Of a DNA stretch of 64,000 bases, positions 1 to 64,000 are shown piece after piece. The notes under the pieces were generated by a model. The model had not been told where the DNA came from and searched no databases. It saw only the letters and a program-made list of their open reading frames with translations. Every line of letters starts with the position of its first letter. Position 1 is the first letter of the stretch. Both the position numbers and the translations under genes were made by a program. Source of the stretch: Acarospora socialis (lineage: Eukaryota; Ascomycota; Lecanoromycetes; Acarosporales; Acarosporaceae); assembly GCA_025617375.2 (NCBI GenBank), contig JAMYGW020000009.1:1550001-1614000 (forward strand), written 5' to 3'.

Positions 1-2
1 AG

Positions 3-3000
3 TCAGAGCTGCCGCCAACCGCAGTCATCCAAAATCTGAATACTAAAGAGCCTAATCTTGTGAATATGGTGAAAAATGGTGACACCGCAGGAGAATATCT
101 GTTCTTAGTGGATACCTCCAATATTGTCTTCAACCTTGCTGGACGGGGACACACTGTTGTAGGCCAGAGCCTCTGTCCGGCATCTATGTACATTGAAATG
201 GCCGCTAGATGTGCCATGGCAATCCCCGGCAGCACGTCTGGAACAGGAACATTGCCACACATCGAGGGCCTGACCATGTCCGCGCCTCTTGGACTGGGTG
301 GTGAGTCTACTGTGTTCCTGCGTCTTCGTAAGACTGCCCAAGAAACTTGGGATTTTGCGGTCTTTAGTCAGCGGCCCTTATATAGGGGCATGGAAGATGG
401 TGGGACCGAGCACGTCAAGGGCCGTATAAGCTTGGTTCCCGCGGGTGACATCTTCGCAGAAAGCCGATTGATGTTGCTGAAGAGGTTCGCCAGAAGCTCT
501 CGCGCTGATCGGATCCTGAACTCACCCTCGGTGACTGGGATCAGTGGCGCAATAGTGTACAAACTTTTCTCGGGCGTTGTGGAATATGCAAATTACTACC
601 GTGGAGTCAAGAGCTTGTCGGCACTGGATAATGAGGCGGTCGGCTTTGTCACTGTCCCAACAGACCGGCCCTTTGGCATGGATCCTATGGTCTGTGACCC
701 CATTTCTCTTGACAACTTCCTCCAGGTTGCGGGCATCCATGTCAACTGCTTATCCCATCGCAAGGATGATGAAGTCTTCATGTGCACCGCTATAGAGGAG
801 ATCATATTTTCCGCATCCTTCATGACAAACAAGCTTGATTCTCGCACATGGACCGTTCACTCCCAATACGAGACAACATCCAGAGTCAACATGATGAACA
901 ATATCTTGATTTATGATGCAAACTCCAGGGATTTAGTCTTGGCTGTCATGGGCGCAACCTTCAAGAGCGTCCCGTTCAAGTCCCTGGCGAGAAGCCTCAC
1001 CAGACTCAACACCGCCAGCACCACCGCCAGCACCACCGCGAGGAACACGAGAGACAGCGACAGCGACCAATCGAAGGACTGGGGACACCAAACATGTTTG
1101 CCTACGCCGCCTGGTGATGAGTATAAGGAACAGTTCCCCACGCATACTTCTTTCCCCAATCAGCCTATTACGGCATCGCTTCCAAAAAGACTTCAAATTC
1201 AACAGCCACCAGAAGAGCCAACCAAATTGAGCAACCTAACTCAGCTGGTATGCGAGATGTTCAGCAATATCTTGGAGATCCCTGACGAGGAGATCGAGCT
1301 CACATCAAAATTAGATGATCTCGGCATTGACTCACTGCTAGTCACTGAAGTCTTGGCAGAAGTTCAAAAACGATTCCATGTCGGTATTACGCAAGCGCAA
1401 TTCCAAGAATGTACCGATGTACTCTCTCTTTGCCGCCATATCCAGCCTGATGAAACGATTAAGAATTGTCGACGGCCTGTCGATAGATTGAGGGGAAAGC
1501 ATGACCCTAGCGACAAACCCATCAATGGCTACTCAGACTCTACACGTGAGATCCATGACAATGATGCTGAATATGAAGAGCAGATCGGGAAAAATCTCGC
1601 GGTTGTAAGTCACGACTGCTTCGTTCAAGCAAAAGTCTCTTACGACCAGCATGCAGAGACTACTAGCTTTGCGAACTTCTGCACCGAGGGTTTCCCATTG
1701 CAGTCTGAGCTCGTTGTGCAATATGTTGTCGTAGCCTTCGCCTCGCTAGGCTGTGCCTTGCAGGCTATGGAGTCTGGCGATGAAGTCCCCACATTTCAGT
1801 ATGACCCGAGACATAAGAAGCTAATTCACCAGTTATACAAGATTTTGGAAGGCTCTGGACTTGTGAAGAAGGAGGATGACGGCACGTTTTGTCGCACCGC
1901 GGTGCCGGTGCCCATGGTTCCTGCCCCTACTCTGCACGCTGTAATGTTGGACAAGTTCCCACAGCACGCTTCGGAGACGAAGCTTCTGCATACAACGGCA
2001 CACAGACTCGCCGACTGTCTTTCTGGAGCAGCAGATCCCTTGGCTTTGATATTCCGGGACTCGGCCGCACGCGCACTGCTCGAAGACGTATACATGAACG
2101 CACCCATGTTCAAAACCGGGACCCTGCTTCTTGCTCAGTACTTGTCATCTGTCCTGGAGTGCTTCGGCGGCAGTCGCGAGATTAGCATCCTTGAGCTAGG
2201 TGCCGGCACCGGAGGGACAACAAAGCAGCTCGTCGAGAAGCTGGCTGGACTGGGCACCGAGCACAAGTTCTCATACACGTTTACCGACCTCTCATCCTCG
2301 CTTGTCGCAGCTGCCCGTCGGAAGTTTGCCAAGTGGCCCTTCATGCACTACACCGTGCTTGATGTCGAGAAGGACCCGGGCCCACAGTTCGCGGGCGCGT
2401 TCGATATCATCATCTCGACCAACTGCATCCATGCAACCAAGGACCTTGTGCAGTCAACCACCAACATTCGCAAGATGCTGCACACCGACGGTGTACTATG
2501 TCTGGTGGAGCTGACGCGGAATCTATTCTGGTTTGATCTCGTGTTTGGTCTCTTAGAGGGCTGGTGGCTGTTCAGCGACGGTCGAGAGCATGCACTGGCA
2601 GATGAGTGGCGATGGGAGCGGTGCCTGCATGCTGCTGGATTTGAGTGGGTGGATTGGAGTGATAGTGCGTCCCAAGAATCGGATATTCTGCGGGTGATCA
2701 CGGCGTCTCCATTCAAAGTGGTACCATCTGTCGATACTAGTACGGTCATTTATGACCCTGGCAACATAAGAAATGGCGACAATCATGATATGCGGCAGAC
2801 CATGGTTTTCAAAAAGGTGGACCGCCTGGATCTCCGCGCTGATATCTACTATCCCCCTGGGCCAGTTGATCCTGGGAGAAGTCTTCCTGTAGGTAAGAGC
2901 ATTAGTGCAAGACTAAGCTTAACCACGCGATCTCCCAGGTGCTGGCTAGCTAACAGTACAATAGCTCTCATGATCCATGGAGGAGGGCATATCATGCTTT

Positions 3001-3911
3001 CGCGGAACGACATTCGGCCGGAGCAGACATATATGCTCTTAAAAAGCGGCTTTCTCCCAATCAGTGTTGACTACAGGCTCTGTCCCGAAACGACGCTCCC
3101 TGAGGGACCCATGGCTGATATTGCGGACGCGCTGGTGTGGATTAGAAACGTGCTTCCTAAGCTTCCTCTTATACGAACGGACGTCCGAGTGGACGGAGAG
3201 AGGGTGGTGAGCGTGGGATGGTCTACCGGCGGCCAACTGGCCATGTCTCTCGCGTGGACCAATGTTCCAAGAGAAGTCCGACCTCCCGAGGCTATCCTCG
3301 CCTTCTACTGCCCCATCGATTACGAGGATCCCTTCTGGACCAAATCCAACATCCCCGCCGGCTCCGAGGTCACGGCAACGACAATCACAGGTCAACCTTC
3401 ATCCTACAAACTCGATGATGACACCTGGGCTGGTGTATGTGATCACCCCATCACCAGCTACAAAGTCCCGCCCACCAAGCGCGCCCTCGGTGGCTGGCTG
3501 GCGCGCACCGATCCGCGCAGTCGGCTGGCGCTGTACATGAACTGGCACGGCCGCGTGCTGCACGTCCTACTCAACGGGCTCGACAAGCGGAGCCGGAGGG
3601 AGCCCCCAGCACCCGCACCGGCCGATGTCGCGGCCGTCAGTCCGCTGGCGCATATCCGCAGGGGCAAATACGCCACGCCGACCTTCATTATCCATCCCCG
3701 CCAGGACGACCTGATCCCGTGGCAGCAGGCCCAGCGGACGTGGGAGGCACTGCGTGCCCGGGAGATCGATGCGGAGCTAAGGATTGTGGAGGATGTGCCG
3801 CATTTGTTTGATGCGTATCGCCAGTATCAGGGCAATGAGGCGGCTAGGAGGGCTGTGACAGAGGGGTATGAGTTTCTGTGTAAGTACGTTGGGTTGACGT
3901 TACGTGACTGA
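3..3911 (+). CDS. Non-reducing polyketide synthase, C-terminal part (PT-ACP-CMeT-esterase)
   Basis: The reading frame is open from the left edge, so the SAT, KS and AT domains should lie upstream of the window. Visible domains in order: product-template fold (about 75-1000; hot-dog motif [15 protein letters not shown]), a Thr/Ala/Ser-rich linker (1000-1070), one ACP (about 1220-1450, phosphopantetheine Ser in LGIDSLL), a C-methyltransferase (about 1640-2730, SAM loop [15 protein letters not shown]) and a C-terminal alpha/beta-hydrolase (about 2960-3900). The hydrolase has the oxyanion motif MIHGGGH, nucleophile GWSTG, a candidate Asp in RQDDLIP and His in VPHLFD. This order matches the SAT-KS-AT-PT-ACP-CMeT-TE class that makes methylated orsellinate-type acids such as 3,5-dimethylorsellinate. 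A 72-nt segment (2893-2964, GTAAGA...ATAG) is probably an intron although it has no stop; removing it joins LPV to ALMIHGGG, as expected of the family. Product chain length and methylation count cannot be read from this part. Confidence 0.93.
2893..2964 (+). other. Probable in-frame intron in the PKS gene
   Basis: This 72-nt stretch begins GTAAGAGC, ends CAATAG, is a multiple of three and has no stop, so it can be mistaken for coding sequence. It falls just before the hydrolase oxyanion-hole strand, where the family shows no insertion. Confidence 0.75.
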
Positions 3912-4300
3912 ATAACTGCTAGAACCAAGTGGTAGCTACACCTAGTGTGTACGGAACTATCTCTTTGCATCTCCAAACATGCCCGGCTATTCAACTGATT
4001 GCCTACTAGTTGATTCTTGAGGAGTGTTTTGGTGCGTGTAAGTAGTAAGGTGGTCAAAGTGCCAACATTCGCCTTCATTCGCTGGGGACCAACCATACTT
4101 TCACAACTTCGTTATCTTCCTCGCAAAATTTTTGCTGGATCCTATAAAACAATGGGGTCCCAGCCATACCACCCTGACCCGTACAGTTATCAGGCAAATA
4201 CACAAAACATAACGACTTCACTCCAATGAAAATCAATTTGAAGAGTAACTATATATAGCTCACTTCTCTTCACTAGTGTACGATAGAGGAGTCCTATGAC
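3912..4300. other. Intergenic, PKS 3' end to hydrolase 3' end
   Basis: AT-rich spacer between two convergent genes. I see no coding exon; it should hold both 3' untranslated regions. Confidence 0.5.
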
Positions 4301-5558
4301 TTAGATTCTATGTTTGGTCTGCTGCCCGTCCTTCAACCTCGCCAAGATTTTACCATGCAAAGCAAGTTTGAAATCACTACAAAATAGCCACCGTGTTTCC
4401 GTCCGCAGATTGCTTGCTCTCCACGCATTAATGGTCTTCGGGAACAGCGGGATCTTGTCCCGCAGAGACAGGTCATGGGCGATAAGGATAAAGACGTTAT
4501 CCGCCGCATCGAGCTCCTGGATCTTCCGCACCGTATCCATAGCTGCATCGTGGTCCGGGAATAGCGGGCCTTGTGCTACCGTGAAGAATGGTGCGCTAGG
4601 ACTTCGTCCCATGGTGAGCTGTTGGAGCAGCTCGCCAGGACACACACTTACACCTGCATCTGTGCCTGCATTGGTTGCGGTGTCTGCGAGACCGCCCATG
4701 AACAGTGACGGCGTGATGGAACGCGGCAGCGGCAGGTAGTCGGTGGGCCGGAGCACACCTGGGTGGTGACAAGCATCAGCGCCCATGAAGATAAACGAGG
4801 GCGGATTAGCTGTGGTGCGCGCGAGTGCGCACATGTGGCCAACAGCGTGACCGGGTGCGTCAAGGAGATAAAAAGACCCATCACCAAAAAAATCCAGGGC
4901 ATCAAAGCGGCCAATCTTTAGACCTGTATTGTTGTCATTGTCGAAGGTGATCTCGTGAACCACCCGCCCCTGGACATCACTATCAAGCACTCTTCCATCA
5001 GGATTTTGCGGCCAACCCGGCCAGGAAGCAGCGCAGACACCAGGTCCCACAATGAGCTCTGTGCTGGACGGGAATGTGGATATGTCTCCAATATGGTCGA
5101 AGTGGTTGTGTGACCAGATCACGGCTTTGATGTCTGCACTGCAGATGTTGAGGCCGCTGCTGTCTGAGTCCAGGACTGATGTCACATCTGATCCCGATGT
5201 AATCACTGTCGTTGCTTTGATGAGTGACACGATCTTTGGTGCGTAGTTTTGCCAGTCTCGGCGGACACCGAGGTCGAACATGACATGGTGGTCACCATTG
5301 GATATCAGGAAGCAGTAGATGGGTGCGTGAAGACCAGCGAACTGTTGGAGCTTGGGCTGCCAGAAGAGTTTTGGGTCTAGGTAGAGAAGTGTATCACTGC
5401 AATATAGAGCGTGGGAGGATCGCGTCAGCCGGTTCAGGATCTCGTCCTCGGTGTCACGTAAGGTATGACATACGTATCGATAACCCTGACTTCTACCGTG
5501 GATGAAGAATCTGGTATCTGAAGCGCTGGTTGGGGTTTTGGGGTTGCAAGGCAAGCAT
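4301..5558 (-). CDS. Metallo-beta-lactamase-fold hydrolase (lactonase-like)
   Basis: Proposed exons are 5558-5497 and 5396-4301, giving 385 residues. The zinc signature WSHNHFDHIGD (HxHxDH) is clear, followed by the metal-ligand regions DAPGHAVGH and FMGADACHH and a late AHD. The motif MFDLGVRRDW is typical of the fungal branch related to quorum-quenching acyl-homoserine lactonases. The 100-nt intron (GTAGAA...TTGCAG) was chosen because the unspliced frame has no ATG at its head, whereas the ATG at 5558 joins in phase at the acceptor. The gene is divergent from the prenyltransferase across a promoter with eight decamer repeats, so it is probably co-regulated with it. It may open a lactone or hydrolyse a thioester of the polyketide. 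The PKS has its own release domain, so a role as the releasing enzyme is less likely. Substrate is unknown. Confidence 0.85.
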
Positions 5559-6175
5559 CGTCCATCTTGGTCAAGTTGAATTGAGCCAAAATAAATTCAT
5601 GTCGATACCCAAGGGGGCCTTGCCCTTCATTACCTGTTAACGCCTAACTTGAACTGTATGGAAGGCGGCTATTTCCGGTAACCCCCTTCCAGAGATAGTC
5701 ATACCCAACCCCAAATTGGGTAACTATGAGGTTAGACTTCATATGGTGATTACGGCATAATCTATAGAATTGAACGTTGATATCAGGACTTCAGGACCCT
5801 GACTTCTCAGAAAAAGTAATGCGGACTTCGGCAACTGCTGCAATTCACTACAGATTCCAAGGTACTCAGGGTTACTTAGGGTTACTCAGGGCCACTCGGG
5901 GTTACTCGGGGTTACTCAGGGTTACTCAGGTTTACTCAGGTCTCTCAATCTCAAATTCAGCTCCTCAGTTCCACCAAAAACAGAGGTATTATGCGAAAGG
6001 ATACTGGCAGACGAATCATAGTAGAGATACATGAGGCCTGTCAAACACCCCCAGCTCCTCCCGGACGAGAGTCCGTACTGTGGTCGAAAGTAAGGTAAAG
6101 TAGGAGAGTGCTCCTCGGCTGCTTCGTAAAAGACAAGACATCTTTTTGCACGACTTGGACACCTCATCGACGAGC
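5559..6175. promoter_or_regulatory. Divergent promoter between hydrolase and prenyltransferase
   Basis: A 617-bp non-coding interval between two divergently transcribed cluster genes. Its main feature is the decamer array at 5861-5940. No other gene is visible. Confidence 0.7.
5861..5940 (+). repeat. Tandem decamer array, eight copies, consensus GTTACTCAGG
   Basis: Eight consecutive 10-bp units fill 5861-5940 without gaps: GGTACTCAGG, GTTACTTAGG, GTTACTCAGG, GCCACTCGGG, GTTACTCGGG, GTTACTCAGG (twice) and TTTACTCAGG. One turn of DNA per unit would place every copy on the same helix face. The core TACTC(A/G)GG also appears upstream of other cluster genes (8775, 9318, 19048, 19067). That favours a transcription-factor array over a neutral minisatellite, but this is inference. 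Confidence 0.9.
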
Positions 6176-7565
6176 ATGGCGGTCGCGATCGAGTCCCCGA
6201 TGTTTCAGTCTTTGGAAACGGAGACTACAAACTCCAGGGCAATGGACACAACCAGCACGGCAGCAGTTTCGCCGTACTGGTGGAGCACCAGTGGCTGTGA
6301 CCTCTCCAACATGCTGCATGAGGCCAACTACCCAGAAGAAGTCCAGCGTCACTTCCTCAGCTTCTATCGGGACACTATCTGTCCACAGCTCGGAAATCGG
6401 CCTGATGGCACCTCAACCAAAAGCGGGGTGGGCCGGGATGGCAATCCTTTTGAGTATAGCTTTGAGCTGAAGGGTTCGACCGGAAGCCAGACCGTTCGCT
6501 TCGTCGTCGACGTTAGTGAGCTCCGCCCAGCACACAAGACCAACCCTCTGAGCATGGCGACCACGCAGAAGGTGGTGGACTCGCTGGCGGAGAGAACCCC
6601 CGGGTTCGATGACACCTGGTACCGTGCCCTTACTCAGTGGCTTATCCACTCCCATCTTCCTGCGAGCGAACAGCAAGCGCTGATCGCCGAGGCAGGGTAC
6701 CAGACGCCCGTAATTTTGGGCTTCGACATCCATCCTCGCGTCTCAGCTCCTGGGAGGCTCCCTGTCCTGGCCAAAGTCTACTTCCCTCCCTGCTTCACGG
6801 CCGCGGCCAAGGGGATCACCCGTTGGCAGGCCGTCCGCTTGGCTGTTCGGCAGCTCCCGGACGTCAACTTACATCCGAACATCCTGCGGTCCCTTGGTTT
6901 GATTGAGGACTACCTGTCTGACAAACCCAAAGATTGGGAAGACCAACCGCGGTACTTGGCCACAGATTTCGTTGCCCCAGGCAAGGCACGCCTGAAAATA
7001 TACATGCGCTATCCCGGACAGTCCTTCGACGAGATATGGGATTACTATACCCTGGGCGGACGGATCCCTGGTCTTGAAGACGACAGAGAGAAATTTCGAG
7101 ACTTGTACAACCTTGTGAGCGGTATTAGCTACGATTCCGAAACCGAGAAACAGAGCCAGACGGATCAGTCGCTGTACACAAGGGTCAGGCGGAAGGCGAC
7201 GGCCATATACTTCTCTCTCTCGGCAGAGAACCCATGCCCTGCCCCAAAAATCTGCTTCTACCCTGCCAACTTTGCACCGACTGACGAGGTAATTGCTCGG
7301 GGATTAGATGCGTGGTTGAGGAAGTATGAGTGGTATGATGGTGGGAAGTCTATGGAGGAGCGAGTAAAGAGCGTCTTGTACGTACTTTCCCTTTGATTGG
7401 ATTCGTCACGCTTCTAACAAAGGAAACAGCAGGCATCGCAGACTGGATGAGAAGACGGGGATCTTCACATTCATTGGCATTGGGAGGAAAGAAGATCCTA
7501 CCAAGAAGGATCTTAGTATCCAGGTGTATGTGAGCCCGGAGTTATATGAAACACCGCGCTACTAG
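6176..7565 (+). CDS. DMATS-type aromatic prenyltransferase
   Basis: Exons are 6176-7377 and 7430-7565 (acceptor 7430 or 7433; both keep frame), about 445 residues, the usual family length. Hallmarks in order are YWWSTSGCDLSNMLHEANYP near the N-terminus, GFDIHPRVSAPGRLPVLAKV (a basic diphosphate-binding strand), ARLKIYMRYPGQSFDEIWDY (the paired Lys/Tyr strand) and ICFYPANFAP. The C-terminal exon supplies the closing strand GIFTFIGIGRKED. The family transfers dimethylallyl or longer prenyl groups to electron-rich aromatics without a DDxxD motif. Next to a non-reducing PKS, the acceptor is more likely a phenolic polyketide than an indole. The ATG at 6176 is the first in frame; the frame upstream opens only at TTG. 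Confidence 0.92.
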
Positions 7566-9058
7566 AGTCGTGAACTGAGACATAGCGTGCGGGTGCTGGC
7601 TCTTTACTTAACCCATGCCGCAATAGTGAGATGCTTAAAAGGGTGTGATGCTACTCAAGTAACGATACAAACCCATCTCTCTGTGAATTTCACCAAGTTG
7701 AAAGCAGAATTAGGGAAAGCCGTGATGGATTGGATCCCCGGTCTGGCATCTATGAACCCAACATTGAATGCATGGCAAATCCACCAGTTTCCACTGTTGC
7801 CTGCTAATTCCACTCTCGTACCATCGGTGTGTATCAAGAAGTCATATGTCAGAAATGTTGAACACCTGTCAATGATTCTCTGGAGCACCGAATCTTTCAT
7901 GTTCTGGGTATTTAGATTGATGTGAATCAGACTGAAACAAGCCATTTAAAACCTTCTTCATGTCCACTATGGGGCTAATTGCTGGTAGAATCATGATATC
8001 GTCACCAATATAGGAATGAGGTAGAGCATATGTATCACAGACTGAACGGTCTTATAAATGTGCTTGGCAATTAGCATGACTGTGAATCCTCTACTCACGT
8101 TCTGGTCACTCAGCAATAAAATCCCGGTTCTTCCAACAAGAGCAACTTCTTCCCTCCAAACGCTCTCTAAAGAAATCCAGAACGAGCAAGAGAGCTGGCA
8201 CGTCAACGACCTTGTGAACGTCATCCACAACACCACCAGTCGAAGAAGAATGCATATTGTGCCTGGACGTTGTACAACTGAGGCGCGTGGAGGAAAGATG
8301 CTTCGGTCGTTGAGCGCGGCAAGCCACCTCGTCTACGTATAGCAAGAGCCATTTCAGGCAAGTCGATCGATAGACTGGACAAGTGGTGGAGGACCGCGCT
8401 TGCCGAGGAGAGAAACCCCGGATCGAGACGGCGAAAAAGATTGCTACCTACTCTAGAAATGATACAAGCTCCCAGGGAGCTAGAGACAAGGGCGCTTGTT
8501 AAAGAAGCAAGACGTGCCAGCCGAGCTAGGAGGAGCTGCAAGACAGGTGGTAGGAGAAGCTGAGGAGGAACTTGCGGGGAAAGACACCGAGGAAGCTGGG
8601 GAGGGATTTCGGGCGAACTCGACGAGGAGTCTGGCGAAGAGTCTGACAAATTCGAGGAGGATCCTGCAGATGGGTCAGCCGAGGAGCGGCTTGCCAATGT
8701 TCGGACAGATTGTGACTGATGGATGGATCTCTGGGCGGTCAATCCTTCACACCCTTCCATCTGTCAGCCGTAGCTACTCAGGATCCTCAAAAAGAACACA
8801 AATTTGCTATAAACTAGACGAATCAAGAAGTGCCAAGGACGAGCCGGTGCCCGAGCGCGCAGATAATCCGCCCATCTCCGGCACGTACTCGTACGCTGCC
8901 GAATTGTACGTCAGGTTCGGCAGGGCGGTGGGGTTGCAACGGGGGCTGGGTCTGGGGGAGGCACAGGCTAACACAATAGATCGAGAACTTACAAAGTAGA
9001 TACGACTAGATAGCTACCAATTGATATGCATTGACTCTCAGGCTGTAACTAATTGCTA
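7566..9058. other. Long non-coding or decayed interval
   Basis: No convincing gene. Part of 8340-9000 has biased composition, giving Arg/Glu-rich and Ser/Leu-rich readings on the two strands. A short reading near 8880-8990 (ELYVRFGRAVGLQRGLGL) vaguely resembles the middle homology region of fungal Zn2Cys6 factors and could be a relic, but this is weak. One TACTCAGG core lies at 8775-8782. Confidence 0.4.
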
Positions 9059-9223
9059 CAGGTTATGGACACAGCGGGTGGGATAGCCGCATATGGGAGA
9101 ATCCTCTAAATTAGCCCTGTAAAAACTCCGCTCTCATACAAAATCTGTCAGTGTCACCCTGGACTTGCTCTTAAATAGTGGTATTTTAATATGCGGCTAT
9201 CCACCCGCTGTGTCCATAACCTG
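9059..9223 (+). mobile_element. MITE with 35/36-bp terminal inverted repeats and TA flanks
   Basis: The left end begins CAGGTTATGGACACAGCGGG and continues for 36 bp. The right end is its reverse complement over 35 bp, differing by a single G in a run. Both ends are flanked by TA (9057-9058 and 9224-9225), the target duplication of Tc1/mariner-type (pogo/Fot1-like) elements. The 165-bp body has no coding capacity, so this is a non-autonomous element. The near-perfect ends suggest recent activity or folding constraint. It lies about 340 bp upstream of the SDR start. Confidence 0.88.
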
Positions 9224-9317
9224 TAGGCGGTAGGAGGCGGGAGGCGACGCCATCCCGCTATCCCGCCATCAGCCCCGGGTCCAGGGAGCAGCCCGAGCCG
9301 CGTAAAACCAACCGGGA

Positions 9318-9325
9318 CCTGAGTA
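9318..9325 (-). promoter_or_regulatory. TACTCAGG core upstream of the SDR
   Basis: CCTGAGTA on the plus strand is the complement of the decamer core in the hydrolase/prenyltransferase promoter. It lies about 235 bp before the SDR start codon. A single 8-mer could occur by chance. Confidence 0.4.
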
Positions 9326-9559
9326 GCGCTTGCTACCTTATGATCTCGGACAAGCTCGAACTCGGATTTAAACACTTTAACACCGTCTCTTAACACCGTC
9401 TCTATCTCAGAAAGCCAACAGAAAGTCACACGGCCTGCAACATTTACAAACTGTACCTTGCTCTGATAGGGATTCTCATCAGGCTTGTTGCTTCACTGAC
9501 TTCACCGAATTTGTCACCTTCGAATTCGCCAAATTTGCATCAACCCGAAAGCAGCAACC

Positions 9560-10499
9560 ATGTCTGCCACATTCACCACGCCCAAGAAGCAGCTTACCTG
9601 GCTGATTACAGGCTCGTCCTCCGGCTTTGGCCTCTCACTCACTCGCATCGCACAGGCAGGTGGACAAAAGGTGATCGCGACTTCACGCAACCCTTCGCGC
9701 ACGCCCGAGCTCGTTGCGGAGATCGAGGGCAAGGGGGGGAAATGGCTCCAGTTGGACGTGGACAGCCCCAACAGCGCCCAGTTAATCGAGGACCTTGAGA
9801 AGTCGGGCGAGGAGATCGATGTCCTGGTGAACAATGCGGGCTTTTCGATCTTCACCCCCATCGAAACCTCCACAGAGGACGAGATCCGCGCCCAGATGGA
9901 GTCGATGTACTTCGGCCCTCTGCGTCTGATCCGAGCAGTGCTGCCTCACATGCGCAAGCGAAGATTCGGCGTCATCGCGAACATGAGCAGTGGCGCGGCT
10001 CTCGACGCTAGAGATACCATGGGCGCTTACGCCGGAGCCAAGGCCGGACTCGATGGTACGTGTATCCTCCACTACTCCTTGGTGTGTTAGCCCTGACTCG
10101 GGTTGATGCACAGGTCTGACGAAGGTCCTGGCAAAAGAGGTGGCCCCGTTCAACATCCGAGCCTTGACCGTCGTCCTGGGCACCTTCAACACCAACATGG
10201 GCAACGCCGCCGTGTTCGGCAAGAATCCCCTCCCCGACGATTACAAGGGATCTGTGTCCGAGCAGATGATTCAGTTCCTGAAGAGCGGCAAGATCCCCAT
10301 CAACGGCGACAAGGACAAGGCCATGAAGGCCGTCTACGAGGTCGTGGTGGGCGAGGGTGCCGGAGCCGGACGCGAAGCCGAGCGATTCCTCCCTCTGGGC
10401 ACTGACATGACGGCCCGAGTAAAGACGGTGCAGGACTACCTTGCGCACGGCCTCGAGGCCTTTGCGGACGTCACCAACAATGTCAACATCGACAAATGA
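9560..10499 (+). CDS. Short-chain dehydrogenase/reductase
   Basis: Exons 9560-10055 and 10114-10499 give 293 residues, joined by a 58-nt GT-AG intron (GTACGT...CACAG). The classical SDR signatures are present: cofactor loop TGSSSGFG near residue 16, NNAG near residue 90 and the catalytic pair YAGAK near residue 155. The post-catalytic loop runs IRALTVVLGTFNTNM. An acidic residue is not obvious after the second strand, and an Arg-containing stretch (ATSRNPSR) favours NADP(H). It probably reduces a ketone or oxidises an alcohol on the cluster product. Proximity and a TACTCAGG core upstream are the only evidence that it belongs to the cluster; a general metabolic role is also possible. Confidence 0.9.
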
Positions 10500-12441
10500 T
10501 TCAGACTATCTAGTTGTAGAGTTGACACGAACCTTGGCAACAGAAGAAGAGAGCATAGCTAGCTACCTTTCTGTACTAGACTAGGACTTGAATACCTACC
10601 GAAGGTTATTACCTAAGTACTAAGACGCTACCCAGCGTATGATAGTCATGACAAACGGCTCCGTCGGAATTGTGTATGGTGACCGACAAGAGAGAGTCCG
10701 TGAAAGCCACCAACAACGGTATCCGCCAGAGGAGAGATCTTGGCTGAGAGTGGCCCCAGCTGAGAGTGGCCCCACATGCGGATAGGGTTTTCCTGTTCTT
10801 GTTGGGCGACCGGGTGCATGCTCTACCGAGCCTGACTCGGAGGCAAGAGTTTCGTCCGCGATTCTGGTTTGACTGAAGGTCAGCAGTTGCGTACCTTATC
10901 TGCGCAATGCCACCCTGCGTATTAAGCGATCCAGCCCTCCCAGCTTACGACGATGGACACCATGAAAGGGCTATGATGTTTCGGCCAAAGAGCGTATAGC
11001 CACCTGATGCTTTTTAGTTTCCCGTAGTCGGCGCAAGCTTGCCGCCTGGGTCCTGTGCTTGCGAGTCCACAGCAGTAGCGCGCTTCCTGAGGCAACTAAG
11101 CTACGGACGTATTCAATCTCGCATTGGGGTTCCCGGAGGTTTTCCTGCCGCTGACTGCACCTCAGACGGACTACCATATGCACTTGGTAGATCTTGTACC
11201 CAGAAATAGATTCTTAGCCTCACTAAGCCGCCGTCTGCATCCACTCATGACGTGTCGAAGATGAATTGGTGCGCATGATTGGCAAACATAAGCTTATTTG
11301 CGTCGACTTGTGACCGGGAAGGGGGTGGAGAAGGTGCAGATCAATTGATTCCAGATGATCACTGGCCGGAGAATACTTAGGCACGAACTTAGAGGAAGAT
11401 TACTGGGGCCAATTTGTGCATGGCCCAACAGCGTTAACACGGACTCCATTGCAGCTAATAAGTACAGTTGTTGCACAACCTAATCCCTAAACCAGTGGTA
11501 ATGAACAGAAACATGATTTGTCGGCCGGTACAACTAGTCCTGGATAGGTCTGCACAGTTAAGCTTTGGGCTGGCGCAAGGCTTCCACAAGGCTTCCACGA
11601 TCCGGTGTCCCGTCCAAGTGTTCCGTCCCGGCGTCCCGTCCCGGCGTCCCGTCCCATCCCGAGAGACACATGGGCTGACGCCAAGTCAACACATGGTTGC
11701 ATTAAGATAACACCGGCCTAGAATCTATCAGACCCAATCATAACCTCTTATAAGCTATAACCCTACCATCTCTCAGCTATGTGGCACGTTGCTAACCTTA
11801 TGAGCAAAAAAGCAAAAGCAATAATAGTATTCATTTTCTACCTATAGGTGCCTCTAACTTGTAACTAAGCTAAGTACTGAACTACGGAAGAAAACATGCG
11901 AGCGAGGCTGAGAAGCGAATAGGAAGGTAAACAAGCCTCCCGGAGGCAAGTGGCAGGGCTGAATAAAGCGGTCAATATTCCTTGAAGAAGCAACTGAAAC
12001 AAGAAGGCCCTAGCAGTCATCCTTTCTCTCTTCTGACTGTCTTAGGAAGTTGAAATAGATGTTCTAAATGGCTTCAAATCAATCTCAAGTGGCCGCCAAA
12101 GATGAGTTTGAATCTTTGCATGCTAGAAATATATCAGATTGAATAGAGATCATTACTATGATTCCATTTCAGTTGAATTGCATGCGTGCGTATATGCTCG
12201 CTAAGCACAAGACCGGATGGAGCACCTTCCCCCCCTCCCCCCTTCCCTCCTTGCGGCTCAGGGTGGTCTTATTCTAGTTAAGAAGTACGCTCTTCCAAAT
12301 GTAACATGGCCTTCTTGATGACATTGAATGTGCGAATTCTGAGATGTAGGAATATAGCAGTTGCACTGTGTGTAGCCTACAAGCAGCGTTAGAGTTTCGA
12401 GACATCAAGTCACTTGAAGAAGCACCACCAGTTTCGACACT
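10500..12441. other. Long intergenic interval without recognised gene
   Basis: No exon set could be assembled. Small features are a 16-bp direct repeat (GAGAGTGGCCCC) at about 10745-10775 and a G/C-rich run of GTCCCG/GCGTCCC units at about 11603-11665. The rest is AT-rich spacer. Confidence 0.45.
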
Positions 12442-13974
12442 ATGGCCCGCGCTAGACGGATTTGGACCCTAGAGGAGGACGCTCTTCTCCGAAGTGCGGT
12501 CAACAATGGTGGGTTTCGGGTTCTGGCCTCGGCTTCGGACAGCCAAGATACCTCGTTCAAGTCTTCACACTTGATGCTAACTGTGTATAGTCTTGGCACA
12601 CTCTCGTCCACTTCTCTGGCGGGAATTGGCCAAATCTGTACCCGGGCGGTCAAACAAGGATTGCCGCAGAAGATGGTGGAATAGTCTCGCAGATGGCACG
12701 GCCAAGGGCTCCTGGTGTGAGGAGGAGGATGAACGACTCATTGAAGCTGTGCGGAAGCATGGCACAAATTGGAGTCAGGTCGCGCGGGCTGTTGTGTCAA
12801 GGAATCCAGACCAATGCTCAAGTCACTGGAGCCAGGTGCTAGACCCGGACATCAACTACTGCGATTGGACGACAGAAGAGGTTTTGCCTATCAGCTCCGG
12901 CCCAGTGTTCTTGTTTAGTGGTCATTGACAGCTTCTAGGATGAGCACTTGCTTCACGCAGTCCTTACCCATGGCACCAACTGGACCACCATCGCGGCTTC
13001 ACATGTTCCCAAGAGGACCACTCTTGCACTCAAGAATCGCTACTCCACCCTGCGCCTGAGACATGAGAATGGCAACAAGTCCAAGGAACATACTGCTGGA
13101 AAGGCACTTAGGGCTTCCCCGTCTAGCTTCGAAGGTGCCATGGCGACCTCTAAGAAGAAAATGAGGACGAACCAGAAGGTCCAAGGATATCTCAGTAAGA
13201 GGGCAGATGAAGGTGATGATGATGTCGAGGAAGATGACGACGAGGATGACGAAGATGAGGATGGAGAGGAGGAAAACGGGGATGGGGACGACGATGATGG
13301 CAGGGTGCCCCATGTCCAATTCATGGCCAATTTCAAGAAAGCAAATACCGGCAAGATCGGCAGTCACACAAAAGACTCGAACATAACAACCTCGGATGCC
13401 TGGGCCGGCTTTGCTGAGCGAAGTGGTCATTTCACCCCCAGCTCCTTCCCCACGGGACATCTCCCCTCTCTAGAGAGAACTGGACAGACGATACCGCGGA
13501 TCACGCACCCTACGAGAGCCCGTTTTCCTTGAATCACCCTTCGCTATACGCGGGGCCGGGGGAGGATTTCTTTGGTGCCATTCAGGGCCCCGGTGGAATG
13601 AGCACGAGCGCGCCGGATACAATATATAGTAGGCTTGCTCTAATCTGTTTATATCCACAGACACAGACAGGCTTGCTGACTTGAGCGCAGGTGGAGATGC
13701 TATGGATATCTTTCTTCCCCCCTCGCCTGGCTATCCCACCTTAACCAAGCCAGCGACGGCCTCATCCGCCAGCGGCAACCTGGTGAGAACAGATTTCAGT
13801 CCTTCACAGGCTTCAAGAGATGTGTCCACGAGCCCCACAGCCCAAGGCCATTCCTCGACAACTTACCAGATATCCATCAACATGGTCTGCACAGGTGCGC
13901 AACTGGAAGCTGTCATGGTCCGTCTGGCCGGCGCAGGGACGTGTGTCAACATGAAAATCGACCCAAAATCATAG
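12442..13974 (+). CDS. Myb-type DNA-binding protein, candidate cluster regulator
   Basis: Proposed exons are 12442-12508, 12591-12880, 12939-13362, 13419-13628 and 13691-13974, giving 424 residues in frame. Three SANT/Myb repeats occupy roughly residues 5-165, with Trp-spaced helices (RRIWTLEEDALL, GSWCEEEDERLIEAV, CDWTTEEDEHLLHAV) and recognition helices such as PGRSNKDCRRRWWN. A Lys-rich stretch and a very acidic run (DVEEDDDEDDEDED) follow. The C-terminal strand-helix (GAQLEAVMVRLAGAG) resembles a small conserved tail seen in fungal Myb proteins. The fourth intron is weakest: without it the frame ends at 13532, whereas splicing 13363-13418 opens a second frame that joins the last exon in phase. 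Position inside the cluster suggests a regulator, possibly binding the TACTC(A/G)GG sites; this is inference. Confidence 0.8.
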
Positions 13975-14742
13975 CAGAAGTCAAATTCTCTGCCCAATTG
14001 TCAGGAATCCACAATCAGATGCCACGACAGAAGACAGCATCAAGCATACGATAGAACTGAAATATGGGATTAAAAGTTCAGAGCTTTGACCACTTTCGAG
14101 GCGATATCAAGTCCTGTTCATAGCCAAAGAAACTGGCCTGGGGCTAAAAGCGCATAGATACGTACTCGTACAGTAGAAGAGAAGTTACACGCGCTAAAGA
14201 CTAGCATCTATAAAAGCCTGTAGAGAAGAAAGTCAACAGTAATAAATCTAGATCGTTCGGGTTGGCGATCTTGGGCCCCCAAATCACCGCTGCTCAGGTG
14301 GCCTGGCGCTGAAGCTGGATTTCTGCTGACTTGCAGGCGCCTCTAGTAGGGACCGGACCCACCGTGACTACTTCTGCCTGATATGAAGTACGAGCCAATA
14401 TCATCACCAGGATCCGGGCCCCGGTGTGCTTCTATTCCTGGGTCCGAAGCATGCGTAATGGTCAGTCCGCCACCGCCCGACCCGAGTGAAAGGGACGGTC
14501 TGAACCTCCCGAGATTCTGTGTGTTGCAACGGAGATATAGGTCTGCGTTATATCTTACATGTGGGTCCTGTTTCTTTCCTTTTTTCCTTGGACATGATGC
14601 ATATAACCCTCTATAATTCCCCGTCTTTTCTCCTATTGCATTGCCCTGCATTGCTCTGTCTTGCATCGCATTGCATCGCATTGCAGTGTGCCTCTCTTGC
14701 TCATACCCAATCAGATCATCTTTCTCTGAATATAAAGTACTA
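13975..14742. other. Intergenic, upstream of the GMC oxidoreductase
   Basis: No gene seen. Contains CACTCGGG on the minus strand (14481-14488), matching one decamer variant of the 5861 array, and a short GCATTGCATC-type repeat at about 14662-14688 just before the GMC start. Confidence 0.45.
14481..14488 (-). promoter_or_regulatory. CACTCGGG variant of the decamer core
   Basis: The plus strand reads CCCGAGTG. It matches the fourth unit of the decamer array and lies about 255 bp upstream of the GMC start. Suggestive only. Confidence 0.3.
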
Positions 14743-16854
14743 ATGGCGGTATTGCCGATATCTTATCGCAAGCTGCTACTAGTGGTAACGGGTTTGTTCC
14801 GCTTATGCTGCAGCAGCACAGTCTGGGCCAATGCCCACATCGCTCGGTCCGACTCAGTCCGACACCAAGAACTTGGTCGCATCTTTGACTATGTGATCGT
14901 CGGCGCTGGTCCTGGGGGGTTGGTTATGGCCAACCGACTGACAGAGGACCCAAACGTTTCTGTTGCTGTCGTTGAGGCAGGTACTTGGCCTGAGGATGTG
15001 GTTGGCAATTGGACCGAGGTTCCAGCCTACAACGGTAATTTTGATTTGGTGTCAGCCAATGCGACTCCCTCTGGGGTGGATTGGGGTTTCCTCACAACTC
15101 CGCAGTCTGTTAGTCTTCACTTTTCACTAACTTGGGGGTGCGCACTGACCATCTTGGTCAGGGCATCAACGGTCAGGTTGTCCGTTATCCGCGCGGAAAG
15201 GCTGTAGGTTACCCTGGATTGAGTTTCATGTAAACAAAGCAAGTTCACTGACGTTCACCTAGCTGGGCGGTAGTTCGAATTTGAACGCTATGGCTTGGGC
15301 AGACTCCTGTAGGGGTGCATTCAAGAGATGGGCCGACGTAGTGGAAGACCAGTCCTACACATATGATACGGTGGCCAAGTACTACAAAAAGGCCATGAAC
15401 TTCACGCCTCCCTCTGACACCAGAATTGCCAACGCCACTCCCTCCTATAATCCTGCTCTTGTTGCAGAGGGAGGTCCATTAGACGTATCGTATCCTGCCT
15501 ACGCCTATAGTTGGACCACGTGGCTGGCTGTTGCGTTGGAAGGTATCGGCATTAAGAACACCGACAGCTTCATTAACGGGGCCCTGAACGGTTCGGCCTG
15601 GCAAACTAACACTATCAATCACACAACTGGCTTCCGGGCTTCTGCAGACAGGGCATATCTGCGCCCTTACCTTCACCGGCGGAACTTGGCCGTGTTCAAT
15701 GGCACCCTTGGCGAGCGCATCCTCTTCAACGATGATAAAGTAGCCATGGGCGTCGAGGTCACAACCGGCGACATTTCATACACCCTGAATGCCACCCGCG
15801 AGGTCATTCTCGCCGGTGGAGCCTTCCAGTCACCACAGCTCTTGCAGGTGTCCGGTGTCGGACCCACCGCCTTGCTTCAGGAGCATGGCATCCCTGTGGT
15901 TGCAGACCGTCCCGGTGTCGGGCAGAACCTGAATGATCAGTTCTTCTTTGGCATCGGGTACCGGGTCAATCTAGAGACCTTGCCGTCACTCAGCCTTGGC
16001 GACAACGTTGCCATCGACGTTGAACTATTCAACACCAATGCCACGGGTCGTTTGACCAACCCAGGGGGTGAGTATGCCGGTTTTGAGAAAGTCCCTGAGG
16101 ACCTGCGATCCAACTTCTCGGCATCTACACTCGAGAGTAAGTGTTGTGTCGTTTGTCTCTTCTCTTCGTCAACTACTTTCTAGCAACGCTCGCGGTCGTT
16201 CATACAACTTCCTTATATCATGGGTTCGTGAAAGATTAGCAAGCACCAAACTAACGCTATGATGTAGCTCTTGCAGGGTTCCCAGAGGATTGGCCAGAAA
16301 TTGAGTACCTTACTCTTCCCGTTTTTGTCGGAAACCTTCAAACCACCCCTCCTCCTACGGATGGCTTCAATTACGCCACCATACTAGCGACCCTGATGGC
16401 CCCCACATCTCGGGGGAACGTATCCATTATGTCCCCACGCATGAGCGACCACCCCTTGATCAACCCCAACTGGCTCACAACCCAGTCCGACATCGAGGTC
16501 TCGATCGCCATGTTCAAGCGTCTGCGCCAAGCGTGGACTGTCCCAGCCCTGGCGGCGAACTTGACCATTGGCGATGAGTACTACCCCGGCCCGAGCGTGC
16601 AGACAGACAAGGAGATCGAGCAGCAGATCAGATCTAGCATGATCCCAGTGTCCCACGCGAGCGCCACATGCAAGATGGGCAAGGCGGACGATGAGCTTGC
16701 GGTTGTGGACAGCCACGGGAAGGTGTATGGAGTCAAGAACTTGCGGGTTGTCGATGCCTCTGCGTTCCCGTTCCTGATCCCAGGCACGGCACCTCAAGCT
16801 GCGGTGTACATGTTAGCAGAGAAGATTGCCGATGACGTCAAGAACGGCAATTGA
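14743..16854 (+). CDS. Secreted GMC-family FAD oxidoreductase
   Basis: Exons 14743-15108, 15162-15203 (a 42-nt micro-exon), 15263-16136 and 16268-16854 give 622 residues. The protein starts with a hydrophobic signal-like segment. The FAD fold follows: FDYVIVGAGPGGLVMANRL (GxGxxG) with the acidic end VVEAG. Splicing restores the GMC signature across exons 2 and 3, RYPRGKA then LGGSSNLNAMAW. The second signature is REVILAGGAFQSPQLL, and the C-terminal active-site region has MIPVSHASATCKMG and VDASAFPFLIPGTAPQAAVY. Several N-glycosylation sequons fit a secreted or vesicular enzyme. Family members oxidise alcohols; relatives finish secondary metabolites (PatE in patulin). An alternative acceptor at 16277 would remove three residues. 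Confidence 0.92.
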
Positions 16855-17170
16855 AGCAGGTTCTCCCTTTGTACTCGCTCTCAGGGGCAGGGGGGACTAG
16901 AAGAGTGCGTGACTGTATACTACTTCTTTTCAGGCTGAACGTGTTTATATCTTCACAAACCTTTACCCGCGACTGTATATGGTTGTACTTTGCCTACTTA
17001 GTACGGGCATATCTCAATCATCTACATGGGGCCGAACGCCTCTTAAATCAAGAGGCCTAGCCTCATGCCCACTCCAACTTTGGTACTAGATGACTGCGGG
17101 ATGGCAAAGCCGGTGGCTGGCCAGAGGCAAAAAGCCGAAAAATGTGAGACCCCGGTCCCTCATTCCCAGC
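16855..17170. other. Convergent intergenic spacer
   Basis: Lies between the GMC 3' end and the P450 3' end. Nothing coding seen. Confidence 0.5.
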
Positions 17171-18754
17171 CTATTCTGATGACCACTCGATCTCGAGGTG
17201 ATGACCCTTTATCTCACCATTAAACCACTCAATCATCTCAATACGCTGCTGGCACGTCCGAGCCCCTTCCAGCACTTCGCCATCTACCATGGCCATGATG
17301 GTCTCATGCAGCTGTTGCTGGGCCAGGTTCTTCCCGATGCACGCCCTCAAGCCAGCCCCAAAGGGAATCATGCTCTTCTCCATATCCGGCCGGTGCAGAC
17401 CCTCGTCCTGGCCATCCTCCAACCACCTCTCGGGGCGAAACGCGAACGGGTCCGGGAACACGTCCGGGTCGTGATGCAGCATGTAGGCCGCGCATCCCAC
17501 AACCGTTCCCGGCGGCAAGCGGACGGCCCCAACGCGCAGTCCCGTCGCCGGTACCACGCGCGTCAGGCGCGTGGGATTCGCCATGCCCAGCCGCAGGCCT
17601 TCCTTGACGACGGCGCGCAAGTACGGCAGCGCTTGCGGGTCCGTGGGCGGCGCGCTCGTGCCTTGGTCGTTGGGAGCGGTGGCTCTGGCTTTGCTGCTGC
17701 GAATCTCACGCAGCAGACGTGCTCGCGCGTCCGCATTGTGAACCAGGTGGAACACAACCGTGGCCAGCATCACCGCCGTTGAGTCCGCCCCGGCGAACAC
17801 GATCGCCTTAGACTGCGCCGCCGCCTCGGCGGGCGAGATGCCTGCCTGGAGGAGCCGCCCCTGGTAGGCTGAGTCTGCTCGGGCGGACGGCGAATCCGTA
17901 TCCTTTGTCGCGAGCGCGCTCTCCATGACCCCGTCAACGAACCGATCGAGCTGAAGGAAGGACCGAACGACCTCGTCACTGGAGTTCACCCGGCTGGAAA
18001 CAGCATGCACGAGTCGGAAGAGCCAGTTCGGCAGCAGTGAGAAGCGCGAAAACGCCACGATGGCGAAGATGAAGGGGTTGGCGCTCAGCTTGGTCTTTTG
18101 CCGGGCATGTGGGGGGAGGCCGGCGTGCTCGCCCAGACCGCCATACCGCTCGCCCAGCAAATATCCGGTCACGACATCGATGGAGAGGCGAGCGCATAGG
18201 TCCACGATGTCCACCTTGACCGCGGCGGTCTTGAATGCGCGTAGCTGGTCCACGAACTCGCCCACGCAACTTCCAATGACCCCGTTGGGCTCGCTCGCGG
18301 CGCGGAGCCGCACGGGTGCAAACAGGGGTGCGACGGCTTTGGCGCGCCTGTCGCGGTACTCGGTGTCGATGGCCGAGAAGATGGATACGACTGGCCCGAG
18401 GTTGAAGTTCGTGTACCGGGCATCTTTCGGAAACCCACCACTTGTGATATAAATGTCGCGGATGGCGTCACTGTCGGAGATGGAGACGGAGTTGGGTGCA
18501 ACCCGGAGCACTTTTGTCTTGTACTTTTGATGGTGATATCGGACTGCGCGACCCTCTATCCCGAAATAGCATATAGTGTGTAAGTAAATGGAGCTGGCCC
18601 TGGCCAGGAACGGGCCGGGCACGTGGCTTAGAGGATGGAAGTTCAGGCGGTATAGTACAGGTACCAGGGTCACCGCAAGAACGAGCGCGGCTGTGGCGGT
18701 TGCATTGTCTCGTAGGGCCGCTGTGACTAAGATGCTGTCCTGTATCAGCGGCAT
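17171..18754 (-). CDS. Cytochrome P450 monooxygenase
   Basis: A single uninterrupted frame of 527 residues. It opens with an N-terminal membrane anchor (about residues 13-35) and a proline hinge (HPLSHVPGPF). The I-helix is FAGADSTAV, the ExxR motif is KEGLRLG, the PERW motif is FRPERWLEDG and the haem loop is FGAGLRACIGKNLA with the cysteine ligand. It should sit in the endoplasmic reticulum and hydroxylate or oxidise the polyketide scaffold. Overall layout resembles fungal benzoate-4-hydroxylase-like P450s, but the exact CYP family was not determined. It is divergent from the O-methyltransferase across a 465-bp promoter with two TACTCGG-type sites, supporting joint regulation. Absence of introns in a gene this long is slightly unusual beside its neighbours. 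Confidence 0.94.
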   Translation of the reverse strand: MPLIQDSILVTAALRDNATATAALVLAVTLVPVLYRLNFHPLSHVPGPFLARASSIYLHTICYFGIEGRAVRYHHQKYKTKVLRVAPNSVSISDSDAIRDIYITSGGFPKDARYTNFNLGPVVSIFSAIDTEYRDRRAKAVAPLFAPVRLRAASEPNGVIGSCVGEFVDQLRAFKTAAVKVDIVDLCARLSIDVVTGYLLGERYGGLGEHAGLPPHARQKTKLSANPFIFAIVAFSRFSLLPNWLFRLVHAVSSRVNSSDEVVRSFLQLDRFVDGVMESALATKDTDSPSARADSAYQGRLLQAGISPAEAAAQSKAIVFAGADSTAVMLATVVFHLVHNADARARLLREIRSSKARATAPNDQGTSAPPTDPQALPYLRAVVKEGLRLGMANPTRLTRVVPATGLRVGAVRLPPGTVVGCAAYMLHHDPDVFPDPFAFRPERWLEDGQDEGLHRPDMEKSMIPFGAGLRACIGKNLAQQQLHETIMAMVDGEVLEGARTCQQRIEMIEWFNGEIKGHHLEIEWSSE

Positions 18755-19219
18755 TATCTTGCGGTACCGCCCTGTTCACAGAAGGCGGGGTTGCTACAGA
18801 TTGTTGAGATGTTTTCTCACTGGTCTCCAAACACTGAAAAGAAACAACAAAGATCTGGGTTCCTTGCGTTTGTGTCCGAGTCCATCAAGGCTCACGAAGC
18901 GGTAGTCAAATGCAATAGCTGGACCGCGCTCGCAAAAGCTTACTGGTACCGGTATTATCTTTTGTCGGGCTCATATTGAGCATAACCACCAATTACACGG
19001 TGTACCGGAGCCGGCTGATTGCGTAGTGTATTCAGGTAGGGCATGCGTACTCGGGGTTAGTGAAAATACTCGGACTTCGTCATCCCCAAACGTGACGCTG
19101 CGAACTTGGAGGACAGTCACCAAAATGAAAAGGTCCATTTGATAATGCTGAGTCTGGATCATAGGTATGACAAGCAGGCGTTCAATCCCAGTTTTGGAAC
19201 TTCAAGTGGAGAAACAGCC
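18755..19219. promoter_or_regulatory. Divergent promoter between P450 and O-methyltransferase
   Basis: Non-coding 465 bp. It contains TACTCGGGGTTAG at 19048-19060 and TACTCGG at 19067-19073. The first shares ACTCGGGGTTA with the junction of two units in the 5861 array. Confidence 0.6.
19048..19073 (+). promoter_or_regulatory. Pair of TACTCGG sites, candidate cluster operator
   Basis: TACTCGGGGTTAG (19048) and TACTCGG (19067) are spaced 19 bp start to start, about two helical turns, 150-170 bp upstream of the methyltransferase start. The 11-mer ACTCGGGGTTA is also present in the decamer array, which makes chance agreement less likely than for the short core alone. Confidence 0.5.
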
Positions 19220-20654
19220 ATGGCGTCACAAACAAACGGACTGGATGGACACAACGGCCAAAATGTTCAGAAGATCCTGCAAACTCTGGAGGGAATAAAC
19301 GCTGAATCCTTTGGTAATGACGGAGAAAGAATTCAGGCTGTTGTGGCGGCGTATGCCCTCGTGTCTCGACTGGAGACGCCCTGGGAGTTCATCGCGAGAC
19401 TCTGCATGGGCCAGGTACGCGCCGACATCCACTCTCTTGGACTGAAGCTGAAAAGTTATCAGCCAGCGCTAGGCGCTGCTCTGAAAGTGGGAAAAGATCT
19501 GCAGCTTTTCGAAAAGTGGCATGAATGCGGTGATGGGGAGATGACAAGCGAGCAGCTCGCCGGGATCGTATCTTGTGACCCTGCTCTCCTTGGTCAGTGT
19601 CCGTGAAGATACACAGAGAGTGCTCTTGAAGCTGAACATAGTTGGTGTTCTAGTCCGCTTGCTCCGCCACTTAGCAGCAAACCATATGCTTCAAGAGACT
19701 TCGATCGGGATCTTCAAGCCGACCAAGTTCACTCTTGCTCTTCTCAAGCCAGTCTTTGGAGAGTGGATCAACCATCTGTATGTCACTTGGCTATGGAACT
19801 CACAAGTGTACATTCCTACGTACTAATGGCTGACTCAGTTACGATGCAACAATCCCTTGCTTCTTCAAGATGCCCGAGTATCTGGCTCAGACGGGCTACA
19901 AAAACCCTGTGGATCCCGCTGACGGTGTTTTTCAGTACATGAAGGGTTGGAAGGGAGATATGTTTCACTACTACGATGCCCATCCTAGGGAAGGGGAATC
20001 ATTCAACCATGTCATGGGCGGTGTGATGGCTCACCAGGCCGGATGGCTGGACATCTTCCCTCATGATATCCTGCTAAATTCGGACACCGACCTTCCTCTC
20101 TTAGTAGACGTGGGAGGGAATGTTGGTCATGACATGGAAAGATTTCGCCAAGCTCACCCAGAGACAGCTGCTCGTCTGTATTTGCAGGACAGGCCAGAAG
20201 TTGTAAAGCTCTCCAAGTGTCCTGAACCCGTCAACAAAATCGGCTATGATTTCTTCACACCACAGCCTATCAAAGGTAACACTTGTCCTACTCAGCTAAG
20301 GTAGCACGCATCACAACCATTGACTACTCAACCACAGGAGCACGTGCATACTACATGCATGGTGTCCTCCACGACTGGTCCAACGAACCGGCTCGCAAGA
20401 TTCTCAAGATGCAGAAAGAGGCAATGACACTGGGCTACAGCACACTCCTGATACATGACCACATTGCTCCCGAGGCTCTGGCCCACCCTCACATCACGGC
20501 GTATGATCTGACTATGATGGTGATGGTGGCGGGCGAGGAGAGGACTGAGTCGCATTGGCGCGAGTTGCTGAAGTCTGCTGGATATGAGGTGGTCAGGATC
20601 TGGAGATCGCCGCTGGCTGTGCAAGCCATTATCGAGGCAGAAATTGCGAAGTGA
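19220..20654 (+). CDS. SAM-dependent O-methyltransferase (plant/fungal COMT-like)
   Basis: Exons 19220-19592, 19654-19777, 19839-20275 and 20338-20654 give 416 residues with clean phases. The N-terminal dimerisation/winged-helix part includes MTSEQLAGIVSCDPALL then VRLLRHLAANHML. The SAM-binding strand is LLVDVGGNVGHDMERF; the family usually has GGG, and here the third Gly is Asn. The catalytic histidine lies in MHGVLHDWSNEPARKIL, and the closing segment is EVVRIWRSP. The enzyme should methylate a phenolic hydroxyl of the pathway intermediate. It is divergent from the P450. The ATG at 19220 is chosen over an upstream in-frame ATG (19106) because family proteins begin close to this position. 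Confidence 0.92.
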
Positions 20655-20919
20655 GACTTCTCAAGGTGCATTTTCATTCAGATTCAATGCGCTCGGCGAG
20701 GCCAGGAAACTCGAACTCTCGCCAGATAGATCTAGAGTGAATTGCATCATTCTGTGCCCACTACTTTCTCGCCTATGATCCTCCAGCGATTTCTCAACTA
20801 ACTGTTTCCTTGGTAAATGAGAGTGAGCGATATCAGTAACAGTAGTGACCAATTCCATGCTATTCAAACGCCCATCCATCCTTGCTTGCATCTGGCTTGA
20901 CCTCATCTCAGTTGTCCGA

Positions 20920-22048
20920 CTAGGATGTAATCCCATGAAAGCCGCATCGGTCCAGGAAATACCATTCTGTTCATGTCAGTGTCGTGCAGATGCGAAGTTT
21001 CTAATGGGGCGGGGGCGCACTCACCAGTGGCGGCGGCCGCGATACTTTCCGCGTTCTCGGAGGGCTTCAAAGTATCCTTGCCCGCTTTACCGTCATCCCA
21101 TAACTTCTTAAGGGCGCGGGCAGCTGGCTGGTAATTATTCCCAAGCCCGCCTACATCATCTGTACCGTGGGTACCACTGTTCATTGAGAGGAGTTATCAA
21201 CACGAGATTCAAATCTCAAACCGATAAAGCTTCACCACTTACTGGCGTACCGACAATCCGGCTGCAGCACCCACAGCATCCAGATGCGTCATCTCATGCA
21301 GTAATGTGTGACCAGCCGTCTCAAAGTCGCTGAACTTCTGTCCGGGCTTGCACCAGCTGTTGTCACGTCTGCCAGGGTTCTTTTTGTATTCCTTGGAGTT
21401 GAGATTATTCTGGGTTTCCTTGATAGTGAAGAAGAGCGGGCAGATCAGCATCTGAGGAACGGCATTGCCAGATCGAGGTGTAGCGTCAGTAATGGCCAGG
21501 CTAAAACAATCCGTCAGCTGAGCTTTGGAGGGCGTTTACTTGATAAGCCAGGCATGGATTAAAGAAGACCCTGTAGCAACGTCCAAAATTTTGGTGAGGC
21601 CGTACCTTCCCTTAGGGCATCGTTGCCTCCCTTACTGCATCTGACTCGAAAATGAAACAAAGCGTTGGTCGGGTCGTTGTTCTGCTGTATAGTATCCCAT
21701 AGGTTCTTGGCAGGCGTCTCATCCTCTTTCCGAAGGTAATGAGTGAAGCTGCATATAATTGTCAGTCAGAGACCTCTTACTCTAGAGCGAAGACACATAC
21801 GCAGTACTGGATGTATCAATGGGGTGGTCGAAGACCCAGCGAGCAAGTGTAGCTGCATCGGCAAATCCTTGCCCTAATTTCTTCTTCTGGTCGTCACTGC
21901 AGTCATCATAGCCGTCCAAGGCTCTTGTCAAGAGATGACCCGCCGAGCTCCTCGCTGCTAGAGCGTGTGGAGTAGGGCTACAGCTGGCATTCGGCACGAT
22001 AGATAAGGCGATGGCTGTGATGCAGCCCAGTAGATAGAAGGACGGCAT
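20920..22048 (-). CDS. Secreted HExxH zinc metallopeptidase (Aspzincin/M35-like), possibly defective
   Basis: Proposed exons are 22048-21801, 21748-21606, 21500-21243, 21176-21025 and 20966-20920. A signal peptide (MPSFYLLGCITAIALSIVPN) opens the protein. The catalytic motif HTLLHEMTHLD is in exon 3, and a downstream GTHGTDDVGGLGNNY stretch resembles the Asp/Tyr region that follows the zinc site in lysine-specific or deuterolysin-like peptidases. Exons 1-2 and 3-5 join cleanly within themselves, but the exon 2 to exon 3 junction is off by one nucleotide with every GT-AG pair I could find (total 848 nt). Either a splice site was missed or the gene carries a one-base frameshift. It is probably not part of the polyketide cluster; a secreted nutritional or host-interaction protease is likely if functional. 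Confidence 0.7.
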
Positions 22049-23597
22049 GATGTTGTCTGAAGTGAAGATGTAAATGTCTTGTTCAAGAGTCGAGGAAGAA
22101 TAGCGAACTGCAGGCGATTGTTGATGCTGTATCCATTGAGGGGGATCTGAGTATGCTTTATAGTGGTTGAGAGTTTCTAACGAACACCAGAGACAGCGTA
22201 TGACCCGCTGGCGCTTATCTCACATGAGGGTATGTAGGATCATGTTGGCAACCTCTTTCCATTATCGTTGGATTGGGGCGAGGTTCGGGCTAAGAAGATT
22301 TCATGAGTCTCAAGCAGATGGCTGAAGGCGCTGGAGACGTTGAGAGACTAGACGTTGTGTCATTGCGCATGGCCTCGGGCAAGGAGGCGTGGTTGGGGCT
22401 GGAACGTCTATATTCGGCGAATATTGCCCATCTCTGCTTCAGGTAAGAATACTGCTTGGTGTGGACTTCAAGATGTCTTTCTTGAATCAACAATCCTGTC
22501 TGACTACATCTATGCCCTGCCCCATCAGCTCAGAAACGACCTTGTTTCAAGTTTAGAGCGAATGGAGTGTTCAATCCCAGGGTGACGATCCATCTGGAAA
22601 AACATTGGGATGGAGGAAGGTAGGTGCAACGCGCTATAAGAGTGTGAGTTGCAAGATTATGCTATCACATGAGTCGAGGGTTGAGGCTGAATGGGCGGTG
22701 ACATTGAAGCCATCTTGGAAGATGTTATGTAGGCGGTAATTGAAAACGGCATTCAGACAGTAACTCTGAAGAGGTCACAAACAGAGTCAAGATTCCTTCG
22801 AAACATGTCAAACAGAGATGAATATAGAACACAGAACAACGAGCAAATGAGAATACACGATAAAGGGAGGTCCAAGCTGCCCACGGAGGCTGTGGTCTCT
22901 CAGCTCTTGACATCTCAAGCCACCAACTCTGGGAGTCAAGCTTGCTTATCCTACAACGTGACCTTCTGTCGCCATACAGACAAGATCATCCTTCATTGCG
23001 CTGAGCTGAGACAATGAGAAGGCTGTTATGTAGTTGTGGGGCGAAAACAACAGAAGTAGGTATTCAAAATAGGGCACATGTTGGAAAAGGCAATGACATA
23101 TCTTGTAAGGGAAAGCGAGCCTTGGTGGATTAAACTTCTGATATCGATGCAGATACAGTACGCGAGTACTTGTACGTCGGAGATATTTCCCACATGGCCA
23201 GCTGCAACGGCACGGAGGATTATTTATTTAAGATTTATGGGAAGCTCCTACTCGTATACCTTAAGGCTGTGTATTGTAGATCGCTCATTTGTCAGCCTTT
23301 TTATGGAGTACCTTAGTGCTCACAGGAGGGCAGTGAGGCCGATTACCCATTCCCTTTACGTATCCCTCTCTAGATCAGCTTACTCTAGGGGCTGTCTTTA
23401 CAACATGTTTGCTGAATCCCTCAAGTCTCGATCATCTGATACTGCGCAAGATCCTACAACATGTGATTAGATACGACCAAATACTGACCTGATGGACGTG
23501 TTTCAAGAGCTTTGACTCTCAACTGTGAAGACTACCTATTGACTATTTCTCATACCAAACCATCAGAAGCACTTGTCTCGCAACACATAGAGGTTAT
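22049..23597. other. Intergenic, no gene recognised
   Basis: About 1.5 kb without a supportable exon set. Only short unrelated reading frames are present. The left part is the promoter of the metallopeptidase. Confidence 0.45.
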
Positions 23598-23675
23598 ATG
23601 CTACAGTCTACCTCCAGAGAATTCTTGTCTAAGTTATCCATAGCAACCCTTTCTCTCCCAACACTCAAGAAAACC

Positions 23676-24413
23676 ATGGTGCTCCTCAAGGCAAAGCCCT
23701 CGTCTCTTGAGAACCGCCAAGCGCTCCTCAAAATCACCCTCACCACCTCTTCCCCAACTCTCTCCCTTAGTACCGCCGACGATCCCACTAACCTATTCCA
23801 TCTCATCCTGACCGTGCGCATCGCCGCAACGGCCCAACCCGGCCGGCCCATCACCATCTGCACCCATGACACCGTCCTCGACGCCGGACCCACCGACCCG
23901 GACGTGACACCGAGCTTCGACATCATGGCCCTGGGCGCCTTCACCCCGCTGCAATGCACCAGCGATGCGCAAAAGACCATCTCGCTCGGCAACTGGAGGC
24001 CCAACGTCCGCCACCCGGATCCTCCACCGGACATGAGGGAGCGGGACTGGCTCCACTGGCTGACCGTTCCCGCCGAGGGGTCTGTGCAGGTGACGCATGC
24101 GCTGCCCCTGGATCGCATGTTCAAGTACGAAAGCAAGCTCAAGCGCGAAGACGTGAAGCCCGGCGAAACGTACCGGCTAAGTATGGACGCGGGGCATGTG
24201 GGGACCATGTGGTGGTGTTGGGGAGACTTGGATGACGATTTGAAAGGGAAGAAGTTCTCCGAGTGGCGTCGCGGGTGGGATGGGTATAATTTCGGGGTCG
24301 AGAAACCGGACATGGAAGTGGTTGAGAGAGAAGGGTGGGTCTTGGGCGAAGATCCGGAGGAGTTGTGGGTTGAAGATCGTGGTGAGAGTACTGAGTTTCA
24401 GTTTGTCGAGTAG
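23676..24413 (+). CDS. Conserved-looking fungal hypothetical protein
   Basis: A 245-residue frame from ATG 23676, which has an ACCATGG context; an in-frame ATG at 23598 would add 26 residues. There is no signal peptide or membrane segment. The N-terminal half is beta-rich with Thr/Ser-Leu alternation (ALLKITLTTSSPTLSLST). The C-terminal half is rich in Trp (RDWLHWLTVP, GTMWWCWGDLDDD, SEWRRGWDGYNFG) and acidic. I recognise no catalytic motif and assign no function. Strong third-position C/G bias in the middle supports real coding. Confidence 0.75.
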   Translation: MVLLKAKPSSLENRQALLKITLTTSSPTLSLSTADDPTNLFHLILTVRIAATAQPGRPITICTHDTVLDAGPTDPDVTPSFDIMALGAFTPLQCTSDAQKTISLGNWRPNVRHPDPPPDMRERDWLHWLTVPAEGSVQVTHALPLDRMFKYESKLKREDVKPGETYRLSMDAGHVGTMWWCWGDLDDDLKGKKFSEWRRGWDGYNFGVEKPDMEVVEREGWVLGEDPEELWVEDRGESTEFQFVE

Positions 24414-24877
24414 GGTAGGGTTAGTGTATGTGGTCTTTTAGCTCCAATCTTTGGCGTCGTGATCTTCTCATTCATTGCTGGCTTTGACGTGTATGTAGGC
24501 CGCTTAACCCTCCGACAAAACAACAGCACATGATGTAAATATAACAGGAATTATCTGCGCTTTTATGGCGTAGAAGAGAATAATATTGAGATCTAGTTTC
24601 ATTTCACAGTTGGCACACCTCACAAACAAGCCGGTCAAGCACAGAAGATATCTCAGTGAATACTCTCACTACTTTCTACTGTCACTGTCTGGCAAAGACT
24701 GGACAACACGTTGTATGAAAGAGTTCCTTGATTGAAATTGATACTTGACAATGTTGTATGTATGGTAAGTTAAGCACTCAAGACAGGCATAGGACAACAG
24801 TGGTACAAATTATTTCGCCAGTCCGTAGCACTTTGACAGAGGGGTTTGATTGCAGTCATTCACCAATCGCCCACGAC
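24414..24877. other. Convergent intergenic spacer
   Basis: AT-rich, with no coding potential recognised. Confidence 0.5.
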
Positions 24878-25268
24878 TCAAGCTTTACGTATAACTAATC
24901 GTGGAAAAGACTGTCTCACACTCAGGGAAAACTCCCTCCTTGTCCGCAAAAGAGACACCAGATCCAATTCAGCTCCAACACATGTCAAGAGACCTCCAAG
25001 AGAGCCAGTCTGTGTGAACCGTCCGATGTAGGAACCTAGAATTGACTTAGTATCAAAGCTTCTGCTACGTGCATATGATTTTGAGGCCGAGCTACTTACC
25101 GGTTCCCTTACTAGAAGGTACGTCACACTCGACAGACCCATTCAAGGCGAGGTGCTCCTGAGGAGCGTGGAACTTGGTCCATGGCTGCTCCTTGACGGCG
25201 GACGTGGGAAGATTCTGAGTCTCGACGTTGTCGAAGAAGCTCTGTGGGTTGATGCTGGGAGAAGACAT
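24878..25268 (-). CDS. Small hypothetical protein
   Basis: Exons 25268-25100 and 25035-24878 give 108 residues in frame; the 64-nt intron has a perfect GTAAGT donor. The N-terminus (MSSPSINPQSFFDNVETQNL) and the stretch KEQPWTKFHAPQEHLALNG look like a genuine conserved start. The second exon is hydrophobic then basic (GSLGGLLTCVGAELDL, then LRTRREFSLSVRQ). Function unknown. The 3' end is less certain than the 5' end; another intron could change the last 30 residues. Confidence 0.5.
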
Positions 25269-25445
25269 TCTCAAAGTTGGTTGCGGAGGGAATGCTGGTT
25301 ATGTAGGTACTCGACTAGTTCGGTTGAATGTCAGATGAGGTTTTAAATTCGTAGAAAAGTTTAGAATTGGGTGGCTGTAGTTCTCCATTCTCGAGGATCC
25401 TGACCTTCTTATATGCTTGATAAAGACGCGGCGAAATCAGTGATT
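25269..25445. other. Promoter region of the small hypothetical gene
   Basis: Short spacer ahead of the tandem duplication. Nothing else is visible. Confidence 0.4.
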
Positions 25446-25715
25446 GACACCCCTGTGAGCAACGGCTCCATCGAGCTCATGAGATAAGCAATTGCTCATG
25501 CAAGAAGAAAGTGGAGTAATCATGATGACACCCAAAGGGTAAGACAAGCTATATGTGACCCTAAGCTCTGCCACTTAGCGACACCACTGTGAGCAACGGC
25601 TCCATTGAGCTCATGAGATAAGAAATTGGCTCGTCCAAGGAGAAAGTGGTGTAATTAGACGATGACACCTAAAGGGTAAGATAAGCTATATGCGACCCTA
25701 GGATCTGCTACTTAG
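25446..25715 (+). repeat. Tandem duplication of a 134/136-bp unit
   Basis: Copy 1 is 25446-25579 and copy 2 is 25580-25715. Both contain TGTGAGCAACGGCTCCAT, GAGCTCATGAGATAAG, AAAGGGTAAGA and AAGCTATATG in the same order and spacing, ending CACTTAG or TACTTAG. Divergence of around one base in seven suggests an old duplication. No frame runs through it; it is probably a non-coding local duplication. Confidence 0.85.
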
Positions 25716-26590
25716 GGTATGTGGAGAAGAGAGAACTGGGATGAGGGTGCTTCACATGCACACATTAACGCACCAGCTTCGAAACCGCACACAGAAAGGG
25801 GCCCAATGAGAACAGCAAGTGGGCAACTCCATTGTTTGCTTTTTATCTTCTTGGGTAGAGGATTCCCATAATCAATGCGACTGCATGAAAGCCTCGGATA
25901 AACAACGGCCCAAAGAAGAGACTCAAAGAAGCAAAACGTCGAGTTTTTCAACACAACAAGCGTACCATGTGGTGGTTAGGTGATTAGGTGATTAGGTTCT
26001 TCAGGCTCAGTAATTAGATATTTTGCCGATGGTGAGGTTGTCACGGGCGTTTCTGATTATGGAACTTTTTCCATGGTCGTTGTGTATCGAGTCTTTTTGG
26101 CAGTCACAGGGATTATGGGAATCTGATTAATTGGACAGCATATACAGTCTTCAGCGCAGGGTTGATCGGTCATGTGCAGTATATGAACTGCAATGCAGTT
26201 ACACCCGTGTTACACCCGTTGTTGATAGTCTCCGCGATCGTGCTGCTACTGAAACTCGGTGTGAAGGACCCACTGTGTCGGGAGGAACAGCTGGCAATTG
26301 GCTCCACATCTAGCGTCACAGTTCTCGAGTGGCAGCGCTCAACTGCAATAGCAAGATGCATCATACAGCGTAAAGTTTGACTATCAAATTATGTATAAAG
26401 CTTGTTCTATACTCATTGCGCAGCTTCCTCTCTGCAGACAGTCTGTTTGCTTGCGCATCTGATAGGGGCGATTTGAATTTTGAGGCCCCAGTCCGCGATA
26501 CCTCAAAACAAACAAACCATTGCCTCTTTGCTGATTTCTAACCTGACTGTGTCTATCTCCTCCTTCTCCCTTTCCTTACGCCAATTCGTT
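25716..26590. other. Intergenic, no gene recognised
   Basis: AT-rich. Contains a short repeat of GTTACACCCGT (about 26198-26220) and three GTGATTAGGT-type words near 25975-26000. No supportable exon. Confidence 0.4.
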
Positions 26591-27645
26591 ATGCCATCCG
26601 TTGTTGCTCCCATAGAGTATCTCGCAAATCTCCCAAAATACCAAACAGAGAAACCATGGTCTGCGCTTCTGTCGAACGGAAAACAATTCTTCGAGAAGGG
26701 GACACGTCTTGGTAACCTTGGTAACGTGGAGTTCGAATACCACGACTGCACCATTAATGATATTCAAGGAAGCCCTGAGATAAACCTGGGCCATCACGGA
26801 TTCCAGGTTTATCGGCAAACGAGCACTCCTCTCAGACTTTGACACCCTCGAGAAAGGCAATTGTTATAAGGAAGAGACAGCAGCTTGGCTGAAAGAAAAG
26901 CTTGGAGCTATATACGTGGATACTTACGACTGCCGCCCTAGACTGAACGGTGAACCCACGCGCGAGAAAGTGGATGTATTGGATCCCCTCCTGGTTGACC
27001 AGCCGGCCAGGGGGACCTATAATGGTTTGTTGAATGAGACATATCCCTAACTCGATTGATCCAGATGTCACATTCAAATTTGGGCCCGAGATTGTCTTCA
27101 AGCAATTATCTCAGGAACAGATATCAGAGTACTTGAAACCTGGCTATCGTATACGTATTGTGAAGTGCAGTACTCTATGCGAACTTGATGTCAGAAGCAC
27201 TGACGACACATAACACCTGGCGTCCTCTTCGGCCAGTCTGCGAGGATAGACCTCTGGCTCTCTGCGACGCCAGTTCAATTGAGGCCAATGATCTACTACC
27301 CGCGGACCGAGTGCTTCCACATACGGTGGGTGAGAAATACTACCTTCCATCCAACAAGAACCACAGATGGTAAGCTGAATCGAGATCACCTTGCAAAGCT
27401 TATACCTGTTAGGTACTGGCTAGAAGGCCAGACACCCTCTGATGTTTTTCTCATGATGATGTATGATACCAAGCCTGGTACCCAGGCCCGGTGTAATTTG
27501 GCCGACCTTCTCACAATCACGCCCCCTTGATCATCCCGCTTATCGGACGACAGACTGCCCACATATCTTATTCGTGAACCCACGGGCGCCGGCAGATGCT
27601 CCACCGAGGCGAAGCGTACATCTAAACAAGCTCAATCGCGGGTGA
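26591..27645 (+). pseudogene. Broken CmcJ/AsaB-like oxygenase (GA4-desaturase-like family)
   Basis: Conserved blocks occur in family order but in different frames: INDIQGSPEINLGHHGFQVY (26750s), a middle block with EETAAWLKEKLGAIYVDTYD, then TWRPLRPVCEDRPLALCDAS, NHRW joined over an intron to YWLEGQTPSDVFLMMMYDT, and LDHPAYRTTDCPH. The pattern of a WRP block, PLALCD and a late Tyr-Trp-Leu block matches fungal proteins annotated as methyltransferase/hydroxylase AsaB or CmcJ-like. Introns at about 27024-27062 and 27369-27413 are plausible. Continuity fails near 26820 (one extra base fits), near 27160-27215 (no usable acceptor) and near 27500. At least two frame breaks suggest a pseudogene, though one break might be a missed intron. 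Confidence 0.7.
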
Positions 27646-28798
27646 GGGCCGGAAGCGGGAAACTTGGTAATTTTACTTGCTTGCCTTTCGTATCGGTAGG
27701 GTATCGTAAGGGCATACTGTCGTACGTGACCAGGTGGAATATTCCTTATGTAGTTGCATTATTTTTCCAACTACTCATACAGAGCATTCATGAAGCACTC
27801 CATATCATAGATCGACGGCTGAAGGTTGACTTCCGTGTAACCACAAAGACATGTCGAGGTCTTCGGTGAAGTCTGCGGACCTGCAGCCTGGACCACCGAC
27901 TCGTCGCGCGGCTGCTATCGTTTTTGAATGCCTCATATACCTAAGGTAGTCTCCACCAGCGTCCTAGTTTGCCGATCCAAAGTGAACACATCCACCTGGC
28001 GCACTATAACTCTACGGCCTATTCGAATCCTGCAATGCAGCTTCATGCCAAACCTAGTAATACGGTTTGCAGTATGCCAGTTCTTTCGGGCCCGAAATAT
28101 CAGACACAGTTAACAGTGCTGCAGAAAGGTCGTTGCGGCTCCTGATGCCCCTGCATCAGGACTTTTGGATACTGCAGCAGGAGGTACGGGGCGACGGATA
28201 GTCGGGGTGAGAAATCTGGCTTGGTGGCAGAGATTATTGGGAGCCCTGGCGCACGTAACTGATGCAATCAAGCATGCGATCTGGAAATTGACGAAGCCTG
28301 AGCCAAACTTGTACAAATTGGTATCTTGATAAGGGACCAGGTAGATATAGGAATACAGTAACTAGAGCTAACTCAGGCAGAATCCAACCATGACGGCAAA
28401 TCCATAGTTTGGAACTTTGAGAGCTGGAGTCGTCATTTGTAAGTGGCGAGGGGTCCATACTGAGTCATTTGCTGTTCAATATAACGGCCGGCATGCTTGC
28501 GTACAGAATATTCTGAGCCCATCCTGCTCACAGAGGTTCTTGAAGAGTGTTGCCTAAATTGACTTACAACGGTGCCAACCGATTGGCTGGTTCCCCGCCG
28601 GTGGATGCATGAGGTACAAGCAATCTGGGCCCTCAAAGGCACCGGAAGGCGCCTTCAATGCCAGCAGAAGTGAACAACATAAGAATCGAGGCTGGAATTC
28701 AAGCTCCAGGCGCACTCTCATTCTACCAGTCTTTGACTGCCACTTGATACTCTAGTGATAATTATCCTTATTGTGGAGTTCTGACATTCATCTATACT
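27646..28798. other. Intergenic, upstream of the NLR-like gene
   Basis: No coding exon recognised. The last part is the promoter of the patatin-NB-ARC-TPR gene. Confidence 0.45.
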
Positions 28799-31700
28799 AT
28801 GAACGACATGAATCGACCGCTGAGACTTCTGTCCTTTGGTGAGTGGTGTTACCCATAGACATTTGTCGTACTGACACGTCCTTTGCAGATGGAGGTGGAG
28901 TTCGGGGCTTGTCGTCAATCATGATTCTCCAGCATATCATGGCTGTCGTGAACGAGACACGCTCGCCTGACGACCATCTGCACCCTTACCAGATATTCGA
29001 CATGATGGGAGGTACTAGCACTGGTGGGTGAGTAATTGGTCTCACCTGGCGCTGTTTTGTCGGCCCACTATAAGTCTGTTCTTGCGCTGATACAGAGGCC
29101 GTGTTGTAGTATCATAGCTATTATGCTAGGGCGTTTACGCATGACCTTGAAAGAATGTGAAGATGCCTACTTGAAGCTTTCCAAGCGGATCTTTCAACCA
29201 AAACGTGCAAGGTTTAACAAACCTGGCCAAGCCCTTGATCTGCTGGAAGGAGCGGGCAAATTTGATGCTGAGGTTCTCGAAAGTGCAATCAAGGAGGTTA
29301 TCGTCGGCAAGAACGAATCGGAAGACCTGCTGCTGAAAGATCCGGATTCAAGATGCAGAGTGTATGGTTGGCATGCTCAAAAAAGCGATTGCGACATGTC
29401 GAGCATCTGATTGACTCTTCATCTAGTTTTGTTTGCGCCGCGCGAGCGAACAACACCGAGCCGGCCTTGCTACGCTCTTATATAAATTCGAGGAAGACTG
29501 CACTGCTATACGATGAGTGCAGGATTTGGCAGGCTTGTCGGGCCACTTCAGCTGCCACAACTTTCTTCGATCCGATCACATTCGGAAGACACGACCAAAC
29601 GTTCGTTGATGGTGGGATCCTCTACAACAATCCCGTTCAGCTGGTCCATCGCGAAGCCTCAAATATCTGGCCGAACCGAGAGTCTCTTCTAATCAGCATT
29701 GGTACTGGTAGTGCTCCAGGTAAAGCTTTCAAAGGCAATATCAAAAGACTTGTCGACAGCATGAAAGCTATCCTCACCCAGACGGAAAGGACCGCCGATG
29801 ACTTTCATCAGAGCCATCCAGAGATGGTTAGGAACAACCTTTTGTTCCGCTTCAACGTCACTTATGGACTTGCAGAGGTTGGTCTTGAGGAGTACAACGA
29901 AGTCGGCGTTATCGCAGATGCAACGCAGACTTACGTAGATACTGGTGAGACAGGTGAGAAAGTGGATGCATGCGTTCGAAAGTTATCTGGATATTTACTA
30001 GAAGGTACTGCTCGCCCGTCTGTTGAATAGCGTGGCATATGGCTAAGATGTTGTCTCACCGCCATTTGTAGAGAAAAAGCAAGCAGATAAATTGGTCCCT
30101 TTCATGGTGCCATTCTTGAGAGATCCACAATTCGTTGGCCGAAATCATTTGATACAGCAGCTTAGTGAGAGGCTATCAATACCGGATGTCCACCACCGAA
30201 TCGCCATTGCCGGCATTGGAGGCGTCGGGTAGTATTCCATCTGCGTTGGAAATATATCGCATCTAACTATTCACTAGGAAGACACAGATAGTATTGGAAT
30301 TTGTTCACCGCCAGCGTGAACGTCTCCCGGAGAAGTCCATATTCTGGATTTACGCCAGCAACAGAGAAAGATTCGAGCAATCATACGCCAATATCGCTAC
30401 TCTTCTTGATCTTCCGGGGAGGAAAGAAGTGACCAAAGATACACTACGACTTGTTGAAAAGTGGCTAACAAGTTCGCAAAGTGGGACCTGGCTAATGGTT
30501 GTGGACAATGCTGACGATGAGGACTTATTTTTCGACGATTCTACGGACGAGACCTCGGCGCTGTTCAGCTATCTACCCCAATGTACAAACGGTTCTATCA
30601 TTTTCACTACGAGAAACAAGAGACTTGGGCTGGATCTGACTGGCGGAACTCCAACAATCGAGATTGACCATATGACGCTAGATGAAGCGAGGCAGCTTCT
30701 TGATATGAAGCTTCCGCAAGCGCTACGCGCCGACGGCTCCGATGACCTGCTCGAAGTTCTCGAGCATCTACCACTGGCCATCAGCCAAGCGGCAGCCTTC
30801 ATGGTTCGCGAAACTACCGATGTACCTACATTTCTCGATACGTTTCGGGATGAGTCAGATCGACTTCTTAGCCAAGAGTACAGGGACTTATTGAGAAACT
30901 ATGAGGGTAAATCCAACGCCGTCTTTGTGACATGGACCATGTCTTTTAAGCAGATCAAGGACAAAGACCCTCAAGCCGCGGATCTTTTGGCCTTGATGAG
31001 CTTCTATGACAGACAGGGAATTCCCAAATCATTGTTGCACAAGAAACAGACGAGCAATTTTGCATTCCTAAGGTCTATGGGAACGTTGATGGCATTTTCC
31101 TTGATATATGTCACCAGGGGCGGAGGGGCGTATGGGATGCACCGACTTGTGCGGCTGGCTATGAGAAGTTGGTTGAAAACGAGCAACAACGAGCAAGAAA
31201 TGGCGGAAACTGCCATGCAATCACTAGACAATGCTTTCCCGAGTGGCGAGCCGGAGACCTGGAAGACGTGCGCGATTCTGTTGCCACACGCGCAGATACT
31301 GCTAAAAGAGCAGCCCCACCCTAGGGATCGATCTGTGAGCAGAGCTTCTGTGCTTTATGGCACAGCCCCATACCTATGGCATCAGAGTCAAATCGCTGAT
31401 GCAAGACACAAATGTGAGGAAGCAATCAACATCTACGGTACAGTTTATGGCAAGGGCTCTGGTCCCGCACTATCTGTCCTCGCCTTGTATCAATTTATGC
31501 CAGGGGTTCCTTGCGGCAAAGACCAGGACGCAGAGGACATGCATCGCCGCTTTGTAAATGTTTGCGAAGAAAGCTTCGGACACGATGCGCTCATGACGTT
31601 GAAGAGCCGAAGCAATCTGGCTATATTTCTAGCGTTCAAGGGACCAGAGAAGAACGCAGAAGCCGAACGTCTGATCCGCTCTGTAGCAGCAAGCACAGAA

Positions 31701-32048
31701 AACTCCCTTGGAAAAGAGCACTACGAATATTGGACTGCTTATAATTGTATGTGCATAGTGCTCTGCGCCGGGGCAAAGTGGCAGGCTGCCGAGAAAGTGG
31801 GTCGTGATGTCTTGGAATACAGGGACAGGTTTTACGGCTTTAAAGACCCTGATACACTCATTACTGTCTATCATCTGGCTTGGGCGCTGAAGGGACAGGA
31901 AAAATACCAAGAAGCTGAACAGCTGGCTCGTCGTATTGTAGAAGGAATGGTGGAGACGCTTGGGAAAGAACATTCCAGGACACAGTTCAATGCTAGTCTA
32001 TTGAATGACTTGCTTCGCCTTCAGGGAAAAGAGGAGGAAAGCCTCTGA
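28799..32048 (+). CDS. Patatin-NB-ARC-TPR protein (fungal NLR-like receptor)
   Basis: Exons 28799-28838, 28889-29027, 29110-29361, 29427-30004, 30072-30228 and 30278-32048 give 978 residues with all phases consistent. Residues 1-400: patatin-like phospholipase with oxyanion loop SFDGGGVRGLSS, nucleophile GGTSTGG and catalytic Asp in FVDGGILYNNP. Residues about 410-720: NB-ARC with Walker A GIGGVGKTQIV, Walker B WLMVVDNADD, RNBS-B GSIIFTTRNKRL and an LPLA motif (EHLPLAISQAA). Residues about 750-978: kinesin-light-chain-like TPRs of roughly 42 residues (AERLIRS..., AEKVGRDVLEYRDRFYG, AEQLARRIVEGMVETLG). Such STAND proteins are believed to mediate self/non-self recognition and cell death in filamentous fungi; the patatin would be the lipid-cleaving effector and the TPRs the sensor. 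It looks intact while both neighbours are broken. Confidence 0.95.
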
Positions 32049-32322
32049 ACAGAGAGCTTGAATAGCCCACGATGTCCGCAATTCTTTAGCTCTGAGAATG
32101 AGCTTTGAATCTGCCTCACAGTTTTCAAAGTCTTTAGATGTTCTCAGACTTGAGCGTACATAATACTTGTTCTGCTCTTCTTCAATTTCACACAATCTTA
32201 CAAGATGAAACACAGTGATAGTATGTCTGCAGTCCAGCACAGGATGCTAAGAAGCTAGTCTACGAAGTTGAGATAAAGAGTTACAAGCAAGACAAGTACA
32301 TCTCTACAATTCATACATTGAT

Positions 32323-34221
32323 ATGACAACCATACCGATGGTCCATGTATCAGATGGTGAGATGGAGAAGGACAGAGAAACAGACGTCACAATAGATACA
32401 GCCGACACAGTGCCACCCCTCAATGGCTCGCCAGACACCAAAGCCACCGAAATCGAGATTATCTATCCGAGCGGCATCAGACTTGCTCTCATTGTTTCCT
32501 GCTTGGCTTCATCTGGTTTCTTGGTGGCTCTGGTACTTTACATCCCATGTTAGGGTCACTCGTGCTTATGGATCTGACCGGTCTCTAGGACGAAACCATC
32601 ATAGCTACCGCCATTTTGAGAATCACGGATCAATTCAGTTCACTGAACAATGTGGGCTGGTACGGCTCAGCGTAGTGTGTACTTCGAAAAGCTGGGGAGT
32701 CCGTGTCTGGAGCTGAACTTCTATAGTTTCTTGACGACATGTTCTTTTCAGCTTATTTATGGAAAATTCTATACCTTCTTCCCCATAAAATGGGTGTTCT
32801 TTGGTGCCGTTGCTTTGTTCGAAGTGGGATCCTTAGTCTGTGGTCTTGCCCCCAACTCACCTGCGCTCATTGTTGGACGAGCAATTGCACGACTTGGGAG
32901 CGCAGGAATCAATGCTGGATACATCATGTAGGCTCATTCTCTCTAGCCTGTCGGTATTACTGGACTCTGTCAACGGCATCAGACATTGGCTGAGGCTTGG
33001 TAGCATTCTTGCGAATTCATTGCCTCTAGCCCAACGGCCAATCTTTGTGGCATCATACAGCGGAATGTACGGCATTGCTACAGTGGCTGCTCCTCTGATG
33101 GGAGGGGCATTTACAACTCGGTTGACCTGGAGGTGGTGCTTCTTTATAAATCTCCCTTTTGGTGCTATCACCTTGGCTGTCATTGGTCTTTTCTTCAAAT
33201 CGCCCAAAGGTTTTAATACGTCGTCTCTGTCATTGAGAGAGAAACTACAGCGGCTCGATATACTCGGCACGGTCATCATCATCATTGGTATCACATGCCT
33301 TTTGTTGGCTCTTCAATGGGGAGGCTCAAGATATGAATGGAATAGCGGAGGAATCGTTACCTTACTCAGGCTGTTTCTGGCCCTGATGGTGGTATTCGTC
33401 GTCATCCAGGTGCGGAAGCAAGAATATGCATTATGATTCCTCGCATCATCAAGCAAAGGAGTGTTGCGTTCAGTGCCTGGCATGTGTTTGCGGCTAGCGC
33501 TGCTATGAACGTGTTGGAATACTTTGTGAGTCACATTGTAGGACGATCCACATTTCTATTTTCTAATCTGGCACACTTACAGCTCCCCATTTGGTTCCAA
33601 GCCATCAAAGGCGTCACGGCTCTGGAATCGGGAATCCGGATGTTACCGACTATCTTTGGCGTTGTGATCTTCTCCCTCATCGCTGGCTTCGGCGTCTCTC
33701 GAGTCGGCTATTACACGCCTTTCATGAGTACAGGCAGCATCTTACTCTCGATTGGTACCGGACTCATCACAACCTGGGAGTCTCTCACGGCCCCAGGAGA
33801 ATGGATCGGCTATCAAGTGCTCCTTGGAGCAGGCGGAGGTCTAGCAATCCAGCAAGCACATTCCGCAGCGCAGACGGTGCTTAGTCCCGCCGATGTGCCA
33901 ACCGGAGCCGTCGTGATCATCTTCGCACAGATCTTTGGCGGCACATAGTTCATCTCCGTGGCACAGAGCGTCTTCACCAACCGGTTGATCGCCGAGCTCA
34001 AAGCTGTGGTGCCCGAAGTCGACCCGAGATTGGTGCAAGCTACCGGCGCGACAAGCTTGAAAGGTGTCATCGGGCCAAAATACCTGAGTGAAGTATTAAG
34101 GGCGTATAATGGAGCTTTGATGCGCACGTTTTATGTCGCTGTTGCTCTGGCTGCTGCGAGCATGGTTGGTGCGCTGGGTACCGAGTGGAGGTCTGTGATG
34201 GAAGGAAACGTGATTCACTAG
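32323..34221 (+). pseudogene. MFS multidrug-type transporter with two disabling changes
   Basis: Exons 32323-32532, 32589-32671, 32727-32927 and 33004-33432 (approximate) join in phase. They encode the DHA2-type 14-helix family: LDETIIATAILRITDQFSSL (motif across exons 1-2), [17 protein letters not shown] and GMYGIATVAAPLMGGAF, followed by WRWCFFINLPFGAI. The frame then slips by one base at about 33430, between QVRKQEYA and the conserved IPRIIKQRSV. After an intron at about 33524-33582, a TAG at 33946-33948 interrupts FGGT/FISVAQSVF. Everything else to 34221 is well conserved, so loss looks recent. Efflux of toxic compounds would have been the role. Sequencing error could explain one of the two changes, less easily both. 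Confidence 0.85.
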
Positions 34222-34589
34222 ATTGGCGCCGGCTTCGATTCACGTGGCGGTGATATCCTGGATGCCTCTGGTTGATGTATCAATATATTAGGGTTATAGC
34301 ATTATGATAGTACGAATGCTGTCCATCACCATTGTATAATGTTGGTTCTACAGCCTCCACCAACGCTGGGGCCACGGTTCGCCACTGCATTTCGAACATC
34401 AACAGCCGTAACTACTAGGATGTAACAATAATCGATGCACAACTGACTGTGACAGTATCTGAAGCAGCGAACTAAACGCTAGCTCTGTGCATACACTACG
34501 GAAGCCCCGGCCATCTAGCATTATATATCCACAATAAGGTATACAGCTAATAGATTGAGACACTATCAATAAACATGCTGTCCCGTAAC
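34222..34589. other. Intergenic spacer after the transporter relic
   Basis: AT-rich; nothing recognised. Confidence 0.45.
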
Positions 34590-35005
34590 CGCAGCTACCG
34601 CTTCAGCGGCCAGACCAAAACTGTGGCAATGTCCCAGGCTTTGAGTCCCTGACCCCAGATCCATCTTCAAACAAGGTAAGGTAGCATCTCATGCCCCACG
34701 CCCCATCTCTCCACCGTCGCCGTTCCCCCAGGCCTTCTCAACACACACTGAGATGATGGCCAAAGTCATCGACAACCTCGCCGCAGGCCTTAACTTCGAT
34801 CCCTACACTTCTTCAACGAAATGAATAGGCTGATGAGCGTAAGACATATGATGACGACAAGGACTGGAACGAGGGCTCCAGAATCGCTCAAAGCGCGTCG
34901 TTGAAGCTGGGACGGCAAATACATAATGTCGCGCGAGGCGGGGATTGTTGGAATGAGACGGCGACGTGCTGTGAGGAGTGTTGGGAAAACGGTAAGCTAT
35001 AGAGT
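34590..35005 (+). pseudogene. Possible coding relic with a Cys-rich segment, unassigned
   Basis: Short plus-strand readings look protein-like: RPDQNCGNVPGFESL near 34610-34650, MMAKVIDNLAAGLNFDPYT from 34753, and a Cys-rich stretch ending ETATCCEECWENG near 34960-34990. They lie in different frames with no convincing intron between them. They may be pieces of a decayed secreted protein or chance. I assign no family. Confidence 0.25.
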
Positions 35006-36196
35006 GGTCAGACCTTGCTGAGAACGCTGTAATGCTTGACAAGGGGACAACCTACCTTTCTTTGAGGGCTTGGAGCTGTTGTTCGTCGATGCGTTGACGG
35101 GCTTGGGAGAACACCTTGCTGAGAAAGCCCACCTGCAAACGGACGGGAGCGAGAGCGAGAGCGAGAGCGAAAGGTGCAAAACTGGTCAGATATTCCAGAG
35201 AATGGTTGTCCTTGTTGTATGCGCCCTGGGTAAAGGCCACTCGCCTAGCAACAACAACGTTGGAAGAACTGAGCACGACATCACACCAACATCAACTGTG
35301 ATAACCTAGCATAGCAGACAAACATGTATTACTAGCCTCTTCGACCTGCAGCACTACAACCAGTAAGGGAATGAGAATTTGAAAAGTCATAACATAGCTC
35401 AAACACATTTTATGCACGGATGCGGTACAGCAAAGGCTCAGCCCAGACGAAATTAGATTAGCACAGCGCCGCCCAAACCGGTCGAGTATAGTCGCTCGGC
35501 GCTTAGTTGAGAAGCAAGGAGAGTGAAGAGATTGAAGAGGCGAGTACCACGACATTTCCACAGCAACCTTGGGCGCACTTGACTAGCCAGAATGCAGTCA
35601 CAGCGGGTCAGGGCGGTCGCTTTGTTGAGGGAGCCAAGGCTGCTTGCGCATGTAGTGTCAACGGGCCACCGAAACGGCCTATCAACCAAGTCTTTCCAAG
35701 TAAAGAAACATGTCATAGAGGGCTCTGTCGTTTACCAGGAACTCAGACTAACACTAGAGCAATATGGTCTCCTCATGAGAGACTAAGAAATCTTAGGGCA
35801 GGTAATATCCTTAGCTTGATAAAGATCACGTTGTTCCTTATATGACTCGAAGTGTGTGGATTCGCTTTTACATGGATATTTAGGAGACACCGGCAAGCTC
35901 GCGTCCATTTTCTGGTATCACCACTCCAAAGAATTCGCGTCGGAGTCAGAGTGACGTAACGTGACAGTGAAGCGAGCTACCTTACCTAACTAATGACAAC
36001 GGTGTGATACCATTGGCTCGTTAAGTCGCCGGATATTGTTGTGAGGGGCCGTTGAATTCGAGCGACGAGCATCTGTTCCATCAGCAATCACACAGTATCT
36101 TACAGCTCAAATCCAAATCCGAGATAACCGTCGGAATCACACAGATATCAGGAAAGATACAAAAGTCATCACCACACTGAAAACGGTACTTACGAA
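35006..36196. other. Intergenic, no gene recognised
   Basis: Includes a short GAGCGA/GAGAGC microsatellite at about 35148-35172. No exon set could be supported. Confidence 0.4.
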
Positions 36197-36748
36197 ATGG
36201 ACGGCAAAGGAATCTATCCGCGGTCGCCGCAAGTCTCTTTCGGCCAGGCGCTCGTAATTGGGATGGGAGCTGGGGCTGTGGGTGTGATAGGGTGAACCAG
36301 ACTGCCGTTACTCGTCGATTCAAACTTGAGGATGCTGACAGTGGTTTGTCATAGAATGACAATGTCAAACAAGCTCGAGCAACTCTTCACCAACCGACCG
36401 AACTCCTACGTCCCGGGCCATACGATGGGAAACCTTCTTGGCATCGACCGAGACCGCCACCCAGACGTCCTCAACCACATCCATCATTGGGGTCTGGGAA
36501 TGGTGACGAGTACGGTCCGCGCGGGGATGTCGTACTACGGCATCATCGGCCCGTACAGCTCGTTCATGTTCATGGCTCTGCGTCTGCTGACCGACGAGGT
36601 CTTGGAGAACTCGGCCGGCACATCGTCTCCGCCCTGGACTTGGCCGATCAATGAGCAGGTCCTCGATCTGGGACATAAGGCTGTCTTTGCGTTCATCAGT
36701 GGTTACGTGTGTGATAGGATGGTCAGAGGGGTGACGTACTTCAATTGA
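36197..36748 (+). CDS. Small conserved-looking fungal membrane-associated protein
   Basis: Exons 36197-36291 and 36355-36748 give 162 residues in frame; the 63-nt intron has a GTGAAC donor and CATAG acceptor. A Gly-rich hydrophobic helix near residues 16-36 (QALVIGMGAGAVGVIGM) suggests a membrane segment. Motif-like stretches are HHWGLGMVTSTVRAGMSYYG, FMFMALRLLTDEVLEN and PPWTWPINEQVLD. The density of Trp/Pro/Gly invariants suggests a conserved family of unknown function. I cannot name it. It is upstream of, and on the same strand as, the Zn2Cys6 regulator. Confidence 0.7.
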
Positions 36749-37109
36749 GATGGCCTGGATTACCTCGGCATGGTGGTATCTGCATGTTTCGGACAGTTGA
36801 CTGTTGTGCTGAATGTATGATAATCGTTCTTCTATTTCATGTGGTTCGGGGAGTTTCGGGTCTCAAGCACAACCCCTCTCACGCCAAACGTTGTTTTGTT
36901 CCACAGTTGTAAGGAGCCTGTTTCGAGAATCTTCAATTTTCACTTAATCAGTTGCAACCTATGCCAGATTTGCGAAAGCTGTTGATGTGGAGAAACATTG
37001 CGGCACCCGTGGGTTACAAAGTCCCCCGTACTACGTAACGTCCCCCGAACATATATTGCCGGGCCGAGTAATCAGCCAAAGCATAAGGTAGATATGAAAA
37101 GCCTCCGGC
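36749..37109. other. Promoter region of the Zn2Cys6 gene
   Basis: A 361-bp spacer. One CCTCGG word (36763-36768), the core bound by fungal fatty-acid regulators FarA/FarB, lies about 340 bp before the start; a single hit is weak evidence. Confidence 0.35.
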
Positions 37110-39354
37110 ATGGTCAGCGAAAGCCCGCCTCGACTACGTGCGCCTCGTGCATGCGCGTCATGCAATAGGAAAAAGGTCAGTATGTGCGTAGTGGCGGTTC
37201 AAGCTCAATCCAGATCACTGATGTCGCATCAGGTCCGTTGTAAGCCGGTCGAAGGACAACATGCCTGCTTTAGCTGTTATGAGAATGGGTGGGAGTGCTC
37301 GTGAGTCAGCGCTCTCTTTTATAAGGCCTTATGAGCTAATATAGCAACCTTCAAAGCCCGAGGGAACGGAAACGCAAACAGCCCAGGCCGTCAATCTCAG
37401 AGCCGCCTTGGACCCGGCATCAGGCATATTCTGAGGTTGGTCCGAGCCCATCAGCGGCATCGAATACACCTTGGGAGACGCCGTCGGAGGAATGGCATCA
37501 AAGCGCCTCTGTCGAACCCACTGCGCAGAGACCGCCGGTCTCCGCTCCTATCGACCTGGGCAGCCATGCGCCTCAACCCCGGCGGCCTTCTTCCCTAGCC
37601 TCCAATACGCCCAACAATGATGAGATAGCGAACGCAGCGACATCGTATACCTCTCAATAAAGGATCAATCAAAGTCCGAGGAGTACAACCTACGTGGGGA
37701 GATCCGCGTATATAGGTGGTGACGTACCAATCGACGAGGAACAAGCCAAATCATATAAAGCCGTGCACAATGAGGGTTTATCCGAAATTGATATCCAGTG
37801 TCTGAAATTCCAGAGAGCCTTCGAGCTCCCACCTCGATCGATTCGTGAAGTACTAGTTGACACGTTCATGACACGCTGCTACCCTTGGACACCTATTGTT
37901 GAGCGGGCCTGGCTGGAAGAAAGAGAGGGCGAGCAGCCGTCCTACCTGTTATTGCAAGCCGTCTTTCTTGCTGCCAGTCGAGTATCATCCGCACCACTTG
38001 CCTACGCCTCATCCGAAGACTTCTACCGTCGTGCAAAGATGTTGTTTTGGCTGGGCCACGAGAAAGATACAATGATCGTGATCATCGCTACTTGCATCCT
38101 ACATTGGTGGAACCCTGACGGACCGGAGCATGTATCCATTGACACCAGCAGCTTTTGGGTCCGGATCGGCGTCGGCCTATCCTATCAGATCGGTCTCCAT
38201 AAGGAACCTCGTCCCGCTCGGGATGCGTCATTGAGACGGAGATTGTGGTGGACTCTGTTTGTGAGTTGGCTGTGACCTGGACCATTCAGGCGATAGCTGA
38301 ATTAATGCAACAGGCGCGAGACTGCCAAATCGCTGCTGGCCAAGGCCGGCCAAGAGCAGTTACGGTGAAAGATTGCGAGGTTCGTCCTATTTCGCTTGAT
38401 GACTTCGATGAGCCGTCAGAGACCGCTCATCTGTTCGTTGCTTATGTCGGGATTTGTTCCATGCTCGGAGACGTCATCGAATCCACCTCGCGGAAACAGA
38501 TGTCGCGTCAGCAGCGTCTCAACATAGAAAACGCGCTCTACCGTTGGAGTCACAGCCTCCCAGAGAGTTTACAGTTGTTCTGCGGAGGCTCAAATCCGAC
38601 CACTAGACCATACCACCTCGAGGCTCGCCAATTACATGTTCCATACTTTGTCCTTTTGACGATTATCTACCGGTCACCTTCTCCCAGTGGAGCTCCGTCA
38701 GCAGCAGCACTTTTAGCATCGTCCTTTATTGCCGGCATCTTTCAAGATTTCCTGACGCGTGATGAGATCCGTTTCTTGGGCCCAATCTTCACCTTCTATC
38801 TGCTTGCAGCAGCCGTAACCCAACTCTCGTGCTATCGGTACTGCATTCTATGGCGTAGCGCCGAACAGGAACTGAGAGTCATTACCATATCCCAGAAGGA
38901 GTTGTCGAAGCGATGGCCGTCTGCGATGGGTGCTTTGCGCGTCCTACAAAATATCACGGACGCTGTTACCAAGCAAACCCGGTCGAACCACCCTCCCCTG
39001 ATGGACCTTCCCATCGATCAGCACTCTCTTTTCGATGTATTCGGGCCAGACCTGTGTCGAGAGTGGGAGTACATTATGAAGAACGCGTTCGAGAAACACG
39101 TTAGAAGACCGGACCACGGGCAGTATCGAAGCACTACTTCTGATCTCATGACCGCCGGTATCCTGGCCGATCTCAAAACACCATCTGCTACTCCGGCGCC
39201 CGATCCGACTGTCCCTTTGCCCATGGTGTTTGACCATCATGTCGGATACTATGGGGGTGCTGTCCCCGGGCTCGGATTCGATGAACCGACTAACGGACAC
39301 TACGAAGGCATTGGAAATTGGTTGTTGGCCAATTGGAGCAGTGACTTCTCTTAA
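37110..39354 (+). pseudogene. Zn2Cys6 transcription factor with one in-frame stop
   Basis: Exons 37110-37175, 37233-37300, 37345-38260 and 38314-39354 total 697 codons. The binuclear zinc cluster is split by the first intron: ACASCNRKK then VRCKPVEG, ACFSCYENGWEC. A Pro/Ser-rich linker follows, then a fungal-specific regulator domain (YPWTPIVERAWLEE, ASSEDFYRRAKMLFWLGHEK, FWVRIGVGLSYQIGLHKEP, RRRLWWTLF). A TAA at 37658-37660 lies in frame inside the linker; no intron of normal size removes it. The frame is otherwise open on both sides, so the change is recent, an assembly error, or splits the product into a short zinc-cluster peptide and a separate C-terminal part. Position suggests it controls the downstream acyl-CoA genes. 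Confidence 0.85.
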
Positions 39355-39702
39355 CGTGATTGCAAGTCACTTTCGCTTCAGCCCAGAAAAAGACACAGAT
39401 GTCTAGCTAGGAGCTCAAATGGTCCAAAATGCCCAATGGAGCTGCAGTTTGCTATGAACGGCATTATCGGGAGTTCTCCGGGAAATTTTGGCGACTCATT
39501 CGGTAATTTTTCTCCCCACACTCGGCACCCCGCACCACACCCTCGTCCATGCAGGAGCACACGGCTTCTTGCTAGTGAACGTTATCGAGCATTTGCTAGG
39601 TAACTGCTGTCAGTGATTGCAGCCAGCATTGCCATTACTTCTGTAATTCTATCTTGAAAGAGGCGACCATTGAGCATTGCATGAACATTCCTCTCGCACG
39701 GG
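39355..39702. other. Intergenic, upstream of the enoyl-CoA hydratase gene
   Basis: Promoter region; no coding sequence seen and no CCTCGG word found. Confidence 0.4.
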
Positions 39703-40687
39703 ATGGCGATCGACAGCATTCCAACGTCTAAAAACCTCAATGTGGAGCGGCATGGCAACGTCTTTGTCATCACACTGACGAAGCCGCCGGAAAACCGCCT
39801 GAACTCGAGCTTTTGCCAAGAGATCATCCACGTCTTCCATACGATCCAACGAATTCTGGGACCTGATTCGGAGGGCGCAATTATTACGAAAGGGCACGAT
39901 GCCAAGTTCTGGTGTACCGTAAGTCCCCTTTGAAGATTCCATTACCGATTGACACAGCTGACCATGGAATCAGGGCCTGGAACTGGACGAGAGCGACGAC
40001 AACCCTTTCGCCAACACAGACGGCTTCTACCCAGTACGTCACACCCGCCACAAGTCTCGCAGCCTTCCCCCCCTCCGGGCGCCCCTCCTTCCTTTGGCCC
40101 AAACACTAACCCCTACCCCTCCCAGATGCTCCAAACAATCCTCGACTTCCCCTACCCGACCGTCGCCCTCCTAACCGGCCACACCTTCGGCGGCGCCTGC
40201 CCCTTCGCCCTCAGCCACGACTACCGCGTCATGAACGCCGACCGCGGCTTCATCTGCATGCCGCCCGTCCAGCTCGGCCTCTACTTCGACGGCATCGGCG
40301 CCCTGCCCCGCCTCAAGCTCGGCGGCCGCGTCGCCCGCAAGATGTTGCTCGAGGCTCACCGCTGGACGGGCAAGGAGGCCCTCCAGGATGGCGTCGTCGA
40401 CGCTATCGCGAGCCCGGATGAGATGTTTGAGGTCGCGATGGGGATCGCGAGGAGGTGGGCGCCGCATGCGAAGATGGGGTGAGTGGTGCCTGTTTTCGTT
40501 TTGTTTGTTGGTGATCTGGCTTGGTTTAGTTCAATACTTGGAGTTTGCGAGCTGACGTGGACTGCGGTGGGGTAGGGTCTATGCAGAGCTGAGGAGCGAG
40601 TTGTGGGGCGAGGCGATGAATAAGTTTCGGCAGATCAGCTACGTTCATGGTCGTTTGACGTCCAGGCCTGCGAAGGTGAAGCTGTAG
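39703..40687 (+). CDS. Enoyl-CoA hydratase/isomerase family protein
   Basis: Exons 39703-39918, 39974-40033, 40126-40478 and 40576-40687 give 246 residues in phase. The crotonase fold shows FVITLTKPPENRLNSSF at the N-terminus, the CoA and oxyanion-hole strand ALLTGHTFGGACPFALSHDY, and the region FICMPPVQLGLYFDGIGALP where family members carry catalytic acids. Here that segment has Gln rather than the usual Glu before LGL, so isomerase-like rather than hydratase chemistry is possible. The C-terminus ends AKVKL, not a canonical PTS1, leaving peroxisomal location open. It is convergent with the acyl-CoA ligase and presumably handles an unsaturated acyl-CoA from the oxidase. Confidence 0.88.
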
Positions 40688-40943
40688 TCTTCATATCCTT
40701 CATTCTTTTCGGGATCTATATGATCTTTTCAATCTACACATAGAGTTTGGTATGCCTCTTTTGTCGAGCGTACAGAAACCAGAGGACGCAGCACTATCAT
40801 TGGCGTCTATGTCTGTCCGATAAGATCCGACTGCACATATCTTCGTACGTATGGTAGTCGGGATGATCTATAATCATTTTCGCATAAAGTCTACTCTTCT
40901 CCACCCACAGACGCCCTCATCACGGATCAAATCTTCAAACCAT

Positions 40944-42918
40944 CTATAACTTCGCCAAGACCGCCACCTCCTCCCCCCCACCACCGGTACTCTCCGTCTT
41001 CCCCTTTCCTTCGCCGTCCCTTTTCCAAACCTGCACCTCCGCATCCCCTTCATAGCCCTCCGGAAAATACCTTGGTCCCAAAATCTTCTTCAACACCTTG
41101 CCCGACGCCGTCTTCGGCAACTCGCCCCTCACGACACGCAGCAGCGTCGGCATCTTATACCCCGCCAACTTCCCCCTCAGATCCGTCCTCACTCGTTCCA
41201 AACTCAGACGCCCTCTCTCTCCATCTCTATCTTCGTCACCCAGCCCCTCTCCCTCAATTCCATCCGTCGCAGATAGAGATCTAGTAGGGTCCTCCCGTAA
41301 CGACACGACGGCGCCAACGCGCTGCCCGAACTCGGGGTCCGCGACGCCGACGACCATGGCTTCGGCAATGTAGGGGAGGCCAAGCAGCTCGCGCTCGATG
41401 TCCAGCGCCGAGATCTTGTACCCGCCGGACTTGATGATGTCGAGCGAGGCGCGGCCGACGATGAAGTAGTAGGGCCCTTGGCGGGTGGCGATGTCGCCCG
41501 TCTTGAAGTAGCCGTCGGCGTCGTGCGCGGCGGTGGTGGCGGTCGGGTTGAAGAGGTATCTGTTTTCGCGAGAGGGGAGGGGCGGTCAGTGGTGGGTTGG
41601 GAGACTGGAGAGTAGAAGGGAGGGGCGGGTGGGGGCGATTATGATATGTAGAGAGGGACGACGGACTTGGAGAACATGTACGGACTCTTGACGAGCACCT
41701 CGCCTTCGTCACCGTCGGAGAGCTTCAAGTCCACGCCCGGCACTATCTCCCCTACCGATCCGTCCGGAATGTCGCCGGGATGTAAGGGAACCTTGAACAC
41801 TGCTCCGAACTCCGTGGCCCCGTATCTTGTCAGTATCATGTCGCCGCCCCTAATGGACGTCCAGAACTTCTGGAACGGTCGCGGCAGCGCTGAAGTGCCA
41901 CATAATAAGCCGCGGAACTGCTTCGCGCCTGCGATGTATTCTTCCAGTTGTCCTGGCGGGAGCTTGCTGAGGTGGTCCTCGTAGTATCGCATCATGCGCA
42001 TGTAGATGGTCGGCACGCCGGAGAAGAAAGTTAGGCCGCCTCTCCGCCATCGTTCCCACATCCACTTGGAGTCGAAGCTGCCACTCTTGAATTCGATACA
42101 TGACCCGGATATGAGGAAGGGGAAGAACGTGATGCCGATGCCGGTGGCATGGTGTACGGGTACGACGTGTAGTATTACATCGCGGTCGTTCAGCTGGTAG
42201 TGATCTGCAACTGCGGTGGCGGCGTCGTGCACAAACCCTCGTCGCATCACGGCGCCTTTGGGCGGTCCTGTAGTGCCGGAGGTGAAGATGACCACACCGG
42301 CGGCATTATCGTCGAGATATTTGTCGGATGAGATGAGAATGTCAGAGGGTAATAGAGTCGAGAGACACAAGGATGGAGCGATAGGTATACAGCACAGGTC
42401 ATGGGCGGTCGACTTGTCAATGAATTTCTCTAATGACTGGCCCAACGTGATAGCAGACGATGCGGTGAGAACGGCCACCGCGCGAGATTTCAGAATGAAG
42501 TAGGAGGCTTCTTCAACGGGTAATGCAGTTGCTAAGATAGGTCAGCGCACTGGTCACCTCACAGTTGGCATTCCGAATTACTTAATGGCACAGCAGCGGC
42601 GCCAATGGCGAGGATAGCAAGGAAGGCAACAGTATATTCATACCCACCAGGGGCAAGAATACTCATATACACATCCTCTCCCCTCTGCAGTGAGGCCCGC
42701 ACCGAAGGACTGAGGCTTGTCTCTATCACCCTTCGGAGCGCGAGAACATCGGTGAGTAGTTGGAGATGGGTTTTCTCGACGCCTGCATTAACGTCCCTCA
42801 CAACGACCCTCTGCGGCCTGCGATGCGCGTAACGTAGGAGTTTTGCGAAGAGTGGGTGGTTGGGAAGAACGTTGAAGCCTCGGTGTGGTGGTATAAAGGT
42901 AACCCGATCTTCATCCAT
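40944..42918 (-). CDS. Acyl-CoA synthetase, malonyl-CoA-synthetase (ACSF3)-like, PTS1
   Basis: Exons 42918-42582, 42531-41667 and 41559-40944 give 605 residues in phase. Adenylate-forming signatures are present: P-loop VIFTSGTTGPPKGAVMRR, the A5 motif RYGATEFG, DGYFKTGDIA, and the hinge/A8 motif VGRASLDIIKSGGYKISALD with the catalytic C-terminal Lys in LPKTASGKVLKK. The DIIKSGGYKISALDIER string is characteristic of the ACSF3/malonyl-CoA synthetase subgroup, which activates malonate or methylmalonate, but short dicarboxylic or other acids are possible. The protein ends AKL, a canonical peroxisomal targeting signal. With the nearby PTS1 oxidase this implies a peroxisomal pathway. The C-terminal tail before AKL is rich in Gly/Glu/Lys and looks unstructured. 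Confidence 0.92.
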
Positions 42919-43530
42919 CGCTGCTGTGCTCAGTCCTGAGGGAAGGATCAGCTCCTCAACATGAAACTTGCGTTGATATGTTATGCCACCGCAACGCTGA
43001 GGTCAACATATTTACCAATCAAGACTTCAATTGAGTTTCATGGGCTTCTGTCGATATCTTCTGGAAAGTAACCGTACCATCGTTGACTCGGCCCCGCTGG
43101 TTGTGGCGTCTCCGGCTCCCCTCCGGCACATCAATCGTTGCTCGGCATATTTCCGGCGATTTCACGACTGCAGCCGGAACCGCCTAAAGCCAACCACAAT
43201 ATCGCTAGTAACGCGAGTTTAACGTCAAGAGGAAGGACATGCTTGAACGAACCGCAGATTGAACGCTCCGGTATAGATATGGGTAACACGGATAGATAGA
43301 AATGGCCCGGATTTTCCCCGCATTCTTTGGGCCCATTAAACTGTAGGAGAGGCCAAAGGGTGATTTTTGTTTAGTGTCAACTGGGTAAATTGATATGAAA
43401 GCTCGACCCGGCTTCCTGGATCCCAACCTCGAAAGGATACCGGAAAAGTCAAACTGTACAGTCGTCCTAAAATGGGTTCATTCATCAGGAATCGGGATGT
43501 TTTGGAGCACGAGGGAGTGTACATCGGCGG
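42919..43530. promoter_or_regulatory. Divergent promoter between acyl-CoA ligase and transporter
   Basis: About 600 bp non-coding. A CGG-rich stretch (TCCGGCTCCCCTCCGGC at about 43110-43126) could bind a Zn2Cys6 factor. The first exon of the transporter may begin inside this interval (ATG at 43472 is one candidate). Confidence 0.45.
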
Positions 43531-45795
43531 TTGGTCATTGAAGAATATCCTTCTACCGAAGAAGACGAATGGACTGCACGGTATTTCTGCTTAGATGCCG
43601 GTCTCAAGTCAACATCGCTGACGCCTCTGATAGACAGCAGTGAGGACCGAGTGCAGAACTCCACGGTCGTGAAACCAGAGTGGACCAAGGCTGAAGAACG
43701 GGCTTTGATCCGCAAGCTCGACTTTCGTGTCCTGTTTCCTTGCTGCGTCGTTTACTTCCTGCCATATATGGACCGTGCCAATTTGGGCAATGTAAAGATC
43801 TTGCAAAAGGGTTTGCCTGGCTCCTTGGAGGAGTCCCTCGAGCTGAAAGGGAACCAATTCAACTGGGTGAGCATCTCAGAATATCTGTCTTGGTTAGGCT
43901 AACAGGCGATCGTAGGCAGTCTCAATTACCTACTTGCAAGTCTTTGAAGCTGAAGGAGCTCCTGCAGGCCATACTTACATTCGCAGTGCCGTGACGGCCG
44001 GTTTGCTTCCATCCAATCTTCTGATGAAGAAGATTTCGGCAAAGCGCTACTTTCCAACTGTGATGGTTCTATGTAGGTGTCTGCGTCTTGTCGGTCTCCT
44101 GATACGTCTAATACAACCTTAGGGGGTATTGTTGTAATGTCGATTGCTGCTTGCAAAAATGCGGGTGGTCTGCTCACCGCAAGGTTCTTCCTTGGACTCC
44201 CTGAAGCTGGTGTCGGTCAGTAATGCGCAGTTACAGAGAGCCTGGCTTGGGATTCTGACGTAGCTATAGTTCCGTGCTGTATTATGTATTTCTCGTTCTG
44301 GTATAAACCATCCGAGCGGGCATTCAGGATTGCAGTCTTCCACAGTGCCAACGCTTTGGCGGCCGCCGTGTCTGGATTCCTCGCGATCGCCATCAATAAC
44401 GTCAGTCCCAATGCTAAGAACAGTGCTCTCCGACCGACTAACTTATGTGAAGCTAAACGATAAACGGGGCTTGCACTCCTGGCAATGGGTGTTTATAATT
44501 GAGGTAAGTCTCTCTTCAGTGGTCTCCGGCAAACACCAAGAACTGACGATATCAAGGGAGCCTTACCGATCATCCTGGCTGTTCCAATATACTTCATCCT
44601 TTTAACCTTCCCGGAGAACTCGAAGGCGCTGACTGAGCGCGGTAAGCATGCTTCATCAGACGGTTTGATGCTACTGTGTGCACTGAACATTACCAGAGAG
44701 ATTCATCGCCATCAACAGGTTCGGTCGTGGAGCAACCAGGAGGACTGATCTCACCTGGGACTGGCCCGCCTTCTTTCGGTATGCTTTGATCTCTATGCCG
44801 TAACTCGATCCTGATCAACCATCAACTCTAGAATTTTCACCAGACCATCGACTTATGTATTCTTCGTCTCGTATGTCTCACTGTGTATCGTCGCGGTGGC
44901 GCAAGCGACCTTCTTGCCCACGATACTGGCCACGGTAGGACCTAGATCCTTGAGATTAGCAGTTAGATAAGCTAAGCTAAGCTGTCATTGCAGTTCCTCA
45001 AATTCTCAGTCCTTAAGTCGAACCTGTATACAGCGATCTGCAATCTGACGATTATTCCAATCTACTGGATCTGGGGAACACATTCCGACTGGACTCGTGA
45101 GCGCATGTGGCATTACCTCTTTCCGATTTCATGCGCAATCCCGTGCTACGCCGTCTGGACGTACGTCTCTTCACACCCAACCAACGGAATCGCAACGATA
45201 TCACTTTTCGGCATGGCCTTCCTCGGCCAGATGGTTCTGGTCTCACAGCCCATTGTCTTGAGCTACCGGAGTTCCACCTTATATGGAGCTGCCGAGCAGG
45301 CTGTCGGCGGAGCGGCAGCCGTTGCTTCGCTTTCGATCGCCAGTATCATTGGTCCCCAGGTACGCTGCGAAATAGTTGTCCGTTGCAGGTCTCATACTAA
45401 CCCCACGAACGATTAGATGTACCCGAATAAGGATGCTCCGCGCTATCTGAACGGCTTCACTGCCACATGTGCTGTCCTTGCTGTGTGAGTTATTCGAGAT
45501 GGCTGACGGGCTCCAATCTCTGATGCTTGGCAGCTGTATCGTCTCCTATCTCACCATTCCATTGTGGCTTCTCCGCGAAGCGAAGATCCGCAAACAGAAG
45601 ACCGGACATGCCATCCCGCTGCAGGCTATGGAAGACGCGGAGCACAGTCAAGTCTCCGCTGCTACACTGGCCCATATTCACGAGATCAACGCGCTCGAGG
45701 AAAGCTCGGCAACAAAGATTGCAGATTTGGAGAGTGGTGAGAAGGCAGAGCACAAGCGCGCGCTCCACGTGGAAACACCACGCGAAATAGTCTGA
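43531..45795 (+). CDS. MFS anion:cation symporter-family transporter (allantoate/nicotinate permease-like)
   Basis: About twelve exons could be joined in phase from 43531: ...43866, 43916-43935, 43987-44072, 44123-44215, 44270-44400, 44453-44503, 44557-44641, 44697-44778, 44832-44934, 44994-45359, 45417-45484 and 45534-45795. The product is a 12-helix Dal5/Tna1-type permease: LDFRVLFPCCVVYFLPYMDR at helix 1, LLPSNLLMKKISAKRYFPTV, ARFFLGLPEAGV, FSFWYKPSERAFRIAVFHSA and HSWQWVFIIEGALPI. Exon 2 is only 20 nt. The intron 43936-43986 uses a GC donor (GCAAGT). The start is unresolved: no ATG lies in frame at the head of the first exon, so a further short 5' exon is expected. It is probably the importer of the carboxylic acid activated by the adjacent ligase. 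Confidence 0.88.
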
Positions 45796-46323
45796 GAATA
45801 TGAGAGAGATGGAGTCTGTAAAGTAGTCGAGAGCTGTCTGTTCGAAGGGCTTTTGTACATATTGAACAATGAAAGCAGGTGTAAAGTTTTCCTTAGTAAA
45901 GGTCCCTGTTGCATACAATCAACAAACAGGAATCCACATTGCGTGGCAAGATGAGACGCCGGGATCCCGCTTACTGTACGTCATCTGGTTCGCTGGGGAA
46001 CTCCCCACCTAGACATCGTTGTCTGCCCTTCATCTCTACACTATACGAAGCTTACTCTTGATGTGGCTTGGGAAAACGTCAAGTCACTCACACCATAGCT
46101 GGTCCTGTGCGTGCAGTAGGCTAGGCAATCCAAAATGCCGAGCTTTGGAAATGCCGTTGAATACCGGCAAGAAAAACGCCGAGGGTTACGAGAGTCGCGA
46201 TGCCTCGGATCGCTACTCTATCGACGGTACAGCTTCATTATATGCAGAGGTGTATCACCCATGGAAGGCGAGAGTGCCAAATCCTAGAAGATCATCAACT
46301 CCAACCTTCGATCCTGGTGGACC
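45796..46323. promoter_or_regulatory. Promoter region of the acyl-CoA oxidase gene
   Basis: Holds CCGAGG at 46179-46184 and CCTCGG at 46203-46208, an inverted pair 24 bp apart and 116-145 bp before the start codon. CCTCGG is the established core recognised by FarA and FarB, regulators of fatty-acid catabolic genes in Aspergillus. No gene is seen in the rest. Confidence 0.55.
46179..46208 (+). promoter_or_regulatory. Paired CCTCGG elements (FarA/FarB-type)
   Basis: CCGAGG (46179) and CCTCGG (46203) face each other within 30 bp. Known biology: fungal Far proteins bind CCTCGG upstream of beta-oxidation genes. Inference: fatty-acid induction of the oxidase. Confidence 0.5.
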
Positions 46324-48839
46324 ATGGCCGACTTCACTGCTGCACTGAGACCAGCCCCTCAATCAGACGGCGCAGCAACTCTAACAAGGGAGCGAGCGCA
46401 GTCAACCATACCCGTGCAGGACTTAGCAAAACATCTACTCTCACGCGATGACTTCCTCAACCGCCAAGAGAGAATCCTCGATGTTCTCCAACGAGAGCCA
46501 CTCCTCTCCAAAACGAACCAGATGAATTTGTCACGGCCTGATCGATATCAACTTGGGCTCGCTCGAGCAAAACTTCTACGGCGCTTGACTTTAAAACACT
46601 CGTGGGATCATGAGGACTACAAGGTCAGCGCCCTAGCCCTGAATGTAGTGCATTCAGGCGTTAACCTGGCGCGGGTAACAGATGAGCGAGTATCTCGTTG
46701 ACGATGTCTCTCCGTACCATCTACATATGACAATGTTTGCAACTACGATTCGGGAGCAGGCGAGTGATGAGCAGCGGGCATATTGGATGCCCAAGATTGA
46801 AGCTTGGGAGATCATCGGCGCATATGCTCAGAGTGAGATGGGCCATGGAAGTAATGTTAGGGGACTGGAACTGGAAGCAAAATGGGACCCCACCACGAAA
46901 GAATTTGTGCTACACAGCCCCACTTTGACAGCAAGCAAATGGTGGAATGGCACTCTAGGCCGAACTGCGACCCACGCTATCGTTGTAGCTCAACTGCTGC
47001 TACCTCATCCTTTATTACTGAACAATGATGCTGGTCAGGACGCTGATGCCAAGTATACTTCACTTGGCCCTCATCCTTTCATAGTGCAGATCCGCGACTC
47101 GAAGAGCCATCTGCCTCTTGAAGGCATCGTTGTTGGGGACATCGGTCCAAAATATGGATATGCACCTATGGACAATGCCTATATGCTGTTCAACAACTTC
47201 CGGTGAGCCGCACTCTTTCTCTCTTTATTCAGCCCGGGTTCTCCTTTGGGTATAAGCCAGTGTCCCCACGAACAAGATGGACGGCTATGCCTAGTGTTAC
47301 CTTCTCTACGTGGGTATTGATATTGATCATTTCTCAGTATACCTCATAATGCAATGCTGTCACGCTACTCGAAACTAGATCCAGACACAGGGTCATACAC
47401 CAAGCCCCAAAACCCAGCTGTGGTCTATGGTTCCTTGACTTATGTGGGTTCAGCCCGCTCTTCGCACGCAGATGCTGGACATGCCGAGCTTGTTAACTAA
47501 AATTCACTTAGGTTCGTGCAAATATTGTCATGCATGCCCGCCTCGTGCTTGCAAGAGCAGTCACAGTAGCCGTTCGGTATACTTCAATACGAAGGCAGTT
47601 CCGAGACCGTGATGCGAAGGACAGCAGTGGCCCGGAAGTCGCCGTGCTGGATTATCCCACTGTACAGATACGAATACTCCCACTCCTGGCCACTACTTTC
47701 GCCCTACATTATAGTGGTGAAGCCATGAACGAGCTGTACCAGCGGACTCGAAAGACCGTCGAAGGCGGTGACTTCAGCGCTTTGGCAGATTTGCACAGTA
47801 CTTCCTCCGGTCTTAAGAGCCTATGTACTACTTTGGCGGCGGACGGGATTGAGACGTGTCGGAGATCCATGGGAGGTCATGGTTTCGGGGGTTACAGTGG
47901 TTTGGTGCAGCCGAACTCCGACTATCTATCCAAACCCACTGTTGAGGGTGACAATTGGATGATCACCCAGCAAGTCGCGGCCTATCTGATCAAGAAAATG
48001 ACGGCCGCAGTGGTTGAACCAACTTCTCCCGCAGCTGACAGTACAGATATGGGCCTTAAGCATTACATGAAGACACGCGAGCAAATATTAGATGGCAACA
48101 TCCTCAGCAATGATCAAGCTATTGTTGATGCTTTTCAGCGCCGGACGGCGGATATGGTAAGAGGGCCTCCCTCTTCTTGCGGCTGACCTACATTAATCAC
48201 GCAGCTTAGAGCTATAAAGCCTACCACGACCGAGTTGTGAAGAACCTACCATAGAACAGTCTGCTGATACAACTGCATAAGCTTAGTCGAGGTTCGTGAT
48301 CACGACACAATCTCGCGATCCAAAGCTAAACCCTGGATCACTAGCCCACTCTCAAGCCATCCTCGTCACCAACTTCTTCAACGCACTTTCTTCGGATCCA
48401 GGTGTGCCCGCCGCTTCGAAAGAGGTTCTTTGGGACCTTTTCCGCCTCTTTGCATTCTTCACTATAGATAACGATGGCCGAGAGTTCTATAATGCGGGTG
48501 CTGTTATTAATGATCAACTGGACGAGCTACCAGCACAGATTCTCTCCGTCATGAGTCGCGTAAGGCCGCATGCGGTGAGGTTAGTTGACGCCTGGTCAAT
48601 ACCGGATTATTTGCTTGACAGGTATGTGCTTCCACTGCCTCGTTCACAGAGCTTGGAAGTGATGTGGCTCACACCTTTGTAGTTCTCTTGGCCGCTATGA
48701 CGGCAGGGTGTATGAAGATATGTTCAATCGCGCGCATCGGTGGAATCCGCTCAACAGGCTCAACTTTAACCCTGATTATCGCACAGAGGAGATTGTAATG
48801 GGGAGCGGTGATGGCGGCAAGATTTTGTCGAAGCTATAG
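46324..48839 (+). pseudogene. Peroxisomal acyl-CoA oxidase with one in-frame stop
   Basis: Exons 46324-46623, 46682-47202, 47338-47443, 47512-48156, 48210-48291, 48345-48621 and 48683-48839 total 696 codons with all phases matching. Conserved blocks are YAQSEMGHGSNVRGLELEA (FAD/substrate loop), HSPTLTASKWWNGTLGRTA, GDIGPKYGYAPMDNAYMLFN, RRQFRDRD, SMGGHGFGGYSG (FAD) and VEGDNWMITQQVA, which includes the catalytic Glu. The protein ends SKL, the canonical PTS1. A TAG at 48252-48254 falls inside RVVKNLP/NSLLIQLHKLSR, where the family normally has Trp, a one-base G-to-A change. Downstream exons keep splice sites and frame. If real, the truncated product loses the last C-terminal helices and the targeting signal. 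Confidence 0.9.
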
Positions 48840-49111
48840 TGGGCTCTGGAATACTCTTCGCTAGGTCCTTCATGACAATAGATTGCTTCGGATTTGTATT
48901 ACTTGGGTCGTCCGGGAGCCTGCTCAAATGAAGCAGAATAGGCTTGGGGAGCTGGTTCTTCAAATTGCCCATATGCGTGATCCAATTCGATCCCTTGTGG
49001 CACCTTGGTGGGTTTTGTGTAACCTGGGTTGCCCCATTCGTAAACATTGATGCAGGGCTCGGCAATACCCGGTCCAGCCTAATCTGATCCTCCCCCTTGC
49101 CATTCATATAT
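48840..49111. other. Intergenic spacer
   Basis: Lies between the oxidase 3' end and the M16 protease start. Nothing coding seen. Confidence 0.45.
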
Positions 49112-52100
49112 ATGTCTCACTATCTGACTCTGTTGAGGTCCACGCATGCCAGTCTCTGTAGATCTCCTACTGTCAGAAAGAACCTGCGCTCCTACACTTG
49201 TCACCACCTTTTGACGCGCAACACCTTCACACGGCACCCGACTGCCATAATGCACCGCCATCATTCCAGTATGATACCAATAGAGCGCCTCGCCGATAAG
49301 CTTGAGGCACCGGCCCTCGACGACAGAACATACCGAGTCATTAGACTGCCAAACAAGCTAGAAGCTCTACTCGTTCATGATCCAGACACAGACAAGGCAA
49401 GCGCGTCAGTGAACGTTAATGTGGGTAGCTTCAGCGATGCGGACGACATGCCGGGAATGGCACATGCGGTGGAGCATTTACTCTTCATGGGAACGGAGAA
49501 AGTAAGTATTTCGGGCTTCTTAATCCCTAGCATAGTACACTGACATTTGCCAGTACCCGGTAGAGAATGCTTACAACCAATACCTCACGGCCCACTCCGG
49601 TTCCTCAAACGCATATACTGCCTCAACCGAGACCAACTACTTCTTTGAAGTGGCTGCCTCGTCAGGTACCACAGGAGCTGATGCGCTCACGAACGGAGCT
49701 ACACCTTCGCCGCTAGTTGGGGCTCTTGACCGCTTTGCCCAGTTCTTCATTGCGCCTTTGTTCCTTTCCTCAACCTTGGACAGGGAACTGAAGGCGGTCG
49801 ACTCAGAAAATAAGAAAAATCTCCAAAGTGACAACTGGCGACTCTCACAGCTTAACAAATCTTTGTCCAATCCAAAGCATCCCTATCACCACTTCTCTAC
49901 AGGCAATCTGCGAACTTTAAGGGATGAGCCCAGGAAGCGGGGCGTAAAGATCCGTGAAGAGTTTATCAAATTCCATGATCAGCACTATTCAGCCAACCGA
50001 ATGAAGCTGGTCGTACTCGGTCGAGAATCTTTAGACGAGCTTGAGGGTGTGGTTGCGGATCTCTTTTCTGGCGTGCGAAATAAGGATCTACCCCAAAACC
50101 GATGGGATGGAGTCCAGCCATTTACTGAGCGTGAAGCTCTTACTCAAGTCTTCGCAAAACCTGTCATGGACAGCCGCACGCTCGACATCTACTTCCCTTA
50201 CCAGGATGAGGAAGCGTTGTACGAATCTCATCCTAGTCGTTACCTAAGCCACCTTATAGGTCACGAAGGTCCCGGCAGTATTCTGGCTTACATCAAATCC
50301 AAAGGCTGGGCCAACGGCCTTTCCGCTGGCGCTATGCCGATCTGTCCTGGTGCAGCGTTGTTCACCATCTCTATTCGCCTTACAGAGGATGGGCTCAAAC
50401 AGTACGAGGAAGTGATAAAGGTGGTATTTCAGTATATCTCTCTAATTCGCGAGTCACAGCCCCAAGAATGGATCATGGATGAGATGAAAGGCATGGCCGA
50501 GGTAGATTTCCGCTTCAAGCAGAAAACACCTGCGAGCAGCTTTACGAGTAAGTTAAGTAGTGTCATGCAAAAGCCATTACCCCGAGAGTGGTTGTTGAGT
50601 GGCTCTCGCCTTATTCGAAAGTTCGATCCGGAGGCTATCACGAAGGCACTCGAGTATCTTCGGACAGACAATTTCAGGTTGACCATTGTAAGCCGGGATT
50701 TCCCCGGCGACTGGGATCAGAAGGAGAAATGGTACGGTACGGAATACAAATATGAGTCAATACCAGAATCTCTTGTTGCCGCGGTCAAGAAAGCAGGGCA
50801 GAGTACAGGGGACGATAGGCTCGCCGAGCTACATCTTCCCCATCGGAACGAGTTCATCCCAACAAAGCTGAATGTGGAGAAGAGGGAGCCCGAAGAGCCT
50901 GCTAAAGCGCCCAAACCCATTCGCAACGATGAAGGCGTACGGACGTGGTGGAAGAAAGACGATCAGTTTTGGGTACCAAAAGCCAACGTGTTTATAACAC
51001 TAAGGACACCTTTGGTGTACGCCAGTGCCGCAAACACAGTGAAGGCGAAACTCTACTGTGAGCTCGTGAAAGATGCTTTGGTCGAGTATTCATATGATGC
51101 AGAACTCGCCGGCTTGGACTATGATTGCGGTATTTTCTCGAATGGCCTGGATGTTCAAGTCAGTGGCTACAACGACAAGATGGCGGTTCTGTTGGAGAAG
51201 GTGTTGGTTAGTATGCGAGATCTCGAAGTGAAGCCTGATAGGTTTAGGATCGTCAAGGAGCGCCTTCTGAGAGGATATCGGAACTGGAACTTTCAGCAAC
51301 CTTTCCGACAAGTTGGAGATTTCACACGATGGCTGGGAACGGAGAATGGTTGGATCAACGAAGAGCAGTTGGCAGAATTGCCACATCTATCACCAGAAGA
51401 TATATCGACATTCTTCCCACAGTTACTCCGGCAAGTGCACATCGAAGTCCTTGCGCACGGTAATTTGTACAAGGAAGACGCTTTGAAGCTGACAGACCTG
51501 ACTGAGTCGGTGCTGAAGCCCCGCGCATTGCCGCAATCCCAGTGGCATGTCCGACGTAATCTGATGCTACCCGAAGGTAGCGACTTTACTTACTCACGAG
51601 CTCTTGGAGACCCGGCAAACATCAATCATTGCATTGAATATTACGTCTATGTGGGTTCGGTTGCAGATCGGGTTCTCAGAGCTAAGCTTTTGTTGCTTGC
51701 GCAAATGACGGACGAGCCAGGCTTCGATCAGTTACGGACAAAGGAGCAACTGGGATACATCGTCTTCACAGGAGCTCGTATGGCTGCTACAACGATGGGA
51801 TACCGAGTCATCATCCAAAGCGAAAGGTCGCCGGAGTACCTAGAAACACGGATCAACGCTTTCTTGGTCCAGTTTGGGAAGTCTCTGAAAGAGATGTCAA
51901 CGGATGCGTTCGAGAGCCACAAGAACAGTTTGATCAACAAAAGACTGGAAAAGCTGAAAAACTTGGGTCAAGAGAGCACTCGATTTTGGACACATATCAC
52001 TACTGAATATCTCGACTTTGTACAAAACGAGAACGACGTGGCTCATTTGAGGCCGTTAACCAAGGGAGATCTGATCAGTTTCTTCGATCACTACATTGAA

Positions 52101-52613
52101 CCTACCTCTCCGGCTCGAGCGAAGCTTTCTGTGCACATGATCGCGCAACTCTCGGCCAAAGCTGTTGGTGACACGATGGACTCTGCTGAGCAAAAACAGA
52201 AGGTTATAACTATGTTGGGTAAATACCTGAACTCGTTAGGTTTGGAGGTGGATCATGAAAAGTTAACGAAACGACTTGCCGAAGTCGACGTAGCTGGTGG
52301 CGACGAAGCTGGGATTATCCAAGCCATAGAGACATATCTCTCCACTGACATCCAGGTTGAGGATGGTAAAGCCAAGGATGTTATCGAGCAAGGCCAACAG
52401 CTTCTCGGGACCGTTCTCCCGAGCTTGGGCATCGAGGTGCGCTCAGCCACTAAGGAAGATGGCATGGACCACGAAATCAACGATGTGCCCGCGACAAAGG
52501 CGACTACATTCATTAGCAATGTTCATGAATATAAAGCTGGTCTACAGGCGAGTGCAGGAGCACGTCCGGTCAAAGACTTGAGCGAATTCGAAGATATAGA
52601 ACCGAAGCTCTGA
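49112..52613 (+). CDS. M16 metalloprotease, insulin-degrading-enzyme / Ste23-like
   Basis: Exons 49112-49501 and 49554-52613 encode 1149 residues, close to fungal IDE homologues with an N-terminal extension. The inverted zinc motif is HAVEH in GMAHAVEHLLFMGTEK, then YNQYLTAHSGSSNAYTAS and the distal Glu region RELKAVDSENKKNLQ. The later half contains the inactive M16 repeat (EPGFDQLRTKEQLGYIVFTG, a very conserved IDE block). The enzyme degrades peptides such as mating pheromones or mitochondrial presequence-type fragments. The N-terminus (residues 1-48) is rich in Arg/Ser/Leu with almost no acids, so a mitochondrial targeting sequence is possible; the ATG at 49251 would give a cytosolic form. 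Both starts are in frame. Confidence 0.95.
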
Positions 52614-53068
52614 TAAACAGACTCGAGGCGCACAATAATCGATACCATCGCCCCTCACATTCTCTCGGCAAATCTCGACTCATGTTTCCTCAGCCTCGAG
52701 GCATTCTCAGGAGTTCATGGCGTCGTCGATGGATAAAATGGTGAGGAAGATAAAAGCATGACGAATGTAGACTATCAAGTTAGAGCGCGAAGTAGAACAT
52801 CTCCACGTAGTCCACGGATCATGAAATGATACCTATCCAGTGCATTGCGGGTGACTTTACCTTTCAAGCTTCCATCTAAAGATTAATCTGTCACGGAATT
52901 AAGGTGCGGCTCTTACTGTAGTTTAAGCTCTAGGAGCTTCAACACCCTCACCCTTACCATCTTCACTTACATATACGAAAGTTTTGAATTAAAATAAGCT
53001 CCCCCACGCTTCTCTTCCGAAGTGCAGTAAAATGACGCTTGAGTAACTACAACTGAGTCCCGAACACG
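52614..53068. other. Intergenic spacer
   Basis: M16 protease 3' region and promoter of the CFIm25 gene. No gene seen. Confidence 0.45.
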
Positions 53069-54104
<1,036 letters not shown>

Positions 54105-54452
54105 CTGGTTTCGCATTTGGTCTCCGGGTGTTGGCGATGGCGCATGTGCAGATAGGGTTGGAGATCAATCTTGACAGCGGAAATGAGAACCTCTTCAAGT
54201 AATCGGGATACAGTACGAAGAAACCAGTATTAGTGTCCGCACATACTATGAGCGGTAACACAATTAAGTCAATGGTGCGTTGCAGTTGTCAATGGTGATA
54301 TATTACTTTCAACGTAGGAAATTTGATTTGGAAGTGTATGGATCAAAACCACAACCTTTCAACTAGCTAGTCCTGCGCGCCCTGAACCTTGCCAGTAAAA
54401 GCAGAAAGCAGGTACTGTGGCTTCAACAGATGCCCCGGACGGTGCTATTCCA
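54105..54452. other. Convergent intergenic spacer
   Basis: 3' regions of two convergent genes; nothing coding recognised. Confidence 0.5.
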
Positions 54453-55436
54453 CTACACCACCTCGCCTTCGGATGCTACACTATTCATAGCCACAAGATC
54501 AAACGCCTTTCTCTCCTTCCCATCCAGACAAATGCTAAAGATTCCGACTCTTTCGTAAAGTAACGACATATACGAATTAGAGGACCCAAGCAATCCCACT
54601 AACCCATCTTCCAGCTTGCCCACAACCGTCTCCGGACTAGCCCTGACCGCATTCTGCCACTGAACATAAGGATCCGCCTCCTCCCCCACCTGCAAAGAAC
54701 CCTCTCCCGGCACCAGGTACCCCAAATTCAACGAAAGCGGTGTAACAACATCAAGCACAAGTATTCCAACTGCAACCCCACGGGCCTGAGGCTTGCAAAA
54801 ACCCAGCCCACAGTCCAAGAACCGCGCCAGCAGCGAGTACAGATCATTCGCCATGCGACAGGCAATACCATCGCCCTCCCGCCACGCCGAATACAAACTG
54901 GGCCTATCTCCGTAAAGGCGAACATCGACTTCCAGCACCGCCACGTGGGGAGACAGTGCGGGGACACGTAGCCAGGTTAGGAAAATCTCCTCTTCGCGCA
55001 TGATCAGACAGTCGAGTTTGTACCGCAATGTCTTCATTTTCTTGGCGAGTGCGATGATCGGTTGCAATTCAGAATGGATCTGTCGGTTCACGAGTAGCAG
55101 AGGTGTAGTGGTGATCTGAACGGGGAGGGCACAATTGATGGGCCAGTTCCCTAGATCTACAGATAAACGTTGCTGGTCCACAAGCATCTTATGGTATTCG
55201 AGGTCTTCCTCCGTCTGAGGCGGAAGAAGCTCGTTGTCGAGGACGTGCGCGTATATGAGATCGCGAAGCTCGCGGGGGAGGTCCAGCAGGTAGGTAGCCA
55301 TCACTGATCTTGGCTTCTCTTCAAGGCGCGAGGATAGCAGAGGACGGTGCATGACACGAGAAAACAGTCTCGTGTACGGTATCGCGGCGCGGTGCAAGGA
55401 GACGCCCCGACTTTGTAGGTCTGCAAAGCTCGACAT
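54453..55436 (-). CDS. F-box-like / conserved fungal hypothetical protein
   Basis: An uninterrupted frame of 327 residues from ATG 55436. An in-frame ATG at 55301 (MATYLLDLPRELRDLIYAHV) would give 282 residues and begins directly with the recognisable domain. The LPxELRxxIY pattern is the F-box-like opening of a very large fungal family. It is followed by TPLLLVNRQIHSELQPIIAL, also typical, then a beta-strand VAVLEVDVRLYGDRP. Members may be adaptors for SCF-type ubiquitin ligases, but most have no known role. The 45-residue N-terminal extension is basic. No membrane segment or secretion signal is seen. Confidence 0.8.
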   Translation of the reverse strand: MSSFADLQSRGVSLHRAAIPYTRLFSRVMHRPLLSSRLEEKPRSVMATYLLDLPRELRDLIYAHVLDNELLPPQTEEDLEYHKMLVDQQRLSVDLGNWPINCALPVQITTTPLLLVNRQIHSELQPIIALAKKMKTLRYKLDCLIMREEEIFLTWLRVPALSPHVAVLEVDVRLYGDRPSLYSAWREGDGIACRMANDLYSLLARFLDCGLGFCKPQARGVAVGILVLDVVTPLSLNLGYLVPGEGSLQVGEEADPYVQWQNAVRASPETVVGKLEDGLVGLLGSSNSYMSLLYERVGIFSICLDGKERKAFDLVAMNSVASEGEVV

Positions 55437-55917
55437 ACACCAAGCTGGCTGTCAGGGACTGAAGAGGAATGGTAAAAGCCTGCATGTGGAAAGAACTCAG
55501 ATGAACAACCCCTCTTGGTCCATGACCAATACATCTATCATTTCACAGACCACATTGAAGACGCAGTGATCAAGTGGCAGGATAGTTGAACGGTAGGTTG
55601 TTGGTTAGGACTAATACTGTATATGTTATGTTCCTAGGGTTTGGAACGTGTCGAAGTCTTAAATTCTCTTCGGAAGGTATGATGCATAGCGATTACATGC
55701 CTGCGAACCTCATCTCATCTACCGTATGAGACCAGGCAGCGATTATTCTAGCCCTTAAGTGTCCAGCAGTCCTAGATGCTGCGGTTCCGTACAGCACAGT
55801 AACCTTATTAGACCGTCACCACGCAACCCCCACATCCAGGCGGGGGGCTATACCTAGTCAGCATACCCCACACCCTAACCGGGTCGATACTCGTACAACA
55901 AGCCAGGAGTCGTCACA
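55437..55917. promoter_or_regulatory. Divergent promoter between F-box-like gene and dephospho-CoA kinase
   Basis: 481 bp, no gene; promoter for both neighbours. Confidence 0.45.
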
Positions 55918-56745
55918 ATGCTCCTCATCGGCCTAACCGGCTCCATCGCAACCGGCAAATCGACCGTCTCCGCCCTCCTCTCCCAACCCCCATACCACCT
56001 CCCCATCATCGACGCCGACTTGCTCGCCCGCAAAGTCCTCGAGCCCGGCACGCCCGGCTACCGGCGCATCGTCGCGCACTTCGGCCCCACAACCCCGGAC
56101 CTGCTCGTGCTCGCCACCGGTGTCGGCGGAGGCGAGCACGGCCCCAATGGCCAAGGCCGCCCGCTCAACCGGCCCGCGCTCGGCCGGCGCGTCTTCGGCG
56201 ACGACCCCGCCACCAAGCGCGACCGCGCCGTCCTGAACGCCATTGTGCACCCCGCCGTGCGCTGGGAGATGTGCAAGGCCGTGCTGCGCTACTACGTGCG
56301 GGGCTGCTGGGCCGTGGTGCTGGATATCCCGCTGCTGTTCGAGTCCCGTCTCGATCGGTTCTGCGGCGTGGTCATGGTGGTTGCGGTGAGGGATCCGGGG
56401 ATTCAGATGGAGAGGTTGCGGGCTAGGGATCCGCATTTGTCGGAGGAGGATGCGAGGAATCGGGTGGGGAGTCAGGGCGATGTGAGGGAGAAGGCGAGGA
56501 GGGCGGAGATGAGGGGGGGCAAGGCGGGGGTGGTGGTTTGGAATGATGGGGGGAAGGAGGATTTGGAGAGGGAGGTGGGGAGGGTTATGAGAGAGGTGGA
56601 GCAGAGGCATCCGAGGTGGTGGGCTTGGCTGCTGTTGTTGGTGCCTCCGTTGGGTGGTCTGGTGGCGCTGAGGAGTCTTGTGAACTCCTGGCTGATGGCC
56701 AGACGGTGGGAGGCAATGAAGCTACAAGAGAAGGCGAAGCTGTAA
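55918..56745 (+). CDS. Dephospho-CoA kinase
   Basis: A single exon of 275 residues. The P-loop GLTGSIATGKSTV starts at residue 6, the substrate Asp motif is IIDADLLARKVLEPGTPGY, the lid-adjacent segment is LNAIVHPAVRWEM and the adenine-side motif is VVLDIPLLFES. It phosphorylates the 3'-hydroxyl of dephospho-CoA, the last step of CoA synthesis. A Gly-rich insertion (ATGVGGGEHGPNGQG) and a C-terminal hydrophobic helix (WWAWLLLLVPPLGGLVAL) are added to the bacterial CoaE core. The helix suggests tail-anchoring, as reported for yeast Cab5 on mitochondria or ER. Strong G/C bias at third positions; the sequence from 56400 to 56600 is purine-rich. Confidence 0.94.
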   Translation: MLLIGLTGSIATGKSTVSALLSQPPYHLPIIDADLLARKVLEPGTPGYRRIVAHFGPTTPDLLVLATGVGGGEHGPNGQGRPLNRPALGRRVFGDDPATKRDRAVLNAIVHPAVRWEMCKAVLRYYVRGCWAVVLDIPLLFESRLDRFCGVVMVVAVRDPGIQMERLRARDPHLSEEDARNRVGSQGDVREKARRAEMRGGKAGVVVWNDGGKEDLEREVGRVMREVEQRHPRWWAWLLLLVPPLGGLVALRSLVNSWLMARRWEAMKLQEKAKL

Positions 56746-57299
56746 AGTATACGTCGCAAATCGTTCCGAGAGAGCCCCTGTTCTTACCGCGAGGTGATCT
56801 ATACCTGCGTGCCTGGGTGGTTCTTGCTCCGCGGTCGTCTTTATAACCGCAAGAGAAAAGAGAAGGTCATCAGGATGCGAAAGCAGAACCGCCTGTACTC
56901 TCTGAACTATGGCCTGCGGAGAAATCCCGAGTCTAAGAGTACCTGGCTTGTTCAGGCTCGTTAGGCTCTCCTGTACACTAATACGGTCAACCTCCTCGTA
57001 CTGCCTCCCTGCCCTAGGGCTCAGAATCAAATGGGTGGGGTTCATGACCTGGGCCAACTTGAGCACCCAGAAGCGATTGGATAGTTCTAGTACAATAGAG
57101 ATATATCTCGAGCGGCCACTACCTTCATTGGATAGTCATCACATGATGGTGGACACTAAGGTAGTCCCAATGCAAGGGAAGGAAGCCGGACATAGCTTCC
57201 TTCGAGATAGAAGTAGCAACCCGGTTGTCGGATTGAATCGACTTCTACAGAGAAAGCCCGATGTGAACATTCATGTAGGAACCCCACATCTTCCTTACC
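56746..57299. other. Intergenic, no gene recognised
   Basis: May contain an upstream exon of the following disordered-protein gene; none could be fixed. Confidence 0.4.
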
Positions 57300-58775
57300 A
57301 TGCTCCGGGTTGGTGCTGGGAATTACCACAGCAAAGGGATTGATCCCTCGGCACCCATGTGTGTTATCACGCTTAGGGTCTTTGCCTCGAAACCAGGGAC
57401 ACCACATCACAACCATGTAACAGCCCCACAACCTGGCAATACTCCACTGATAGAGATCAATGTTCCTCAAGGCACAGAGAAAGTCGCCCTACCGGACCGA
57501 TATACTCGACAAGCACAGACTCTGGAAGACGTCCCTTCTGGGAGTACTCCCAAACAATGGAATCCTCCGCCTGCCATACCCGTTGTTGCAGCATCCGTAC
57601 CAGAGTCGATCCCAGCTGCACCTCCACTAGACCCTAAAGGAACCGAATCAACAAGTCGTCGCAGCTCAATTCGGAGAGCGGCTCAGCAACCAAGTTCGAA
57701 CGGCTCTCGTTCATCAAAGAAAGTGCACTTTTCTATCTCCAACTCCGAAGATTCACTCGATTTGCCGGATTCAGAATTCTCGCTTCCCAATCCACCTCCG
57801 CCCGCTGCGCTCCCGTCAGATTCAAATGCAATGGCGATAGGAGAGAAGCCTCCAGCGTATGCTCCACCTTCTGGAGAGCATGATGAAGAGGAGACAGAGA
57901 GTGACTTTTCAAGCGACATTGATGATGGAGAGATGGTCCAACAAGCTTTCATGAGAGAGCCTCAAGGAGATAACGACCACCTGTACCGGATGGATTGGGG
58001 CGATCTTGATAGCGATTCGGGAAGCGCAGTGGACGGATCCGAGCCTGCCCTCTCAGTTCCCTTCAAACACGCCGTTACTTCCAGACCTTCTTTCGCGCAG
58101 CCTCTCGTGAGTAACGATGATGTTAAGAGCTCCACGCCATCCGGTCACTCTACGCATCCGAAGGCTGGCGAACAACCAAAAAATGTAACCAGCCACCCGG
58201 GGACCATCTCTGTTCCAGCTGAACAACAGCCAGCATCATCAATTCAACAGCCAATGCACCCTGGCGACTGGGAGAACGACAGCGTGGTAGGGAGCACAAT
58301 CGACGACAGCGTACCTGCGATCCGCGCTCCACTCAGATCTTACATAGCGGGTAACAAAAGACCTATCAGCTTGCACTCAGCGAAATTTCCAATTACCACT
58401 GATGGCGCATCAGACAACGCTCCGCAGGGTGTCAAAAAACAGGACAGGGTGTCCATTATTGGTCACGCAACTGTCAATGCGCCATCCAAATCGCCTACTC
58501 ACGCTGCAGTGGGCTCACCTCAGACTCAACCCAGTCCGATCGCTGTTCACCGAAGGAGAATGCGCCAAACACATGACGTTGGATTAGACGGGATCATTGA
58601 AGACAATGGTGATGGCAACGCCAAGGGACAGTTCCATCGTGATGCACAAGAGCTTTCCCCGCGTTCGTCGCAACAAATCACCCGTGAGGTGCACTATGAC
58701 CGTCGAACCGGGACCATCTCTTATGAAGGGTGGCGGGATGGTTATGCGTACGTCACTAGAGTCAGAGGATCTTGA
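57300..58775 (+). CDS. Large disordered hypothetical protein
   Basis: An open frame of 491 codons from ATG 57300 (57357 is an alternative start). The sequence is Ser/Pro/Asp-rich and probably disordered throughout. Notable parts are a basic patch (STSRRSSIRRAAQQ) before SSKKVHFSISNSEDSLDLPD, an acidic segment (HDEEETESDFSSDIDDGE) and a better ordered C-terminus (REVHYDRRTGTISYEGWRDG). KKVHF resembles a PP1-docking RVxF-type motif, but this is only a short match. No domain recognised and no function assigned. The first residues do not look like a natural protein start, so an earlier exon may be missing. Confidence 0.6.
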   Translation: MLRVGAGNYHSKGIDPSAPMCVITLRVFASKPGTPHHNHVTAPQPGNTPLIEINVPQGTEKVALPDRYTRQAQTLEDVPSGSTPKQWNPPPAIPVVAASVPESIPAAPPLDPKGTESTSRRSSIRRAAQQPSSNGSRSSKKVHFSISNSEDSLDLPDSEFSLPNPPPPAALPSDSNAMAIGEKPPAYAPPSGEHDEEETESDFSSDIDDGEMVQQAFMREPQGDNDHLYRMDWGDLDSDSGSAVDGSEPALSVPFKHAVTSRPSFAQPLVSNDDVKSSTPSGHSTHPKAGEQPKNVTSHPGTISVPAEQQPASSIQQPMHPGDWENDSVVGSTIDDSVPAIRAPLRSYIAGNKRPISLHSAKFPITTDGASDNAPQGVKKQDRVSIIGHATVNAPSKSPTHAAVGSPQTQPSPIAVHRRRMRQTHDVGLDGIIEDNGDGNAKGQFHRDAQELSPRSSQQITREVHYDRRTGTISYEGWRDGYAYVTRVRGS

Positions 58776-59105
58776 GTCGTTTCTAAGACGCCATGGACCA
58801 TTCAAAATAGCCCACTGCGGAAGAGGATGCACGAGGTTTCTTGTTTCGGCAGGAACAGAGGAACTGCATAATAAATGCCCGCCTAATGTATCCAGAGCAT
58901 GCTTCATGACTTGCATTCTCAAAGGTCTGGAGGAGGTTTGACCGCCGCTAGAAGCAATATCATCTACCCCGATAGGCGCCACATCACAGTTGAGCCAGGA
59001 CAAGAGAAACAGTCACGGTGAATGGACAGGGAAGTCACAGTCAGAAAGTGAAAAACACTTATCGTTGCCATTGCTATGGTTATTTGCGCGAACCTGCATC
59101 GATTA
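58776..59105. other. Convergent intergenic spacer
   Basis: 3' ends of the disordered-protein and zinc-knuckle genes. Nothing coding recognised. Confidence 0.45.
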
Positions 59106-60189
59106 TCACAAAGCTCTCGACTTCTTCGGCTGATCACCTCCACTGAAACCGTCCTTCTTTCTCTTCTCCTTCCGCTTGGGTTGCGGACACTCGTTCTTCC
59201 TATGGCCTTTACCGCCGCAATTGAAACACTCAACGTTCTGATTCATCGCATTGCCACCGTTTGAGATAGAACCGAGCTTGTTGAGCTTCACCTCTTTGCT
59301 CTTCCGCTTCTCGGCCAGTCGCGCCGCTTCGGCTTTGGCGGCCCTCCTTTGCGCCTTGCGCTCAGCTTTTGCGCGCTGAGTAGCTTCCTCTCTGGATGCT
59401 CGGATTAGTTCGTTTGTCTCTGTGGGATCATCTTCGTCGCCGTCTGCATTATTAGCGCTTCCGGAGTCGTCATCTTCAGATGAAGAGGAGGCTTCGTCGT
59501 TTCCGTTCAGTCGCTTCTAGAGCAGGATAGACATCAGCACAAAAACATAGAACCATATAATATAAGGAAACACGCTTTATTCAACAACCCGGAATTTCAC
59601 TGACCTCCAAAGCCCGATTGAACCTCCCAAAACTCCTCCGACCCACCACAGCAGCAGGCCTAAAACTGCCCTCGTCTTGATCCGCAGACACAGACTCATG
59701 ATCCAACCCCGAGTAACTAGCACTCATGACCCGTAAAGCCGCACCCCCGTTTCCCAGTCCATTCCCCAAAGCCCCATCCACCCCGTCCCTCTCCTCCGGC
59801 CGAAAGCTCAGAAACCACTTCGTCTCCCCCGCCTCCGCCGCCTGGCGCTCCAGCGCCTCCTCACGCTTCGCCTCTTCAGCCGCGACAGCGGCCTGGACGG
59901 CGCGCAGGTCTGCGCTTGCCGGTTCAGCTCTAGAAGGGGAAGCATCGGCGTCGAGCTTCTGACGTTTCGGTGAGGGTTCGTCAGGAGTTGTGGGTGTGGG
60001 CGAGGACGCGGAGGCGGAGGCTGCAGCTCGTTGCATGAACTGCGTGGTGTGGAGGGTTGGGTTAGTGAGTTGAGGCGGGCAGTCTGGGGGGACAATGGGG
60101 GGTTGGGAGACGCAACGCACCTTCATGGTTAAGAGACGAGAGGACATGGATTTGGGCGGTCTCGTGGTTGGGGGTGTTGTGGTGGCCAT
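59106..60189 (-). CDS. Mpp6-like exosome cofactor with C-terminal CCHC zinc knuckle
   Basis: Exons 60189-60121, 60039-59605 and 59516-59106 give 304 residues in phase. The N-terminus spliced across intron 1 reads SSRLLTMK/FMQRAAA, matching the invariant LLxMKFMQR of M-phase phosphoprotein 6. ETKWFLSF and VVGRRSFGRFNRALE match the two later MPP6 blocks (WxL and GRxSFxxFNxE). Mpp6 binds the nuclear RNA exosome and Mtr4/Rrp6. After an acidic run and a coiled, Ala/Arg/Lys-rich helix (AKAERKAQRRAAKAEAARLA), a zinc knuckle CFNCGGKGHRKNECP (CX2CX4HX4C) precedes a very basic tail. The knuckle is absent from yeast and human Mpp6 as I know them and could add RNA binding. Nuclear location is expected from the basic clusters. 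Confidence 0.82.
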
Positions 60190-60453
60190 CTTGGATAGTA
60201 GGGCGGACGTCGTGTTCTTTCTAGGTCGGAGTTCACCATGCGTAGTGGACGGGCAGTTACTGTCCAGTGATGAAGATTTGCGGGTTTAGGTTGAGGGTTG
60301 AAGAGTGTGGTGTTTATGCCCTCTACGGAGCGAAGAAGCAAGGATCGGAGTTTACCGAGCGCCGCCGACCGAGCTGTGTCCTTGCCTATCAACTTCACCT
60401 CACCTCCCACGCCCACCGCAGCCCAATCCGCAACCCGCAACCCATAACCCACA
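60190..60453. promoter_or_regulatory. Compact divergent promoter
   Basis: 264 bp shared by the Mpp6-like gene and the complex I subunit gene; no motif assigned. Confidence 0.5.
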
Positions 60454-61327
60454 ATGCTCTCCACCACCCGCACCCTCCTTCCCGCCCTCTCCCGCTCCAC
60501 CACCATCCCCCTCCTCCGGGGCCTCCGTCTCTACTCGACCGCGAACCGCACCTCCGACCGCATCCCAACCAACGACCCCAACCCACCACCGCCCGCCCAA
60601 AACGTCTCCGAATCCAACGCCATCCCCACCACCGCGGCTGGCAACTTCGATGCCCCGCTTCAGGAATACCCCGAGGACGCGGAGCGCCAGCGGCGGATGC
60701 AGGCGCCGAATCGCGCGCGGCCGTGGTCGCGAAGTCAGGCGGAGCGGGCGCAGGCGATGAGTGGGCCGAGGTTCGAGCAGACGATTATGGAGTTGCAGGT
60801 ACGCTTCTCCGCCACTGCATTGGGGAGGTTTCTCGGTGGGATGGGCGAGGGGCCAAGATGGGTGGAGTAGGGGAGGGCTTGTGGAGGGGACTGTCGGTGC
60901 TAACTTAGGCGGTGGATTCTAGCCACAACCGTGGGCGGCGATCGAATTGATCCATAAACAACCCGTGCGGTGGATGAAAGAGGCCAAGGCTTCGTGCGAT
61001 GGCGGGGGCGGGGCGTTGGGCCATCCGAAGATCTTCATCAATCTCGATAAGCCGCAGATCTGTTGGTGCACGTATTGTGGACTTCCCTTTGTAGGTCTCC
61101 CCTTTGTCGTTTGAACCATGGATCGGATGCCTTGTTGCGGGGTTGGGAAGCGTTGTGGAGGTTGTGAATATGCAGAGCTGACGGACTTTCCGTGGCAGGC
61201 GCACGAACATCATAGGAAGTTACTGGAATCTCAGCCGTCCACTTCCTTCCCACTCGACCCCGTCGGCGATGCGGCGGAGGTCAACGAGTCACAACGCGTG
61301 TCGGATGAGGCGTTTGGTCATCGTTGA
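60454..61327 (+). CDS. NADH:ubiquinone oxidoreductase subunit NDUFS6-like (zf-CHCC)
   Basis: Exons 60454-60798, 60923-61090 and 61199-61327 give 213 residues in phase. The N-terminus is a mitochondrial presequence (Arg/Ser/Leu-rich with no acids for about 30 residues). The conserved C-terminal domain binds zinc: CDGGGGALGHPKIFINLDKP, then CWCTYCGLPF and AHEHHRKLL. It supplies Cys and His ligands as in mammalian NDUFS6 and fungal complex I zinc subunits. Role: assembly and stability of the N-module/Q-module junction of complex I in the mitochondrial matrix arm. The middle section PRFEQTIMELQPQPWAAIEL is typical of fungal orthologues. A housekeeping gene, supporting core-chromosome identity of the right flank. 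Confidence 0.94.
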
Positions 61328-61646
61328 CCTTGGCTTGGTTGAGTATTCAAAGGATTTGAGATGTCGTTTTACCTCTTGGCAGGTGGCAGCGCATGTAAAT
61401 AGCACTTGATTCAAGAGAGGATTTGTGCCCCTATCGCAGAATTATAGAACCGACATGATATCTAGCAAAAACGTATCGACAGTATTTGGGCGGTTTTGTC
61501 TTGTATTCGTGCTGAGCACACCCCTCTTCTCAACTCATCTCAGTGCCCTCATGTAGTATGGCCAACATACCACCACCTGAACCAAAAACATAGCCGGCCC
61601 CCATCCGCCCTAATCCGCATCCTTTCTCCCTCTCGCATATTGTCCT
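61328..61646. other. Convergent intergenic spacer
   Basis: 3' regions; nothing recognised. Confidence 0.45.
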
Positions 61647-62273
61647 TCACATCTTCTCCCCCTGAATCGTAGCCACAACCTTCCGCTCATGCCTCGCGGC
61701 CCTAAACTCCAAATACCATATCCCCTGCCACGTGCCCGTCGCCAACTTCCCATCCTTGATCGGAACCGACACGCTCGCCCCGATAAGCGCCGCCTTGATA
61801 TGTGCCTGGTCCCCACTTTCATCAGCAAAACACCCTCCTCCACCACCGCAAAAATCCCTCTCCACTCCTCGCTCCCCAACATCCGGACAAGACCAGCGCA
61901 CTCAACCCCCCGTCCAACACGGCGCAAAGCCACAAAAAACAGAGTGTGACCAAGCAGAGTCGAGAAAAAGTAGGAGATGACGAACCGGCATATCGTCCCT
62001 CCCCTCCGCCGCATGCCGATACAACCCCTTCCCCATCCCCTTCCTCCCCTCATCCTCCGGCACGATCCGATCCAACGCATCGCTCATATCGGCCCGCACA
62101 TCCTCGTCCCAATTCTCATTCAGGCTCAGCGCGCAACTCGTATGCTGCACGAACAGATGCAGCAACCCCACTTTCACCGTCTTCAGTTCCGGAAGGCCGG
62201 ACTCGATGTGTGACGTTACGAGGTAGGAGCCTCGCGACGAGGGTGGGAGGAGGAGGGTGCGTTGGAGCCACAT
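61647..62273 (-). CDS. YjbQ/UPF0047 family protein
   Basis: Exons 62273-61986 and 61805-61647 give 148 residues, the normal family length. Signatures are GLLHLFVQHTSCALSLNENW (conserved HTS with Asn/Glu), DVRADMSDALDRIVPED, YRHAAEGRDDMP joined to AHIKAALIGASVSVPI, and GTWQGIWYLEFRA (conserved GTWQG). Bacterial YjbQ has weak thiamine-phosphate synthase activity; the eukaryotic role is not established. The frame stays open upstream to 62657 and would add 128 residues including a hydrophobic stretch (TTLLFLAIFIPAFYPALFIS). I chose 62273 because the family domain begins there, but an N-terminally anchored form cannot be excluded. Confidence 0.88.
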
Positions 62274-63035
62274 TGTTGGAGTCGTACTTGGAGGTTGTGC
62301 GGGGGGTGGGGGACAGTGGTTTTGGTGGAGGGGTGAGGGTGTGGATGTGGGGGTGAGGAATGGACGGAAGGGCAGTTTGAGCAGGGAGATGAAGAGGGCC
62401 GGGTAGAAGGCTGGGATGAAGATTGCGAGGAAGAGGAGGGTTGTCGTTGTGGAGATGGTGGTTGTGTGTGTGGTGGGCATTAATGTTAAGTTGGGTGTGG
62501 GTTGCGGCGAGGGCAGGGAGAGGTGGGGCGACGTCATTGTTAGCCGGGTGCTGGTTGTGGGTTTCTTATCTGGTGCGTTTATTTTGCCTCGTCGCTGTGA
62601 ATTAGAGAGGGTTCCTAGAGAAGGCCTTATCGTTGCAGGTATCACTTCTGTTATCATTGTCTGGTACAGTTGACACAGTCAGTTGTTTTGGGGTGAGGTT
62701 GTGTTGCAAATGGAGGACATTAGGTTGATGCCGCAAACTCGATTGCTGAAGCTAGCTATTGCTCTACGAGGCAACAGGATGACAGCTATGTGCAGTAATA
62801 ACTGTAGAGCAGAGTAAGGGCAAGAGCAAGAGCAAGTTCCACCTCCTCGTCCGAACACGTTTCAGCTCCAGGGAAGCAGAAGTCCACGCAGTACGAGAAG
62901 CTCATCGAAAGCTATCCTGTCCCACCTTCAGATGATAGCACAAGATGTAAGCCCGAGTCGTCAGGATAGCTAGAAACATCAGCAAAAGCATGTAATCGCC
63001 GTCGCGCTGTGACTTACTCTCCGTCTAACCTCATC
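62274..63035. other. Intergenic or upstream extension of the YjbQ frame
   Basis: 62274-62657 is open in the YjbQ frame, with Thr/Pro-rich residues around one hydrophobic segment; it may be coding or 5' untranslated. The rest to 63035 shows no gene. Confidence 0.4.
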
Positions 63036-63593
63036 TTACTGCTTCTCCTGACGGATAAAGTAAGGATACCCTCCCGGCTGCGCGTACTGCCAGAACCCAG
63101 GCTGAAGATTCTCCATGATATCGTTCGTGTTCCGCAGCGTGTAGCTGCCGTCCAGCTCGCGACACCACCACTGCTGCGACGCGCTCGGCTTGTACGGGAC
63201 CAGCGGAACGGGCTTGGTAACGCCAGTCTTCTGCGCGATGGCGATGTTCTCGGCGTCGACTTGAGCTTTGCTCGCGCCGTGCCAGTGGTGGTGAGTGTAG
63301 TGCTCGGTGGCGACAGGGGCTGGAGCTTGAACCGCGGCGGCTTGCGGAGGGTGGTAGGTCAGTTGAGGTTGTTGGACGTACTGAGCCTGGTGAGGTTTGT
63401 TAGCAAGTTTGGTTTTGAAAAATTTGCTGGTGAGATGGAAGCAGACATGGTGGTAGTGAGGTGCGGCAGTGCTGTCGTTGCGATGATAGCGCTGCGTTGA
63501 AGGGACATAGGTGTAGATGTGTGGCTTCTGCGGAGCAGGGCTGGGCTGAGGAGCAACAGCAGCTTGCGGTGGCACGTAGGTGTAGATGTTCAT
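63036..63593 (-). CDS. Small fungal hypothetical protein, Tyr/Pro/Gln-rich
   Basis: Exons 63593-63447 and 63386-63036 give 165 residues. The 60-nt intron (63446-63387) is in frame and stop-free but has a canonical branch point (TTGCTAACAA) and CACCAG acceptor, so it is probably removed. The N-terminus carries two IYTYVP words. The middle is Gln/Pro/Ala-rich, and the C-terminus looks folded (SQQWWCRELDGSYTLRNTND, PGFWQYAQPGGYPYF). WWCRELDGSY resembles the type of short Trp-rich module seen in other fungal proteins of unknown function. No signal peptide. I assign no role. Confidence 0.72.
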   Translation of the reverse strand: MNIYTYVPPQAAVAPQPSPAPQKPHIYTYVPSTQRYHRNDSTAAPHYHHVCFHLTSKFFKTKLANKPHQAQYVQQPQLTYHPPQAAAVQAPAPVATEHYTHHHWHGASKAQVDAENIAIAQKTGVTKPVPLVPYKPSASQQWWCRELDGSYTLRNTNDIMENLQPGFWQYAQPGGYPYFIRQEKQ

Positions 63594-64000
63594 GATGACT
63601 TAAGGATTGGGTAGGATGATGAGGAGTTGTTGTGCAATCTCAGGTTGGGATGATTAGATTCGAAATCAGTTGTGGTCAAGTGATGATGTGAGGCTCGTTC
63701 GTGACGAAAAAAGTTGTTGACGAGGAGAAGAGAACTCTTCATACGGAGGGATGAAAACAGTATACAACATGCATGTGACTCACAGGATAAAACGCAGCCC
63801 CCTCAGGTACAAGGACCCACTCAGTCTTTTCGTCCTCCTTTTTCTCTTCCTTTCTCTTTTCTTTCGGAGGATCCTCTAGCCAGACATCTGCAAAGGGCCA
63901 GCAACCACAGCACATCTTGTCTGTAGTGGAAGGGATATGAATTGTTGAATTGGCAAATTGGTGTTCGATGCAAAGAGCAGATCTGGAAAGAGCACCCTAG
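63594..64000. other. Right-edge interval
   Basis: Promoter of the minus-strand hypothetical gene plus unassigned sequence to the window end; no gene recognised. Confidence 0.4.

What the first reader, a model, noticed from the sequence alone, without database searches (positions are those of the whole stretch)
3..20654. Candidate prenylated, C-methylated aromatic polyketide cluster
Seen: NR-PKS with CMeT and esterase release domain, MBL-fold hydrolase, DMATS prenyltransferase, SDR, Myb protein, secreted GMC oxidase, P450 and O-methyltransferase within 21 kb, with every enzyme frame closed. Known: this PKS class makes methylated orsellinate-type acids, and DMATS enzymes prenylate phenols as well as indoles. 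Inference: the product is a methylated phenolic acid or aldehyde, prenylated, O-methylated and oxidised. I do not recognise a characterised cluster with this exact gene set.
Basis: partly seen in the sequence, partly recalled or inferred. Interest (0 to 1): 0.8.

Follow-up and report, generated by a model that had tools for sequence, protein, structure and literature searches.

The report
Prenylated phthalide gene cluster without cyclase
This stretch of fungal DNA is an intact set of genes of an already described kind (the mfm/pset type) that most likely builds a small methylated phthalide ring carrying a five-carbon prenyl tail; it is a new member of a known pathway family rather than a new pathway.

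Summary
In detail: the named genes are present and open. The PKS starts 4 kb left of the window; completed from the same contig it is a SAT-KS-AT-PT-ACP-CMeT-esterase NR-PKS (2527 aa), with a P450 divergent from it outside the window. P450, NR-PKS, metallo-hydrolase, DMATS, SDR, GMC oxidase, second P450 and OMT match, class for class, 8 of the 9 enzymes of the characterised mfm cluster of Annulohypoxylon moriforme (PMC10882540); only a Pyr4 terpene cyclase was not found. That paper also describes a cyclase-less relative, pset, whose prenyltransferase dimethylallylates cyclopolic acid. The PKS is 67% identical to an A. moriforme PKS (presumably MfmB, a dimethylorsellinate synthase). The prenyltransferase has Tyr260/Cys360 where PsetPT (C5 donor) has Tyr251/Cys348 and MfmD (C15 donor) has Gly257/Tyr357. 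Best reading: dimethylorsellinate is hydroxylated and lactonised to a phthalide, O-methylated, hydroxylated to cyclopolic acid and O-dimethylallylated. The patulin-synthase-like GMC oxidase has no assigned role in the published pathway and may act later. New member of a known kind; modest interest.

The parts
1..3911 (+). NR-PKS, SAT-KS-AT-PT-ACP-CMeT-esterase (MfmB-like); the gene starts at -4001, outside the window. A P450 (MfmA-like by class and place) lies divergent at -6637..-4759, also outside the window
   Evidence: Gene models; Pfam domains; active-site motifs; 67.3% identical to an A. moriforme PKS
4301..5565 (-). metallo-beta-lactamase-fold hydrolase (MfmC-like), 2 exons, 395 aa
   Evidence: Model; Pfam Lactamase_B; HNHFDH motif; relatives next to PKS or DMATS relatives in several fungi
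6176..7396 (+). DMATS-type aromatic prenyltransferase (MfmD/PsetPT-like), 406 aa, Tyr260 and Cys360 at the prenyl-donor positions
   Evidence: Pfam PF11991 272 bits; alignment with 120 hits; tree
9560..10499 (+). short-chain dehydrogenase/reductase (same class as MfmJ), 2 exons, 293 aa
   Evidence: Model; Pfam; TGxxxGxG and YxxxK motifs
12442..13532 (+). three-repeat Myb-domain protein; membership in the cluster undecided; exon borders not resolved
   Evidence: Frames; Pfam (on a hand-joined reading)
14743..16854 (+). GMC oxidoreductase, patulin-synthase-like (same class as MfmG), 4 exons, 622 aa
   Evidence: Model; PDB best match patulin synthase 8bxl 437 bits, next 189 (on an earlier 598-aa model); 70.4% and 65.8% identical to GMC domains joined to the PKS in two Chaetothyriales gene models
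17171..18754 (-). cytochrome P450 (MfmF-like by class), 527 aa, single exon
   Evidence: Pfam 148.9 bits; haem motif FGAGLRACIG
19145..20654 (+). O-methyltransferase (MfmE-like by class), 4 exons, 434 aa
   Evidence: Model; Pfam Methyltransf_2; best solved relative MpaG' of the mycophenolic acid pathway, 150.8 bits, next lepI 122.1

Best explanation
It is an mfm/pset-type biosynthetic gene cluster without a recognisable terpene cyclase. Shown here: the genes, their intact frames, their family relationships and the dimethylallyl-type residues of the prenyltransferase. Inferred from the published reconstitution of mfm: the NR-PKS makes 3,5-dimethylorsellinic acid; the P450 beside it hydroxylates methyl groups and the metallo-hydrolase closes the lactone, giving 5,7-dihydroxy-4-(hydroxymethyl)-6-methylphthalide; the OMT methylates the 7-OH; the second P450 hydroxylates C-3, giving cyclopolic acid; the DMATS enzyme puts a dimethylallyl group on the 5-OH, giving 5-O-dimethylallylcyclopolic acid. 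Least certain: SDR and the patulin-synthase-like GMC oxidase act after that, the GMC perhaps oxidising the 4-hydroxymethyl group to an aldehyde.
For: Eight of nine mfm enzyme classes present. PKS 67.3% identical to the A. moriforme PKS and in one clade (support 0.95, 34 leaves) with it and with the C. orchidophilum one. Prenyltransferase has Tyr/Cys at the two positions that the paper reports as Tyr251/Cys348 in the dimethylallyl enzyme PsetPT and Gly257/Tyr357 in the farnesyl enzyme MfmD. PKS-MBL-DMATS relatives adjacent by locus tag in P. fimorum, and in pairs in five further genomes. GMC joined to the PKS in two Chaetothyriales gene models. OMT nearest to MpaG' of a phthalide pathway. Earlier survey: the P. 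nodorum SNOG_06682 cluster shares mpaC, mpaD and mpaE homologues and has a DMATS (PMC4205913, passages).
Against: No Mfm protein except presumably MfmB could be compared directly, so P450, OMT, GMC and SDR are matched by class, order or PDB relatives only. The window PKS is nearer to the mfm than to the pset lineage, while the prenyltransferase is of pset type. The nodes that join the PKS to its next relatives are weak (0.47, 0.52). The number of C-methylations cannot be read from sequence. Absence of Pyr4 rests on a search whose controls do not ring and on a look at the gaps.
Confidence: 0.7

Rival explanations
1. A zinniol/zinnimidine-type cluster: the NR-PKS makes 3-methylorsellinic acid, the acid is reduced, and the DMATS enzyme O-prenylates a benzenedimethanol that a flavin oxidase turns into an isoindolinone or phthalide.
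For: The zin cluster has NR-PKS, P450s, OMT, SDR, an O-prenyltransferase and a flavin-dependent oxidoreductase (PMC12268544).
Against: The zin route needs the A-T-R reductase ZinF; none was recognised among the locus genes, and the PKS ends in a hydrolase domain, not a reductase. The metallo-hydrolase here is not in the zin gene list.
Confidence: 0.08
2. An mfm-like phthalide cluster whose PKS makes a mono-methylated orsellinate (mycophenolic-type core, 5-methylorsellinic acid), giving a prenylated methylphthalide with one C-methyl fewer.
For: P. nodorum's SNOG_06682 cluster, a relative of this one (PKS 54.9%), was likened to mpa (PMC4205913); the OMT is nearest to MpaG'.
Against: The PKS is far closer to the A. 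moriforme PKS (67.3%); SNOG_06682 is reported at only 38% to MpaC.
Confidence: 0.12
3. Two neighbouring units: a core of P450, PKS, MBL and DMATS, and an unrelated set of GMC, P450 and OMT beyond the Myb gene.
For: About 7.3 kb holding only the SDR and Myb genes separates DMATS and GMC; mfmG and mfmJ were dispensable for compound 1.
Against: GMC, a second P450 and a methyltransferase are all in the mfm gene list, and two Chaetothyriales gene models join PKS and GMC.
Confidence: 0.06

Closest known systems
mfm cluster, Annulohypoxylon moriforme CBS 123579 (PMC10882540)
   Same: P450, NR-PKS with close sequence (67.3% to the A. moriforme PKS), metallo-hydrolase, DMATS, methyltransferase, second P450, GMC and SDR
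   Different: mfm has a Pyr4 terpene cyclase and a farnesyl-type prenyltransferase (Gly257); here no cyclase was found and the residue is Tyr
pset cluster, Aspergillus pseudotamarii CBS 117625 (PMC10882540)
   Same: homologues of MfmA-F, no terpene cyclase, Tyr/Cys prenyltransferase that dimethylallylates cyclopolic acid
   Different: PKS 62.2% against 67.3% for mfm; the part of the paper I read does not say whether pset has GMC and SDR
Parastagonospora nodorum SNOG_06682 cluster (PMC4205913)
   Same: CMeT-TE NR-PKS with mpaC, mpaD, mpaE homologues and a DMATS (passages)
   Different: an HR-PKS lies nearby; product unknown in that survey; PKS 54.9%
zin cluster, zinniol/zinnimidine, Alternaria alternata (PMC12268544)
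   Same: NR-PKS, P450, OMT, SDR, O-prenyltransferase, flavin oxidase; an O-prenylated methylated benzenoid
   Different: uses an A-T-R carboxylate reductase; no metallo-hydrolase in the gene list; 3-methylorsellinate core
mpa cluster, mycophenolic acid (PMC11934065)
   Same: P450-hydrolase formation of a phthalide from a C-methylated orsellinate (passages); OMT relative MpaG'
   Different: P450 and hydrolase fused as MpaDE; farnesyltransferase MpaA, described as UbiA-like in PMC4205913; here separate genes and a DMATS

Membership tests
mfm/pset-type DMATS phthalide clusters | CMeT-TE NR-PKS of the MfmB lineage | tested here: met
   67.3% identity to the A. moriforme PKS (presumably MfmB); shared clade, support 0.95
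mfm/pset-type DMATS phthalide clusters | P450 plus metallo-hydrolase (MfmA/MfmC) beside the PKS | tested here: inconclusive
mfm/pset-type DMATS phthalide clusters | DMATS-type prenyltransferase of the MfmD/PsetPT kind, no UbiA in the cluster | tested here: met
   PF11991 272 bits; both donor-site columns align with the published numbering; 0 of 6 UbiA matches in the genome lie on contig C9
mfm/pset-type DMATS phthalide clusters | OMT (MfmE) and second P450 (MfmF) | tested here: inconclusive
   both classes present; OMT nearest MpaG' in the PDB; MfmE and MfmF sequences not compared
mfm (farnesyl-drimane) variant | Pyr4-family terpene cyclase gene | tested here: inconclusive
   PF25129 finds nothing in the genome, but no control rings; of 200 gap ORFs one has two hydrophobic stretches and no Pfam match
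mfm (farnesyl-drimane) variant | Gly at the prenyl-donor position of the prenyltransferase | tested here: not met
   Tyr260
pset (dimethylallyl) variant | Tyr at the prenyl-donor position and no cyclase | tested here: met
   Tyr260 and Cys360; cyclase not found, with the caveat of the row above
mfm/pset-type DMATS phthalide clusters | product is an O-prenylated cyclopolic-acid-type phthalide | not testable with these tools
   needs expression and chemistry
zin (zinniol/zinnimidine) clusters | carboxylate reduction by an A-T-R protein (or a PKS R domain, as in pkf) | tested here: not met
   PKS ends in an alpha/beta-hydrolase domain; no A-T-R protein among the nine genes scanned between -6.6 and 20.7 kb; the rest of the genome was not searched for one

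The most novel reading that the evidence does not exclude
A mosaic member of the family: a PKS of the farnesyl/cyclase (mfm) lineage paired with a prenyltransferase of the dimethylallyl lineage, plus a patulin-synthase-like GMC oxidase with a real job here, oxidising the prenylated cyclopolic acid to a cyclopaldic-acid-like aldehyde or a chromanol-type product not yet tied to a cluster. That would give a role to the GMC step, which had none in the mfm reconstitution.
Probability: 0.25. Interest if true: 0.45.

Novelty: new member of a known kind. Interest (0 to 1): 0.3.

Why it matters
It extends a recently described O-prenylated phthalide pathway to another, unnamed fungus (nearest named PKS relatives: Chaetothyriales). 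It gives a testable prediction of prenyl-donor choice (dimethylallyl, from Tyr260) and offers an intact GMC and SDR for finding late steps that the published reconstitution left without a role. Relatives of its PKS, hydrolase and prenyltransferase, adjacent in pairs or as a triad, occur in lichen fungi, Penicillium, Stachybotrys and Monosporascus. As the mfm authors note, antiSMASH labels such clusters 'T1PKS, indole', which may mislead.

Tried and rejected
Zinniol/zinnimidine cluster: seriously considered because its enzyme classes match; set aside for lack of a carboxylate reductase among the scanned genes and presence of the metallo-hydrolase. Indole prenylation: set aside; relatives of this DMATS neighbour PKS or MBL relatives, and solved enzymes named as tryptophan prenyltransferases match at 88 bits or less. 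MBL as the stand-alone release thioesterase of TE-less PKSs: considered, but this PKS keeps its own hydrolase domain. NmrA-like gene at -12261..-11236: left out; it lies about 4.6 kb beyond the outside P450, past an ORF that I read by eye as syntaxin-like (not tested). Right of 20654: of the frames that I scanned to 33 kb (four) none is a typical cluster enzyme; smaller frames there were not scanned. Zn2Cys6 regulator: no motif in single frames between -8 and 26 kb, which would miss one split by an intron. One paper search with five enzyme terms gave 0 papers.

Is this locus in print? Ten paper searches, open PMC library only. The fungus is unnamed, so no paper could be tied to this very locus; the cluster type is in print (PMC10882540).

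Limits: the counts of shared contigs rest on equal contig lengths among the 120 listed hits of each search (of 174 DMATS, 2489 PKS and 2079 MBL hits), not on annotation; one MBL hit (P0261) and one PKS hit (P0231) carry no contig. Two counted PKS rows (P0188, P0190) are second PKSs on contigs already counted. Structure prediction was not run.
Full report
What is there. The window is G000:C9:1550001-1614000 of a 31.1 Mb assembly in 38 contigs. The PKS runs off the left edge, so 40 kb of left flank was fetched and genes were modelled by my own splice-site and codon scoring (searches failed). In window coordinates, negative meaning left of the window: P450 -6637..-4759 (-), PKS -4001..3911 (+), MBL 4301-5565 (-), DMATS 6176-7396 (+), SDR 9560-10499 (+), Myb about 12442-13532 (+), GMC 14743-16854 (+), P450 17171-18754 (-), OMT 19145-20654 (+). 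The eight enzyme models have no internal stop. Pfam gives SAT, KS, AT, dehydratase-like (PT), ACP, methyltransferase (with HTH_51) and alpha/beta-hydrolase domains in the PKS and the expected families in the others. KS, AT, ACP, methyltransferase and hydrolase motifs of the PKS are intact, as are the MBL HNHFDH motif, the haem motif of the inside P450 and the SDR motifs.

What it is. The decisive comparator is the mfm cluster of Annulohypoxylon moriforme (PMC10882540; parts 1-3 of 4 of the text read; supplements not seen). It holds a P450 (MfmA), NR-PKS (MfmB), metallo-hydrolase (MfmC), DMATS (MfmD), methyltransferase (MfmE), P450 (MfmF), GMC (MfmG), Pyr4 cyclase (MfmH), SDR (MfmJ) and two regulators. 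Eight of those nine enzyme classes are here; the cyclase is the one not found. The paper's route: MfmB makes 3,5-dimethylorsellinic acid; MfmA and MfmC make the phthalide; MfmE methylates; MfmF hydroxylates to cyclopolic acid; MfmD O-farnesylates; MfmH cyclises; MfmG and MfmJ were not needed. The pset cluster of Aspergillus pseudotamarii has homologues of MfmA-F and lacks the cyclase; its PsetPT dimethylallylates cyclopolic acid.

PKS. The identities that follow are, which aligned the window PKS with the 120 PKS hits listed (of 2489): 72.2% to a Chaetothyriales protein (P0121), 67.3% to the A. moriforme one (P0124, presumably MfmB; its listed name is cut short), 62.2% to A. pseudotamarii, 55.9% to C. 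orchidophilum (species of the ocd cluster), 54.9% to SNOG_06682 and 44.7% to AN8383 of A. nidulans, which I know as AusA (recalled). In a midpoint-rooted tree of these 121 sequences it groups with three Chaetothyriales PKSs (support 1.0) inside a 34-leaf clade (0.95) that holds the A. moriforme and C. orchidophilum enzymes; the pset species falls outside that clade, in a subclade that joins at a weak node (0.47). The two nodes just around the query group are also weak (0.47, 0.52).

Prenyl donor. The paper names Gly257 and Tyr357 in MfmD against Tyr251 and Cys348 in PsetPT; the first position decides between farnesyl and dimethylallyl, the second alone has no evident effect. In an alignment of the window enzyme with the 120 listed hits (of 174), A. 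truncatum P0078 has Gly257 and Tyr357 and A. bertholletiae P0049 has Tyr251 and Cys348, the very same numbers, so the columns are identified; the window enzyme has Tyr260 and Cys360. Over the 120 hits the first column is Tyr in 99, Gly in 9, Phe in 6, Trp in 4, Asn in 1 and Cys in 1. The nine Gly sequences form one clade (0.999), outside the 110-leaf group (0.853) that holds the query. The prediction is therefore a C5 prenyl group.

Neighbourhood in other fungi. Locus tags place the relatives side by side: P. fimorum N7463_009523 PKS, 009524 MBL, 009525 DMATS; Monosporascus DL769_008582 DMATS and 008584 PKS, and DL770_009538 MBL and 009539 DMATS in another strain; cf. Caloplaca Q9219_006845 DMATS and 006846 MBL; Blastenia Q9170_008046 MBL and 008047 DMATS; Stachybotrys S40288_08480 PKS and 08481 MBL. 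By equal contig length, 22 of 120 PKS rows share a contig with a listed MBL and 10 of 120 with a listed DMATS; 14 contig lengths are shared by the DMATS and MBL lists; 3 PKS rows have both. On long contigs this does not prove adjacency, and P0188 and P0190 are second PKSs on contigs already counted. Two Chaetothyriales gene models (P0121, P0128) join the PKS to a GMC that is 70.4% and 65.8% identical to the window GMC. This ties the GMC to this PKS lineage; it also shows that gene order differs there.

Tailoring enzymes. The OMT's closest solved relative is MpaG' (150.8 bits; next lepI, 122.1), a methyltransferase of the mycophenolic acid (phthalide) pathway. The GMC's is patulin synthase (437 bits; next 189). 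The MBL's solved relatives are weak matches, lactonases first (27.8 bits). The outside P450 gave only general P450 matches. An earlier survey noted that the SNOG_06682 cluster of P. nodorum shares mpaC, mpaD and mpaE homologues but carries a DMATS (PMC4205913, passages); MpaDE is the P450-hydrolase fusion that forms the phthalide (PMC11934065, passages). This supports the phthalide reading of the P450 and MBL pair. Lichen DMATS-type enzymes as a group have been argued to act on polyketides and phenylpropanoids rather than indoles (PMC11443524, passages).

Against, and open. MfmA, C, E, F, G and J could not be compared directly. Pyr4 absence rests on a search whose controls do not ring and on a look at the gaps: of 200 gap ORFs of 40 aa or more between -9 and 25 kb, one, 7994-8332 (-), has two hydrophobic stretches and no Pfam match. 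The PKS is nearer to the mfm than to the pset lineage while the prenyltransferase residues are of pset type, so the cluster is mosaic or keeps an older state. The Myb gene may be a bystander.

Other routes considered. The zin cluster (PMC12268544; abstract, part 1 of the text, two results sections and passages read) shares most enzyme classes but needs an A-T-R reductase and has no metallo-hydrolase in its gene list. The genome holds six UbiA matches, none on contig C9, so the usual membrane prenyltransferase of such meroterpenoid clusters is not beside this PKS.

Verdict. It is a new, intact member of the mfm/pset family, most likely making 5-O-dimethylallylcyclopolic acid or a further oxidised relative.

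Noticed in passing
G000:C5:1768001-1818000 (L011-L015): A second locus of the same genome has two NR-PKSs that match the window PKS (about 1768.1-1774.5 kb and 1788.6-1795.8 kb), a P450 (1786.4-1788.2 kb) and a distant DMATS (23.5% identical); no MBL match at E 1e-5 in these 50 kb.
   Followed up: partly
G000:C7:1542639-1543726 (L004, L006): A further DMATS-family match whose reading crosses one TGA and one TAA; introns or decay were not told apart.
   Followed up: no
29272-32048 (+): Patatin-like frame followed by a frame with DUF7779 and TPR repeats, reminiscent of fungal NLR-like proteins (family likeness recalled).
   Followed up: no
40944-48186: An AMP-binding acyl-CoA-ligase-like gene (-) and an acyl-CoA oxidase (+) lie near each other, perhaps a separate metabolic group.
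   Followed up: no
   Followed up: no
P0261: A Cladonia uncialis protein 69% identical to the window MBL is named 'Putative demethylase' in UniRef, an odd name for this fold.
   Followed up: no
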